From the NCBI GenBank assembly GCA_026120035.1, contig JALRME010000011.1, positions 744,001 to 808,000 of the forward strand: a stretch of 64,000 nt of DNA, in the 5' to 3' direction. Below are positions 1 through 64,000 of this stretch, piece by piece. Within the stretch, counting starts at the first letter, position 1, and the number at the start of each line of letters is the position of its first letter. This DNA is from Coleophoma eucalyptorum (Eukaryota > Ascomycota > Leotiomycetes > Helotiales > Dermateaceae). The notes under the pieces are model-generated. The model made no database searches. It was not told where the DNA came from and saw nothing but the letters and a program-made list of their open reading frames with translations. The position numbers and the translations under genes are program-made.

Positions 1-3000
1 ATGTATGCCCTCGAAGTGGAACTGATGTCAGCACGCCTTTGCTGCTGCCCTCTCCCGCCGAGTCCACGTATGTCAACTCGTCGTCCCAGCGTAGCATCGC
101 CCTAACTAAATATCTGACCGACCAACGTGAAGGAAAACCTAGCGGCTCTTGCACTGCTACGTTGGCGCTTAAAGTGTCAACTAGTGCACCGCACTATACT
201 CTCGCGGGTACCGCGGCTGTAGGATCTGCTCGTGGAGATCTACTCGGTTCATGTATGCCTTCGCTACGGAAAGCCAATCTGGCTTAATCCAGCTAAGTAA
301 TTTGCTAGTGAGGCAATCTTGCTCTTCTGGGGCCCGCGACTTTCTGCCATTGTCCCTGAATATTATCTAGTCTACTATTCATCCCTGTTCTTTTCTACTT
401 CAACCATAGCTTCCTCGCTGTCAAAATCTCTGAAACGAGTGAAGCCCAAAATTAACGCGAGGAATTTCAGAACCTTGCCCCATCTACTATGATAACTCGC
501 AAGGCAAGATTCAGCCCGCAATTTACCCTAGCAGGTTTTCAAATAGAGTGTGTTCCCCAGAGACAGTGAAAGGAGTTGATATCTTTTCTGTCGTTGAAAT
601 CCTGCATATGCTATGATTCCTTGAAATCTTATTCTGTGTCTTAAATCCTCAACCACATCGTTCTTTCATGTTAGGCGAAGAAGGCAACGAACCCCCCACC
701 ACCGCAAGACAGGAACTATGCAAGAAAAAAAGCTATTAGATGTACAAGGATCAAGCCTTGATTGTAGCTCTTCTAACCATCATGACTAGACTCTTAGCGT
801 GGAGGCGGCAAGAACTGGCTCCACCCGCTTTAAGTCACCGTGTGGCAGGTAGTTCTGCTAGTATTGCTTTAGGAAACGACGAGATCATCCGCTGAGAAGT
901 TCTTTTATGTCGGCCTAATTGTTGGTAGTATTGACGGTTCTGGGATGAAGGAATTCTGTAGGTAAGAGATATACCACTCGTTCTCTGTCATTTTTACTCT
1001 CTACTGCTCATTAAACCCATATTTCTGTCCTTCGGACTGCCTCTCGTAATTTCTTGTTAAGTTTGAATAGTTCTTAATATCAAGACCTCATACTGCAATC
1101 CGTTTCGATCCTGCATTGTGAAGGGACAGGCCCACCGTAGAAAGGGCCACCTTTAGAGCAAGGTTTATCAATAGACTTATAAGTAAGTTTAATTCATGCA
1201 TCTTACAGAGAGAAACAACCTTTAAGCTTATAGGATATCTCGGATTAACTTTTGAAGAGTTTCTACCTTCGATACAGCCCTTGGTCCGTGCACATTCAGC
1301 TAGATATCTTCTAGAGCGAAAACGACACAGAGTTGAAGTGTACTTATGATTTGAAAAGCTCTTGATTGAGATAGACTGTAAGAGTCCTCCTGACTTAAGT
1401 GCTTAACTGGTGCATAGAGGGCAAATAAATCCTATCACATACCTACTTAAACTTCAACATATCTTCCCAGATAATTTGCATAATTGTTATCCGTGGAACC
1501 TGGTGCAAGAAATCTTCTCCTTTTCTCGTCCACCAGATTCATTTTCATTCTTCTTTACCTATCATGAATCTACTGCATATGATCCCGTAAAAGACCTTTC
1601 CTGCAACTGGCAGCATATACTTACCCTTCTGTAATTTCACCCGCGAACTTGCCCATTGAACTAAAAGTATTCAAATTCAAACAAGCTACTTCAACGAGAG
1701 TTAGGAGCTCTGGAATTTAAAACACGTAAAGCGGAAACACTTGGTATCCGTAGGAAAATTCCCAGAGGCTACCATAAATCCGCATAGGGGGTGACGATAG
1801 CTAGTCATTGTGGTCCCAATTTCCCATCCGGACATTCCGTGGAGTGAATCGCGCGATGAGCCGCTGAACCATGACGAGGACCTGCCGAACACGCTTCCAA
1901 ATCAGGTCCTGGCCTCAGTGTTTAAGCTATTACTCTGCTCGAAACAGGTTATCCTAAGAGCACACACATTTAGGAACAGTAGAAGGGACTGACGCGGTCA
2001 CCAGTCACAGGAAGGAGAATACCGTCCTGGGTGCCCGAGACCAGATACCGAGTGAGAAATTGCATGCTACGACATGCCGCTACTTCCGCATCGTTTCTTA
2101 ATCCATGAATGTTAAGAGTTTGGGTTGGGGCCATGAACGCAGGAGGGAGGAAGGAGGACTCGAAGAATCTGGAGTTCGGATTCTGTATAATAGCATCCAC
2201 CACCAGAAGGAAGGTGATAATCAGGACTGGTACGAGGGATCTGGCAACGCCTAGGTGAGCTAAGAAGGCAAGAAAAGACGATCTCTGAAGCCCTGAATAT
2301 TCCAAAGTCTAGGGGATTGATGCTAAGCTAAAATATCATTCCGTTTTGCTGGGTCTTCAGGAACGACAGGGATATTCCTGATGGTTTGGGTTACAGGCAC
2401 AAGAAACTCTAAAAAGTGCAATGCAAATATGTTGATGAAGTAGTACAGACTTATTGAATAAGATCCATAACTTTAGATTCGAAAGAACTTCTTTAAACTT
2501 CAATTTCTTCTATTAAGTTGCCCTTCTTTGGAAATCTGTGAAGGGATTTGAATGGTCTGGCTAAATCAAAGCCGGGGGTTATTGAGAATGGCCCTTGGAA
2601 CTGGAACAGGGATTAGTTATTCCGGGTAGAGTTAGAGAGACCAGATGGCTAGAGAATACTAAGCTTAATGTGCAAAGGTAGACCTGTCAATCCAGTCCGT
2701 ACCGATGACTTGAACGAAGTTGATCGTATTATTTGCCATTTCTGTTCCTCGAGTATAACCAGTTTTCTCTTCAACGAACATCCGAGCACTCGTTCCGAGT
2801 CTGTTTGCCTTGAAGTTGATTGATAGTCAAGAGGTAAAATGATTGTGCAGAATGATACTCCAGCCAAAACGCTGTTATGGACCGACTACCTGATGCTATT
2901 TACATCTGTATGAGAATAGAAACCAGGTATAGGATTAAGCAGAATAAGGAATAGTGCTTTAGAGGCACGAGAACTGGGCTATATTACAATCAAGGATAGA

Positions 3001-6000
3001 CAGAATAGAGAAATGAGATGCAGGAAAGTAACATGGCGAGATTTTGGTATGAATAGCTTCAAGCCAACGCTGTGTTGTACAAGGATGCAATGCTTAATCC
3101 AAAGAATTTTCCATTATCTAACTTATTCCAACTATTGCCTAAATTCTAGCAGCTCTGAAATAGGTACGAGAGAACATTAGACTTGCGATGGAGATTTTCC
3201 CACGACACCATACTAAGAGGGATGTGATCCCATGAAACGCACCTTAGTTAATAGCAGATACGGCATGAATAAACCTGTAGACAAGAAAGCGCTAGTTCCA
3301 GAAAAGCAGTGAAGATATACAAATATCACAAGTAGCACCCATTCATAAAAACGATAACAACACCTAGCTTGAGTAGCAGTAGTAATCCTCATTCCAATAC
3401 ACTTCTCTCCCGTCTCGTATTTGATAATTCTAGGAGAATGGGCTTGATACACAAATAGAAGTCTCATACCTTACTTGAATAAAGGGGCTCTTACATGTGA
3501 TTTGAGAACGGAAAGATACGGTGGCCTTGTACCAACTGGGCTTGCTGCAGTTTCCATTTTTAAAACTCTCATTATCTAACCAAATAAGCTACAACGTAAA
3601 TTGCCTCGAGATATATCGAAATTGCAAGACCTATAAAATACGGTATATACTTCTATGGTGGTTTCTTCAATAACCCATGTAGTTGCGGTCAACAACATGC
3701 AAGTATTGAAGAGACCCAGCGCTTCTATTGTATGCCCCCTATCGATTTGTAACAGCACAAGATTCATCAGAAAACCCCCCACAAAGAAACATGCCACACC
3801 ACCTTCACCGATATCTTCACCGGACACGAAATCTCAGGAGATGACCCCCAAATAGCAACCAAATCATGTGTCCATCTCTGCGACGTCAACTTTCTGAGTT
3901 GTGATATGCATATTTCTTAGCGAGCGAGCCGAGTGAATATCCACGGGGGTCACCTCCGTTACCGGGTCATGTACAAGCATGCACACGTCCGCATGTCTTC
4001 TGCATACAATGCATATCAGTAAGGAAGAAGCAAAAGCAAGCATTTTTTTCTTTCAACAGTAGGGAAGTCATCCGTTGTCTTCCGTAGAAGCACCGGTCTA
4101 CTTCCGCGCCTTGCAATGTGTTGTCCTTTACAACCGATTGTCTCATCCTTTTCTGAGAGAGTTTATGCGACATCTGCCAACTCATCATTCAAGTACTGCT
4201 TTTAGGCGCTCGACGGATTAGACTAGGGCATTGACTCTCGAGCAAGCACTTAGTGGATGATTTATCAGATCTCAGGAACCATATCGGACCAGAGATCGAG
4301 AGGAACAAAGACAAAAGTCTTTGTCTAAGTGAGGGTTGCATAGTTACACGAACTATAGGTTTGAGGCGCTTCTAGAAGAAGTCGAAAGTACTTCTCTCGG
4401 TCAAAAGAATACGATATAGAGTGTCCATGGGGATCTCGGGGAGATGGTGTCACCTCTCATATCTCACAATTCCAATCTTAGACATACGTGTACGCCCAAA
4501 AACCCACTTCCAGAAATCATTCTGACCGATCGACGGAAAGGTGATGAAAAGGAGGAAACAATCGGAAATCAAGCAAAAAACGTCATCTGAAGCAAAAATA
4601 TACTTCCAAATACCAAATCTCACCCTCCAGGAACAAACCAGACTGTGGTATCGAAGGTAGGGTGTGGCAAGTTGGATGGACGATGTCGTTGCAAAGCGAG
4701 CCGCGCAAAACTTTCTAGGAAAAAGAAATACGCGGTAGCTAGAACCAGCGAAGAAGGCGCACGCAAGGGTCTTCCCTGACATGGGTTTCCAAGACATCGC
4801 TCTCCGCGCTGTACTATCCTGTCCTGACTGCTTCTATGACCAGTACATGCGCCGGTATGGAGGAGCCGTATGGGCAAGCCTTGTCCGGCTCATACGAAAA
4901 CGTGAAGGACATTCTGCATGTCAAGCTCCCCGACCAAGCGGAACTCACGGAAGGATGGGAAAGACAAGAAAACTCGCATTGCTCCCGCAAAAGCAAAAAT
5001 GGCATCCAAGAAGACAATTTCCAGCGTAGCGAGGAGCAATATAAGCGTGCGATGGGAGCATGTGGCAGCGGTTTGGGGAACGGGGAGGGTGCAGTTCCGA
5101 CTCGGGTGGCTTGGGAGGGATCGTCGAGGGGTTTGCAGCTTGCAGATATCTTCGACGCCTCGTGTAGACCTAGCTGAAAAAAAGGAAGCAGAATATAGAC
5201 AACGTATTGGGGGCCATGCTTGGCCGTCGTGGTTGCTTATTGCCGTTTGCTCTTCCTTTGGTGGGCACAGATCTTCTGAGATCTGTCGCGGGGAGTGCCC
5301 TGAAGAAGTAAGGCACGCCGGGCCAGCACCCTCATGATGGCACCCCGAAGGACCTGTCATTTTCAGTATCTCAAATAATATGCATCCGTGATAAGCCCGG
5401 CAGCAGCGATAGACGTGGTCACCGGGTACAGGTGCGTTCTGGAATTGGGGACTGCCACCCTCTCGGCCTCGAGACAGCCCACACGGCATCGCGTCGCCAT
5501 GAACAAGCTCATGGTGTCAAAGAGCAAAAGAAAGGAGACACGACAAACAAGACGCTGCATGCCCGTTTCAGAAAAGGGATACCCAATCACCACACCGCCC
5601 TCGTCCTGCTCCCGTACACGATAGGTATGCGCCGGCTGGAGGAGAGGGGGGTAGTAGGGTCAACGAACGTAGGCGGGAAACTATGCGGCGGACACGGGAC
5701 AAGAATCCTAACGGCTGAGCCAGAATCTCGGTACTGATATAGGATGACAGGATTAACCGACGGCAGAGCGAGCGACGAACAAAGGACAACGATTATCTCC
5801 TGATATGGAGAGACCTGGCATGGCTGAGGAAAGTATAGATACGTAAGGTTGCATGCAAATCCAGAGGTACCCCGCAACGCCAGCAGAGTTTGGAACGCAA
5901 GGAGATCTATAGCTGGAGAGGAGAATCCTCCTGTGACTCAGAAAAGGTTTCTGCACCGTGTCTGTCTATCTCCAGATCTTTCTCCACAGCCTGTACTACG

Positions 6001-9000
6001 TGGTAGCGGATACTTTTGGTCAGATGACTGGAGATATATGCGGGTGCATATCGTACCAGTAAACGAGGTCATGACCGTCTCTTCACACCGCGATCGATCC
6101 TTCGATAGAATTGACAAATCGAACAATTCTACCTCGCCATTCATTCCATAGTGGTGTTACATGAGAGCATGATCCGCTGAGAATATGATTGATCTTTCCC
6201 TGCGGCCACAAATTGCAGTTCCACTCCGTTGGCTCGCTGTCCAAAAGTCGGTGGAACGTGGCTAGGTGCGAAGACGCAGGAATCGGGAGGACTTGAAGTG
6301 CTTGCAAAGGCTTGAGTGAGGCCTTCCGGTTCCGGTCCCGGTATTCTGTTACATTCGACCCGCCTGGCAGCAAGAGATACTTACCTGTCGGCCGTTGCGG
6401 CACAGAATGGTGCAAGGATAGGTAATCTCTGAAAGCAATTCGACAGGATCGTATCTTGTTCTGTTTGGTAGTATGATGAAACCGTGAAGCATGGCTTGAC
6501 TTCATCTTGTCTTACAGAAGAAACAGGTACCCTCCGCAAACTTTCCACCTATCAAATGGACCGCACAATACTTCTTGAAAGACACCACGGGGCCACATTC
6601 CAAAATCTGGTCCAGCGAATACTATAGAGAAATGATATCAACCCCCCGGACTGATTCTACACCGTTTCAATACTTCCACTTTGTACCCTGCATACCTCAC
6701 CGGCTTTTGCTTTAATGACGCTACTGAGGTACAATTGTCAGGAACAAACAACGGGGACGATATTATCTCCGTAAGGTTGCCACTCTAAGGGCTAGATAGC
6801 GGATGGCGGACAACGAAGATCTTCACCGTTGATGATCTTGATCACAGATCAATGACGGAATCTTCTTCTCCTGTCTCATCCCCGCTGTTTTGACAGATGT
6901 AGGGATCGGCATAGAGGGGGCGTCGAAGCCATTTTCCGCATGAGAACCGTGAGATGAGAAGGATCTCGGCTTGGGGAAGGGTTACAAAATAAGTGACTGG
7001 ATGAACAATGTTCTAGCTGGTCAGCTTGACCTCCTCGCCAATTGCCGTGTTGTATTCACAGTTGCGGTGAGCATCTCAGTCCTCAGCCCATGTAGCATCT
7101 CCGTCGCAGCGGGTAGCAGTCATGAAGCGGAAGCCCTGCAAGCGGAAGAAGACAAAAAGGTCTGAGGTCAGTCAATCTCGTTGCTTTCCTTAATCAGGCG
7201 CAACCTTTTGCCGAACTGCCCATTGACTCTGCACCGAGCTGCAAGCATTAGCGACATCAGAGACATCGCAAGTAAATAAAAACCCGAAGAACAGGTCATT
7301 GGACTTACCGAAAGCCTATCCAGAACTCCAGAGAGACAAGGATGAGCGATCGAGGACAGCAAGGCCAGTACAACTTACCATACTTCGCATGAGTTACGTT
7401 GACAGCAGCAGCGCTTGATTACCTGCCTGTACCGCGACCGATGAAGCTCTCTGCATCAGTCTGCTTCTGTAAAACGTAGTCATCGCGCCTATTGGTTCCA
7501 AGATACCTTGCATTGCATGTGGAGAGGCGGATTGGCTGAGCTGTGGCTCTAGATCTTAGAAGAAGTTGAGCAGGTTGCCAATATGGGCTGATGAGTTGGC
7601 ATATCTTTCTTACCTTCTGCCAGTTACAGTCGCGGTGTGTGGAATTCTGGCCATGACCAGAGAACCAAGGCCGTGTTTGTCGTTCTTGACGCCATCGTAT
7701 CCCTGTTCTTCAGCTCCACGCCTGGCGAAAGCGAAAGAGTGATTGACACTTTGACCTTTCCGTGCAGGTCAGGCTGAATATTCAATTCTGAGGTGGTACG
7801 CCGCTCGCAAGTGGATTCAAAATGGCAGCCTTGACCATGACTTTTGCGATTAATGCCCCACCGCTGATCTATCATTGCCTCACTACTCCCAATTGTGCAC
7901 TCTCCAGCTGACGTGTATGCATACTGTTGTCCAGGATTGGAATGGAATCCTTCCTGAAAGAGGGCTCGGAACAGCAGCGCGTATGCTATTGTTGATCCGA
8001 ATACCACCCTACGCACGAATTCGACCACAGAGCGCCCTGAAGGAGCAAGCTTGTACTATCACGCTTGATAGGACAGAACAAGTAGATCTTCATAATTTTC
8101 CTACCTAACGAGGTTTCTGACCCAGTTTCTTCCACATATGTTCGCCGCACCTCTGAAAAGGTGTGATGTGGTTTGCTTATATACAGTCCAATAGTGTATC
8201 CCGGCCTCAATAATGTTCCCGCCCCTCAGTTGTAGTAACGCCTCTGGCTGCATACGTGCTACCAGTCAGCTCGCCAGTATCTGCACTGCAGTGTAACATG
8301 AATGGGAAAGCGAATCTGAAAATTCAATCTGGCCCTGTTGCATTAATATTCCGAAAACTCCGCCGATATCCCGAAAGCCAATCCCAAGTATCCTGCCACG
8401 CTCTGTGACCGAAGCTATGACTCTGTCCAGATTGCGCCGCTACCGCCGGTGCTGTTGTCGCCATGTTGTTTCTGTTGTATTCTGCTCCGCGATCCGAAAA
8501 GTACCCCTCCAAAAAAGGTCGTTCTGTCTTTATGCCTGTATTCTGTTGTTCTTTCGATGCCCTATCATCCAGCTGGGGTGAATGGCGGGCGGCCGACAGT
8601 CACCTGTGAAAATTCAAGGTCAGTTTCGGTGGGATATTAATTATTGGGATTGTGTTGGGGGGACCACAAACCGCATCGCTCATCAAGTCTATGGACAAGG
8701 TTAGTACAGGTCGTCGCAATAAACAATCTTGCAAATAATTCAGCCGCAAAGAAAGCTCGTCTTACCTGAATTCTACTGCTACCACGTTCGTGGGACAGCG
8801 CCTGTGTGTCCGCTCATATGTGATGCACCACGAGCGCACAGTAATCCTCAGATGACCGCATTTGTACTCAATCTGAGTGAAGTCGCACATTTTGCCTTGC
8901 CAGTTATATAGTGGAAGGGAGCGTCAGGGTATAGAGGGGTGATCTGGCTGGCGACTCCCCTCGCGAGGGAATCAAGTGAGATATCGAGAAGTTTGACGAG

Positions 9001-12000
9001 GTTATCGAAGATGTAAGGGAATGGAGCTTAACGGCGCCTCGGCGGGCAGTGTTATCGTCCAAAAATTCAAGTCCAGTTAAGGTCCAGTAGAGATCAACAG
9101 TGCAGTCGAGTTGGGCCTGTCGAATTCTTAAAGTGGGTAGTAGTCGTAGTTGTAGTGGTAGAAGTAAGAGCACGGGTGAATCGGTGGTTGTGATAGCGGC
9201 GTGATGAGGGCAAGCATACGAAGCACATATATAGTTTGGGGATCGAACGAGTAAGTAAGCAGCAGGTAAGCCTATCTAGAATTGAGCAGCAGATGTGCTT
9301 GATATGTACTGTACTCCATATGTACCTCTGGCGTGCACACTCATTGCACCCAGGTCATCCCTGGTAAGAATCCGTCCGAAGGGGCAGACGACGTTGACGC
9401 TTTTCTGGGGCCGTCGGTTCAGGGAATCATTTTTGAGTTGGAGCGATGCATCTTCCTGCGTCGCTCTTGGATACCCCCGGTCGAGATTGGGCATGAAGAA
9501 CGCAGACTGGTAGAGGAGGGCAGGGCAGACACTATCCTGTCAAGAGCAGCCCTCATTTACCCTAACAATAGCGCCTTGTTACAGTATTGTACCGTGTTGT
9601 CTTTTTATGATGCGTCCTAATTGCGGATCATATCTGTCGGCAATCATCTCGAGTACCTGCATATTTGGTCTGTTTACCTACCGTTTTACTTACCGTAATT
9701 TTGTTACCTGCCTCTGCTAACTTACGGTTGTCTCTTATGTCAAGTAGTTCATCTCCACCATCCAAGCGACTGCAGATGGGTGTCCTACTCAAGACCTAGT
9801 GTCTGGTCGGCGGGCAAAGGTTCTTCGTTGCGGTCGCTGTTCAGCTCTTCGCAAGGATCGGGGGCGCAGGCCAGAAAGGAGGGGAGCGGAGGCAGATGGC
9901 CAGTGAAAGGCGTAATCAATATGCTGTCGACAGTACACGATACACGTCTCGCAATACCCTATTCACTGCCTTCTCCGTTGTCGCCCAAAGCCGCACTTGG
10001 GCAATTCTGATGCAAGACCCGGTGAAGCTTTCGCAAAGGCGCCGGGTCTCTAACTTTCCAGCCTAAAAGTAACCACCGTCATTGCAGGGCATTACAAATA
10101 CGGTCTTCTCCCAGGCGTTAATGGAGTCGCGTGGCGCAAGCCATGGCTGGACTGTACCCAACCGTCGCAAAGTATAACCCAACTTGCCCATCCTCGATAC
10201 CTCAACCGACCCCATCCATCGTCCTGTATTATCCCGTACTACTACTATACACGGAGGAGGTGGGCGCACATTTAGTCCCTGTCTGCGCTCTCGACTAATC
10301 TTTCCTGCCGTCCAGGGATGTCTAGAGGCGTGTCATTATTTAACTGCTGGGCTGGGAACAATGCTAGCTATGATCTTCGCCTCATGCTACGGAAACGCAT
10401 CGATCACATTTGGAGAATGTGACAGCTTTGCAAACCTTGTCAACTATACCACCAGGTTCTTGTTGCGTGCCCATTCCATGGCCACTTCTGCCATTACGGC
10501 CTGCATTCTCAATACATTCACCGCATACCTCTGGGACTCTTCACTTTGCCTCACAGCGTCGTCACAACATCAACTAATCTCCCACAAATTCCGTTTCAGC
10601 AGCATCCAGATCACAGGATTCCATCCCACCTCCCGGTTTCTCCGGAGGGGTTGCTGTGCTGATTAGCTGGAGCGCGATATTACCATTGGCCGGGGTCCTG
10701 TACAGTACTATCGTAAAGTGGCACAGTAGATGAGATTGGTCGATGATCGCAGTCCCCTTCCCATGTCATGAAAAGGCAGCGGGAACTCTCTAGTCGATTA
10801 TTAGTGGAAGCGAATAGGATTAGGTCTCGTATCATCATTGCGACGCCGACCACCGTCAAGGGCTTCGCCGGAGTGGAGTTGGATGCGGAACATTTCCAGC
10901 AGGTCGGTTCCCTCTTGCATATTTCTCCCGGTGCTCATCTGCAGTGGCTTGTGCTACTCCTTCTTATTCCCTCTCGCCGGTTCTTCTAATTGCCCAACGG
11001 AACGAGTATGGTGGCAATGGCAGTCTTGAAACCTGCTTTGTCCATGAAGTTGGTATGATCGGGTGATTAAGGGGATAAACACCTTCCCTGATCACCTGGA
11101 TGAGTGACGTTCTATCTGATTCTAGACATTGCGCCGGCAGCTTCGATAACTGCAAATGATGGGATCAAAGCGTGCTGCAAGCTCTGGTGTTGAGGGACAC
11201 TCCGTGTGTTGCGTTACACCATACTCCTTCCTCACCTTGAAAATTTGAAGAATTATCAAAGAGCCAGCAGCTAGGAAGCATCAAGGCTCCCTTGGATGTG
11301 CTTGAGATACGATACTAGATTGATCGTCGTCGGCAGTTATTCGTCAAAATTTTGATGGAGGCATTGACAGACTTGGGACGTCCCGAACCTGTTCGCTACG
11401 AAATCGCTTCACCGCTGATGATCTCCTTTGCAGCACTGGTACACGTCTCTGTCATAACGGGCAAATTATGCCTAAGCCCGCTGGAAATAGATAGGGCAGT
11501 AATATCATCTGCTCCTCTAAGGCGCAGCGAACCGAATGACTACAGGCACCGCTGATGCAATTCGTACATTTGATCAGAGCGCTGTTCGTCTGGAAGGATT
11601 TGGTTTCGATTGCGTGGAAGCGAGCTGGACGAAACGACATTTCGGGTGAACGAACCATATGAGGGGAAGGTTCACCGGGACATTGGGATTTGCCTTATGC
11701 TATTTCTATTCTAGCACTAGAAAGCACCTAATGACATTCAGGTGACTGAAGAGAACTCCCGCTTCTAAGCGGTACATGGGGTGATATACCTCGAATAACC
11801 TGGGATAATAATTCGCGAACTGAGCAATGGACTTCCAGGCTTCCAGGACGCAGCGGGTCCTCGCCTGCTTAGCACATCTCTCCTTATGAGCATCCCCACC
11901 TAATATTCCCACGAACGTGGTCTTAGAGTTCGGGGAGTCGAAACAAGGGGACTTTACAATAGGGATTAGCAAATCGAAGTGGAGTATTTCATGTCCTTCT

Positions 12001-14900
12001 ATATCGTTGAACCCCAGCTGGACATTGATCCTGTTGATCAGGGCATTGTAGAACGGTTTACGGCACTGAAATTATCCTGGGGGTTCGAGTATACTCGGTC
12101 ATTACGAAAGGATTTACACTCCTTGCAATATGATAAAGATCGGACTGGAAAGGAGCCTGAAATGACAGGTTTACCTGATCGCACGTCGTTCTCCTTTAAT
12201 TTTCATAACCATGATCCCTAGTCATAATGATTTAACATAACTGACTTTTGACACCGAGATTTAAGATTGTTTTTATTAAACGTGAGTGGTATTGATCACT
12301 GTGTGTGACAGGGCACACTCGGCTTCAAGACACCTACCAAGCTGAGGTGTTCTTCATAACCTTGGCAATAATCGGAGATCCGAAAACACCACAATTAATC
12401 CCTAAGCGCATTCAAGTTTTGCCTGAAATAACGACGATCGCATGATCTCATGGTTCGCAGCAAAGGTTCCAGTTGGCAAAGCCAGAAAAAAGAAACGTCG
12501 ACAGGGCTAAGAAGAATTCCTTCCACGTTCTTGTGACGCACTGTGCTGCAGACCGTGAACCGTAAAGTCCTCGGCGTGCATTTTCTCTAACCGAGGCGGC
12601 AGAAATGCTTTGCAGAAAAAAGCAAGACGCGGAGGAGATTGAAGGCAAAACCACTTCATTTGTTTTCTGGCCCTCCTATTTCGTCTCAAGTTTCCTAAAC
12701 GGCCCGTTCCCTGGTTGCAGGATGCGCCCTCCACAGCTCCGGGTCCTTCTCTGACAGTAGCACTTAGCATGCCGCCGGAAGAAAACCGGGAGCGAGGTAG
12801 TTAAATCCACATGCACACCTTCGTTTTGTATTCTTGCTTCTTATATAACATAACCTGTCCGATTCTACGAAAGGGTGTGTTTGGCGCCCTTTCCGATCTC
12901 AACCTCCTCCCATGCCAAAGGCAAAATTGAATGTACGTCTAAGCGGTGGTCTGGTGAACAACTGGAGGCGATGCTATTATCTTTCGTCACGGAGCTCGTA
13001 TCATCGGATAGTCGCAAGAAATAACCATGTCGCTTCCTCTCAAAGCTGCTGACGGCATATGGCCGCTGGCAGCCCAACCTCACGGTTCGGTCGGTGTAGT
13101 AATGAGACTCTCGACTAGTAGGTACCCCACCAGCATTAAAAATACCTTGACGTCTACGCAACATTTCCCTTCATCTGCATAAGCAAGAGAATTTGGCAAT
13201 CGAACCGACCATCCCTGCTCCGAGCAGACCAGAGCAGGTGCGCTAGAACCGAGGCACGCAAGGTATTCTTCCTGATAGACTCCTGTCGCGTTGTCTTCAC
13301 GAGTCGCGAAACCTTACGGCAAACCAGGCCTTAAACTCTGATAAACTTGCCATGCTTGTCAATCAGGAAAGGCTCAACAGCTAGCCGCTCGGGGCATCCA
13401 AGAGAACGTATAACTTTTTCAGAGCCGTTATGTGTTTCCACATCCTCATTCCAAATATTAGTCTTTCCGAAGGATAAACTTTGCCGAGGAGAATGTCTTG
13501 TTCTAGAAGTCGATTCCCACCCGCTGCTGGCGGTGGTAATATTCTCATACTTCATGATTTTCGCAAGGTATCGGAATGTTGGTGCCGACGTTTACCATCA
13601 CATGTAAAGTAAGCTTCTTGGCCGGTTTATTGATCTCGAAATCTGTGTGGTGGTGCCCTTATAGCTAATCGCTCGCGGTCTCAATCCTGACTTCGATTTG
13701 ATTCACCACTTAAGTTCAGGAGCATGGTCACAAGGCCATAAGGTTCTCCACGCAGGCTCTGAATTCCTTATCAGCCACATTCTAACTACTCCAGTTGAAC
13801 TCTAATCACGCCGGTCCCAACCGTGCTCAAAAATCGCACATGTGGGACGGTATCTTGCACAAATCGTTCTGCAATACCCCGCGACGTTGAACTTAGAGCT
13901 GCTGATCTTACCAGTGGGACGAGCTGCCATCTGCACGGAGTTCAACGTCAGCGCGTTGACGAGAGACTGCGTTCCTTAGTAGTTCGACCTCTAACTCATT
14001 CCAAATGCCTATTGCATTTCTGAAAGGATTAGTAGGGATGGGATTTGTGTCTAGTTATGAGACAATTAAACATCATCCTTGAGACATGATGGACTTGTTC
14101 TCACTGGTGGAGAAAGGTTGAGACTAGAGCTGGATCTGAATATAGCTACCATCGTGGTCCGTCTTGTCCTTCCGTCTAAACACATCTCAAGATGACGTTT
14201 TGTCGGTTGTGTCAGCTATGGAGATCGCCTCCCTCCCACTGACATATCGTCTTTTTCTACAGCACCACACTCTTTAGGAGGCTAAGTTTAAATGCGGTGC
14301 CATATTACCTGCGTATAAATCACATGGACTGAAGGAATTGTAAAGTTCAAGAGATGGTTCGTCAAGTATAAGTCTCTAACTGCTTCTTATTGGTGCATGT
14401 TTCGGAATCGAACTAATGATACCCCCTTGATGATGCTATTATTCATCTTAATATGGGATAGCCATATGGGACGGATTGTATCTACAAGTGGATGAACTTG
14501 TTCTTGAAGTTGCCAAAGTCTACCTACACCTGGTGTACTACTGCCTGCTGTTTAAAACTGGTCATGTCAGTAACAATCAACAGTAAATTGCAGCTGCCAG
14601 GATGTCACGCTCAACTTACGTAGAAGTAAGTATCACAAAGTACTTGTCTTTACATTTATCATCTTTTCCAGCACCTCAGGTTACATCATTTCCTATAGTT
14701 ATTGATCTCATCATGTGCTCATCCTTCACTTCATTTTGTGCCTCAGGCTCACCAACGCTTACAGATGAAATATTGCTGATGAAGCCCTGCAGTTCGAATT
14801 CAGTGTTCATCAAACATAACTTCATCTCACATTAGTCCACGAAGGTCGCATTGATCTATGGAAAGAAAATCTAAATGATAATCCCCACAGCCAGCTCATC
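1..14900. other. Gene-poor region, no supported gene
   Basis: I see no gene here that I can defend. Open frames are short (mostly under 140 codons), many begin at non-ATG codons, and none shows a recognisable domain, a matching pair of spliced exons or a conserved motif on either strand. The longest, about 199 codons on the minus strand at 4890-5489, overlaps several equally long frames and reads as chance. I found no long terminal repeats, transposase or reverse transcriptase fragments, rRNA or tRNA. Base composition is not obviously AT-collapsed, so strong repeat-induced mutation is not apparent by eye. It could be an accessory or rapidly diverging intergenic block, or hold non-coding or lineage-specific small genes that sequence reading alone cannot reveal. 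Confidence 0.6.
4918..5337 (+). CDS. Weak candidate small ORF, Lys/Arg/Ser-rich N-terminus
   Basis: This ATG-initiated frame of 139 codons begins with a basic, Ser/Lys-rich stretch (MSSSPTKRNSRKDGKDKK) and then loses any compositional pattern. No domain is recognised. Three other frames of comparable length overlap it on both strands, which argues for chance. It is listed only because it is the single place in the first 14.9 kb where a true ATG is followed by a protein-like biased segment. A short exon ending near 5060 is another possibility. Confidence 0.1.
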   Translation: MSSSPTKRNSRKDGKDKKTRIAPAKAKMASKKTISSVARSNISVRWEHVAAVWGTGRVQFRLGWLGRDRRGVCSLQISSTPRVDLAEKKEAEYRQRIGGHAWPSWLLIAVCSSFGGHRSSEICRGECPEEVRHAGPAPS

Positions 14901-15859
14901 TTAGGCTTTCCACTGCTTCCCAAGATCAGCCCAAACATCATCCTCCACGCCAGTAGCATGGTGGACAGCGTTCTTATCCTTCGGGGGACCTGGATCCATA
15001 AACGTCTCCACTTTCCTAACTGATTTCCCAACCTCCAAAATCGTTCCTCCCACATGCTCTTCTCCTTCCACCAAGTCCAACATAACCTTTGCCACATCCT
15101 CAGGCGTGACCCAGTCCTCGTTATCCTCCTCGATGAACTTCAGCTTCTCTGGATGCTCAGTCCACAATGGCGTCTTGATCAGACCAGGGGCGACGGCATT
15201 GACTCGGATCTTGGGTAGCGAGCCACGAGGTTCCTCCAGGCGGTATAACGAGCGTACAAAACCTTGAATGGCGTGTTTGGACGCTACATAAACGGGTGTG
15301 GGGAAGAAAGGGACCTGCCCGGCTACGGACGTAATGTGCGTGACCACACCCGGCTTGTTGGCAGCTAAGAAGTGCGAGATAGCTAGTTGCGTAGTGCGAA
15401 TTGGATGTGTGATGTTGATGTCGACCAGCGCGTAGCGTGAGTCCTCAATCTTGTCTTTCGACTGTCCCAGTCCTGGTGGATTCCAGAAATTGGTCCAAGG
15501 CTGGCAGTACTCATCAACCACGCATTCTGCCTCACGAAAGAGCTGTTACTCACCGGTTCATAGATACCAGCTCCAGGACACACGATATCAGCACCGCCGA
15601 AGGCCTTTGTCACCGTACCGAACATCTGTTCCAGCTGTCTCCAATCCGTCACGTCAGTCTTCTGAAAGACGGCTTTCGCACTACTCGCTGACGACGAGGA
15701 AGAATGGCGGGAAACCAATTCTTCGGCTTCTGGCCTCAAGCTCAAATCGGCGAAGAGCACATTGCAGCCTTTATTTAGCAATAGCCGTGCGAAACATAAG
15801 TTGATACCCGATCCCGCTCCTGTGACAATGGCAGTCTTTTTGGCTACTTGCATAGCCAT
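14901..15859 (-). CDS. Short-chain dehydrogenase/reductase (SDR)
   Basis: Predicted NAD(P)-dependent oxidoreductase of the classical SDR family, 301 aa, in two exons (15859-15554 and 15500-14901). The 53-nt intron starts GTGAGT. The dinucleotide-binding glycine motif TGAGSGIN is at residues 12-19; the usual last glycine is Asn. The catalytic set is in place: Ser160 (ITSVAG), Tyr173 and Lys177 (YVASK), with the normal S-13-Y-x3-K spacing. The substrate-side motif NAG reads PGAG. The start was chosen at the ATG 12 codons before the Rossmann motif; an in-frame extension exists upstream but lacks support. It resembles 15-hydroxyprostaglandin dehydrogenase-like fungal SDRs, so alcohol or ketone substrates are likely, but the substrate cannot be named. 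No neighbour suggests a pathway. Confidence 0.88.
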
Positions 15860-17295
15860 CTTGGGGGTTATAAATATGGGTAGTTCAGGAGGGACGATTA
15901 GAGTAGTGGAAGAGAAGAAGTGAATATGTCTTCTTGAAGCCGCCAAGGTGCATGATCAATCTTTTATATCTGGTGATACAGTCACGTTTGGCAAGCCCAG
16001 TTCTTTGCCGATCCGAAAACGGGGCTGCCATGTCAACATTTCGGTGGGAGGTATGCCGAGAAACCTCCTCACACATGTAACATACAGAGCCTTTGGAAAC
16101 AGGCCTGAATTTACTCCCAGAAAGCCATGGTTTTGGGAAACAGAGATGCAACCCAGAAAATTACAACAGTTATCTCGAATTAAATTTACATAACGTAGCC
16201 TTGCCAACAGCAAAAGGGCAGTATTTCGCAAAACAAAGTAACGAGGGGTCCAGGTCTGACATGCTTCCCTACCGTTTCGCGTCATTAACCCCGCATGCCC
16301 AACACCGTCGCCAACCCAACCCCACCTTGTATTCTCCTCCATAAACTCTCATTTGGGCAAAACAGGAAAGTAAAGCGACTGCTCCCCTCGCCCCACAGAG
16401 CCGGAACGCCTTTCTTCTGCCCAAGGACCAATTGCATAGAGCGGCCGAAGTATCAGATCATAAGAGCTAACATATCAACCTGCTATCGGTGCTCATGACG
16501 AGTCAGAAACAACTGCCGCAGAAGAAACACGAGTGGTGCGCCTAAAGAGGAAATCCCGCTCTACCTTCCCCAGACTTTCCCCCTCCCGCCCCCGTCTGGC
16601 TTGCTCCACCCATATTGCGGAGTGGTGCCAGCCGTAGGTACTACAGTATGTATGCAGTATCTATTTGGAAGAACTATGCTTCTTCTTAGGGTCTTCCAGA
16701 AGGAACTCAATGGGAAATCCTGCCAAAGAAGGTGTTTGGTTGAGTGATTCCTTGTTGCTTGGAAACTCGCACTGTCAGTATAGGACAGGCTCGCTTCCGA
16801 CCCATTGATGACGACAATGCCTGATGTGGAATAGAAACATCAATCAAATATTATCGCTATTAAGAACTTTTTACGTTTAGGCACATCTGTTTTGGGGAAG
16901 GAAACGAGACAATACACTTCTTTATTTGGCGGTACTCGGCAAAAGGCCATTCAAGGACTCGAAAGAGTCGTAGAAGAACCTCTACCTATCCGTAGTCTAT
17001 GAATACTCTCACAATACTTGTCGAGCCGTAATATGCCTAAGGAAATACTATAACTGTAACTTGCGGCACGGCTGCGTTTTGTAGATCATTAATTGAACCT
17101 AATTGCTATGCTGATATCTAAATGTGCTGGAGACAAAACAGGAAGATGGCAAATCGTCATTGTTGCGCTCTACTTTCTTTTTTTTTTAAAAAGCGGATAT
17201 TGTCAATTGTTGTAATCGTTAAGCTTTGGAAGAATGCGCACACTTGGTTCGGTGAAGTTATTGTTTATATGAGTACTTCTCTGATTTGTGGTATA

Positions 17296-17350
17296 TCCTT
17301 GTTAAGTATGTCCTTGTTAAGTATGTCCTTGTTAAGTATGTCCTTGTTAA
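17296..17350. repeat. 15-bp tandem repeat, 3.7 copies
   Basis: The unit TCCTTGTTAAGTATG occurs three times perfectly and a fourth time for its first 10 bases, head to tail. It lies in an otherwise non-coding stretch, although one frame reads through it as a Met-Ser-Leu-Leu repeat. Confidence 0.95.
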
Positions 17351-18377
17351 TAGGAAATTTCGACTAAGTTTCCCTAAGCATCCCTAAGCATTTCCTTTAC
17401 CCAAGGGGACAAGGACCCAATTTTTGTATTTCTGCTTATTGACTCCTCCACAAGCTCTAAATGCCAAGAATCGGAATCAGATCAGCCAATTGATAATCCT
17501 TTACTGCGAAACATCTCCCGGGGAAAGTCGAAGAGCCCGTAAACAAAAGCTCTTTTCCCTATAGAAGCCACGGAGATAATCTTGGGGAGGTTAAGAGCTG
17601 CTCATTGTGCTGCCCAAACTTTCCAAATTGCCTTCAACAGCCCAGATGGACTCAAAGGGTCAAAGAAGAGGACCGGATCTTACTCCGGTGCTGAATTCAA
17701 AGTTAAGGGCTTCATTGTTGGTCAGGATGGCATAAAAAAAGAGGCGCTGGAGGTGCTTTCCAGAATTCCAGTGGTAGTCAGTCTATCGACTGTGATAAGC
17801 CCACCTTAGCAGATAAACACACATGCAGGATAGCCGCCCCGAATTATGGGGAAGAATATAGCGCAGCCTCCCTTAGCCTAACAAGAGAAATCGCCGAAGC
17901 GCTGATTGATGATGCGCTAGGGATGTATCTACTAGCTACAAAGGACCTAGAGAATTCTTCCAGTCTACACGGTTTTTTTGCTTGTGGTTTCCTACCAAAT
18001 CACTACATTTGTATACAGAAGAGTGGCTTTGATATCTGCAAAGCGCTTACATCTCTTCCAAAAAATCCTGAGATTAACGCTTCGGCGAGAAGCACTATGT
18101 TTTCCTAGGCATTGAATCATCCATAGGCTCATGCGGTGAAAAGTACTTGCTCAGTATCACCGAGCGAAATGGAATTTGAGTGTAATCAGAGTGTTTGTGC
18201 CCAGTCCAACACTAGAATCTAGTGTGCACCACCCAACCTGCCTTGGCTACCCGAGCAACGAAATTGGCAACGCTGTAAAAATCTTCCATCCTTCAAGAAC
18301 CATTATACATGAAAAGGGAATCCCTCCTTACAAATCTGTGGATTATTACGAAAGTAGAAATCAATGCTCTATCAAAG

Positions 18378-18420
18378 AATAAGGATAAAGACAAAGATAA
18401 AGATAAAGATGTAAATAAAG
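18378..18420. repeat. Degenerate AAAGAT/AAGATA hexamer repeat
   Basis: A purine-rich run of imperfect 6-bp units (GATAAA/GACAAA/GTAAAT) lies about 200 bp upstream of the RlpA-like gene. It is a low-complexity repeat. A role in that gene's promoter is possible but not shown. Confidence 0.7.
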
Positions 18421-18619
18421 GTAGAGTTAAAGTTGGGAGCCACTCCCCTAAAAGGGCGCCACAATTATTAGCGGATTATGGAGAAATTCATTCCCCCAAA
18501 ACAGGTCATGAACCCTGACAATCTCTACGCGCCCAACTCCGGGCCTCCCCTTCATTCACTCCCTATCTTCCAACGCCTACCCACTATGTACATTCGTTCA
18601 AGGCTTTAATAACAACAAA

Positions 18620-19387
18620 ATGATCGATCTCTCGTCTCACGACGAAAGTAAAACTCACCAGCTGCCAGAATGGGAGGGCCAGCCCGCCGCGTCGAAGAAG
18701 GGGATCTTCTCGGGGCTGTTCGCGACGAAAGCGACTGCTACGCCAGGAGGAAAGGTTCCAGTTGCGGAGACTGGAGCAGATATGGAGATGCCGGCGAAGG
18801 CTACACTCACTGAGAGATTCAATCGCGCATTGCCGCCGAATCGCAAGTATTTCGGAATAACCCGCAAGGTACTGCTGCTGGCTCTTGCTGGCCTCCTGGC
18901 ATTGCTGGTGCTTGTTCTGGGTTTGGGACTGGGTCTGGGGTTGAAGAAGCATTCGTATGTATTCTCTGCTTTCTCGGGGGGATTTGACTTGAGGCTAAGC
19001 CGATTGATTGAAAGATCTGGGAAGAACCTCCCGCTACCGTCGAATACCGATACTTTCACGGGCGACCTCACCTACTACGCGCCCGGCCTTGGTGCGTGTG
19101 GAATAACGTCCAGCAGCACGGATGCCATCTGTGCAGTATCGCATATCATATTCGATGCTGCACAAGGAAGTAGCTCGAATCCCAATTCGAATCCATTGTG
19201 CGGGAAGAAGATACGGATAACAAGATATAATGAAGCTGTTAATGCAGAAAGAAGTGTCGACGTTACCGTAGTGGATCGCTGTGTCGGCTGTGTAGCAGAC
19301 GATCTGGATCTCAGTCTGTCCATGTTCACTCAGCTTGCGGATGAGAGTCTAGGTCGTGTTACGGGTACATGGGCGTGGTTGAACTGA
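18620..19387 (+). CDS. Membrane-anchored RlpA/expansin-like double-psi beta-barrel protein
   Basis: Single-exon gene for 255 aa. Residues 1-83 are a hydrophilic, probably cytosolic tail. Residues 84-108 form one very hydrophobic Leu/Gly/Val-rich membrane segment, and residues 147-255 form an RlpA-like/barwin-related double-psi beta-barrel. Diagnostic blocks are GDLTYYAPGLGACG at 148-161 and VVDRCVGCVADDLDLS at 217-232, with cysteine pairs typical of fungal rare-lipoprotein-A-like secreted proteins. The arrangement suggests a type II membrane protein with the barrel outside, facing the cell wall. Family members are thought to bind polysaccharide; catalytic activity is not implied. Many fungal relatives have a cleaved signal peptide instead of this long cytoplasmic tail. 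Confidence 0.85.
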   Translation: MIDLSSHDESKTHQLPEWEGQPAASKKGIFSGLFATKATATPGGKVPVAETGADMEMPAKATLTERFNRALPPNRKYFGITRKVLLLALAGLLALLVLVLGLGLGLGLKKHSYVFSAFSGGFDLRLSRLIERSGKNLPLPSNTDTFTGDLTYYAPGLGACGITSSSTDAICAVSHIIFDAAQGSSSNPNSNPLCGKKIRITRYNEAVNAERSVDVTVVDRCVGCVADDLDLSLSMFTQLADESLGRVTGTWAWLN

Positions 19388-20457
19388 GTCCTGTATCCTG
19401 GGGATATATATGAGACTGTGCTACTCGACAATATCTTATGTTGACTATGTGGCTATACCTATTTAATTTTATTGTTAATCGTAAAGATACCCGTTCTTCT
19501 TCTCGTAGACTTGGGCCCTTCCAATCCGGACATGGAATGAATGTTGGCAGCTCCAAGGCAGTATAGCCGGTTCCGCCGGACAATTGTTTCTTCGTACGAG
19601 CATGCTGTTACGGCCGTCACTTAGTTATACGTGATACGACAATTCTTCTCCGAGCACCTGGCCCACCTAAAAGCTAGGTAGGTATGGATCATCATGCGAT
19701 GAATGGTGACAGCGGCGGCTACCGATGGAAGCAAGCTGCAAATCCTTCAATTCTGGGGATTGGGGGAGGCTCGAGAGAGATGATGTAGCTAAGTCTAGAC
19801 CTGGACACGTTCGGAGAAGATTAATCAGCACACATTGGCATGAATACGAAAAGGACTACGGTAGAAGTAAAAAGAGTCTTACGATGGAGTTTGACGGCGA
19901 GGAAGAGCCTCGGCATACTGTAGGTGAGGTGGCTCTCGTGTCAACGTCATGCCGTGACATGCATGCTTTTTTTGTAGTTCCACTGAATCTCCCGCTTACA
20001 TCACAGGTGCATGATAAACCTTCTTTTTGTTAAGGCCACCAATGTCCTATCACTGTCGCGGTCCTATCGCCGACAAAGCAACAGCCTTCTTTTCGGATAT
20101 TGGCCTCGAAACATGCAAATCATTGCAATACCTAGCTGTTAAACGGCAATTGATTATCCAAATGCTGGTCCTGGCAGCCAAAGCCTCCTTCCCGAATCTG
20201 AAGTTTGGATGGCATCAAGGGTGAAAATCTTCGGATTGCTCATACGTAACTGACTTGCGGCTAATTATTACTTCCCTTACGGCTTGAAGTCGGCAGAAGC
20301 TCTCGAAGTATAATACGATGGAATGCCCCATCCAAACGTAGGTATTTTCTTGCCATCACACTACCCCTCCATACCAGCAACACTTACAGCTCACGACCCA
20401 ATTCAACTTCACGATACAGAAAACCCATTACCTTTGTTCCAACCACCAAACTCCAAT
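19388..20457. other. Intergenic region
   Basis: No recognised gene. A 102-codon ATG frame at 19725-20033 (+) has no known domain and no splice support. The segment just before 20458 is CA/CT-rich and is likely the 5' untranslated leader of the DJ-1-type gene. Confidence 0.5.
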
Positions 20458-21201
20458 ATGTCTCCTAAGGTTCTTTTCATCCTTACGTCTCACGACAAGA
20501 TGGGCAACACCGGAAAGCCAACCGGATGGTACTTGGTAAGCCCCGCATGATCTGGTGCAGAACTCCTCCTAACCAGACACCAGCCTGAGTTCGCACACCC
20601 ATACGAGGCTCTAGAAGGCCATGCCGAGATCGTCATTGCATCTCCCAATGGAGGTGCTGCACCATTAGATCCTGCCTCAGTCGAACTCTTCAAGGCCGAT
20701 GAAAGCTCCATGTCATTCTTTAACACCAAAAAGTCACTGTGGGAGAATACCGCCAAGCTCTCAGACTTCCTTGGAAAGGCAAAGGAATTCGATGCCATCT
20801 TCTTCGTTGGCGGCCACGGTCCTATGTGGGATCTTGCGGTTGATGCCACCAGCCACAAGCTGATCAATGAATTCGCCGACGAAAACAAGGTTATTTCTGC
20901 AGTCTGCCATGGTCCTGCTGCTTTGACCCAGGTCAAGCTCTCCAATGGCAAGCATCTTCTGGCCGGCGAGCCCGTAACCGGATTTTCCAACACTGAGGAG
21001 ATTGCTGTAGGATTGATGGAGGCTATGCCTTTCAGCTTGGAGGATGCTTTGAACGAGGGATCTGGCGGAAAGTACACCAAGGCTGCAGAGGATTGGTCTC
21101 CCTATGTTGCAATTGGCAGAGGCGGAAAGTTGATTACTGGCCAAAACCCAGCCAGTGCTTCTGAGGTTGGCAAGGCTATCAAGAAGGCCATCGGTGCTTA
21201 G
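20458..21201 (+). CDS. DJ-1/PfpI family protein, Hsp31-like (class I glutamine amidotransferase-like fold)
   Basis: 231 aa in two exons (20458-20535, 20584-21201). A 48-nt GTAAGC intron is cut after TGWYL so that PEFAHPYE follows, as in Hsp31 proteins. The candidate catalytic triad is complete: Glu28 in PEFAHP, nucleophile Cys134 and His135 in AVCHGP. The GGHGPMWDL loop is also present. The known family role is glutathione-independent glyoxalase (methylglyoxal to lactate) or chaperone and deglycase-like activity in stress; which applies here is not visible. Length fits the family (about 230-240 aa). The ATG is the first in the frame with a plausible leader. No operon-like partner; the pirin gene follows on the same strand after a 0.7-kb gap. 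Confidence 0.92.
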
Positions 21202-21880
21202 ACAAATAATAGCCTTTCATAAATAACAATTAAAATACCCATTCCCAATTCGTATCCTTGACCGAGTGGGACAAATGGCAACTCGCTTTGAAAATATAAT
21301 CGCATGGTCCGAATGGATTAAATTATTACCTATTCCATACTATTCCCCGTACTAGACAGCAGGGTTGGTGGGTAAAGTAATTTCCGTACCAAGGGCGATG
21401 AAAGCAGCGGCAGAGATTTAGGATTCAGTCACAATTATAACATCACTAACACCTCAGGTAATCAGCTACGATATATATCTGGTGTTGGTAACTGAACTAC
21501 TGATGCCAGAGCTCTTAATGATGATGACAAATCTTGTCGGCCGAAACAATCTTGTAGTATTCGGCTACTGACTGGTGTTTGGGGGCCAATGTGACGAATG
21601 GAAGTTGATTTGGTAATGATGCAAGTGGGTGATTACAAGCGAAGTGGAGGGGACTCGTGCAATCAGTCAATCGTGAGTGATGCATTTCTCAGCCTTGTTC
21701 AGCCTCGTCCCATTTACAATTCTGAATCAGCGCTGACAATCCTCTTGCTCGACCCCTCGGGTCTTAGTCTTCACTCCTGATGGTACAAAGCTGGAAATCT
21801 CGAACATTCTTTTCCCTTTCCTCTTCTCTACTTCTGTGTGTCCTGTATTCCTATATCTATCACTCTTCGACTCTCACTCC
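21202..21880. other. Intergenic region between DJ-1-type and pirin genes
   Basis: This spacer holds the 3' end of the DJ-1-type transcript and the pirin promoter and leader, which becomes pyrimidine-rich from about 21,790. No gene or repeat was seen. Confidence 0.5.
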
Positions 21881-23562
21881 ATGAAGCTGTTCACATTTCT
21901 TTGCACAATCACAATCGCAATCCTGTCCATCGTGTTTAAGGATTCCGCAATCGATTTATATACGCGCCTTAGAAGATCAACCACGAATTCAACAATTGAG
22001 AACGTGCTTATCATACCTCACTCCAACCCTTCAAATATGACTGTCGTCCGTGGGATTCGCAAGGCCTTTCTCGCCATTGAGCAAGCTGAGGGCGATGGGG
22101 CGCGGGTGCGACGCAGTGTCGGGACCCCAGCGCTGCGCAACTTCTCGCCTTTTCTGATGCTTGACCACTTCAATGTGCAGCCACCAGCTGGATTCCCAGA
22201 TCACCCTCACAGGTACGTACGCGAATTGATGGAAATGATGGCATCTACTAACATTGCACAGGGGGCAAGAAACAATTACCTACCTCCTCTCCGGCGCCGT
22301 CGACCACGAAGACTTTGCCGGCAATGCAGGCTCGATCGAGAAGGGCGACTTACAATTCATGACAGCTGGCAAGGGGATTATGCATGCAGAGATGCCACGA
22401 GCGAGCGCCGATGGAAGCTCCGTTACTGGCTTACAGCTGTGGGTTGATCTGCCTGAGAAATTGAAGAGCTGCGAGCCGCGGTATCGAGATTTGAAGGCAT
22501 CGGAGATCCCGTCAGTCGATATCGATGATGACAAGGTCCACATCAAGGTTATTTCTGGACAGAGTCATGGTGTGGATAGTGTGCAGGAGCTTTCCTACAC
22601 GCCTGTCTGGATGTTGGATATTGAGATCAAGCCCGGCGGAAAAGTGGTGCAAAGTCTTCCCCAGAAGTGGAATGCTTTCGCCTATACCCTGAATGGCAAC
22701 ACCGCATTTGGCGTGGGTGCGGAGAAAACAACTATTGGACGATACCACAATGTCGTTTTTGAGCAAGAGGGAGATGAGATTGTTGCAGAGGTCTCTGCTG
22801 ATGAGAAGGAGAATGGTCATTTCAGTAAGTTACAATACTTCCTTTTCTCGCTTATATCCACACTCCGTTAAGCGAGTATTTTGATCTTTGCCATATGGCA
22901 ATCATCAAAATGTCTCCTGCAGCCAGCCACCAGTCAACTGCCACAGCAACATGATATGGCTTATGCGTACAAGCGGGGTTTCCAAGTACTCTTCGTTTAA
23001 ATTTTCGCTGCCGCTATCTTGCTCCAGCAAAAGTACCTCCTCACGGTTTCCGGGGAAAAACATCAAAAAAATGAAATGTGAACTTTGCGTTCGCCGGGAA
23101 TCGAACCCGGGGCCCATCGATGTTGTAAATCCTCGAAGAGGAAATGGCAACGATGGATTTTACCACTAAACCACAAACGCTTGAAGCGAGCGAACTTGCT
23201 GCTTTTGTTAGGGTGGAATGCGCAATTTCAGATTATAAAAGGCCAGATTTCTGTGTGGCGAGTGCCGCAGCTCATACCTCGAAAGAGGATAAGTGGGTTT
23301 CTTAGTAGCACGGGAAGCGATGACCAGGGCATTGGGGGCTTATTCTTTCGCTGTCTCATTCGGTTTGGGTAATATATACTAACATACAACAGTTCTTGTA
23401 GCAGGTGTTCCTCTCGATCAGAAAATAGTCCAATACGGTCCTTTTGTCGTCAGTAGCCAGGATCAGGTCTATCAAGCACTCATGGACTATCAGACCCATT
23501 CGAATGGCTTTGAGCGAGCAAAGAACTGGCAGAGTGAGATTGGGAAACGAGCTATTCATTAG
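21881..23562 (+). CDS. Pirin family protein
   Basis: Bicupin of the pirin family, 354 aa, in three exons (21881-22212, 22262-22824, 23393-23562). Metal-ligand blocks are intact: HPHRG spans the first splice junction, and the second block is GIMHAEMP. These give the three His and one Glu that hold Fe in known pirins. The C-terminal block ILVAGVPLDQKIVQYGPFVV is restored only by splicing out intron 2, which confirms the last exon. Intron 1 is 49 nt with a CTAAC branch; intron 2 is 568 nt with a perfect TACTAAC and carries a tRNA gene on the other strand. Family roles include a redox-sensing transcriptional cofactor or quercetinase. The chosen start gives a hydrophobic N-terminal segment (possible signal anchor); an in-frame ATG at 22037 gives the usual pirin N-terminus and is a real alternative. 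Confidence 0.92.
23065..23071 (-). terminator. RNA polymerase III terminator (T7)
   Basis: Seven T residues on the minus strand begin about 15 nt after the 3' end of the tRNA-Gly gene, the expected place and length for a Pol III stop signal. Confidence 0.75.
23086..23180 (-). tRNA. tRNA-Gly (anticodon GCC) with a 24-nt intron
   Basis: The 95-nt gene reads on the minus strand as a full cloverleaf. The acceptor GCGTTTG pairs with the 3' strand. The D-arm/A-box contains TGGTTTAGTGG, the anticodon stem CATCG/CGATG encloses TTGCCAT, and the T-arm/B-box contains GGTTCGATTCC. The anticodon GCC lies at 23146-23148 (as GGC on the plus strand). A 24-nt intron (23121-23144) sits after position 37, the canonical site for nuclear tRNA introns. 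Removing it leaves 71 nt, the normal size for eukaryotic tRNA-Gly without CCA. It lies entirely inside intron 2 of the pirin gene, in antisense orientation. Confidence 0.97.
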
Positions 23563-24330
23563 TGATCAGTAGTACTCAAAATCATGTAAAAAATGTCAAG
23601 AAAATCAACTCAGTGTTATTATTTTAGAATATCTAACTCCTCCTGGCAGCTTTTGTGATTCAAGTATACAGCATGGCACAACTGTACCTCATTTCCCTAA
23701 CCTTTGCCATTCAATTTCCGTCAAGTTTTGCTTCCACTCGTTCATTGGCATATTGCCGTCAATCCCATCGTTCCTATGTATTTCTAACTACTAATTTCCA
23801 CTAGAACTGTTTATTTGGTGGATATACCTTATCCCCGCAAACACGCTTCGACTTTTTAAGCAAACTGATTTAGAATTCTTCGCCAATTCACTCCCTTCTT
23901 TCAGCCTCCCAGAATTGGTTCGTAGTCAAGTGAAATCATGATTGAACTCCAAACTCTCATAAATCTCCTACTTTGTTTAAGGAATTTTTATGCACAAAGC
24001 TACTCTAAGAAGCTCATAGGCATTTATGGCAGCGGCAAGTTCTGAAAATTCCGGGTTTGGGGGGGGGGGGGTTGTTTGAGTATGATTGAACTTCCATTTG
24101 CAATTTTTAATTCTAAGCATCTTGCACATCTTACCATAAGTTTACCGCCTATTTAAAAATTTGTTGCTCGTATGAATACTGAAATTGTGCTTTTACGATA
24201 ATCCACACTACTTGATATGATCTTGCCGTAGCTAATGTAAAGGCCAGGAAATTATGCCTGTTCTCAATCTCAAGCAGCACTATCTTTAGCCCTCTAGAAC
24301 TTACATGAGCCCTCTCTTTTCAAAAATAGT
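23563..24330. other. Intergenic region with a G homopolymer
   Basis: Between two gene 3' ends (convergent pirin and Rossmann protein genes). It holds a 13-G run at 24059-24071; otherwise it is AT-rich with no gene seen. Confidence 0.5.
24059..24071. repeat. Poly-G tract (13)
   Basis: An uninterrupted run of 13 G lies in the spacer between two convergent genes. The exact length may be affected by sequencing error. Confidence 0.8.
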
Positions 24331-25090
24331 TTAGGCCCCAAACTCTTTGATCTCTGAGTTTGTCAAAGTCTGATCTTTAATCCCATCCACAGCAGCGCGA
24401 ATCGTTGCCCTACCTACCACGTCAACTCCAACAGACGGAGCAAGGCCACGGAACACATCCCTGAGATTGAACTCCTTTTGAAGAACAAGACCGAGTCGCA
24501 TAATACAAGTCTCAAAAGTATCCGGATGCTTCTCAGCATAGCTTATTAGCTCATTTTCCACTTGACCCTAAGTAAACGAATCAGTAAGAGCTATTTCCAT
24601 CGGATCACGAGAATCATGAAGACCAACCCGAATGCGTCGAAAATCTTGCATAACCCACAACGGGGCTGTTTGATCTCTTTGGGCACCGCCACCACTCAAA
24701 TATATGAATCGAAATTTCTTCCCAGGGGCAGCCTTTGCTAACAGTGCGTCTATAGCGACCGTTGTGTAATCGATACTGACTTTCTTCGTATCGGAGTTAA
24801 CGGCTTTAGGAACGACTCCCAGCGACCTTTGTCTTTGTTAGTGGAAGGCGCGAACCGCAGTATAGAGATTCGGGATACCAGATACACGCATCAGCACCTC
24901 CAATGTCTTGAATTATTGAGTCGGAATACGAAAGGAAGTCTTCCATGATGACTACTTTCAGCTTTGGGTCGCTGACAGGAAGCTGCCGCCTAGACAGCGC
25001 TACAATCGAAGTTATAGCTGGCTTTTGGAGGCACTGCGCGAGTATTTCACGCCCAATGAAACCTGATGAGCCATATAGAACAATCTTCAT
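24331..25090 (-). CDS. NAD(P)-binding Rossmann protein (NmrA/atypical SDR-like)
   Basis: Small atypical SDR of 215 aa in three exons (25090-24879, 24826-24628, 24567-24331) with introns of 52 and 60 nt. The N-terminal motif GSSGFIG (residues 8-14) is the nucleotide-binding GxxGxxG. The block FRFIYLSGGGAQRD follows, and MQDFRRIRGQVENEL is made only after correct splicing of intron 2. There is no YxxxK catalytic pair, as is usual for NmrA/YbjT-like members, which act as redox sensors or epimerase-like enzymes. The start is the ATG at the beginning of the first beta strand. Substrate and pathway unknown. It borders the catabolic cluster but is not clearly part of it. Confidence 0.85.
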
Positions 25091-25438
25091 TTTGTCGAAG
25101 GATAACTATTGCGTATATGTCGGATGTTTAAAGAAAGAGGTGTTGATTGAGCATTCCGAGATGTTGGCTCGAAGGTTTTCGTGGGCTGCGGCGCAGATTC
25201 AAATTAACTTACAACTATCTACCGGTCTAACTGTCTTCCCGCCCCCGTCAGCTGATATATCCACGCCTCTCTCTGACACTAGTAAAGTCAATTGTGCATT
25301 ATCCATCATCTCATATTCTCTGTCGAAGGCCTCCCGCTGTGGCGATAGGATAATTTTCAACAGCTTTCTCTGACTGGGATTTATAAAATCTTAATTTCTT
25401 ATGGGATGATAATTTAATAACATGAGTATTCTCAAGCT
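25091..25438. other. Spacer
   Basis: 348 bp between the 5' end of the Rossmann protein gene and the 3' end of the CoA-transferase gene (both minus). It holds the promoter of the former. No other feature seen. Confidence 0.5.
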
Positions 25439-27089
25439 TTAACCGACAACTCCACTGAGCTTGAGCGACTTGATTTCCTCATCGCCTGTGTGTAATATCT
25501 CCTTCAGTATCATGTCGGTATGCTGTCCTAGGGTAGGGGGAGGTGATCTGATACCTGGCGTCGAATACGAGTATTTGACAGGCGTATTGATAAGTTTCAA
25601 ACGACCACATGCAGGATGCTCGACTTCTTTAATCATATCTCGCGCAAGAACTGCATTTTGTAAGCAAGGATAGACCATACTCCTATATATCGATACGTAC
25701 CATGTTCATGATTCACGGTATCCAAAAGGTCATTGACCTTGGCATACGGCAATCCTGTCCCTTCAAATATGTCAAGCCACTGTTGAGTCGTTTTCGTCAT
25801 GGTAATTTCTTCTATCCATGCTTCGAGTACGTCTCGATTTGCAACACGTCTATCATTAGTGACGAAACGCTCGTCAGAAGCCCATTCTGGCTTTTCTAAT
25901 CCAACACAGAGAAGACCAAAGAGCCGGTCATTGCCGCCACCGACGAGGAAGTCACCGTCAGATGTCTTGAAAGCACGGTACGGCACAACGGAAGCTTGTG
26001 AATAGTTAGCTACCTGTTATTGAAAAACAACAAAGCAATACCAACGGTGAGCAGTTCCCCAGCGACCAGAATCCCTTTCCCCAGAAACCAAGACTGATTC
26101 GGCCATATTTGATAAAGTCGCGACCTGGCAGTCACTCAATGCAATGTCCAAATGCTGACCTGCACCCGTCATCGCGCGGCCAAGGAGGGCTGCCATGATG
26201 CTATTCGCTGCATATAAACCGGTTGTCAGGTCAGTCACGGCACAACCAACCTTCACAGGTGGTCCATCACGAGTGCCCGTGATATGCATAAGGCCCATTT
26301 CTCTAGTGTCAAGGATGACTTTAGCATGTATTATAAATAAGACAAGTGAGGTTACCTTACGCTTCGACCATGACATCGTATCCTGCTCGATTACTATATG
26401 GACCTGTTTGACCATATCCTGTGATACTGGCATAGATCAACTTTGGATTTTCCTTGCTAAGGGCCGCATAATCAAGCCCGTATTTCTTGAGCGAATTAGG
26501 TAAGTAATTTTCAACCAAGACGTCCGCACTAGCTGTTAATTGGCGTATCAAGTCTACTCCTCGTTGGTCCTTGAATGAGATCCCGATTGATTTCTTATTT
26601 CTATTAACCTTGAAATGTTAGCTAAGCTCCACAAGGCTTGAGGGAGAAAGATAGTACTGATAGATAATAAGCACTTTCACCCCTTCCTCCTCGACCGTCC
26701 CGGAAGCTTGCATATGGTGGACCCCATGATCGAGTGTCATCACCACGAGTAGGATGCTCAACTTTGATAACTTCGGCTCTGTTCAATAGGTCAGTGGCTT
26801 AAAAGTTCTGACCAAGTAATTGAGCCTACCCAAGGTCACCTAATATCTGAGTGCAGTAAGGCTATTGATAATAACAACAGCGATAATTAGCCGAGCATCA
26901 TACTGTAGAAGAAGGTGTGAAAGGAAAACCCACTCCAGCTAGCACTCTGGTCAGGTCTATTATCCGCAATCCAGAGAGCGGTAGGCTCTTGGTGGCTGCT
27001 GGTGTTTGTGCTGCGGTGAGAAAGTTGCGTCTACACCTTGTAAGTGGCAGGTGGAGCTTGTGAGCCGATATGAAAAGAGCAGAGTTCAT
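25439..27089 (-). CDS. Class III (CaiB/BaiF) CoA-transferase, probably mitochondrial
   Basis: 439 aa in seven exons (27089-26934, 26861-26830, 26778-26658, 26608-26361, 26302-26046, 25994-25701, 25650-25439), introns 49-72 nt. Residues 1-40 are basic and hydroxylated without acidic residues and look like a mitochondrial presequence. The fold is marked by [54 protein letters not shown] and [15 protein letters not shown]. Asp181 in AGYDVMVEA aligns with the aspartate that forms the acyl-aspartyl intermediate in formyl-CoA transferase. It resembles SUGCT-type succinate/dicarboxylate CoA-transferases, so the likely reaction moves CoA from succinyl-CoA to a dicarboxylic acid. It forms the left edge of the catabolic cluster. 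Exon 2 is only 32 nt. Confidence 0.93.
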
Positions 27090-28225
27090 AATTCGAAACA
27101 AATCCTTTAGGAGTCAGAAAACGACAAGATAATAAAACTTCGATCCTTGCATATGGTGGAGAGGATCGGGTGTTCTAAGCATGCAGCCAAAGCAAGAGTC
27201 TTATCGGAAAATGAAGAGTTCTCATAGAGTTGTGTTTTCATTTGCCAATCAGCGTCGGGCCACAGATGTGACAGATATAGTAGTTGATCTGATGTGGCTG
27301 CTACAATACAACACAACGAAACACAACAGAGTTTGATAGCATAAGATGAAGATCCCACATGTCCCGCAGGAGGAGGAGTACGTGAGGTAGGTATGCAAGC
27401 CCCACATGCACAACGGGTTATGAACTGGTAATATGTACTTTATGAACTCTTCGTGTCCGGGATCTTTACGGATCCGCTACCCCGCATTAGCGACTCTAAT
27501 TTACTTTCCGGAAGTCGACTTTCTTCACGTATTCATATAATGCTGTATCTTCTTTTCTTTTTTTCATTCACGAGCAAATCTCGTGTTCCAATCTTCTTTT
27601 GTCACAACGTTACTTGGCCGTCCTCAGTTCCCAAACACCCCTTGCTAGAAGATCAACCCGAGCACTTCATTGAGCTGCTCACTGTTTGATGAACCCTTGC
27701 TTTGGAAAACCCTATATACGACGGCAGAAGACCTTGAATAATAAATTAATTAACCTCGTATTCTACGTAATGTTACGTTGACCGTATGCTCACATATCGA
27801 TCTTAGAAAAGTTGCGCCCTGAAATCCTCTACGATCGTCCTCAACTCAGAGCAGTTATGTGGGGCCAGTAAGCGGTCATACATAGGCGAAGATTGTCTTG
27901 CGGATGTCCTATCTTTAGGGAAACTGGACCAAGCCACAGAGTAAGGAGACATGTTTGGCCTAGTGAGATGTAATACGGGAATCATTTGTGGGAAGACTGC
28001 ATGAAAGGAAATACCATAATTTCAATAAGACGGCTATTGTCATTTTCGTTGAAGAGCTAGACTTTTAGGGATAATTGGAAATCCACCCAATCCCTATCAA
28101 TTCCAATAAAGCACAGAAGTACAACCAGAAGGACAGAAAAGATCAGATTTATTTGAGATTTAGAATTATACACACTAAACGCAGCCAGAAAGAGGTTGTG
28201 CCAATTTTTCAAAGTTGGGGGCCTA
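27090..28225. other. Intergenic region
   Basis: About 1.1 kb with the CoA-transferase promoter at the left and the 3' flank of the PLP-enzyme gene at the right. Short frames inside (for example near 27453-27689) start or end without splice signals and show no domain. Confidence 0.5.
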
Positions 28226-29467
28226 TTAAGCTGCGGGAATATCTAATTCAAGGCCCTTTTTTAAGACTCGCACAAACGATGCCACGTCTTCTGTAGAATT
28301 ATAGAATCCAAATGAAACTCTGACACCACATCTGTAATGCGACACAAGCACCCCTTCATCCTTGAAATGGCCCTGCCATCTCGGATCTATCAACTGCAAG
28401 ATATACAGATGAGGAGCTCGGCGTTCGGCTAGTGGAGACCCCACGATCTTAACGCCTAGCTTCTCCATCTCAAGACCAAGCACGCAACCCAAAGATCGCA
28501 AATGCTTTTCAATATTCGTCATTCCCACATCGGTTAAGAAAGTCAGGTAGTCATGAAGAGGATGGAGTGAGATGAGTGAGATATTTAAGTGCTCGTAGCG
28601 ACGAGCCGTTGAATGATATTGGACATCAACCGAAGCAAGAAGAGAAGCATCCAAATTCGAGATCGCACCAGCACCCACAATAGGTGGTGTTCTCTTCAAT
28701 GTAGTCAGAGTCTTGGGCTCAATGTACAAAACTCCAAGTCCAGTAGGGGCGGCAAGGCCCTTGTGACAGCCAAAGGCGGCGGCCGAGACTCCAAGATCGA
28801 GAAGATCAATAGGAGCAACACCAACGTGTTGTGTCATATCGACAAGTACATGAATATTACGAGCACGAAATACAGTGCAGATGTCCTTGACGTTGTTGAG
28901 CTGACCGGAATGAAACATGACGGAAGACAAGCCAATTGCACGCGTCTTTGAATCGACACTAGAAGCAAAGGTCGAGGCATCGGCGTAAGGTTCTTGCCCT
29001 TTGGTATCAACCATGCGGATCTCGAGACCTTGTTCTTGGAGAGCCAGCCAACCATAGGCATGGTTTGGGTGCTCAGTGTCCAAAATGACAACATTGTCCC
29101 CAGGCTCAAAGATGATAGAGCGCTGGAAGAGGTTCAGGCCCTCAGTTGTGTCTCTGGTGAAAATAAGGCTGTCCGAGGCGACATTGAGATATTTTCCTAA
29201 GAGAGCTCGTGTAGATTCACAAGTTTTCTGCCATCCGGGCTTGGGGTGAGATTCGAATTGGGCTTCGTCCAAAAACTTGTCGATGGCTTGCCGCACAATG
29301 CGATTCATCGGAGGTTGAAAAGAGGCATTCAAATATGTGATTCCTGGCTTTTGTACCACTGGGACAAGATCGCGGTAATGTGCGATGTCGTATTTATTTG
29401 ATGGTTGAAAGCTTTCGTTGGTGAATAAGAACCGTTTTGGCTCTGGCGTCTCGATTAAGCCGACCAT
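28226..29467 (-). CDS. Class V aminotransferase-like PLP enzyme (isopenicillin-N-epimerase/cysteine desulfurase-like)
   Basis: Intronless gene for 413 aa in the fold-type I PLP superfamily, class V. The cofactor site is visible: FTRDTTEGLN at 103-112 (phosphate/ring contacts), VLVDMTQHVG at 207-216 with Asp210 for the pyridine nitrogen, and Lys236 in FGCHKGLAAPTG as the Schiff-base lysine. The C-terminal RCGVRVSFGFYNSTEDV block is typical of the NifS/isopenicillin-N epimerase group. Reactions in this group include transamination, beta-elimination, desulfuration and epimerisation; sequence alone does not decide. It is transcribed divergently from the amino-acid permease over a 763-bp shared promoter, which suggests an amino-acid-like substrate. 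A TATATAAG on the minus strand lies about 130 bp upstream of the ATG. Confidence 0.9.
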   Translation of the reverse strand: MVGLIETPEPKRFLFTNESFQPSNKYDIAHYRDLVPVVQKPGITYLNASFQPPMNRIVRQAIDKFLDEAQFESHPKPGWQKTCESTRALLGKYLNVASDSLIFTRDTTEGLNLFQRSIIFEPGDNVVILDTEHPNHAYGWLALQEQGLEIRMVDTKGQEPYADASTFASSVDSKTRAIGLSSVMFHSGQLNNVKDICTVFRARNIHVLVDMTQHVGVAPIDLLDLGVSAAAFGCHKGLAAPTGLGVLYIEPKTLTTLKRTPPIVGAGAISNLDASLLASVDVQYHSTARRYEHLNISLISLHPLHDYLTFLTDVGMTNIEKHLRSLGCVLGLEMEKLGVKIVGSPLAERRAPHLYILQLIDPRWQGHFKDEGVLVSHYRCGVRVSFGFYNSTEDVASFVRVLKKGLELDIPAA

Positions 29468-30230
29468 GTTGAAACTGGGAGATTTCTCCTGATATTATGT
29501 GGAATCTATTAGAGAGATTTCAGATATGATAGCAGCGGAGAGACTGAAGAATATACCAAGTTGAATATATCATGATATGTGTGGTCTCCTACACTTATAT
29601 ACCGAGGACATTCTTTCTAGCCAAAGTGGTAGGGTGAGCAGTGTATGCAAAGGCCCACTATAGAGATGGTTGGTTGAAGGAATGGGATGCGCTTAGAACG
29701 GAGTCCAAACTCCTTGATAATTCACATATCGTGAATTGAATTCTATTGTAAACAGGTATTAATCAAAGTAGTTTAGCATGTTCAATAAAGGGTTCTGTGG
29801 AATGATTGCCGCGCCTATACCAAGGATTAAGCGACCATCACGTATCCTAGTGTAGCACCTAAACGGACTTCAAAGTCCGTCGCACCAATCAAAACACTCT
29901 GACCTCCACCGGCCTTGAGGGTCCGTTTAAGCCCACTTCTGAATAACCTGATGACACTGTATAGAGAGCCCTATCTTGCTTGTTATTGTCTTCCTATCTG
30001 TTCCTCAGCGACGATTTCTATCCTTATCGAAGGTGGAGACAAAGGCAGATTACGTCTCGTACCCAAAGGCCTCAGATAAGGGTGGCCTGTGGTGGCTATA
30101 AGTCTTGTAAGCAGAGGAGATATAGAAACACTATGGTGAGCTACTAGAACTATAAAAATTCAAGACTATAGCAGATTACTGCTTTTTGCTGTTACATTCA
30201 CAACTTGAACGAAAAATTTCGAGATCTGCC
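29468..30230. promoter_or_regulatory. Divergent promoter between PLP enzyme and amino-acid permease
   Basis: This 763-bp region serves both genes. TATA-like sequences sit at about 29594-29602 (minus, for the PLP enzyme) and 30149-30157 (CTATAAAAAT, plus, for the permease). Between them lie an 18-bp perfect palindrome (29863-29880) and a weaker related inverted repeat (29700-29713). Confidence 0.7.
29863..29880. promoter_or_regulatory. 18-bp palindrome with CGG-N10-CCG core, candidate Zn2Cys6 site
   Basis: ACGGACTT-CA-AAGTCCGT is a perfect inverted repeat. Its core is CGG, ten bases, CCG, the inverted-triplet arrangement bound by Zn(II)2Cys6 dimers (the Put3 spacing). A cluster-encoded Zn2Cys6 regulator lies about 3 kb away. 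A related GGAGT-CCAA-ACTCC repeat is at 29700-29713, and a TAAACGGAC/GTCCGTTTA pair (29860-29868 and 29921-29929) flanks the region, so a small foldback transposon relic is an alternative reading. Confidence 0.5.
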
Positions 30231-32202
30231 ATGTCTATATCATCTACTACTTACGTAGCGCCAAAAAAATCCTCCCCTATGCATACTGCAGGGCGTCGCC
30301 TATCTTCCACATCAAATAGCAGTCAAATCAATGGCGAGGTTGAAGATAGCTTTTCTAACAACTTAAGACGAGAGTTCCGTCCCCACCATGTCGCCATGCT
30401 CTCAATTGCTGGTGCAATTGGCACTGGTCTTATCATTGGCTCAGGTACAGCGCTAGCCAGAGGGGGTCCAGCGAGCCTGTTACTGGCTTATTCGGTCATT
30501 GGAGTCGTCATTTACTTTGTTATGACATCCCTTGGAGAGATGGCTGCTTTCTTGCCCATGGACCAAGGTTTCAATGGGTATGCTACTCGATATGTTGATC
30601 CCGCACTTGGGTAAGTATTGCAATTATACGAGTGGCATAAATTCTATGTTAATATTTATAGCTTTGCCACGGGCTGGAATTATTTCTTCAAGTATGCTAT
30701 GGTGCTTCCAAACAACCTTACAGCTGCTGGCTTAATTATCCAATATTGGAGGCCAGATCTGAATGTTGCGATCTGGGTCACAGTGTTTGCCGTAGTAATC
30801 ATAACAATCAATGTAAGCAGTTTTTACACTTTATTCTTACCAACCTAGATAAATCGAGTCATTCTTACATAACTTTAGGTTCTGCATGTTTCTTCATTTG
30901 GGGAATCGGAATTCATTCTCGCAACTGTAAAGGCCCTGGTACTGCTTGTGGTCATTCTTGCGTGCTTCATTATTTCAGCCGGAGGGTCACCGTCAGGTCA
31001 AGTTATCGGATTTAAATACTGGCATGAACCAGGCGCTTTTGCCACATACCTATTACCAGGGTCGACTGGACGATTCCTAGGCTTCTGGGCTTGTCTGGTT
31101 CAAGCATGCTTCGCGTACACTGGAACAGAAGTCGTTGGAGCGGCATATGGAGAGACCCCGAACTCCAGACGTAATATCCCGAGATCCGTGGGTCAGACTC
31201 TTTGGCGGATTTGTATCTTCTATATTCTTGGTGTTTGGGCTTTAGGAATGGCTGTACCCTACAACAATGAGCGTCTTGTCGGAGCTACGAAAGCCAAGAT
31301 CAGCGCTGGTAAGTTTGCGGCGTCCTATTCTTCAAAGGTTACATTAATGACCTAATTCTGCTATATAGCTGCTTCGCCTTTTGTTATTGCCATAAAGTTG
31401 GCTGGCATCAAATATCTTCCTGATATTATCAATGCATGTCTACTGGTATTCGTTATCAGCTCTGCAAATACTGGTGCGTATTTATAGAAGACGTGGTTGG
31501 GAACTATGCTAATGAGACCAGACGTGTATGTTGCATCAAGGACTCTGCATTCCCTTGCTAAAGATGGCCAAGCGCCTAAATTATTTCTCAAAACCAATGC
31601 TCGAGGAGTTCCGCTTTACGCTGTGGGCGTTTCATCCCTTTTTGCGCTTCTAGCTTATATGAATGTCAACACAGCAGCATCGACAGTGTTTGGGTATTTT
31701 GTCAGTCTTGTTACAGTATTTGGTACAATTAACTGGATCAACATCTTATGTTCATATATTGGATTTCGAAAAGGCCTCAAAGCGCAAGGCATTCCGTTGT
31801 CAGACCTTCCTTACCAAGGACCTTTTCAGCCATATGGAGCATACATCTCCTTGGCACTTACAATCTTAATCACTTTTTTCAATGGTCGGTTTTGTACCTG
31901 TATTTCTGCACACACATATCGTATTCTAATAGGTTTTGGCTCTTCTAGGATACAACGCATTTATTCCTCAATTCACCGTTTCTACCTTTTTCACATCCTA
32001 TATCGGCATCATAGTTTACATTTTCCTCCTCTTTGGTTGGAAAATTATGCATCGAACCAAACGTGTCAAGCCTCTTGAGATGGATTTACACACAGATAGA
32101 CGCAGATATGAGGAGGAAGAGGTAATGGCAAATACAGTAAGGGAAGCCAAGGGAAAATTACCATTCTGGAAAGCTCCTTTCGCAAAAGTTTTCTCAGGCT
32201 GA
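30231..32202 (+). CDS. Amino-acid permease (APC superfamily, fungal YAT type)
   Basis: 560 aa in six exons (30231-30610, 30662-30812, 30879-31308, 31369-31473, 31522-31884, 31949-32202), introns 48-66 nt. A hydrophilic N-tail of about 58 residues is followed by the first membrane block HHVAMLSIAGAIGTGLIIGS, the amino-acid permease signature. Later blocks include GEMAAFLPM, FACxGTE-like FAYTGTEVVGAAYGE, and SANTDVYVASRTLHSLAKDG, all continuous only when the introns are removed. The Ser-rich, Lys-containing tail fits ubiquitin-regulated fungal permeases of the plasma membrane. Transport of an amino acid or amino-acid-like aromatic is expected by proton symport. It is paired divergently with the PLP enzyme. 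Confidence 0.95.
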
Positions 32203-32444
32203 AGTGGAAGCGAAGTCAAGTTTTAGTGTATTGGAAAGCAGGATATTAATATTTTACATGTTTGTTTATTTCAACTTATTTACAGCTTAATGGTGACCAT
32301 GCCTTGGTATACAATGAATCAGTGTTATACCGCCCTGCCTTGTCACACCGCAAAGCTCGACACCATAAAAACTAAACGTATGAAACATTAGAAGTTTAAA
32401 AGTAGTAAGCACCTAGAATATGCATGAAACAAATGATTATTGCC

Positions 32445-34786
32445 TTAGTTATCTAATGGCATCCAAATACCACCGAAGAGGTCTCCATATGTATCTGTGA
32501 ACATAGCATCTTCCGTTACACTCTGACTGTTCCAAGCATCCATAAACCAAGAACTCTCATCCATAGTCTGAGAAGACATGTCGATAGCTGTTAAATCCAG
32601 AGCTTGCCTGCTTGTGCTCGAGTTTCCAGAAGGTAAGATTGTCGAATAGGCATGAGATGATGGCATTTGTAAGATATGACTTGATACTGTCAGCTCAGTG
32701 GCGTCATTATCTGTGCCCTGCACATGGGTAGCACCGTAGCACTTTCGAAGGCTATTTTGAACTCTGATCTTTGCTTCGGCGGCAATCTTGTATGTCAACG
32801 AACATTCCTCTAGCACTTTGACTACAAATGACAGACGAGGATCTGCCACAGCATCTGTGGTTGATTCAGGCCTCAAGAGCAGGATCGCACTTCCTGCCAT
32901 AACTGCTGCATAGACAAAAATGATAGAGGAACTGCGCAAGTTGCCCTGAGCACGAAGTTGTCGCAAAAGATTAATAATACTGTCGGCTGAAAACTCGCTG
33001 ACACTTCTAGATTGTAGCACTGGTGGAAATCCCGGCGAAGGGCGAATGAAGTGGCGATTGAGACTAATGAGTATGCTATGATAAAGGACACTGCGAGTTC
33101 GCAAAGTCAGTAGGAGCAGATTATGGGTGATTTTAAAAGAAGTCTTACTGAACCATTGCTATGTGAGCTTGTACTGAGCTCAGAGAGGAGGTAAGCAATA
33201 GCTCTGCTGGCAATGCCGAATACCAGCGACTTAAAGATGTATTTAGAGAACTTAATCTATTGGACCGTAGACTCTTTCGGGTACTAAGATCTCCTGATGA
33301 TTTTGGAGAGAAAAATTGTGACAATACGTCCTGAGTCATTTTGCTTAAGTCAATCATGCACCGGAATGTGGCAACCATTCTGAGTTTGGCTGCTGATTTG
33401 AGCTGCTGGTTGAGGCCAAACCACGTATGCGTCTCTGGAAAATCGCTAAAAATAATTAATGACATTAATCTAGATTGGCAACAGTGGCACCCTTACGGAA
33501 GAGGTTCAGTCGGGTTAACATTGGCATCTTCCTCATGAAGAAATATAGGACGACCAAGATACAAGCTGATGAGTCTGGTCAGATGTTAACAACCACTGTA
33601 AGGCACCAAGGAATAAGATGGTAAAGTACTTGTCTGCCACATAGCAACCCCAGTATATCCTTCTTCTGATTTCTCTATCTTCTTTTGTATCGCATGTCTC
33701 GTCTTTTCCTAACCAAAGTTTTGGATCTTGCTGAAAGCCTAGTTCCTGGCCAATACGAAACGCCATTCCTACTCCATGTTAGCTACTGTACTACAATTTG
33801 AGGAACTTCTAACCAGAAAGCGACCATCCCTTTGAATGGTTACCATTTCCAATCTCATAGAAGGCCAGACAGAGAAGTGCTTGTATGGTTGTAATATGTG
33901 GGTTTTCAAGCTCGTCGACAATAATCATACTTTGAGCCCTCGTGCTAAGTTCGCTACATTTATTTCTCATACTCTGCTCTGGAGAAATAGCAGCCCCCAA
34001 GACACATATTGCATATAGCAGCGGATATGACCAGTACTTTCCAACACTCTGGTCGTCAAAGTAATCCTTTAAGAAAGCTTCACGATAAACAAACATAAAT
34101 TGAGGATACTGGCTTGTGAAGAACAATGAGAGTGCTTCGTTAATAAATCCATCCTCAAGTTCCAGCCCAGGAAACTGATTTCCGGAATGTGGTTTACTAT
34201 GCCTTGCACGAGGAGGTGCATTGCGGGGTAGTGACTGTCCCTGTGGATACATTTCTTCTTGGTACATGCTTGTTGGTCCATGGTAAAGTAAAGACCCTGC
34301 AAAGTATTAGTAGTGAAGGTGACTGCAGAGCAGATCTGCCATAGTATACCATGAGAACTAGTCTGTAATGACATCGTTCTTTCCTTCTCTATAGGAGGTG
34401 CTTCCTCGATTACTCGATTGCTGTCATCGGCAGGAGACACTTTTGGTAAGTGGTCTTGAAATTGTACATCCTTTAACATGTTATCTCTGTCTTGATTCGA
34501 AGCGCCCTTGAGAGCCTCAACGTAAGACTCAAACCAGGCAACCCGATTTTCGAGAGCTAGAACATATTGACTTGAGGCTGGTCGACGCTTGACATCATGA
34601 TCTCGAAACTTGCATTCTTGGCCTGCTTGGGTACAGTTACTGCAGGGAGTCTGTCGTGTACATTTAATCTAGAAATATTGTCAATTATATCTAAGAATCC
34701 CAGAGAGAAGTTAAATCATTAACCTTGCGCAGCTGGCATCTTAGACAACTAAAGCCAGCGTCGACATCAACATCAGCGTGTTCCAT
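32445..34786 (-). CDS. Zn(II)2Cys6 transcription factor with fungal-specific regulatory domain
   Basis: 674 aa in seven exons (34786-34724, 34668-34350, 34296-33814, 33768-33630, 33574-33497, 33445-33149, 33090-32445), introns 45-58 nt. The binuclear zinc cluster is Cys14, 17, 24, 30, 33 and 40 (C-x2-C-x6-C-x5-C-x2-C-x6-C), split by intron 1 between the third-cysteine lead KIK and the upstream half. A short linker is followed by the fungal_trans middle domain, marked by RRRIYWGCYVADKLISLYLG and EPLPDFPETHTWFG. The acidic C-tail may activate. It shares a 506-bp divergent promoter with the SCOT-type gene and sits mid-cluster, so a pathway-specific activator role is the natural inference. Such proteins usually bind CGG triplets. 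Confidence 0.93.
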
Positions 34787-35292
34787 TCTTTTGAGGCTCC
34801 GAAGACATGTTCAGCTTACGAAATGCGTTTCAAAGACCCCCCGACCCCAGATGGTATGGCACTAGATGCACCACAAGTTTTGGGCATCTTCAAATGAATG
34901 TATTGAAGTGCTAAAAGGGAAATAAGATCTATATACAGAGCAGAAAGAGAGTTGACAATCTCGTGATAAGCTATCATGAACATTCCCAAGGTGGGGGCTG
35001 CATTAGTCATCATATGCTCTTTGCGACAGCAATACTTGTCTACCCGCTGCTATATTCAAAAAGATACCACTATGCGCCTCCATCGCTTTGAGGCTATTGA
35101 GATACGTTATTAAACCAGGGCTTATTTGTGAGTACTCATCACATGATAGATATGCTACCATTGCCTATGCGGGGCTCATGTGGGGTCTCCAAAATACCAT
35201 ATTGTGAATTTAATGAGCAATTTGACAATTGATAGTAGAAGAGTTTTGGAATAAACATAACTCCTGAAATAGCCTCAATTATAATTGTCAAA
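34787..35292. promoter_or_regulatory. Divergent promoter between Zn2Cys6 regulator and SCOT-type gene
   Basis: 506 bp separate the two start codons. I see no CGG/CCG inverted pair of ordinary spacing here, unlike the other two divergent promoters. The small frame at 34816-35013 (-) has no support. Confidence 0.6.
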
Positions 35293-37079
35293 ATGAAGCT
35301 GCCGTCAATCACACGGATATCGAGCTCTCGCCATGTTGGTATACCTCGATCTTTCTCCACAACAGCTAGACGACAAGCGATCAACAAAATCGTCTCATCT
35401 GCTCAAGAAGCAATCAAGGAGATGGAAAGTAGCACTACACTTCTAGTTGGTGGATTTGGATTCTCTGGAGTTCCAGACACATTGATAAATGCATTACGAG
35501 ACCGAAAAGACCTGAAAGACTTCACGGTCGTGTCGAATAATGCAGGCATGCCTGGAGTTGGACTAGGCCAATTACTTGAGAGCAAGCAGATCAGTAAAAT
35601 GATTGCATCGTATGTAGGCGAGAACAAGACATTCGAGCGCATGTATATCTCTGGCGAGTTGTGTCTGGAATTGACTCCCCAAGGGACTATGGCAGAAAAA
35701 TGTGCTGCGGGAGCTGCCGGTGTTCCAGCCTTTTACACACCTGCGGCATATGGAACCATCGGTATGTGTTATTATCTTGTTACCTAGGACAGGACATAGA
35801 TTTAATAAGGTCTTAAGTACAAACTGGAGACCTCCCACTTAAACACAACTCGGACGGAAGCGTAGCAATAATGTCAAAGCCCAAGGAAACACGCATCTTC
35901 AACAACAAAGAATACGTAATGGAAGAATCTATTATGGGCGACTATGCATTTGTACGGGCACACAAAGCAGATCGCCTAGGAAATTGTCAGTTCAGAAAAG
36001 CGCAGAATAATTTCAACGAAGCGATGGGTAAAAATGCTGCTTTTACCATCGTAGAAGCTGATCAGATCGTTGAGGTTGGTGAGATCGCGCCAGAAGATAC
36101 TCATATCCCTGGCATCTACGTGAAGAAGGTTATTCAAGCGACAGAGAAGAAGGGGATTGAGAAGTTGACACTCGACAAGGAAGCAAATGAAGGTAATCAA
36201 ATGCCTTCCATATCTCCTAAAGTGATCTTTGTTGATATTCTCTTAGAAATGATAACTAGTGAATCGGATAAGCGACGTCTTCGGATCATCAAACGTGCAG
36301 CAAAAGAGCTCAAGGATGGAATGTATGTTAATCTCGGAATTGGGATTCCTCTCGCGACACCAGCATATCTCGAGCATGGAGTCGAAGTTATACTACAATC
36401 CGAGAACGGCATCTTGGGCATGGGAAGGTATCCCAAACCTGGTGAGGAAGATCCGGACTTGATTAACCCAGGAAAGGAAACTGTGACTCTGAACAGAGGC
36501 GCTTCAGTATTTGGCAGTCATGAGAGTTTCGGCATGACCAGAAGCGGGAGAATAAATCTCACGATGCTTGGTGCCTTGCAGGTTAGCAAATATGGAGGTA
36601 CACTGTCTGACTCTAGAGACCAGATCTTCACAACCTACTGACGAATTGTTTTCGTAGATTTGGCAAACTTTATGCTTCCAGGCAAAGTAAAGGGCATAGG
36701 TGGTGCCATGGACTTAGTTGCTAATCCAACAAAGACGAAAGTTGTAATTACAATGGTATATATGGTATACCTCAACTCTTTCCAGAAGCTAACAAGACTG
36801 AAGGAACATGTTGACAAAAAAGGCAACCCCAAAATCTTGGAGGGTAATCATCCCTCAATTTTTCTTCGTCAGCGATTAACTTTCATAATAGATTGCACAT
36901 TCCCATTGACTGGTAGAGAATGTGTTTCGACCATTATCACTGATCTCGCAGTATTTGATGTTGATTTCGTCGAGGGGTTGACCTTGGTGGAGATCGCTGA
37001 GGACACGACTGTGGAGATTGTGGAAAGGAATACCAAAGCACCGTTCAAGATTTCAGAAAACCTCAAAAAATTTAGTTAG
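35293..37079 (+). CDS. Succinyl-CoA:3-oxoacid CoA-transferase (SCOT-type), mitochondrial
   Basis: 506 aa in six exons (35293-35761, 35818-36192, 36247-36597, 36658-36755, 36804-36843, 36892-37079). Both halves of a class I CoA-transferase are fused, as in eukaryotic SCOT. The alpha part has [12 protein letters not shown] and SNNAG; the beta part has [13 protein letters not shown]. Glu334 in [10 protein letters not shown] is the thioester-forming glutamate. The N-terminus (Ser/Arg-rich, RSFSTTARR) looks like a mitochondrial presequence. Length matches the family (about 510-520 aa). It moves CoA from succinyl-CoA to a 3-oxoacid, either acetoacetate or 3-oxoadipate; next to a thiolase and a maleylacetate reductase-like gene, 3-oxoadipate is the better guess. 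Two introns (54 and 48 nt) are multiples of three without stops, so their removal rests on family alignment. Confidence 0.94.
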
Positions 37080-37304
37080 ACTACACAAGTCTTTAATTAG
37101 AGTTCAGAGGATAAGAGAAAGTTTTACGAATTTGCTTCTTAATAAAGGATTACTCGATACTCAAAGCTCAACCATTTCAGAACCAAGAGCATTTTTCTAA
37201 GACTAGCCAATTGGCCCAAAAATTCTTCCAATCTCTCCATACTCACTTTTAGTGATCAATAGAGGTTGTGGGCAATTTTCTCGACTGTTGAGATTCTTAG
37301 TATG

Positions 37305-38727
37305 TCATATATGGTTTAAAATTGCGAATGATTGCTCACCAATTTTCCAATCTTTATGTTTCTCATTCCCTCCCAGTGCTCTTGAAGCGATACCAAATTC
37401 TTCCCCAGGTGGAACGTTGTACTAGAAATAATAAGCGTTATGATTGTCATCGGAATAGAACATTGATCTACCTGTGTCAAAGTACTCTCAAAACCGAGTT
37501 TACGCACAAGAAGGGCAATCTCATCTGCAACCGTGTGAGCATCTTTTGTGATGTCCCCAGTGCTGATCTTCCCAATAAATGGCATAATTCTGACAATTTG
37601 TGAGGCAGATTCGGGATCTGTATCGGCTTTATAGTGCACAACTGGAGACAGACTCATACAAGAAGTAATGCCATGAGGTATACCATATGTCGAACCAATG
37701 GCATGCCCAATGCTGTGACTTAGACCCACACTGATGTTGTTCAGGAATGGAAATAGGGAGCTGTATGCGGCCAGTAAAAGAGTCTGTCTGATATTTGGAT
37801 CGTCCGGCTTCTCTTTGCATAGTGGTAGATACTTGAAAAAATCACTCAATGCGATGAGTGCCATGCGCTTGGTGGGCACTTCAGACGCTAAAGGATGATA
37901 CATGAGTTCTACTGCGTGATCCACTGCTCGCATCTGCGACTAAGTTTAGCATTGATATTACCTCAGAAGTGATTATACTTACTCCAGTGCTTGCAAATAG
38001 GAATAATGGCGTATACAACGCAACATCACCATCGTAAATTACAACTGTAACCAAATTAGATAATGTAGACCAAACAGCGCTGCGTATTACCTTTTGGTAC
38101 CAACTCTGCATGGCTTACAGCGACCTTATGCCCATCATCGTTTGTGAATCCAGCATTCATTGTGGTCTCTGCAACGCTGAGCGTAGTTGGGACTGCGATA
38201 CTCGGGATCCATCTCCCAGTCCGTTCATGTAAATGATGCGCAATCGTCTTTGCCGCATCAATAGGGGAACCTCCCCCCACAGATATGAGGACATCTGCAG
38301 CACTATTGAAGACTTCTTCCGTCGCTTTTCGAATGTCTGCTATCGGCCTGATACTTTATAAGCACTGCATACCTTGGAATAAAACTCGTGTTTGAACCCT
38401 ATCTAGGACTCACGTATGTTGTCCAATAGAGCCATAAGTCCCCACATGCCCAGCTGCAAGGGTTTCTTCTATTTCCTTGATGACTGGAGTTTTGGTACAA
38501 AGTGAATGTCCAGTTATGATAAACGCTTTCGAAACTCCAAGCTTTGCCAGCACGGCAGGTATTTTGTAAGCCTCACCTAACAATATGAGTACTCATAAGA
38601 TGATACCTTAAAGCTGGGTATATCTCTAACCTCTGCCATATATCATAAACCTCACTGGAGATGCAACATATGCGCCTCTTGGTGAAACTGTTGTGTTTTG
38701 GTCGATTGTACCGATTTCTGACTGCAT
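37305..38727 (-). CDS. Maleylacetate reductase-like, iron-alcohol-dehydrogenase family
   Basis: About 385 aa in six exons (38727-38631, 38576-38414, 38347-38091, 38044-37983, 37933-37472, 37421-37305), introns 46-66 nt. The family signature is clear: the nucleotide loop VGGGSPIDAAKTIA, PTTLSVAETT, GMRAVDHAVELMYHP, GLSHSIGHAIGSTYGIPHG. The position four before the DHAVE histidine, an Asp ligand in metal-dependent Fe-ADHs, reads Arg. Bacterial maleylacetate reductases also depart from Asp there, which supports that assignment over an ordinary alcohol dehydrogenase. The likely reaction is maleylacetate to 3-oxoadipate with NAD(P)H. The last exon is uncertain: a GTGAGC site could splice a further short exon ending near 37249. 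It is divergent from the thiolase over about 250 bp. Confidence 0.85.
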
Positions 38728-38974
38728 TCTGATTTACCCGCGACTTGATTCACCTCAATTAATTTTCACACAATATTTATTCTTGATTTCAAATTCTGGA
38801 TACCTTATAAATGTGCCCGCGTAAGATCAACGACGCGGGGCAGAAACGTGGGGTCTCGCTCGCTTGTAGACGTGTGGGATCAAAGTAAGCCTACCTACCC
38901 AAGGTGGATTTTGTTGCGCTGAAAGATTCTGCGCTGCGAAAGTACCAAGCTAGCTGACTTTCGCATCTAAAAGT
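38728..38974. promoter_or_regulatory. Bidirectional promoter of maleylacetate reductase-like gene and thiolase
   Basis: Only 247 bp separate the two start codons. A TATAAA-like sequence near 38805-38810 (CTTATAAATG) is centrally placed. A 24-bp GC-rich dyad follows at 38816-38839. The compact layout implies co-regulation. Confidence 0.75.
38816..38839. promoter_or_regulatory. GC-rich dyad CCCGCGT-N10-ACGCGGG
   Basis: A perfect 7-bp inverted repeat with a 10-bp spacer lies between two divergent cluster genes. It holds CCG and CGG triplets pointing outward (everted), a layout used by some Zn2Cys6 dimers. Another CCCGCG lies at 38737-38742, and CGCGGG occurs at 40889-40894 upstream of the lyase gene. 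Confidence 0.5.
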
Positions 38975-40374
38975 ATGGCGAATATACTAAGAGCCACAAG
39001 AAATATATTTCAGAAGTCTCCTCATGACATCGTCTTGCTTTCTGCTGTCAGAAGCCCGATAACGCGGGCATTCAAAGGAGGGCTGAAAGATGCTTGTCCA
39101 GAGGACATATTGATGCCAGTACGCCTAGTGAAAGAAATGGTGATAGATTTTGTGCAGGAAATTTATTGATTCACATCTTAGGTTATGAAAGCTGCAGCCG
39201 AACGAGCTCAAATATCACCCAGAGACGTCGAGGATGTATTGATCGGTAATGTCCTCGCTGAGCTCGGATTTGCGAAGACGGGACGAATGGCATTAAACCA
39301 CGCAGGATTTCCATCTACGACAACGTTTCACACCGTGAATAGACAGTGCTCAAGCAGTTTACAAGCCTTGACACATCTCTCCCATTCCATCATGGCTGGG
39401 CAGATATCTGTAGCCATGGCTGGAGGCGTTGAGAGCATGTCCAAGAATTATGAGACGCGAGGTATTCCGAAGAATGTCTCACCAACTCTCCTCAACTCGG
39501 ATGTGAAAGATGCTAGAGATTGTTTGATGCCAATGGGAATTACATCAGAGAATGTGGCAGAGCGGTACGGTATTTCGAGGAGATTACAAGACGAATATGC
39601 GCTTGAGAGTCAACGGCGGGCAGCAGAAGCTCAGATGAGAGGGTACTTCGAGGATGAAATTGTGCCTATAGTTATCTCCAAAGAATTGAGTAGAGAAAGT
39701 GAGGATATTATCATATCACTTGACGACGGTATTCGATCATCAGTTACTCTCCAAAAGCTTGCGGAACTAAGGCCCGCCTTCAAAAAGGACGGAACAAGCA
39801 CAGCTGGTAATTCGTATGTGCCCAATTATTTTGTTGTATATAAGAGAATATAGAGCTAATTTATTAATCTATAAAGTTCTCAGATTTCAGATGGTTCATC
39901 TGCCACACTTATTGCCCGTAGATCATGGGCAGAGGAAAGAGGCCTTCAACCCCTTGGAAAGTTTGTAGGAACACAAGTGAAAGGCTGTGCACCAGATGAA
40001 ATGGGAATCGGCCCGGCTCTGGCTATCCCAGCACTTTATTTTTATACAGGCATACATCAAAGAGATATCGATCTGTTCGAGATCAACGAGGCTTTTGCCA
40101 GCCAGACAATCTATTGCCTAAACAAGCTTGGCCTCGATTATGAGAAAGTCAACATACATGGCGGTGCCATTGCACTTGGTCATCCCACCGGTGCTACTGG
40201 TACAAGACAAGTAGCTACCTTGTTCTCCTCTTTGAAAAGGCTCGACAAGGAAATTGGAGTTGTGAGCATGTGCGCCAGGCAAGTTCGTCTCAATAGGAAT
40301 TTTAAGGACACAAGCTGATGAGGTTTTGCAGTACTGGTCATGGAGTTGCTTCATTATTCATTCGAGAAGCATAA
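38975..40374 (+). CDS. Thiolase (acetyl-CoA acyltransferase; candidate 3-oxoadipyl-CoA thiolase)
   Basis: 409 aa in four exons (38975-39127, 39182-39813, 39877-40278, 40332-40374). Cys107 in NRQCSSSLQAL is the acyl-accepting cysteine, followed by MAGGVESMS. NEAFASQ, HGGAIALGHPTGATG and the C-terminal MCASTGHG supply the remaining active-site His and Cys. The last intron is GC-AG (CCAG/GCAAGT), and splicing it rebuilds the MCASTGHG loop. The first intron uses a weak donor (GTGAAA); a donor 15 nt later is possible. Thiolases of this degradative class split 3-oxoacyl-CoA; with SCOT and the maleylacetate reductase-like neighbours, 3-oxoadipyl-CoA to succinyl-CoA plus acetyl-CoA is the suggested step. 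There is no PTS1 tripeptide; the N-terminus is weakly amphipathic. Confidence 0.93.
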
Positions 40375-40951
40375 AAACTCGGTATGAGATTAGAAACAGG
40401 TTCAAAGGTGATTTGTTATCTATAGGTGTCATATTTCAAGATGTTTTGATTGTCATTTGGCTGGTTTAGCACCTAAATCCGTCGCTAAACTTGAGACCGT
40501 GCTGCTTCCCTGAGTGCTTCTTGGGGAGATCATTCGCATTGCTCCGAAAAATAACCATTCTATCTAATCGTTCAGATCTTGAATCCTCTAATGCATTCCA
40601 ATTTGAAAAGTATTGATGCTGGACTGAACTAGGATTAGAATAAAGTTCTTTAGCCTTGGACGTTGAAGCACATGACGCTCGTGGGGCTTTTGCATTACCG
40701 CACCTATTTTATTCCCCACCATTACGAGATACATTTTCTAGCTAAGAAAGCCCCATCTGTATCCATCAAAGCCGCCAGTTTGATCATTTGAGGACACAAA
40801 AGCGACACCTTGAGCGAGATTTTAATAGCTCTAAATGATTTGAAGTCTCCTGAGGCTCGCATGTAAGTGTGGGCTACCGTTGTACTTTCGCGGGCACTGA
40901 ATAAACTGCCACTACGATAACTTACCAATTCTTGAAGTGCTTGTTAAAACG
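40375..40951. other. Promoter region of the lyase gene
   Basis: 577 bp downstream of the thiolase. It contains GTTTAGC-N13-GCTAAAC (40464-40490), whose middle shares a block with the palindrome region upstream of the permease, and CGCGGG at 40889-40894. No gene seen. Confidence 0.55.
40464..40490. promoter_or_regulatory. Inverted repeat sharing a split block with the permease promoter
   Basis: GTTTAGC and GCTAAAC flank 13 bp. Inside and overlapping is TAGCACCTAAA directly followed by TCCGTCGC (40467-40485). The same two words occur at 29853-29863 and 29876-29883, separated there by 12 bp that form half of the CGG-N10-CCG palindrome. The shared block is either a control element or a trace of the same small mobile element. 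Confidence 0.45.
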
Positions 40952-42450
40952 ATGCTGCTATCGACACGATTTCTTTCAATTGGTGCACGAAGAATAAAAC
41001 CCAAGCTACTTTTTACTGCTTGTCTGCAAAGCAGAACAGTGGGTTCTGTGGGTGCAATAGACTCCAGCATTTTCAGATCGCTATTCGGTACTGAAGAGAT
41101 AAGAAAGGCATGTATGCATATAGAAGCTCCAGCTTGAAGCAAAGACTGACATATAATTCCAAACAGATATTTGATGACAATGCCTACATAAACCGATGTA
41201 TAGACGCCGAAACAGCTCTTGCTCGGGCGCAGTCAAAATGCGGTGTTATTCCTTCGCATATTGGCCAAGAAATCACTGCACGAGCCGACTCTCGGGAGCT
41301 TGATTTTGAAATATTGAGAAAGGAGACTGAGATTGTCGGATATCCGATTTTACCACTGGTCCGCCAGCTTTCTGTCGCTTGCGGAGATGAAGCTGGGAAA
41401 TTCTTACATTGGGGGGCAACAACCCAGGATATCATGGACATAGCTAGTGTGCTGCAAATGAAGTCTGGGCTGGAAGTGGTCGAACGACTTCTGAAGCAAG
41501 TCATCACGTCGTTATCAAACCTTGCAGAAAAACACAAAGCAACGCCGATGGCAGGTCGAACGCACTTACAGCATGCGCTCCCGGTCACTTTTGGCTACAA
41601 ATGTGCCGTATGGCTTTCTGGTTTCCAGCGACATCTGGAAAGACTTGAGCAGCTGAAGCCTCGAGCGCTACTTGTCCAATTTGGCGGTGCTGCAGGGACT
41701 TTGGCCTCCTTAGGGGACGGCGATGATGGGCTTCGAGTTCGCAAAGCCTTAGCAGAGGAATTATCTCTGGAAAACCCCTCCATCACATGGCATGTCGCGA
41801 GAGATGGAGTGGCCGAGATAACCAACTTCTTGGCATTGGTGGGTGGAACACTGGGCAAAGTGGCTATGGATCTTATCATCATGTCCTCGAATGAGCTTTC
41901 TGAAGTAGCGGAACCATTTGTCATGCATCGAGGAGCTTCATCAACAATGCCTCAGAAGCGCAACCCGATATCAAGCGAAGTAATACTCGCAGCTTCCAAG
42001 ATCCTTCGTTCAAATGCTGGTCTAGTTTTAGATGGCATGGTTGCCGACTTCGAACGAGCAAGCGGCCCTTGGCATTTAGAGTGGGTTGCAATCCCAGAGA
42101 GCTTTGTAATTGCAGTTGGAGCGTTAACACAAGCCGATTTTGCACTTTCCGGCCTTTGCGTCTATAGCAACAATATGTTGGATAATCTACATTCCACCAA
42201 AGGGTTAATTATTGCCGAGGCAGTTATGATGGGTCTAGCTCCCCATCTTGGTCGACAAGCTGCACACGATGTAGTCTACGAAGGGTGCAAAGAGTGCATT
42301 GAAAAAGATATTTCATTGTTTGATTGTCTTGTACAGAAGGAAGAGATCTTGAAGTCGTTGCCAGAAGATAGGCTGAGAACGTTGTGTGATCCTGCGAAAT
42401 ACCTTGGTGCTTGTCGTCAAATGGTGGAAGATGTATTGTCTTTGAATTAA
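40952..42450 (+). CDS. Fumarase/aspartase-superfamily lyase, PcaB (class II 3-carboxymuconate cycloisomerase)-like
   Basis: 479 aa in two exons (40952-41107, 41167-42450). The intron appears to be GC-AG (AAAG/GCATGT...CAG, 59 nt with a CTGAC branch). Splicing it joins SLFGTEEIRK to IFDDNAYINR, matching the start of bacterial PcaB proteins. Superfamily marks are HWGATTQDIMDIA, GRTHLQHALPVTFG and the signature GASSTMPQKRNPIS. The body aligns best in pattern with 3-carboxy-cis,cis-muconate cycloisomerase and adenylosuccinate lyase. Fungal protocatechuate pathways normally use an unrelated beta-propeller cycloisomerase, so this is unusual. The 30 residues before the domain are basic and look like a mitochondrial presequence. 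Role: cycloisomerisation, or elimination of fumarate from a succinylated amine; undecided. Confidence 0.9.
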
Positions 42451-43145
42451 ACCTTTTGGCATCTGTTTGAGTACCTTATGACAGTGGTATTTTTGTGAAT
42501 TATTTATTATGGCTCTTAGTATGCGATAGTCCTCGAAGGCAGTTCTCAAGAAATGCTGCATTGCCGTATTTTCCAAAACACAAATTTAAGTAGACAAATT
42601 TCATGTTGAAGTGAGTAGGAACTATCTTTTCTTTCAAACCCACCAAACTAAATCTGGATTCTGTATGTCTAGATGCCTTATTCCACTTCCTCTTCTCCCG
42701 TCATCTCCTGAGTGTCATCTCACTCCTCGCTTCTCGGCTATTCCACAGTTTCCTCAGACCGAAGGCCCCGCATGGAGAAGGCAGTAGGACAAAAAGCCCC
42801 ACATTGCAACATCCCATCACAGACCAAGCGTCGGAGATTTCTCAGACGACTTGCAACAGTATCTCCATTAGAAAACTGCACCCCAGATTTCTCCCTGGCA
42901 CAGTTGGATTGGGAATTGTGTCTCCACCACCATGTCAGCTTCCCACCTGCTGGTAGAATGTGGTGGTTACGCCCCATCAAGCTCGAGAAGATGTGAGACT
43001 TTGCTTAGAGTGTCGTCTGATGCAAATTGAATTAGTATATAACCCGAAATAACACTTGATTTCCAAAAATTACAATTCAGTTCTCTCTGACTTAGCATTT
43101 TTGCAAATCTCAAAAAACCACAAAGCTAAAGCGCAGCTATTCAAA
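42451..43145. other. Promoter region of the homogentisate-dioxygenase-like gene
   Basis: 695 bp. A TATATAA at 43036-43042 lies about 105 bp before the ATG. CGG and CCG triplets occur near 42735-42770 at long spacing. A 95-codon frame at 42712-42996 starts with GTG and has no domain. Confidence 0.5.
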
Positions 43146-44905
43146 ATGGACTCTATCAAGGAACGAAAGGTGGTGGAAGACATTCAAAGAGTGTTCCACT
43201 TTACCGACCTCCAAAGCAAATCTCCAACCCGTGCAAACGATCCCTATGAATACCAGCCGGGGTGGGGAAACAGACACCAGTCCGAACTAATCCCGGGTAC
43301 ACTTCCAATCGCCCAAAATAATCCACAGGAGACACGCTTCAAACTGTACACCGAAGGAATCACTTATTCGGCTTTTGGAGCTCCTCGACATGCCAACTTC
43401 AGTACTTACATGTATCGAGCACGGCCGTCTGCTGCACATAGTAAGGGGTATTTCCCCTCTAAAGAGTACCCAGAACTAATAAAACCTCATAGTGGGCTTT
43501 AACCCCATAGATTCTACTGCTGATATTGAGAACTGTTTTCTGTCCAATAACGCCGCAGTGGAAACACTTCCAGAACAAGCAGAATGGTCACCATTTCCCA
43601 TTCCCGCAACCCCAACCGACTTTATCGATGGTCTGCATACCCTCGGAGGAAGCGGTGATCCAAACCTTCGTCAAGGAATGGCTCTATATGTGTACATGTT
43701 CACGAAGTCTATGGAGCAAAGAGCCTTTTGTAACGCGGATGGCGACTTCCTCTTCTGCCCACAACTCGGCACCCTTGATGTACAAACCGAGATGGGGATG
43801 CTATATGTGCAACCCGGAGAAATCCTCGTTGTTCCACGAGGTGTCCGCGTATCTATTCGTCTTGGCGAAGGCTCGCCCGCTGCTAGGGGATATATCACTG
43901 AAGTCTGGGGAAGCCACTTTGAATTGCCTGACTTGGGACCCATAGGAGGTCACGGTCTGGCTAATCCGCGAGATTTCTTGTATCCCATTGCACACATTGA
44001 TGAGGATCTACATATAGCTTTTGAAGTTGTCTACAAGATGAACGGCAAGTACTATGCTATCGAGCAAGATCACAGTCCCTTCGATGTCCTAGCATGGCAT
44101 GGAAATGTACTGCCATACAAGGTGCGTCATCAACATCTTAACTATGGAAACTGTTCTGAAGAAAATGCAGTACGACCTCACCAAGTTCTCCTCACAAAAC
44201 AGTACTAGCATCGACCACACCGACCCATCCGTGAACACTGTCCTAACCGCCAAATCCCACGATCCCAACACACCGTTAGTAGACTTCATCTGGCTTGGTC
44301 CTCGCTGGGACGTAGCCTCAAATACATTCCGACCTCCTTATTACCACCGCAACTCAGCCTCTGAGTTCCTCGCTTGCCTATATGGCAATATTTTCGTGCG
44401 GTCTGATGATTTCCAGTCTGGCGGTGCCAGCTTTGAAGGCGGCCACACGCCACATGGTGGATTTGGTGACGAGTATGTATACGAGATGCAGATCCAGGAG
44501 AATCAACCAAGGAGAATCCTTGAACGTAAGCAGCAGTCTGTTTCATGCCAAGATATCAGAGAATGCTAAGTTTCACCTGCAGATCAAATGACTATCATGG
44601 TCGAATCATCGCGCACGCTCCTCTGGACCGAGTACGCGCGAAAAGGTTGTGAATGTCTCCATCTGAAAGGAACAAATCCTAAAGTTTGGGACAAACTCCT
44701 AGACCATTTCAGTGCCAATCCTCTAGCGAAGAAACTACTTGATGCTGTGAAGGAAGACCGTAAAGCTGCAAAGTTGAAGAGAGAGCTGTTGCTTGATGAT
44801 AGTAAGCTGCAGGCACTGCTAAGCGCGGAATACGTTCAGGGCAACGGTACTAAGAATAATGCACATGTAGAGGATCTTCCTGTTTATCAAGTTAAAACTG
44901 TTTGA
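43146..44905 (+). CDS. Homogentisate 1,2-dioxygenase-like extradiol-type dioxygenase (divergent paralogue)
   Basis: 533 aa in four exons (43146-43440, 43493-44121, 44171-44525, 44583-44905), introns 49-57 nt. The bicupin HGD fold is recognisable: YQPGWGNRHQSE, YTEGITYSAFGAPR, DGDFLFCPQLGTL, LYVQPGEILVVPRG, LPYKYDLTKF. The Fe ligands align by spacing with human HGD: His367, Glu373 and His403 (human 335, 341, 371), and the active-site His324 with human 292. The segment right after the ligands (NSASEFLACLYGNIFVR) differs from the canonical MSEFMGL block, and the protein is about 90 residues longer than usual HGD, with a charged C-terminal extension. It should cleave a hydroquinone-type ring; homogentisate itself is uncertain because its usual partner genes are not nearby. 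Confidence 0.92.
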
Positions 44906-45081
44906 CGTGGATGTGTATTTATTCTATTTTATTTCTTGTTTAGCCATAGTATACCGTCACTCATTTATAATAATATTGCGAAACCTTCATCGAAGTGTGT
45001 CAGAAAAATCTTTCAAGTTCCGCCGCATAAACTCCAAAAAAGTTATGTACATAACCTCGTTCTTGAGAACGGTAAATCACT

Positions 45082-48000
45082 CTATCCTACATCGACTAGC
45101 GTGTCACTCATAATCCGTAAGATTTGTGAGTGGGTCCCAGTCTTCCATTTCGCAGCCTCCTCAATCGTTGCCGCATACATCAATAAGATACTTTTTGTCG
45201 AAGAGTAGCTAGGCTCATAAATAACATCATCGAGTTGGATTTTTCCTCCATGGCGAATAAACTTGACGATTGGATCCGTGATATCACCGGTCTGTTCTTC
45301 ATCGTTGTCCACGAGGCCTTCATTGCCGACCCTCCGCCAATCAACATCTCCAAGTAACTCAACCGGTTCAGCGGAAGCATCACTTCTAGATGCTGTATAC
45401 ATTTGCAACCCGATCACTAAGGCTGCTGTGAATAGGGTGGTGGAGAAGTGAAACATAACCCCGTCCGAAGCACGACGTTGCGTTGCAGCCTTCATCGTCT
45501 GAGCAGCATGCACACAGGCTCGTCTGGCTGCCGGCGTTGCCGACCAGGTAGCAAGGTCTTTGAGAGATTTTCGGCCAAGATCTGCACCACCTGCACCAGC
45601 AGCAAGATCAAGGATTCGCACATTGCCCGTCAACATTATGCAGATGTTGTGCCACAGCATCAGGCAATTTGGCTTCATGTCTCTGAGATTGTTCTCGTAC
45701 CTCTCGCAGACCTCGAGGGTCATCGGCACGCAAATTTTGGCTCTTTCGTCTTCTGCATATACTCGCCATGGTGTAGAGTTTTGGGCCGGGACACTTCTTG
45801 GTGTTAATATAAGTTGGGAATAAGCATCCGAGACGCGGAGTCGAATGCTCGATAGCAGTCCATGCATTGTGAACATGTTGATCTTTGTCGTCAAGTCTGG
45901 GAGACTAAAAGTTTCTGGCCGCATCTCAATTACTGGAGACTTTGCTTCTGCGCCATTTCTAAACAATAAGGCCCAGCTTTCTGCACTCTTTGCTGTATAC
46001 AACTGGCTCTCACAAGCTAAGTGTAGCCTCAATACATCGGTTGATAGTACAGGTGTAGCATGTAGACATCCAGAGAACCAGGTATCGACCATGACTGCAC
46101 ATACAATGAGTCTGAGTGGGATCAGTAATGGAAATCATGATTTGGGTTAGAGTACGCGCCTCTTTGCGGACTCAGCTCGAGCCCAATTCCACCATGAGGT
46201 TTTAAGATTACCATTGTGACCCAGTGTCTCGATATCTACTTCTTCGTGGTCGTTCTGCTTGAAAAGCCCGTGTTGCTGCATCAACTAGAAAGGGTTAATT
46301 CAGAACATTAACAACTAACATATCTCAAGTATACCGTGATTGTCGTGATATATAGCGAATGGCATAGTTCTGAATCATGCTGGCCCTTTTTCAGAGTAAG
46401 CCTTCGGTATCTTAGGGTAGGTGGCCAAGTCTACCTACTCCTAGCATTTCCCCAAGCGTAATAACCAAATAAGAGGTAGCAAAAGTCCTCAGAAGGTCTG
46501 CGGGCGAGCCTTTACTGAATCGGACCGCCGAGATCTCAGCAGTGACTCTCTGCAGAAGGGCCTCGGAAGTTTGAGTAACGTATTTTGGTTCAAGGTGTGT
46601 TTGCACTTACAGGGAAAAGCCTCCGAACAAAGGCAGTTGATCTCTTAGTATCAAGAATATTTAACCCAATGAGGCACATAGCAAAGAGCAAAGAATTAGG
46701 AACTGTTTGCGGGTCAAAAGTCGGAACATGGATGAAGGGCATTAAAGGGTGGAACTGTCGAAAATACAAATCCAAGCTAATATCAAGGATTTCGGCCGAA
46801 GGAAATTCGGGGGTTGCGAAAGATATTACACTTCCACTTTCTGATAGCGACGCTGTCGGAGAGGCTGCATTAATCTCGTAGCTTCCGAGAGGCACTGAAG
46901 GCAGAGCTTTTGTCGCCTGGAAGATAGTCTCCAATCTCGACTTGCAATCTTCGTTCAGCCCCCAGCGCGTATCTTGCTTGCTCGACTGCAGTGCCAATGG
47001 GACTGAGTAGGCTGATAGCAGATTCATGGCACCTTCATTCTCTAGGGCTTTCCACATGGTTGGCATCAGCTGGTTGATTTTGATCCAACGTCTCGGCCAG
47101 CACTTCTCAACTCTCGCGAACCTCTCGCTTGGCACTTCGCTCTCTTTAGTGTTTTTGGATGAGTATACTGCTGGCTCGGTAGTAGCAGATAGAGATAACC
47201 CGTAGTCAAGCTCCATAAAATCTAGATTGTGATATGGGACTTGGGAGTCGGTTGAAAACTGATGAATCCATTCATCCATCCCCTGATCCTGCAAAGAAGC
47301 TATGGGCTGAAGTGAGGTCAAGCCTGCATGGCCATTTCGCGTTTCAGTTGGCATCTCTTGCAAATCTTCGAGACTATTATGATCATCTCGATTGCGTATG
47401 GACTGCTGACCCTGTTGCTCAAGAGGAGATTCCAACATTGGCAGTGCTCGATTAAGAGAAACTGCCTCGACAATATCTAAATCTATCGCTATCTGGTTAT
47501 CAAAGAGCACTTGGTCCCATCCAGCAGATGGTGGCCTTGGTCTCTGGGTTATTCGTTGATTGCCCAGCATCGAGTAAGATCTTGGCTGGCTCCTTTTCCA
47601 GTTTTCCCGGGGCTGGTCATGTCCGGTAATGGGTGAGCACACATTCATCTGATCATCAGTCATCCTCCGAATACCATGTTGGGTGCTTGGGCTTTCATGG
47701 CCACTCTGTAAATCTTCCACGCTTGTACTCGTTCGGCGTTTATCCTGCTGCAAGGAAACGGTAGCTAAAGCATTCAACCCCGTAGTTTGCGATGCCACCG
47801 CTGACGAGTGAAATATCTGGGAACTTTGAATATCATTAGAGGCATCCGACAGCAACGACTGTATCTGGCGGGCTGTCAATGATTCCAATCCCAGTGAATG
47901 TTCGGTAGGCAGAGTGTCCGCTGGTGGAATTTCAGGCTGAACTCCTTGCCCTTCCTGCTCTACCCCTTGCAGATTCTCCGAGGCCGCTACTTCAGAATCC

Positions 48001-48376
48001 TTCGTGTGATGCTTCAAATGGCGAGTTAAGACATCGCTATATAGAATTCAGTAAATAATTCAAAATATATGTCTTCCTGCTAAAGTAACTGAGGAGAATT
48101 CACCTTCTCGAGTAAGACTTCCTGCAGAAAACACAAGTATATGGTCTTTCTCCGGTATCTTCGGATGATCAGCCAGTTCGAATTCCACCATCTAGGAAAG
48201 GAATAAAGGAACTCACGGGTCCTTTGGTGTCTCTTGAGATGTTCAGACTTGATGAATCGCCGTTCGCAGTACTTGCACTTTTTCTTGGTAGGCCCACTTC
48301 GCCTGTACGACCCCTCAATGGGTGAGCCGACTCTGTCACTGCCGAGGGGTTTGTTAGCAGCAACTTCGACAGACAT
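45082..48376 (-). CDS. C2H2 zinc-finger transcription factor with fungal_trans domain
   Basis: 972 aa in six exons (48376-48217, 48158-48104, 48036-46611, 46561-46439, 46284-46160, 46111-45082). Two N-terminal C2H2 fingers span exons 1-3: Cys34/Cys37/His50/His54 and Cys62/Cys65/His78/His82, joined by the classic THTGERPY linker. A long Ser/Gln-rich region follows, then the fungal-specific regulatory domain, with LDLYFRQFHPLMPFIHVPTF, MCLIGLNIL and WWNWARAESAKR. The last intron seems to be GC-AG (AGAG/GCGCGT, 48 nt), since only that gives AESAKRLIVCAVMVDTWF. Intron 4 (154 nt) is long for this window and might hide a small exon. The architecture resembles other C2H2 plus fungal_trans regulators. 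It closes the right side of the cluster and may be a second regulator. Confidence 0.9.
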
Positions 48377-50045
48377 CACCAGGAGAGACAGCGCAGTCCT
48401 GTATCGAGCCTCGGTCCTACTCTAGAGGTTCTAGAACGACGGTGTAGAGGCACGAGTCTTGCGCGATAGGTAGTGTGTGGATTAGAAGGGCTGGAAGAAA
48501 AAGGAAGCAACGGCCTGACCTGCCAAGGCCAAGCATTGTCAGATCAGCACAAAGCCGAAAAGGCGGGGGTGTCAGTTTGTCGTTAAACTGACAACCATGG
48601 AGGGGGATCATTATTCATCCTTTGTCGCCTACGGATGCTGGTATGACACGCTGAAGTGGAGAAGATTCCCTGCCGCTGATGTAACTACAAATCATATCGA
48701 TGGAATTAAAAGCGACATGTCGGCAGGTGTATAGACGAATGCGAATATTGACAAGTAATATTGTGATTGATTCTGTGGACTTGCGTTATGATGAACCAAT
48801 ACTCTTTGTAGACCAGAAAATTCCATCCACATTTCATTTTGTGGATACCCTTTATATAGGTTGGCAACGTCCTAGATATCAGAAAGTCAATACGTAATCA
48901 GACTGGCACATATCCGACTAATTCTATCAGAACCGTGCCAAATATCTCACATAACAGAAGTCGTCTCAGCGTGGAATTTATATGCGCTTGAATTAAGTGA
49001 CATTTTTAACTCCTGTGAAATAAGCTATAGCATCTTGTAGAGAAAAGTTTCTTTTTCTTTGATTACTGCTTTGAATAATCAATCCCATTCTCAATCCCTA
49101 CAAATGCCTGCGGAGCACGTTTCACCCACATAAAGATAGCGTACCCAAATCACCATACCCACACACATCAATGTTCTCACTACCACCCCTTCTCTCCTCT
49201 AGGGGTTCAACTTCGATAATCCCGTGATAGTCTGGCGAGCACCAGTGCAACTCAACGGGTCGGCAAAAGCATCGTGACAAGAACTTGGCATTTGGCGTGC
49301 ATAGCCAGCAAAGACATACCTATATATACTGCAGGGCCACGTTTCTATGGATCCAAGACATCATGGCAGGCTTATATTGCCCTTGCAGCATGGAATGGGC
49401 TTAGAAAACATGGCAAAGCGCCCGTGGGTACCCTACATGCCAAGTGTCTTACAGACCTGCAAGCAAACGAAACGAGCAGAAAGTTGGCACAAGAGCCAAC
49501 ATCACTGAAGACCGACTCTGATGCAAGTTCAGAGCATCTCAATTAAAAACAGCTCATGGCAGGTGGGGTGTGAAGGCAAACATATAGTGGGGAGGCGTAG
49601 TACCGACGCCGAAGGACAATGGCCGATGCATCACGGCTATTAGTTGGCTAGGCGGGAGGATATTCTACTAGCTAGACGCATTCACTGGGCTCCTTCACTT
49701 ACCCGTATAGAGACGGTTCTTGTTATACAACAACCTTAACAAGGGCGCCGAGCTGTGAAAGCTTGCGTCGCTTAACTGCATTTAGTTGCAAGGTCGCTTA
49801 GATCCAGTTGTGTTGAATACTGGGTAGATAGATATAAACATCGAAATTCAATACAGCACGAATCGTTGGCATCCTATCAAGCTGAATATTGGAATAAACA
49901 CCAATCAAGATAATTGATTCCAGTTGATATAATTAAAACGCTTCCTAAGCTACAAGGGGTATAAAACCATCTATTTATTCAATTATTTGCGGTAACCATC
50001 CGCCAAAATATAGGGATCAAACTCCGTCGCTGAATTCCCAATCAC
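48377..50045. other. Intergenic region
   Basis: About 1.7 kb with the C2H2 gene's promoter on the left. Small frames (48700-48897, 49274-49546) have no domain; the second starts at a GTG. Nothing else seen. Confidence 0.5.
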
Positions 50046-53000
50046 TCAAATTTTACCACTGGGGATAACCTCCCTCTGCAGCTCAAGCTCTCCACTGTCG
50101 GCAGTCCTCCGTCGCTCTAACACCCATTTTTTGCTTTCTTCTTCTTGGACATGGCTGACGCTGTCTGCACTCCCTGAATGTTTGTGACCCTTATTAGCCG
50201 TGCTGCCATTCATCGACATGGTTAGCGTTGGGCTGACAGGGGCAGAACTGATCTCAAGGTTGGGACTCTTAGCAGCGGGACCGCTCTCTTCGCTGACAAG
50301 ACTGAAAGTGCTATTTTTTCGCCTATGGCTAGAGGCTATAGGACCATTGAAGGACCACGGGGCTGCCTGGCCCATTGGAGACGAAGCTTCATCTACAGGG
50401 CTGCGCAGACTGCCGGTACTGCTATGAAGCGAAGCCTGGCTACCGCCCCAAGCACGGCTACGAAGCTTCATCAAGGTATGGATGCTCATGTCGCCATTAT
50501 AGTCGCCTTCGTCGTTCATCATGCCTGCCAGTTGAGCCAGCCCGGGACTATTTAGAGAACCAGGCGGAAGCGAGCCATGAAGATGTAGGGACATCAACGA
50601 ATTGCGATTTGAATACTCGGAACGTTCCGTGATGGGCGTTAGGTTTGGTTCGCGTAGAGCAATTCGCCCACTCTGACTTCGGTTGACGGCTTCCGCTCCA
50701 CGAGGCCCGAAATAACCACCATTCGCATACTGTGCCTCACCGGCAGCAGGTGCCGAGTAGAAACCAAATTCCTGACCATAGAATCCGTCACAGTCATTGG
50801 CAAGAGCCTCAGCATTGGCGGCAGCGATTATGGCATCATCTTCAAGAGCATCATCGTAGTCAAAGTCATCATAAGATGGAGAAAATGGTTCATAGCCGGA
50901 GAAGTCGCTAGTGTCTGGCACCAAGCTCGGATGATTGTCTTCTTGTTCCGAAGGAGTTGCGTTACGGTCAAATTCACCATTCGCAGCTGCCTGGTGAGCT
51001 GCTGCAGCCAGAGCCGATTGATAAGCAGCCAGAGTGTCTTGGGTCAAGCCTTTTGATACCATCTTCTCAGAAATAGAAGGCTGAGGTGCCAGTGGACCAG
51101 GAAGACGCTCGACTGTTGGAGATATTTCCTCATCAGGGCTTTCCTCCGGGATGGCAGGCTCTTGATTTTCTACAGGCAGCTCTTTCGGTATCTGGGGAGA
51201 ATACACAGTACCCAGTGGATTGGAAGGTCTCAGAGGTCGTCCATACTGATCTGTATCATCAGCATCAAAGACTGATTCATCAAACTCGAAGCCATCCCCA
51301 TCAACCACCTCATCAATGATGCCGTCGTCAAAGTATAGGTCATCATCGTCAAGCGTAGCTGGTCGGGGAAATTCTTCCTCGGGATTAACTGCTCCTGGCT
51401 CTTCACTTCCTATATCAACGCCTTGAAGCCCTAGACCAGACATGTCATCCTGCTTGGGAGATAGATTTCCAGAACCAGGGGACCCTGGCGAGGTGGTAGA
51501 CTGGTGGCCTGTATGTAGTGGTGAATTGAAATTCAGATATGGCGATTCTTTTGTCATTGCAAACCCAATCACTTCTCCATTCGCGTCTCGTGGAGTGTTT
51601 ATCATTCCGGGGCTGTAAGGGCTTCTAGGGCTTGTCAAATCCGATCCAAGCAGTTGATGAAAAGTGAATCCAGCAACGTTATCCTTGTCATCCAGTAAGG
51701 CTACATTCTGATCATCAATTTTAGGATCGACGGCTGGTAGCTGCTCCTCCAAATCGTCTACAGGAGAATCAATGTTTACCCCTGGAATCGGCTCTTCATA
51801 GTAATCATCCTCATAATCTGCATTTACGCCGGGTATTCTCTCTTCTAGGCCGTCGTCATCTTCCATGTCATCGTAATCATAATCATCTTCATCCTGCTCA
51901 TCATACTCGTCTTGATCAGGATTTGCGTTCTTCCTCAATGCTTTCTCTCGGTGCCGGTCCTCCAAGAGTTTCTCTTGTTCAGCAGCACCCAGCATATCGA
52001 AACTGAAGCGTGACGATGATGTACTCTTCATATGTTTAGGCAGTCCAAGAAGAGCTAACTCTCGAGCTGATACTTCAGAAACATTCCGTGATCGACCTTT
52101 CTTAGACTGCGATTTTGAGGGTGTAGTTTTCGGTGGAGTTGATGTCGGGTCAATGGATATCCGGCGCTTCTCGACAGGAAGTTCTCCACCAGTCTTTGGC
52201 GGTACTGGAGGACCTATATCTGTTGCAGATTTTCGATTACTGGCTTTGCTTGCAGGTTGCTGCTGCTGCTGCTGTTCCTGCTTCACTGGCTGCTGCTCTG
52301 TGCGAGGTTGACCGTTGGCATAGGGAGGCTTAGGCAAAGGTAGGTCGGAGAGATCACTGGCTTTCCTGACGTGTGGTCCGGCTGCAGGATATTGCTCTTC
52401 CTCGAAGTTCTCGGTGAAGGCCGGGGTATGGCTGCCTCCACTCCACGGACTACTCACATTTTCATCTTTGCCTAGCTCTCCATTCGGGCTCCGTTGGTAG
52501 TGTCGTAACGGAAGTCCTCCATCTGAACCTCTAATATCACTATAGGACTGGTTCCTCCTCGGCCGTGGGGCACTAAAATCATGGACCACAGTTCCTCGGA
52601 TCCTCGGATCAAAACTACCATTCCCTCCAGCTTGAGTCGGCACATTGACGGGTGCAAGCTGTGCCACCGCCTGAGAGGTCCTCCGCCGTGCGAGTAATGA
52701 CATTGGATTCAATAGGTTCCGGACTTTGCCAGATCGTGGTTGTACGGGCTCAAACTTGGACGTAGCAGCAGCTGGCGGTGGTGGGGTTTGAAGCCTTGCA
52801 CCGGTTGCTCGTCTTGCGGTTGGAACTGGTCGGCTCTGGTCGGTTGGGCTGGAGTTGGGATAGGATTCCGGGGGCTGCTGTGTTGATAGCTTCTCTTGCT
52901 TCCTGGTCACCGGCGGTTCGAAAGATGGAAAAATTGAAGCTCCTGCTCTTCCGGCTGACGCTGGTCGCTGCCCCTCAGAAAAAAACCGCTGATGTCTACT

Positions 53001-53357
53001 ATATACAGGAGCTTCGCCCTGCCTCGTGTCTTCTTTCCTCGAGTCTCTGGCCTGTGATCGCGAGGAGTCATGGGTGCTCGGTACTAGGTCAAAATTATGT
53101 TCGGAAGAGAAATTCTTGCCCACGAAGGAAAGGCCGGTGAGGGGAGGTAGGGTGGGAGGCGGTGATGACGCCGAAGCAGAGAATCTTTCTTGCGGACTGC
53201 CATCTTGGTGGTTCGTGAAGGTTCGAGGAGGGGGGTTGGCGTGCGCAGAGGTCGCTGGCGCATGTAAGGGCGGTTCTCCCCAGGAATGTGAACTATCAGG
53301 GATGGGCGACGCAGGGCTTGATGGCGTGCGCCGGTGAGGACGGAGGTAGGAGAACAT
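50046..53357 (-). CDS. Large low-complexity acidic/serine-rich protein, unknown function
   Basis: Single-exon gene for 1103 aa starting MFSYLRPHRRTPSSP; an in-frame non-ATG extension upstream is not needed. It is rich in Pro, Ser and charged residues and looks largely disordered. A poly-Gln run lies at about 52257-52275. A strongly acidic Asp/Glu/Tyr block around 51780-51920 contains two repeats of PGVN-x-D preceded by acidic residues. A second acidic patch is near 50860. The C-terminal third has more conserved-looking segments (for example RIALREPNLTPITERSEYSNR and SLMSLHLHG). Many Ser-Pro sites suggest phosphorylation. I recognise the general type as a conserved hypothetical of filamentous ascomycetes but know no function. 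Confidence 0.85.
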   Translation of the reverse strand: MFSYLRPHRRTPSSPASPIPDSSHSWGEPPLHAPATSAHANPPPRTFTNHQDGSPQERFSASASSPPPTLPPLTGLSFVGKNFSSEHNFDLVPSTHDSSRSQARDSRKEDTRQGEAPVYSRHQRFFSEGQRPASAGRAGASIFPSFEPPVTRKQEKLSTQQPPESYPNSSPTDQSRPVPTARRATGARLQTPPPPAAATSKFEPVQPRSGKVRNLLNPMSLLARRRTSQAVAQLAPVNVPTQAGGNGSFDPRIRGTVVHDFSAPRPRRNQSYSDIRGSDGGLPLRHYQRSPNGELGKDENVSSPWSGGSHTPAFTENFEEEQYPAAGPHVRKASDLSDLPLPKPPYANGQPRTEQQPVKQEQQQQQQPASKASNRKSATDIGPPVPPKTGGELPVEKRRISIDPTSTPPKTTPSKSQSKKGRSRNVSEVSARELALLGLPKHMKSTSSSRFSFDMLGAAEQEKLLEDRHREKALRKNANPDQDEYDEQDEDDYDYDDMEDDDGLEERIPGVNADYEDDYYEEPIPGVNIDSPVDDLEEQLPAVDPKIDDQNVALLDDKDNVAGFTFHQLLGSDLTSPRSPYSPGMINTPRDANGEVIGFAMTKESPYLNFNSPLHTGHQSTTSPGSPGSGNLSPKQDDMSGLGLQGVDIGSEEPGAVNPEEEFPRPATLDDDDLYFDDGIIDEVVDGDGFEFDESVFDADDTDQYGRPLRPSNPLGTVYSPQIPKELPVENQEPAIPEESPDEEISPTVERLPGPLAPQPSISEKMVSKGLTQDTLAAYQSALAAAAHQAAANGEFDRNATPSEQEDNHPSLVPDTSDFSGYEPFSPSYDDFDYDDALEDDAIIAAANAEALANDCDGFYGQEFGFYSAPAAGEAQYANGGYFGPRGAEAVNRSQSGRIALREPNLTPITERSEYSNRNSLMSLHLHGSLPPGSLNSPGLAQLAGMMNDEGDYNGDMSIHTLMKLRSRAWGGSQASLHSSTGSLRSPVDEASSPMGQAAPWSFNGPIASSHRRKNSTFSLVSEESGPAAKSPNLEISSAPVSPTLTMSMNGSTANKGHKHSGSADSVSHVQEEESKKWVLERRRTADSGELELQREVIPSGKI

Positions 53358-53554
53358 TTCGCAGCGATTGCCCTCGCGATCCAATGGGTGGGTGCGAGCG
53401 ATGGGCGTGGGCGTGGGATGCTCAACAGGACAGGTGGAGGGGAGGGCGAGGAGGTAAGAAAGAGAGCGATGCTCGCCTCCTACACTGTGCCTCCAACCTC
53501 CTTGATCGACGAGGACGATTGGCGAGGCAGATAGTGCGGAGTAGCGGAGGTGAG

Positions 53555-53576
53555 GTGGAGCTGGAGCTGGAGCTGG
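53555..53576. repeat. CTGGAG hexamer repeat
   Basis: About 3.5 copies of CTGGAG lie in the presumed leader of the large acidic gene. Confidence 0.85.
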
Positions 53577-53943
53577 ATGTGTGGAGGTTTTCGATGGTGA
53601 TGGGAGGATTTGTTTTGTTTATGAAATGGTTTGTGGTGGTGGTCTGAGCAAATTCGGAAGAAAAGGTAGGGTGACGTCGAATGAAGGTCGGCTTGAGACG
53701 AGCGGGCTTGCTCCCCTTGGCGTGATGGCGGGGAGACGAGAGGGCCAAGCAGGGACGATGGTGAGAAGAGTAAAGAGCGTAGAGGGCGTGAGAGGGAGAG
53801 AGGGAGAGGGAGAGGGGCGAAAAACAACAAGAATGAGGAGGGCGTAAGAGAGGTTGTTGATGAAGAACTGGCGTGGGAGACCTGGCAAAAAGTGAGGAAG
53901 TTATTGGCGACGTGAGATAAGCAAGATAGCTGAAGCTCTCTCT

Positions 53944-53980
53944 GCGCTGCGCTGAACTGCGCTGAACTGCGCTGAGCTGG
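53944..53980. repeat. 10-bp tandem repeat GCGCTGAACT
   Basis: Three imperfect head-to-tail copies with GCGCTG-rich edges lie upstream of the large acidic gene. Confidence 0.8.
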
Positions 53981-55062
53981 CCTGGCCGGGTCTGACTGAA
54001 GACGTGAGGTGGAGAGACCCTGATGAAGCTGATGGTGATGGAGATGCAGATAGACCCTCTCGATAGTAGCTATGTTATGCAATTCTGTGTTTTGGGTCTC
54101 CCAACAAGACAATTGCATACACAGCTATACATACACACAAACACACACGTCAACTCTCCTTCATTTCGCTTTTCGCTCTACTCGACGGGTTCATTCCTCT
54201 TTGCCCTGGTCCCCACCAGCCCTCCATCTCCATTTATTCTTCGCTTCCAGGGGCCTTCTCAAGGCTTTGTTCGTCCTGTACTTGGCACCGGTGGATCCCA
54301 CTGTCTAGTTCATGTCAGATCGAATCACTGACTGGCGCAATGGGCTGCACAGCTTGCGACGCTGATCGATCGGACCAGGATCGCGACGCAGCAGCACCCA
54401 CCCCAATGCTGATTTGTTGCATTTCCAGTACGGCGTGCGTCGCGGGTTTGAGGCTCTAAAAGCCGTACTTGGACACGTTCAGGTGAAATTTTTCAAATTC
54501 CCAACGGCCCGGATTGCGATCCATGGTACGGGGAAGGAAGGGTAGCTGTGTTTCTGGTTTAGTGTACCGGCGGCAACCACAGTTTCCTGTCGGAGGGACA
54601 ATGGGTATTGTCCGTCCCCGGCACCATTGCTACAAAGCTCTTGTCTGGCCTTTTTTCATCCGACGAGATATCATGCTCCCTGTATGGTGCAGCTTTACTT
54701 GTACTGTATCCATGCAACACTATCATTATTTTCTTGCTATCTTGGTAACTAGGTAGGTATCACTTCAAACCTCGTCCCTCTGCATCAATGCATGATCCTT
54801 GAACTCATGAAGCAGCCACAGTTCTCATGTTGGTAGCGAGTGTGTAACTGCCGGAGTTGGTGGCAGGCCAGACGACAAATGTAGCATTGCCGTCCAACTC
54901 GGGCACCCTCTCCACACATTCTCGACGGTTGTAGCCGTCACCCTTGTTGAATTTCCACCCGATCCGTGTAAATGGTTTTCTGTCAATTCGAGATTTGCCC
55001 AGGCTAGGCGAGCGCGCAAGGACTCAGAACACGTCTCTATCACAACCCTTTCTAATCTTCAC

Positions 55063-56900
55063 TTAAGAACTTCGCCGACCATAGGGCTCAAATGGGAAAC
55101 ACGCCGCAACGAGCGCCATGACAGCATAGAGCGCAGCACAGATGTAGATAGGCACCGACGTTTTAGTATTGGCAACGGTCGCGATAACAGCGCTGAGAAT
55201 GCCCATGACTCGGTTACAAGCGACGGCGACACCGTTTCCAGTTGCGCGATGGGCGGAAGGCAATACTTCGGGTGTGTAGGCGTAGAGCGTGCCATAGTAA
55301 ATGTTCAGGGCGAATCCGATGGCACAGGAGAATCCAACGTTTTGGGGTTGGGTTTTCACTTGCGTGTAGGCGAAGAAGAAAATCACTGCACGAATGATGG
55401 TTAGAGTCGTGCATTGGTGCCCTGAGGAAGGCAGTGGAGAGAAGAATACTTACTCGTGATGAGTGCTCCAATCACCATGGTATACTTTCGACCCAGCCAT
55501 TTGATATTAGCCATATGACCAGCCAGCATAGGGCCTGGAATTCCACATATATTGACCAGCGCATAGTTGCGCCATGTATCATATGTCGAGACATTTCCAA
55601 ACTCTGCACCACGCGAGGACAGGTAGGAACTCAAGAAGACGTAGAAGAGCGGGTACGCGAGACCGATCAACGTCCACGAGAGCCAGATCAGCAGGGTCGA
55701 GATACCAATGGTTCTGGTCTCGAACAGCCCCCGGAAATGGATGGTCAGTTCGGATATCGAAAGCTTCTGCCGCTGAGAGGATCGAATAACTCCACAGTCT
55801 TCAAGCTGCGCAACAGTGAGGGAACATGGGCGGTTGTATTTGGCTGCCATGGTTTGAAAACCTTGGACCACCTCCGCATCGCGGCCTTCCCCGAGCAGGT
55901 ACTTTGGTGTCTCCTTCAGTCGGATGACGGTGATTCGCGCAATGCTCATCACGAAGACGAGGGCCCCCGAGGTGTACATAACATATCTCCAGCCTTTGTT
56001 GTTATCATACGTGCATGCAATTCCCGTGGTGTCAGGTGCACAGTTCCATTTCAACGGCGCTATCAGTGTTAATCGCAGCTATAACAAATACGCTTCCGGG
56101 TCAACCTACACATGAATCCCCAGGCGATGAATCCAGCAATGGCCTGGCCAAGTCCCCACCAAGCGGCGAGCCAAGCTAGACATCCGGATTAGCAAAGTTG
56201 TACGAGAGTCGGGATTGGTAACGGACTCAGAACCCATTGCTTGTTCGAGGGAAGAAACTCCAAGAACACAGTTGTATCCAGGATCAGGTTTCCACCGCCG
56301 CCAAAACCCGTCATAGCAATGAAGAAGGCAAGCGACTTCCACGAAGGTGCAGCTCCAGCCACAGTGACCGCTACGGAGCAGATGAAGAGAGAGCAGTTGA
56401 AGGCGATCTTGCGACCAATAATATCTGCACTGAGACCCCAGAAGATGGCCCCCACCAACATACCAACGTAGACAGCAATGTTAAGGGCACGAGCGTAGGC
56501 GGGATTGAACTCCAGAGCGGCGGAAGCGGCAATAATGGACTGGAGCAGGAGCAGTAGCGAGTCGACGGCATACCTGGGGGTAACGGGTCAGTAAGCGACG
56601 GAGGTTGCAGAACGACGATGACGAACCCGAAGCCATTCAGAACGAAGAGTTTCCAGTGGTAGTTGGTCCATCCAATCTCATCAATAGCCTAGGCTCGTTA
56701 GAAACCCAGGCGGTTCCAAATCGAACAGCTGCAAATGGGCTTACGTTGTTCACCAGGTGCATCTTAGCAGTGAGGACGGGATCGACAGCCTGAGAGGCGA
56801 GGATATCCTCCCCAGAGGCGATGGAGGGGTCATGCCATGAAGCAGCCCTCTCAGTATCGATGGGAAATTCATCTTTACCCAGTTTAGCATCTACAGCCAT
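55063..56900 (-). CDS. MFS transporter (SP/SV2-like, 12 TM)
   Basis: 519 aa in six exons (56900-56745, 56688-56627, 56573-56227, 56175-56110, 56059-55454, 55385-55063), introns 50-68 nt. A hydrophilic N-tail of about 50 aa leads into TNYHWKLFVLNGFGYAVDSL. The MFS loop-2 motif is GLSADIIGRK, with GFGGGGNLILDTTVFLEFLP in TM4-5, a central loop with KETPKYLLGEGRD, and EVLPSAHRATGNG near the C-terminus, as in sugar-porter or SV2-like organic-solute carriers. The frame KQWVLTWLAAWWGLGQ needs a GTCCGT donor. Substrate unknown; sugars, carboxylates or phosphate-like solutes are all carried by relatives. Expected in the plasma membrane. No obvious pathway neighbour. Confidence 0.92.
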
Positions 56901-57910
56901 GGTGGCGGACCCGTTGCGTTTGAACTACTGCAGGGTGGATTGACAAAAGGCAAGATGTAGCAGGACCATGGAGGGAGGGCGACCGTACCATGGCCGAGTA
57001 TTTGTATGTAGCCCGGAGCTGCCCACTCGAGGCGATAAGAAAAAAAGCGTCCCAGGAAATCTGAGGAAATCTGGCACGCGCCTTATCTCTGGCAAGTGTG
57101 TCACCAGAGGCAAAGAGCATGTGGGTGTGGTCGAGAGGGAAGATCTCTGCAGTCGTAGGCGACGAGGGGTCCACCGTTCATGTTGTTAAGCTCGATGCGC
57201 TCGCGGACTAACCGATGCCTTCGCGAAACTGGGTAGATGCTTCCAATGGGGGGGATATTGGGACCCTTGGCTACAGTAGCAACGGGGACTTGATGCTCCT
57301 GCTTCAGAGCCAACGCTGCTTCTCATTTGCTATAACGTAAAGATGCGAAGGAGCGGTATAGCACGTGGGCAGCTGCGAGATGTAGGGATGCCGCCGCCAT
57401 GAACCGATGGAGACAATGGCGAGTTTGCCGTTCAGCTTTCGACTTTGGTCTCGCGTTTTTCATTGGACTGAGGAGAAACGTGCTCTGGGCAAAGACGGGC
57501 CCGAGTCCAGACGGGGCAGCGGTAAGTCGGAGGATGTGAAGTATAACCTCTAACCTCAAGTCCGCAGCGCTTTCAGCAACAACCAGAGCACAGCCGAGAC
57601 AGAGCGAGGAGCCCTCAGTAGGGTAAGACAGCACACGATGGACTGGTCGGATAGGTGTGCCTGAGAAAAACAGAGTTTATCTTATCTCATGCGACGTAAC
57701 ATCTGGGCTGCTCTATCTGGATTGGATTGGACCGTGATGGACAATATGTCGTTGATAACTTAGTCACTGGAACGAAGTCACTAACAACCCAACCAGACTA
57801 ATGTGCAACGTGAAAACTATTTCGTCGCCCGCCCTTACACGTGGGGGAACGATTGGAGAAGTGGGCCAGAAGAGGACAAGAGAACAGGGGGGGACAGCAC
57901 ACGCGGGGTG

Positions 57911-57923
57911 TTTTTTTTTTTTT
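57911..57923. repeat. Poly-T tract (13)
   Basis: A homopolymer in the transporter/DLT1 spacer; poly(dA:dT) tracts often mark nucleosome-poor promoters. Confidence 0.8.
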
Positions 57924-58260
57924 GGTCGCAGCAGAGCACCAATCACCCATCCAAGGAGGAAAGCAAGGGCAGAAATCTGAAGGGTTCCTTTTGGCTGTAC
58001 TACACTGTAAGGTACTGACTGTACTTACTGTACGGTATTATGTAAGATAGCAACGAGAGGCGATGCGATGGAACATGATGCGATACGAATACGAGCACAT
58101 GAACCGGACCCCACAGCCTATGCTATCTATCATGATGCAAAACCCTCTCTGTGTTGTTGTATCCTGCTTGTTTCCCTCCTGTGATTGATTGCTGCCCGGT
58201 CCAGTCTTTTTGCCGTGCGGATCTTAGCACTGTTTCGCTTCTCCTCTCGCTTGTGTCGTT

Positions 58261-58287
58261 TCCCTCGCTTCCCTCGCTTCCCTCGCT
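58261..58287. repeat. 9-bp tandem repeat TCCCTCGCT, 3 copies
   Basis: Three perfect head-to-tail copies lie in the pyrimidine-rich presumed leader about 340 bp before the DLT1 start. Confidence 0.95.
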
Positions 58288-58629
58288 TAGCATTGTTTCG
58301 AGGATCCATCCGCCCCATCCCATTTCCTTTCCTGCTGTTGTCATTTCGTCTGGGGTCCGAGCTGGAGCTCTCCCAAATTTCTATCGTCATCATCCTCAAA
58401 ACATTGCCATCTTCACCTCCATCGTCGCCCTCCGCTCTCTACGCCTGTACTCCTATCTTCCGCCAACCCATCGTAGTCGCCTCTTAATGTCGATACCATA
58501 GTTCCAATCCTCATAGCTGCCTCACTACTTCCCCGCTCTCTTCCCGACCGACGGCTTCGATGACCCGTTTCTAATCCTTTGCGCCGAAGCCTTGAGCTCC
58601 TCTCTCCACTGACCGACCATGTGGTTACG

Positions 58630-59928
58630 ATGAATTTCCGTCTTCTCTTCCGCATCTTCTACAACACCCTATATACGCTCCTCTACATTGTCCTCCTGGG
58701 CCTGCTCGTCATTACCCCCGCCGATATAATCCGACAAGCCCTGGTTGTCAACAAGCAGGGATGGAATGTCTATATAGTTGCCGTGGTCTATTTCGTCACG
58801 GGTGTGATCGCTCTGGGCATATACCTCACCCGGATATGGACGAACAAATCCGTCCTAAAAGCCATCCCTAAGACCTTCATCCCCATTGAGAAGGAGGATG
58901 TTAATAAGAAGGTCCGGAAGATGATTGCGGCTGGCTTTGCTCGCAGTGCTATAATTGCTTGGGATTCACGACCACGACTCCATTCAGAGCCCGCCGTAGT
59001 CGTTTCGCAACCTGGAGCTCCCGAAAACGTGGCCAGGCTGCCGGAACCCGGCGAGCTGCAAAAGAAGAAAAAGGGATCCAGATTCACGCGGAAGCCGAAG
59101 CAAGTGGACAAAGATGATCAGACGATAATATTGCCCTCGAGGGAAGATCTTTGGAAGGGAATAGCCCACAATGGGTGGTCATCACCGGCTTCGTCAGATC
59201 TTCCAAATCTGCAGTACATCACCGTTATTATGGAATTACCGCATCTGATCGAGGCCAAAGCCGTGTCTCTCGCGCCTCCCGATCCCGAGTCGACTTCGCG
59301 CCCACCCATGCCTGATCCTCAGATCGTCCAGCTTCTTTCGCGACCTAGTACCATGGGCTTGCGAGACTACTTGGAACACCTCATCAGCCTCGACATAGTT
59401 ACATCCCTTGCCTCCGCCAGTGACTTCCTCTCCGCCTATGAATATGCGCGCTTTTCCATGAACCCCTTGTCTGAAGTTGAATTCCGACATCTAATGCAAC
59501 ATTTTGCCGAGCTCCTCCGAAGCATGCAGCCTCTCAATACGGATAATTTGGACCTCGACCATGATTTTGACGACGATGGATCCTTGCTTTCACGCATGTC
59601 TTCGCGAAGTCGTTCCACTTCCTCCACTGGAAGTATGACCGACCATACTGAAAGCGCTGGGACGGTAAGAACAGCGCCGTCACGGCGGCAAGGCACTTTG
59701 AATACTAAACATTCCGATTTGCCTGCTACTCCAAAAAGTAGAAAACATGGGCTATCGAGAACCAAAAGCGCAAATAGCTTTGCCCAAAACAGAATGCCGT
59801 ATTATGGAAGCAGCAGCAGTTCAAGTGCCAGCTTACGCTCGATCAGCCAAGGGAGTGTGATCAAGTTGAGTCACTCGAACGAAGAAGGTGCTTTACCTTA
59901 CATCTTTACTGTTCCGGGATGGTCTTGA
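58630..59928 (+). CDS. DLT1: DLT1 family membrane protein (defect at low temperature)
   Basis: Intronless gene for 432 aa. The start is the ATG before NFRLLFRIFYNTLY; an upstream in-frame extension lacks the family pattern. Two membrane segments near the N-terminus (about residues 8-30 and 45-67) are followed by the conserved cytosolic block KAIPKTFIPIEKEDVNKKVRKMI, which is typical of Dlt1, and by a domain with NLQYITVIMELPHLIEAKA and RPSTMGLRDYLEHLI. The C-terminal 130 residues are Ser/Thr-rich and disordered. In yeast the protein affects growth in the cold; its biochemical role is unknown. Single-copy and conserved in ascomycetes. Confidence 0.88.
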   Translation: MNFRLLFRIFYNTLYTLLYIVLLGLLVITPADIIRQALVVNKQGWNVYIVAVVYFVTGVIALGIYLTRIWTNKSVLKAIPKTFIPIEKEDVNKKVRKMIAAGFARSAIIAWDSRPRLHSEPAVVVSQPGAPENVARLPEPGELQKKKKGSRFTRKPKQVDKDDQTIILPSREDLWKGIAHNGWSSPASSDLPNLQYITVIMELPHLIEAKAVSLAPPDPESTSRPPMPDPQIVQLLSRPSTMGLRDYLEHLISLDIVTSLASASDFLSAYEYARFSMNPLSEVEFRHLMQHFAELLRSMQPLNTDNLDLDHDFDDDGSLLSRMSSRSRSTSSTGSMTDHTESAGTVRTAPSRRQGTLNTKHSDLPATPKSRKHGLSRTKSANSFAQNRMPYYGSSSSSSASLRSISQGSVIKLSHSNEEGALPYIFTVPGWS

Positions 59929-60250
59929 TATGCGAATTGGATTTGGTTTGCAGACAGTGGGCGTTTGGATAGAGGAGGAAGGATTGGGTTATACCATAGA
60001 GACGGTCATATTAATGTTCAATGATAGTGTGTTTCAACTTCGCGATCCTTTCCGGTTTTGGAAGCTGTAAGTCTAGTGACAGGCAAGGTAGGAATGCCGT
60101 TTCCATTTTGCATCTATCATGATTCAGCACCTCTCTCATGTGCCCGAGGCAAAGTAGCCAATATGTCGAAGTCGCCCCCTTGCTCTGCTAGCGCCAGCGC
60201 TATGTTGCGAGTTCTCCATCTCGCGTATTTCATGTCACTCTCCTCCCATG

Positions 60251-60505
60251 TCACTCTCCCCGCATGATCCTATCAAAATGTCGCAAGAAACCAGCCATGC
60301 GCATCCTGTGCTGTCTTCTGCATTCCTTAACTGAGGTACATCTTGATCGGGGAACCGCATATTTCGGGTCGTTGAGGAACATGGCCAGACGTGCAGCCGA
60401 TAGCCTTGAAGCCTCTAGTGCATCCCGCGGTGCAGCGTCCGTATGATGCAGATGGCCAGATGCTGAGCCATTTTCCGTCCGCGTCGAAGATATACTAGCG
60501 GTCAT
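60251..60505 (-). CDS. Weak candidate small protein, unknown
   Basis: An ATG-to-stop frame of 84 codons whose middle (ALEASRLSAARLAMFLNDPK) reads like a helical protein segment, with balanced composition and a basic C-terminus (RRQHRMRMAGFLRHFDRIMR). No domain recognised, no introns needed. It could be a real small gene or chance in a GC-richer stretch. Confidence 0.25.
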   Translation of the reverse strand: MTASISSTRTENGSASGHLHHTDAAPRDALEASRLSAARLAMFLNDPKYAVPRSRCTSVKECRRQHRMRMAGFLRHFDRIMRGE

Positions 60506-60580
60506 GGCGAAACACGGGGTGTAAGGAGGGGGCTAAGGGATAGATAGATAGGTAGGGATGAAAAAAAGTGATGGGGTTCT

Positions 60581-60601
60581 GGCTGGCTGGCTGGCTGGCT
60601 G
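60581..60601. repeat. (GGCT)5 microsatellite
   Basis: Five copies of GGCT plus one base, preceded by a short GATA run at about 60540-60552. Confidence 0.95.
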
Positions 60602-61067
60602 TGGTTCCTGAGCTTGATCCATTCGCTCATGGAGGCTTTCGAAAGACAAATGGGACGAGTAGTCCACAACGGATAGTAGCAGTGGATAGAGCAGGCAATA
60701 GCATCAGACTTGCAATGTGCTTCATGAGTTCAATCCCAGACTTGGTGGACCTCGCATCACCAAACAGCAGTCGCATTCATATATACCATACCTCATGTCG
60801 TCTGTACTAATGATCGTGGCGCCGGCGTCGATCCAGAAATCAGGAGTTATCTCCATGCTGAGATAAAGTTTTGCCGTCATAAGCACGGGATTCCTTTTTT
60901 CCTTATGCCCGTTTGCTTGATTCTCCACAACACATTGGCTCTCCCACGCGATTTTCGCAAAGCCCAAGATATCGCAGCATTCGGCAGGCTGACGGATGTG
61001 GCACCATGTTACAAAGGCCAAGGGCGCACGGTATGACTCTAAAATCCGAACACTTCTACCATAAGGA

Positions 61068-61090
61068 CGAGAGAGAGAGAGAGCGAGAGA
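61068..61090. repeat. (GA)n microsatellite
   Basis: About eleven GA units with one C interruption, in a non-coding stretch. Confidence 0.9.
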
Positions 61091-62047
61091 GCGCTCGGCT
61101 GACATTGAAAGAGTGCATTAGCGAGTGGCACTTGGCCATTCCATTGGGGGCTTTGCCAGGGGGGTATTTGTCAGGATGCTGCTATTCGGGGGTTCGGAGA
61201 GCGGTGGACGGAGGAGGCTGGCTCGGAAGAGGTTCTTGATTGTACCCGAGCTGTTATTGCATCGAAGGTGCTGAAAAAAATTCCAGTCGATGTGGCGTGG
61301 CGAGAGGATTGCTGACAGCATTGCGGATGTAAGACGACGATGTGGTGCGGTGATAGACCACCTATCTCTGATAAGTCCGCGTAGCCAAGCTCAGCTGTGG
61401 TCTGTCGTATCGCAAGATTGGATAAGCTGTAGGGAAGGTAATGATTAAGCGACGGATGTAAGATAAGAAAGAATCGGACGGTATATGGAAGACATTTCTT
61501 GCTCTGCATCTCGAAATACAGCTGGATATATCATACGACCTGAGACCTGTTATGATGCAAAATCTCGCACACATTCGCAGGTACCACTTGTTGTTGCGTG
61601 AGGGCTGGTCTTTTGCACTATATACCTAGTCTCTATGGCGAATAGACGGCCCAGATAGTGAAATATGCAACCCAACCAAAGTAATCCCAGTATGGCAAGT
61701 TGTCCATGAAACCAGGTATTGTCCATCCCCAAGTTAATGTTGGTTTGCCTTCCTGAGAAACGCAACAAGGCGTTAAGAGTTTTGGGTCATGCTATTACCC
61801 GCGCCAGGTCTCCAAATCAGGTGTCCTCCCGATCAGGTATCCCGGGTACTTCATTCTTTTCAGGTGTTTTTCGGCGATTATATCTTGCTGGGTTTAGAAG
61901 GTCTCTGGAATATCAACCATACAGTACAAGACTCGACGTAACAGTGACGGCTTCTCCCAGCATATCTCTGCATCTACATGCACTCTTGAGCAGATGACCT
62001 CCTCAGAATCCAAATCCTGCGCCGCAGCGCCTCAAAAATTTTCCTCA

Positions 62048-62761
62048 TCATGAGTTGATGGTAATCCTCGTAGCCACCCAAGTGTTGTCATCTGGGTTTT
62101 CTGAAGTCATCGTCCCGCCAATCGTACACACCCGATGCAAGATCCCCTGTCTCTGATCCTTTCCAATCCTCTCACCAAAGCAGATTTTTGCCGCTTGTCC
62201 ATACTCGGTATTCTCGTAGTCGTCTTCTGCCTGCCAACTCACCACAAAATAGCCCGGTTGTATGGCTTGGACTCGAGCCTCGACCTCGAAAGCCATGGTC
62301 GTCGCACCCTGGGCTTGTCCCGCGGGAAGTGTATCCACCTGCTTTATGAGCAGGAAAGTCGAGGTCCACTGCTTTCCCGGATCCAAGTACATGACTCCGT
62401 TAAACGCATACTCCTTGCCATCCTCCAGCACCATGTCCTCCTCACATCGTGCCTTCAACGGCTTCGAGCCCGCCGGCCAATCCACCATGCGCAAATCCAT
62501 CGTCCAGTAGTCGTCATCGAGATTCCCCCACTCGTCGCGGTCGCGGTATCGACGGAGCACCACCCCCTTTGCTGCTACCACCAGTTCGGTTTCCGGGACG
62601 TCGTCGTAGCTCTCGGCGGCATTGTCGTCCTGCCTTGGACGGCTGCTGTTCATGGGCGGCGGCGCGGCCGCACCAGTATATTGGGTGCTGACTGCCGGCT
62701 GTGGTGCATCTTGACCTTTGGGCGGCTTTCCCTTGGCCTTGGAGATTAGCTTTCGCAGCAT
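62048..62761 (-). CDS. Hypothetical protein, unknown beta-rich domain
   Basis: 237 aa from the ATG at 62761 (MLRKLISKAKGKPPKG). The frame is open further upstream only from a TTG, and a TTTGCAG just before the ATG looks like a splice acceptor, so a 5' exon, perhaps untranslated, may exist. Residues 1-60 are basic, then Pro/Ser-rich. Residues about 65-237 form a compact domain with alternating hydrophobic strands (ELVVAAKGVVLRRYRDRDEWG, DLRMVDWPAG, GYFVVSWQAEDDY) that I do not recognise. No signal peptide or membrane segment. Likely a real conserved gene because the frame is long and compositionally normal. Confidence 0.7.
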   Translation of the reverse strand: MLRKLISKAKGKPPKGQDAPQPAVSTQYTGAAAPPPMNSSRPRQDDNAAESYDDVPETELVVAAKGVVLRRYRDRDEWGNLDDDYWTMDLRMVDWPAGSKPLKARCEEDMVLEDGKEYAFNGVMYLDPGKQWTSTFLLIKQVDTLPAGQAQGATTMAFEVEARVQAIQPGYFVVSWQAEDDYENTEYGQAAKICFGERIGKDQRQGILHRVCTIGGTMTSENPDDNTWVATRITINS

Positions 62762-64000
62762 ACCTGCAAACAGGTCCCTTACGTGAGGTAGCACGAGGTA
62801 AAGTATGTTGTCACGCGTAAACAAAAGTCGCGTCGTATAGTAATGAGTGTCGGTGAAACTATCATCCGGCAAGCTTGAGCTCTATGCCCCCTTCCCCATT
62901 GTCTTTAATGTGACACAAATGTTTTTATGAAGGGGAAAGGTGGCAAAGATGCTATGGATGCTATGGAGAGGCGGGACGAGTTAAGAAGGTTTCACAGAAT
63001 TGTGTAACAAAAGTTGTGATCGGGAAGGGTGTACGAGACTTCAAGTCATCAACCAAGTAATGTTTTAACGCGTTTGCAATTCCGATTTCCTGTACTTTAG
63101 CACTCGAATAATTCTCTATCAGGAATTTTTAAATATTATTATGAAATGATTGGTTCAGTTTTCATTGAGTTGGATGATTTCAATGGCTTTGACCATGTAA
63201 AAAGTCCAACTTTCTTCTTTCTACCCCCCCCCCCCCTTTTCCGCAAGGTTGTTCAGTCATGCCTTAGATAACATACTCTCAACCAAGACTATTACGAGGA
63301 AAATGGCAAGTGTGACCCCGTTATTGAGAATTTAGGTATTAAATACCTTGGATAAGAGAGCAGTTTCAAGGCTGGGCTTGCGTAGCGTGTTAATGCCAGT
63401 GTGTTCATTGTTTTGACTGTAATAGGTGAGAATATCCATTTGACTCCACAAGATAATTGCTTTAAAGTTTTTTATAACGCCGATGCTATATTGGACTTTG
63501 TTAATAAACTGCAAAAAGCCTGAATAGTACAGGATTATGCTATTCGATCTAGCCTGTCCCAAGAGATTGATTAGTGGACATGACAATCCTCTAAAGCTTG
63601 ATAAGTTGAGACAATCTGGAATATTCACTACCTTCCTTACGAAGCCATAGGTGCAAGGAGATATCGGGTACTAAAGAGTTATATGGCTTTGTCACCTGAG
63701 CAGTAGGTGTGCAGCTTCACCTTCAAAGTGCACCGGTGGTAAACACAACACAATACAGCACATGGGCTACCTTCGAGCTCGCTTGCTCGCTAAACTTTCC
63801 ATCCACAACACCACACCCTCGATCTGTATCTCGAAAGACAGGAATAAGAACATCCCAGCTTCCCTAGAATTACAGAACCATGGCTTTCATAAAAAGAGGC
63901 AAATGCCAGGCAGATGGCAATGACATAATCACGAGCAATTACCCTGAGCCAGAAGAGAGCACAATGAGCATTGCGTACCCTTACAACCAAACATCGCACA
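62762..64000. other. Right-end intergenic region
   Basis: It contains a 13-C tract at 63224-63236 and AT-rich sequence; no gene seen. A feature may begin beyond the window edge. Confidence 0.5.
63224..63236. repeat. Poly-C tract (13)
   Basis: A homopolymer in non-coding sequence; its length should be treated as approximate. Confidence 0.8.

Follow-up and report, generated by a model that had tools for sequence, protein, structure and literature searches.

A recurrent six-gene cluster in Coleophoma eucalyptorum that resembles a ring-opening aromatic pathway

Introduction

Do ten neighbouring genes in the fungus Coleophoma eucalyptorum, which encode an unusual mixture of aromatic and amino-acid degradation enzymes, belong to a single catabolic pathway, and what kind of compound would that pathway open? 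The genes lie in a 64,000-nucleotide stretch of contig JALRME010000011.1 (assembly GCA_026120035.1, positions 744,001 to 808,000), which we call the window; the contig itself is called C4. The routes by which fungi degrade aromatics from lignin are still being worked out. A curated database from 2026 recognizes eight central ring-opening intermediates in fungi, whereas 15 years ago fungal genes had been described for only one of those eight, according to the sections of its description cited here (PMC13094099). Linked genes found together in several groups of filamentous ascomycetes, among them an HGD subfamily and a lyase, offer a concrete candidate for a further aromatic route, and one that can be deleted.

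The locus and its conserved core

Spliced models of the ten genes were predicted from the DNA by script and by manual building. All ten models are in frame with a single terminal stop, and together they occupy exactly 25439-48376 of the window. Three of the 39 modelled introns are GC-AG (in the thiolase, lyase and TF2 genes), and the last exon of the reductase is the least certain part of the models. The Pfam domains agree with the families to which the sequence-only reading had assigned the ten genes, and the intact models uphold the positions it gave. No paralogous copy of the cluster was found among ten regions examined in the same genome.

Six of the genes form a conserved cluster that recurs in many other moulds. 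These are SCT (35293..37079, plus strand; 524 aa, 5 exons; CoA_trans), a SCOT-type 3-oxoacid CoA-transferase; MAR (37305..38727, minus strand; 387 aa, 6 exons; Fe-ADH), a maleylacetate-reductase-like enzyme of the iron-ADH family; THI (38975..40374, plus strand; 406 aa, 4 exons, the last intron modelled as GC-AG; Thiolase_N/C), a thiolase; PCB (40952..42450, plus strand; 479 aa, 2 exons, the intron modelled as GC-AG; Lyase_1+ADSL_C), a fumarase/aspartase-superfamily lyase of the PcaB-like branch; HGD (43146..44905, plus strand; 533 aa, 4 exons; HgmA_N/C), a ring-cleaving enzyme of the homogentisate-dioxygenase family from a separate fungal clade; and CAT (25439..27089, minus strand; 439 aa, 7 exons; CoA_transf_3), a class III (SUGCT/CaiB-family) CoA-transferase. 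We found no description of this gene combination in the literature.

Evidence for the conserved core came from the best 120 rows of each of three protein lists. Among the matches listed, PCB and HGD lie on one contig in 14 of the 15 species that could be compared, MAR and HGD in 7/7, and MAR and PCB in 3/3, although several of the shared contigs are chromosome-sized and would be weak evidence of linkage taken alone. Where both rows carry locus tags with the same prefix, the PCB and HGD tags are consecutive in all seven cases; the species in which the two genes adjoin presumably represent Eurotiales, Hypocreales, Helotiales and other orders. P. alfredii carries at least such a pair, HGD NUU61_009267 and PCB NUU61_009268. 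In Rhizodiscina, the listed HGD (49%, from another clade) is on a separate contig. Aspergillus niger, Paecilomyces variotii, Clonostachys rosea and Elasticomyces elasticus were dropped before the PCB/HGD counts because their PCB and HGD rows apparently come from different strains or assemblies. Further evidence came from three fused gene models: P0149 joins HGD to CAT (the CAT part being a 64% relative), P0322 joins MAR to SCOT (the SCT part being a 73% relative), and P0043 joins PCB to a Thiolase_C domain (Pfam). The sequence-only reading had proposed a ten-gene cluster, to be abandoned if the genes were nowhere conserved together; for six genes the linkage counts and fused models contradict that outcome, while the claim for all ten is unsupported for CLV, which was linked in 0/2 species.

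Promoters, regulators and the place of CLV and PER

The promoters of the core share the hexamer GTGGGG, often within the longer form YGTGGGGY. The longer form occurs twice upstream of CAT (27399..27406, minus strand; 27858..27865, plus strand) and once each upstream of SCT (35179..35186, plus strand), in the 247-bp divergent MAR/THI promoter (38847..38854, plus strand), upstream of PCB (40680..40687, plus strand) and upstream of HGD (42796..42803, minus strand). The hexamer is found in the divergent TF1/SCT promoter (34991..34996, plus strand) and at a second site upstream of PCB (40714..40719, minus strand). All five core promoters thus contain it, with 8 sites in 3161 bp versus none in the remaining intergenic DNA counted (2430 bp), although sites at 49563 and 49587 lie just beyond the part of the TF2 upstream region that was scored as site-free. 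The motif was spotted by eye and counted afterwards. While the observed count was reached in 0/1000 shuffles, at least one 6-mer shared by all five promoters did equally well in 339/1000 family-wise shuffles, and GTGGGG is therefore not significant as an unprompted motif. We also take it to fit carbon-catabolite repressor sites. TF2 (45082..48376, minus strand; 980 aa, 7 exons), a C2H2 zinc-finger regulator with a Fungal_trans domain (C2H2+Fungal_trans), may co-regulate the six core genes through these sites.

CLV (28226..29467, minus strand; 413 aa, single exon; Aminotran_5), a class V PLP enzyme, and PER (30231..32202, plus strand; 560 aa, 6 exons; AA_permease), an amino-acid permease of the APC type, had led the sequence-only reading to suggest an amino-acid-like aromatic substrate. 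If the two are true pathway members, their physical closeness to the core is accounted for, and the CGG-N10-CCG inverted repeat in their divergent promoter could be read by TF1 (32445..34786, minus strand; 674 aa, 7 exons; Zn_clus+Fungal_trans), a Zn2Cys6 regulator with a Fungal_trans domain. However, among the matches listed, the CLV relatives (63% and 54% identical) lie off the contig of the HGD ortholog in both comparable species, a tiny sample in which the relatives are perhaps paralogs rather than orthologs; Aureobasidium melanogenum was dropped before this count. The shared CLV/PER promoter has no GTGGGG. Since CLV is unlinked and the CLV/PER promoter is without the core motif, an amino-acid-like substrate is unsupported, and we give it a small chance. 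CLV, whose best NCBIfam match is SufS, far below the cut-off, and for which no close paralog was found in the same genome, is probably outside the conserved core.

A distinct dioxygenase clade

HGD falls within a 73-row fungal clade with an SH-aLRT value of 100, and four HGD copies from the same genome branch together, apart from this clade. The window protein has Ile at the position equivalent to Pseudomonas putida 346 and human 350, where the canonical Tyr is presumably a substrate-contact residue. Tyr is present there in none of 78 counted rows on the window protein's side of the tree, versus the human and P. putida enzymes, the own-genome copies on contigs C29, C57 and C73, and 19/19 rows of the C11 clade, all of which have it; it is also missing from other HGD clades (14 rows) and from the solved chain 9pz4. 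Against the hmgA model TIGR01015, the window HGD scores 462.3 bits, below the cut-off of 510.75. The window HGD clade is distinct from tyrosine-pathway HGD. It includes an A. niger row, P0166, which represents 2 sequences; the window HGD is probably in another clade than A. niger MhdA (NRRL3_10111).

A lyase with an intact Thr-His pair

PCB was aligned with a pca-operon PcaB, an itaconate-operon-like relative, trans-aconitate decarboxylase 1 (Tad1) and 3c8t. By sequence, PCB can be classed neither as a pca-operon PcaB nor as a trans-aconitate decarboxylase. It carries the Thr-His pair and the SSTMPxKxNP loop of eliminating lyases of the fumarase/aspartase superfamily, which we take to be the functional motifs of these enzymes. 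The Thr-His pair is kept in 119 of the best 120 fungal relatives and in 80 of the 80 bacterial relatives. PCB shares its branch of the fumarase superfamily with bacterial PcaB (3-carboxymuconate cycloisomerase), but it is only ~31% identical to Sinorhizobium meliloti PcaB from the pca operon, a protein with Thr-Arg instead of Thr-His, and the PCB scores against TIGR02426 (344.1 bits) and NF006554 (461.2 bits) are below the cut-offs of 355.75 and 595. These differences, together with the lack of an intradiol dioxygenase on C4, led us to reject a pca-type cycloisomerase role. The earlier description of the lyase as PcaB-type thus holds at the level of the superfamily but not beyond. The cyclase CmcA is not known to be related to PcaB; it is the enzyme that A. 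niger uses (PMC10406623). If the cluster is indeed a further aromatic route, many fungal entries named “homogentisate 1,2-dioxygenase” and “3-carboxymuconate cycloisomerase” would need re-annotation.

The bacterial relatives were used to investigate genomic context, with all ten window proteins searched against the 80 best PCB loci at E 1e-10. With flanks of up to 10 kb, some shorter, HGD, MAR, SCOT and thiolase were found in 0/80 loci; CAT-like genes were present in 4/80, and no other window protein matched besides PCB itself. Neighbouring open frames were clustered and one representative of each cluster was named by Pfam, giving a GntR-UTRA regulator in 30/80 loci, a dicarboxylate symporter in 24/80 and a fumarase/aspartase-type gene in 12/80, counts that are rough because G+C-rich loci contain long antisense frames. 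Given that none of those four enzymes is encoded in the flanks, the function of the bacterial relatives would not be aromatic, and their neighbours point to dicarboxylate lyase chemistry. The bacterial setting was accordingly rejected as a direct pointer to what PCB does in the fungi.

Lower-pathway enzymes and missing enzymes

MAR is 46% identical to the solved “MAR1” 9ph0, which it matches with 287 bits; its score against maleylacetate reductase 3w5s is 94 bits. SCT scores over the family-model cut-offs of both pcaI/scoA and pcaJ/scoB. THI exceeds the cut-off of the general thiolase model TIGR01930 (413 bits; cut-off 240.55) and reaches 275 bits against the PcaF model, whose cut-off is 597. 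By family, SCOT and thiolase suit 3-oxoadipate and acetoacetate alike; the co-occurrence of both with MAR in the window agrees with the earlier suggestion that the lower half fits 3-oxoadipate degradation. The best NCBIfam match of CAT is succinate--glutarate CoA-transferase (373 bits, below the cut-off of 750).

Genome searches confirmed that intradiol dioxygenases and fumarylacetoacetases are missing here: none of the 16 genome matches to PF00775 (19/19 candidates scored) and none of the 27 matches to PF01557 (27/27 candidates scored) is on C4. For PF01494 monooxygenases, 0/22 matches are on C4, with only 19/155 candidates scored. As regards maleylacetoacetate isomerase, none of the ten proteins has a GST domain by Pfam; an esterase domain is likewise absent from all ten, and the ten genes include no oxygenase for the upper pathway.

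Known pathways and alternative readings

The A. niger methoxyhydroquinone route, in the sections of the report cited here, uses VhyA, MhdA, a reductase and OmeA; MhdA belongs to the HGD family, a MAR-like candidate reductase feeds 3-oxoadipate, and omeA adjoins mhdA (PMC8336404). This precedent qualifies the claim that the locus matches no standard cluster, which is otherwise borne out. The window would share with that route the HGD-family cleavage of a substituted hydroquinone, the MAR-like candidate reductase and the entry into 3-oxoadipate, and maleylacetate reductase reportedly acts in the hydroxyquinol as well as the methoxyhydroquinone route (PMC13094099, in the part cited). The cluster could be a lineage-specific form of the methoxyhydroquinone (vanillate, guaiacyl lignin) pathway, with HGD as methoxyhydroquinone 1,2-dioxygenase, MAR as the reductase and an unlinked esterase cleaving the methyl ester. 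We consider this unlikely: there is no linked esterase, the extra lyase and class III CoA-transferase would have no role, and that P0166 represents two sequences would be unusual if the gene belonged to the reference strain. The fungal hydroxyquinol branch presumably shares the lower enzymes of the window, namely maleylacetate reductase, 3-oxoadipate CoA-transferase and thiolase. Compared with that branch, described for Candida parapsilosis (PMC5144973, in the part cited), an HGD-family dioxygenase replaces the intradiol hydroxyquinol dioxygenase, and PCB and CAT are added.

A homogentisate or acetoacetate pathway, in which HGD would act on homogentisate while SCOT and thiolase consume acetoacetate, is suggested by family membership and by the chemistry of the two lower enzymes. 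However, what the window shares with the hmgA-fahA-maiA cluster of tyrosine degradation (PMC3914699) is an HGD-family dioxygenase. C4 has no fahA-type gene and the ten genes include no maiA, whereas the separate own-genome HGD copies on C29, C53 and C73 adjoin FAA_hydrolase genes; the clade, the absent Tyr and the sub-cut-off hmgA score of the window HGD differ from the canonical enzyme, the lower half is of 3-oxoadipate type, and MAR is left unexplained. We rejected a homogentisate cluster on account of the missing FAA hydrolase on C4 and of the clade and residue differences, and regard the reading as very unlikely. Still less probable is that PCB is a trans-aconitate decarboxylase forming, with CAT, an itaconate-type module merely beside aromatic genes. 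Tad1, presumably from Ustilago maydis, is the second-best solved relative of PCB (416 bits), and a 48% relative on a Bradyrhizobium plasmid, itaconate-operon-like, adjoins dctA, MaoC, CaiB and CoA ester lyase genes; however, the catalytic pair reads Ser-Asn in both, against Thr-His in PCB, for which reason this role was rejected, and PCB adjoins HGD in several fungal groups. That the genes are neighbours by chance, without a pathway, has a negligible probability, since linkage of the core is seen repeatedly across fungi and its members are joined in three independent fused models.

Proposed pathway

Gene content, recurrent linkage, the HGD clade and the motif positions are established, and the six genes look like a ring-opening aromatic pathway that would feed central metabolism. 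HGD would cleave the ring of a substituted hydroquinone, yielding an unsaturated oxo-acid of the maleylacetate type, and MAR, from its family, would reduce the C=C bond. PCB retains the Thr-His pair; from this and from its relatives in bacteria, it would carry out a fumarase-type beta-elimination, either removing a substituent from the ring-cleaved chain or splitting it. CAT would activate another of the pathway's carboxylic acids; this is the weakest step. Against the scheme count the missing upper-pathway oxygenase, the equal fit of SCOT and thiolase to acetoacetate, and the non-aromatic surroundings of the bacterial PCB relatives. We judge the full scheme of ring opening, reduction, beta-elimination, CoA activation and co-regulation by TF2 to be reasonably probable.

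A bolder and decidedly more doubtful proposal adds the cluster, as a ninth, to the eight central ring-opening pathways that FAMeDB gives for fungi; the new pathway would be characterized by the HGD-clade dioxygenase, MAR and a defining lyase step. HGD would then open a 2,6-disubstituted hydroquinone and MAR would reduce the product to a 2-substituted 4-oxoadipate; the PcaB-like lyase would eliminate the substituent, and MAR would reduce again to give 3-oxoadipate. That the substrate is 2,6-dimethoxyhydroquinone from syringyl lignin, with methanol eliminated, has a slender chance. If the ninth-pathway proposal is true, what would set the pathway apart is a step catalysed by a fumarase-superfamily lyase in mitochondria. 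CAT and SCT have basic, acid-free N-termini, which for CAT suggests mitochondrial import, and the N-terminus of PCB is basic; judged by N-terminal composition, SCT, CAT, PCB and perhaps THI look mitochondrial, and HGD and MAR cytosolic.

Gene content and conserved core

Spliced models, predicted from genomic sequence, were made for all ten genes of the cluster: a class III CoA-transferase (CAT, 25439-27089, − strand), a class V PLP enzyme (CLV, 28226-29467, −), an amino-acid permease (PER, 30231-32202, +), a Zn2Cys6 regulator (TF1, 32445-34786, −), a SCOT-type CoA-transferase (SCT, 35293-37079, +), a maleylacetate-reductase-like enzyme (MAR, 37305-38727, −), a thiolase (THI, 38975-40374, +), a PcaB-like lyase (PCB, 40952-42450, +), a homogentisate-dioxygenase-family enzyme (HGD, 43146-44905, +) and a C2H2 zinc-finger regulator (TF2, 45082-48376, −). 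Every model is open with a single terminal stop. Three of the 39 introns are GC-AG (in THI, PCB and TF2), and were picked because they restore family-typical sequence. The window DNA is fungal and covers 744001-808000 of contig C4, part of a 45.3-Mb assembly of 101 contigs; the closest protein relatives among the best 120 matches come from Coleophoma (HGD 88%, MAR 85%) and Phlyctema (PCB 82%), both in Helotiales. Upstream of the cluster, overlapping open frames at 21836-22871 probably form a pirin-like gene; downstream, 50046-53384 is a 1112-aa open frame rich in Ser and Pro, with acidic runs.

Because the protein database consists of annotated fungal proteins, linkage in other species could be read from locus tags, contigs and fused gene models. 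The lists hold the best 120 rows per search, and a gene missing from a list is uninformative. PCB and HGD have consecutive tags in all seven species with same-prefix tags in both lists (Penicillium alfredii, Fusarium torreyae, F. lateritium, F. nematophilum, Oculimacula yallundae, Scytalidium lignicola and Verticillium albo-atrum), and among the matches listed they share a contig in 14 of 15 species; the sole mismatch is Rhizodiscina, whose listed HGD matches at only 49% and falls in another clade. The HGD contig also carries MAR in 7/7 species among the matches listed, on contigs of 95-96 kb in two. Species with a chromosome-sized shared contig were given less weight, and A. niger, Paecilomyces variotii, Clonostachys rosea and Elasticomyces elasticus were left out of the counts, their rows apparently coming from different strains. 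Tags run MAR 5819, PCB 5821 and HGD 5822 in Oculimacula, and MAR 011596 and HGD+CAT 011599 in Didymosphaeria, where HGD and CAT are fused in one model (CAT part 64% identical to the window CAT). MAR is fused to SCOT in Polyplosphaeria (SCOT part 73%), and in Thermoascus thermophilus Pfam places a Thiolase_C domain ahead of PCB, the thiolase remnants being too broken for a BLAST match with THI at 1e-8. Tags, shared contigs and the three fused models together define a conserved core of SCT, MAR, THI, PCB, HGD and CAT. The sequence-only reading had described a ten-gene catabolic cluster. Its genes are confirmed and each family that it named is borne out by Pfam. Its interpretation as one unit holds in part: the six core genes are linked, but CLV relatives (63%, 54%) lie on the HGD contig in 0/2 species among the matches listed (Scytalidium, Xylogone).

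Substrate of the dioxygenase

A tree of 120 HGD rows, made by a quick method and with several long branches flagged, puts the window HGD in a 73-row clade (SH-aLRT 100). Six further HGD-family genes are present in the same genome, on contigs C29, C73, C53, C57, C11 and C12, the last two representing other divergent groups. The copies on C73, C29, C57 and C53 group together, apart from the window clade, and FAA_hydrolase genes adjoin those on C73, C29 and C53; the clade of the C11 copy is also apart. Against the hmgA model, the window HGD scores 462 bits, below the cut-off of 511. It keeps the His and Glu of HRNxxxE, two of the three iron-ligand positions. An Ile aligns with P. putida Tyr346/human Tyr350, a substrate contact. 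In a window-side set of 80 database rows, slightly wider than the 73-row clade, none of the 78 that show the stretch has Tyr here, most having Gly (72). The Tyr is kept in the human and P. putida enzymes, in the copies on C29, C57, C12 and C73, and in every C11-clade row (19/19); on C53 the exon stops short of the position. It is also missing from another fungal clade (0/14 rows) and from the solved chain 9pz4. The separate clade, the sub-cut-off score and the missing Tyr therefore argue for a substrate other than homogentisate.

Reading of the lyase

PCB belongs to the fumarase/aspartase superfamily, and its closest solved structure is the 'fumarate lyase' 3c8t of Mesorhizobium (549 bits), followed by trans-aconitate decarboxylase 1 (Tad1; 416 bits) and carboxymuconate cycloisomerases (at most 337 bits). 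Identity to one pca-operon PcaB, from Sinorhizobium meliloti, is about 31%. In alignment, the window PCB shares a Thr-His pair with 3c8t and with an Aureimonas relative at 56% identity; these two positions are Thr-Arg in the pca-operon PcaB, and Ser-Asn both in Tad1 and in a Bradyrhizobium relative at 48%. Thr-His is present in 119 of the 120 fungal rows listed, the remaining row lacking the stretch, and in all 80 bacterial relatives from the best 80 loci. Among the neighbour families, a GntR-UTRA regulator occurs in 30 of these loci, a dicarboxylate symporter in 24 and a fumarase/aspartase-type gene in 12; within the flanks covered (up to 10 kb, some shorter), no HGD, MAR, SCOT or thiolase matched at 1e-10. 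The annotated Aureimonas operon (sp. AU20 plasmid, 5098-10290 of its locus) runs GntR regulator, lyase annotated 'pcaB', dicarboxylate symporter, class II fumarase, with no adjoining pca genes, and 'PcaB' annotations in this branch may be wrong. Other loci differ, with tricarboxylate-receptor (TctC) genes in three (L050, L051, L106) and a LysR gene in one (L049). Given the Thr-His pair and the bacterial neighbours, the most fitting reading of the family is that of an eliminating lyase of dicarboxylate type, taken into the fungal cluster.

The Ser-Asn Bradyrhizobium relative, a Tad1-like lyase, sits within an operon (sp. CB82 plasmid, 1755-7344 of its locus) with dctA, MaoC dehydratase, CaiB CoA-transferase and CoA ester lyase, which looks like trans-aconitate-to-itaconate catabolism. 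A FastTree tree of PCB relatives places all bacterial rows on one side of a branch, with HGD-linked members scattered across the fungal part. The first 25 residues are basic and acid-free in 59/66 fungal PCB rows of 465-500 aa versus 0/82 HGD rows, a pattern consistent with mitochondrial import of PCB. A second PCB-type lyase (67% over the longer piece) lies on contig C43 of the same genome at 128044-129502; the region examined encodes a sugar transporter, includes a frame resembling a terpene synthase, and has no cluster homologs.

Lower route and known pathways

MAR is 46% identical to the solved 'MAR1', its own-genome relatives being partial matches of at most 38%. SCT exceeds the cut-offs of SCOT/Pca family models, and THI only that of a general thiolase model. 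Elsewhere in the genome are two more SCOT-like genes (65%, 51%), further thiolases (best 54%) and another SUGCT-like gene, which matches in two pieces at 75% and 60%, so the cluster copies are probably dedicated paralogs.

FAMeDB describes eight fungal ring-opening intermediates, and warns that the fungal 3-oxoadipyl-CoA thiolase KctA is hard to separate from beta-oxidation thiolase by its method (PMC13094099); PMC4019311 is a mechanism review. The nearest precedent is the methoxyhydroquinone route of A. niger, where the HGD-family MhdA adjoins the esterase OmeA, a MAR-like reductase is a candidate and the end point is 3-oxoadipate (PMC8336404; also PMC12388069). The protocatechuate branch of A. 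niger differs in its ring-cleavage and cyclase genes (PMC10406623), tyrosine and gentisate clusters are unlike this one in gene content (PMC3914699), and the A. terreus 3-hydroxyanthranilate cluster uses other enzymes (PMC7842363). Within the accessible parts of the open literature, HGD, PcaB-like lyase, MAR, SCOT and thiolase were not found described together, which is no proof of novelty. We read the locus as a conserved, uncharacterised gene cluster for aromatic catabolism in filamentous ascomycetes, and as a variant of the hydroquinone-cleavage/3-oxoadipate kind.

Promoter motif and regulators

The five core promoters (upstream of CAT, PCB and HGD, and between TF1/SCT and MAR/THI) total 3161 bp and contain eight copies of GTGGGG, at least one in each, versus 0 in 2430 bp that combine the CLV/PER promoter with three convergent spacers and a 1024-bp stretch upstream of TF2. 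Two sites (49563, 49587) fall just past the TF2 stretch counted, and another five are within the ten genes; for YGTGGGGY, 6 of the 10 window sites are in core promoters. GTGGGG ranks top among 6-mers found in all five. Its count was reached in 0/1000 shuffles and matched by some 6-mer in 339/1000, and the motif is therefore suggestive only. The two fingers of TF2 (helices SEHLKR and RSDVLTR) would, by the zinc-finger code, favour GTG-GGG, a preference worked out after the motif had been spotted; GTGGGG fits CreA sites too. The CLV/PER divergent promoter holds, at 29864-29879, the sole full copy in the window of a CGG-N10-CCG inverted repeat (CGGACTTCAAAGTCCG), which could be bound by a Zn2Cys6 regulator such as TF1.
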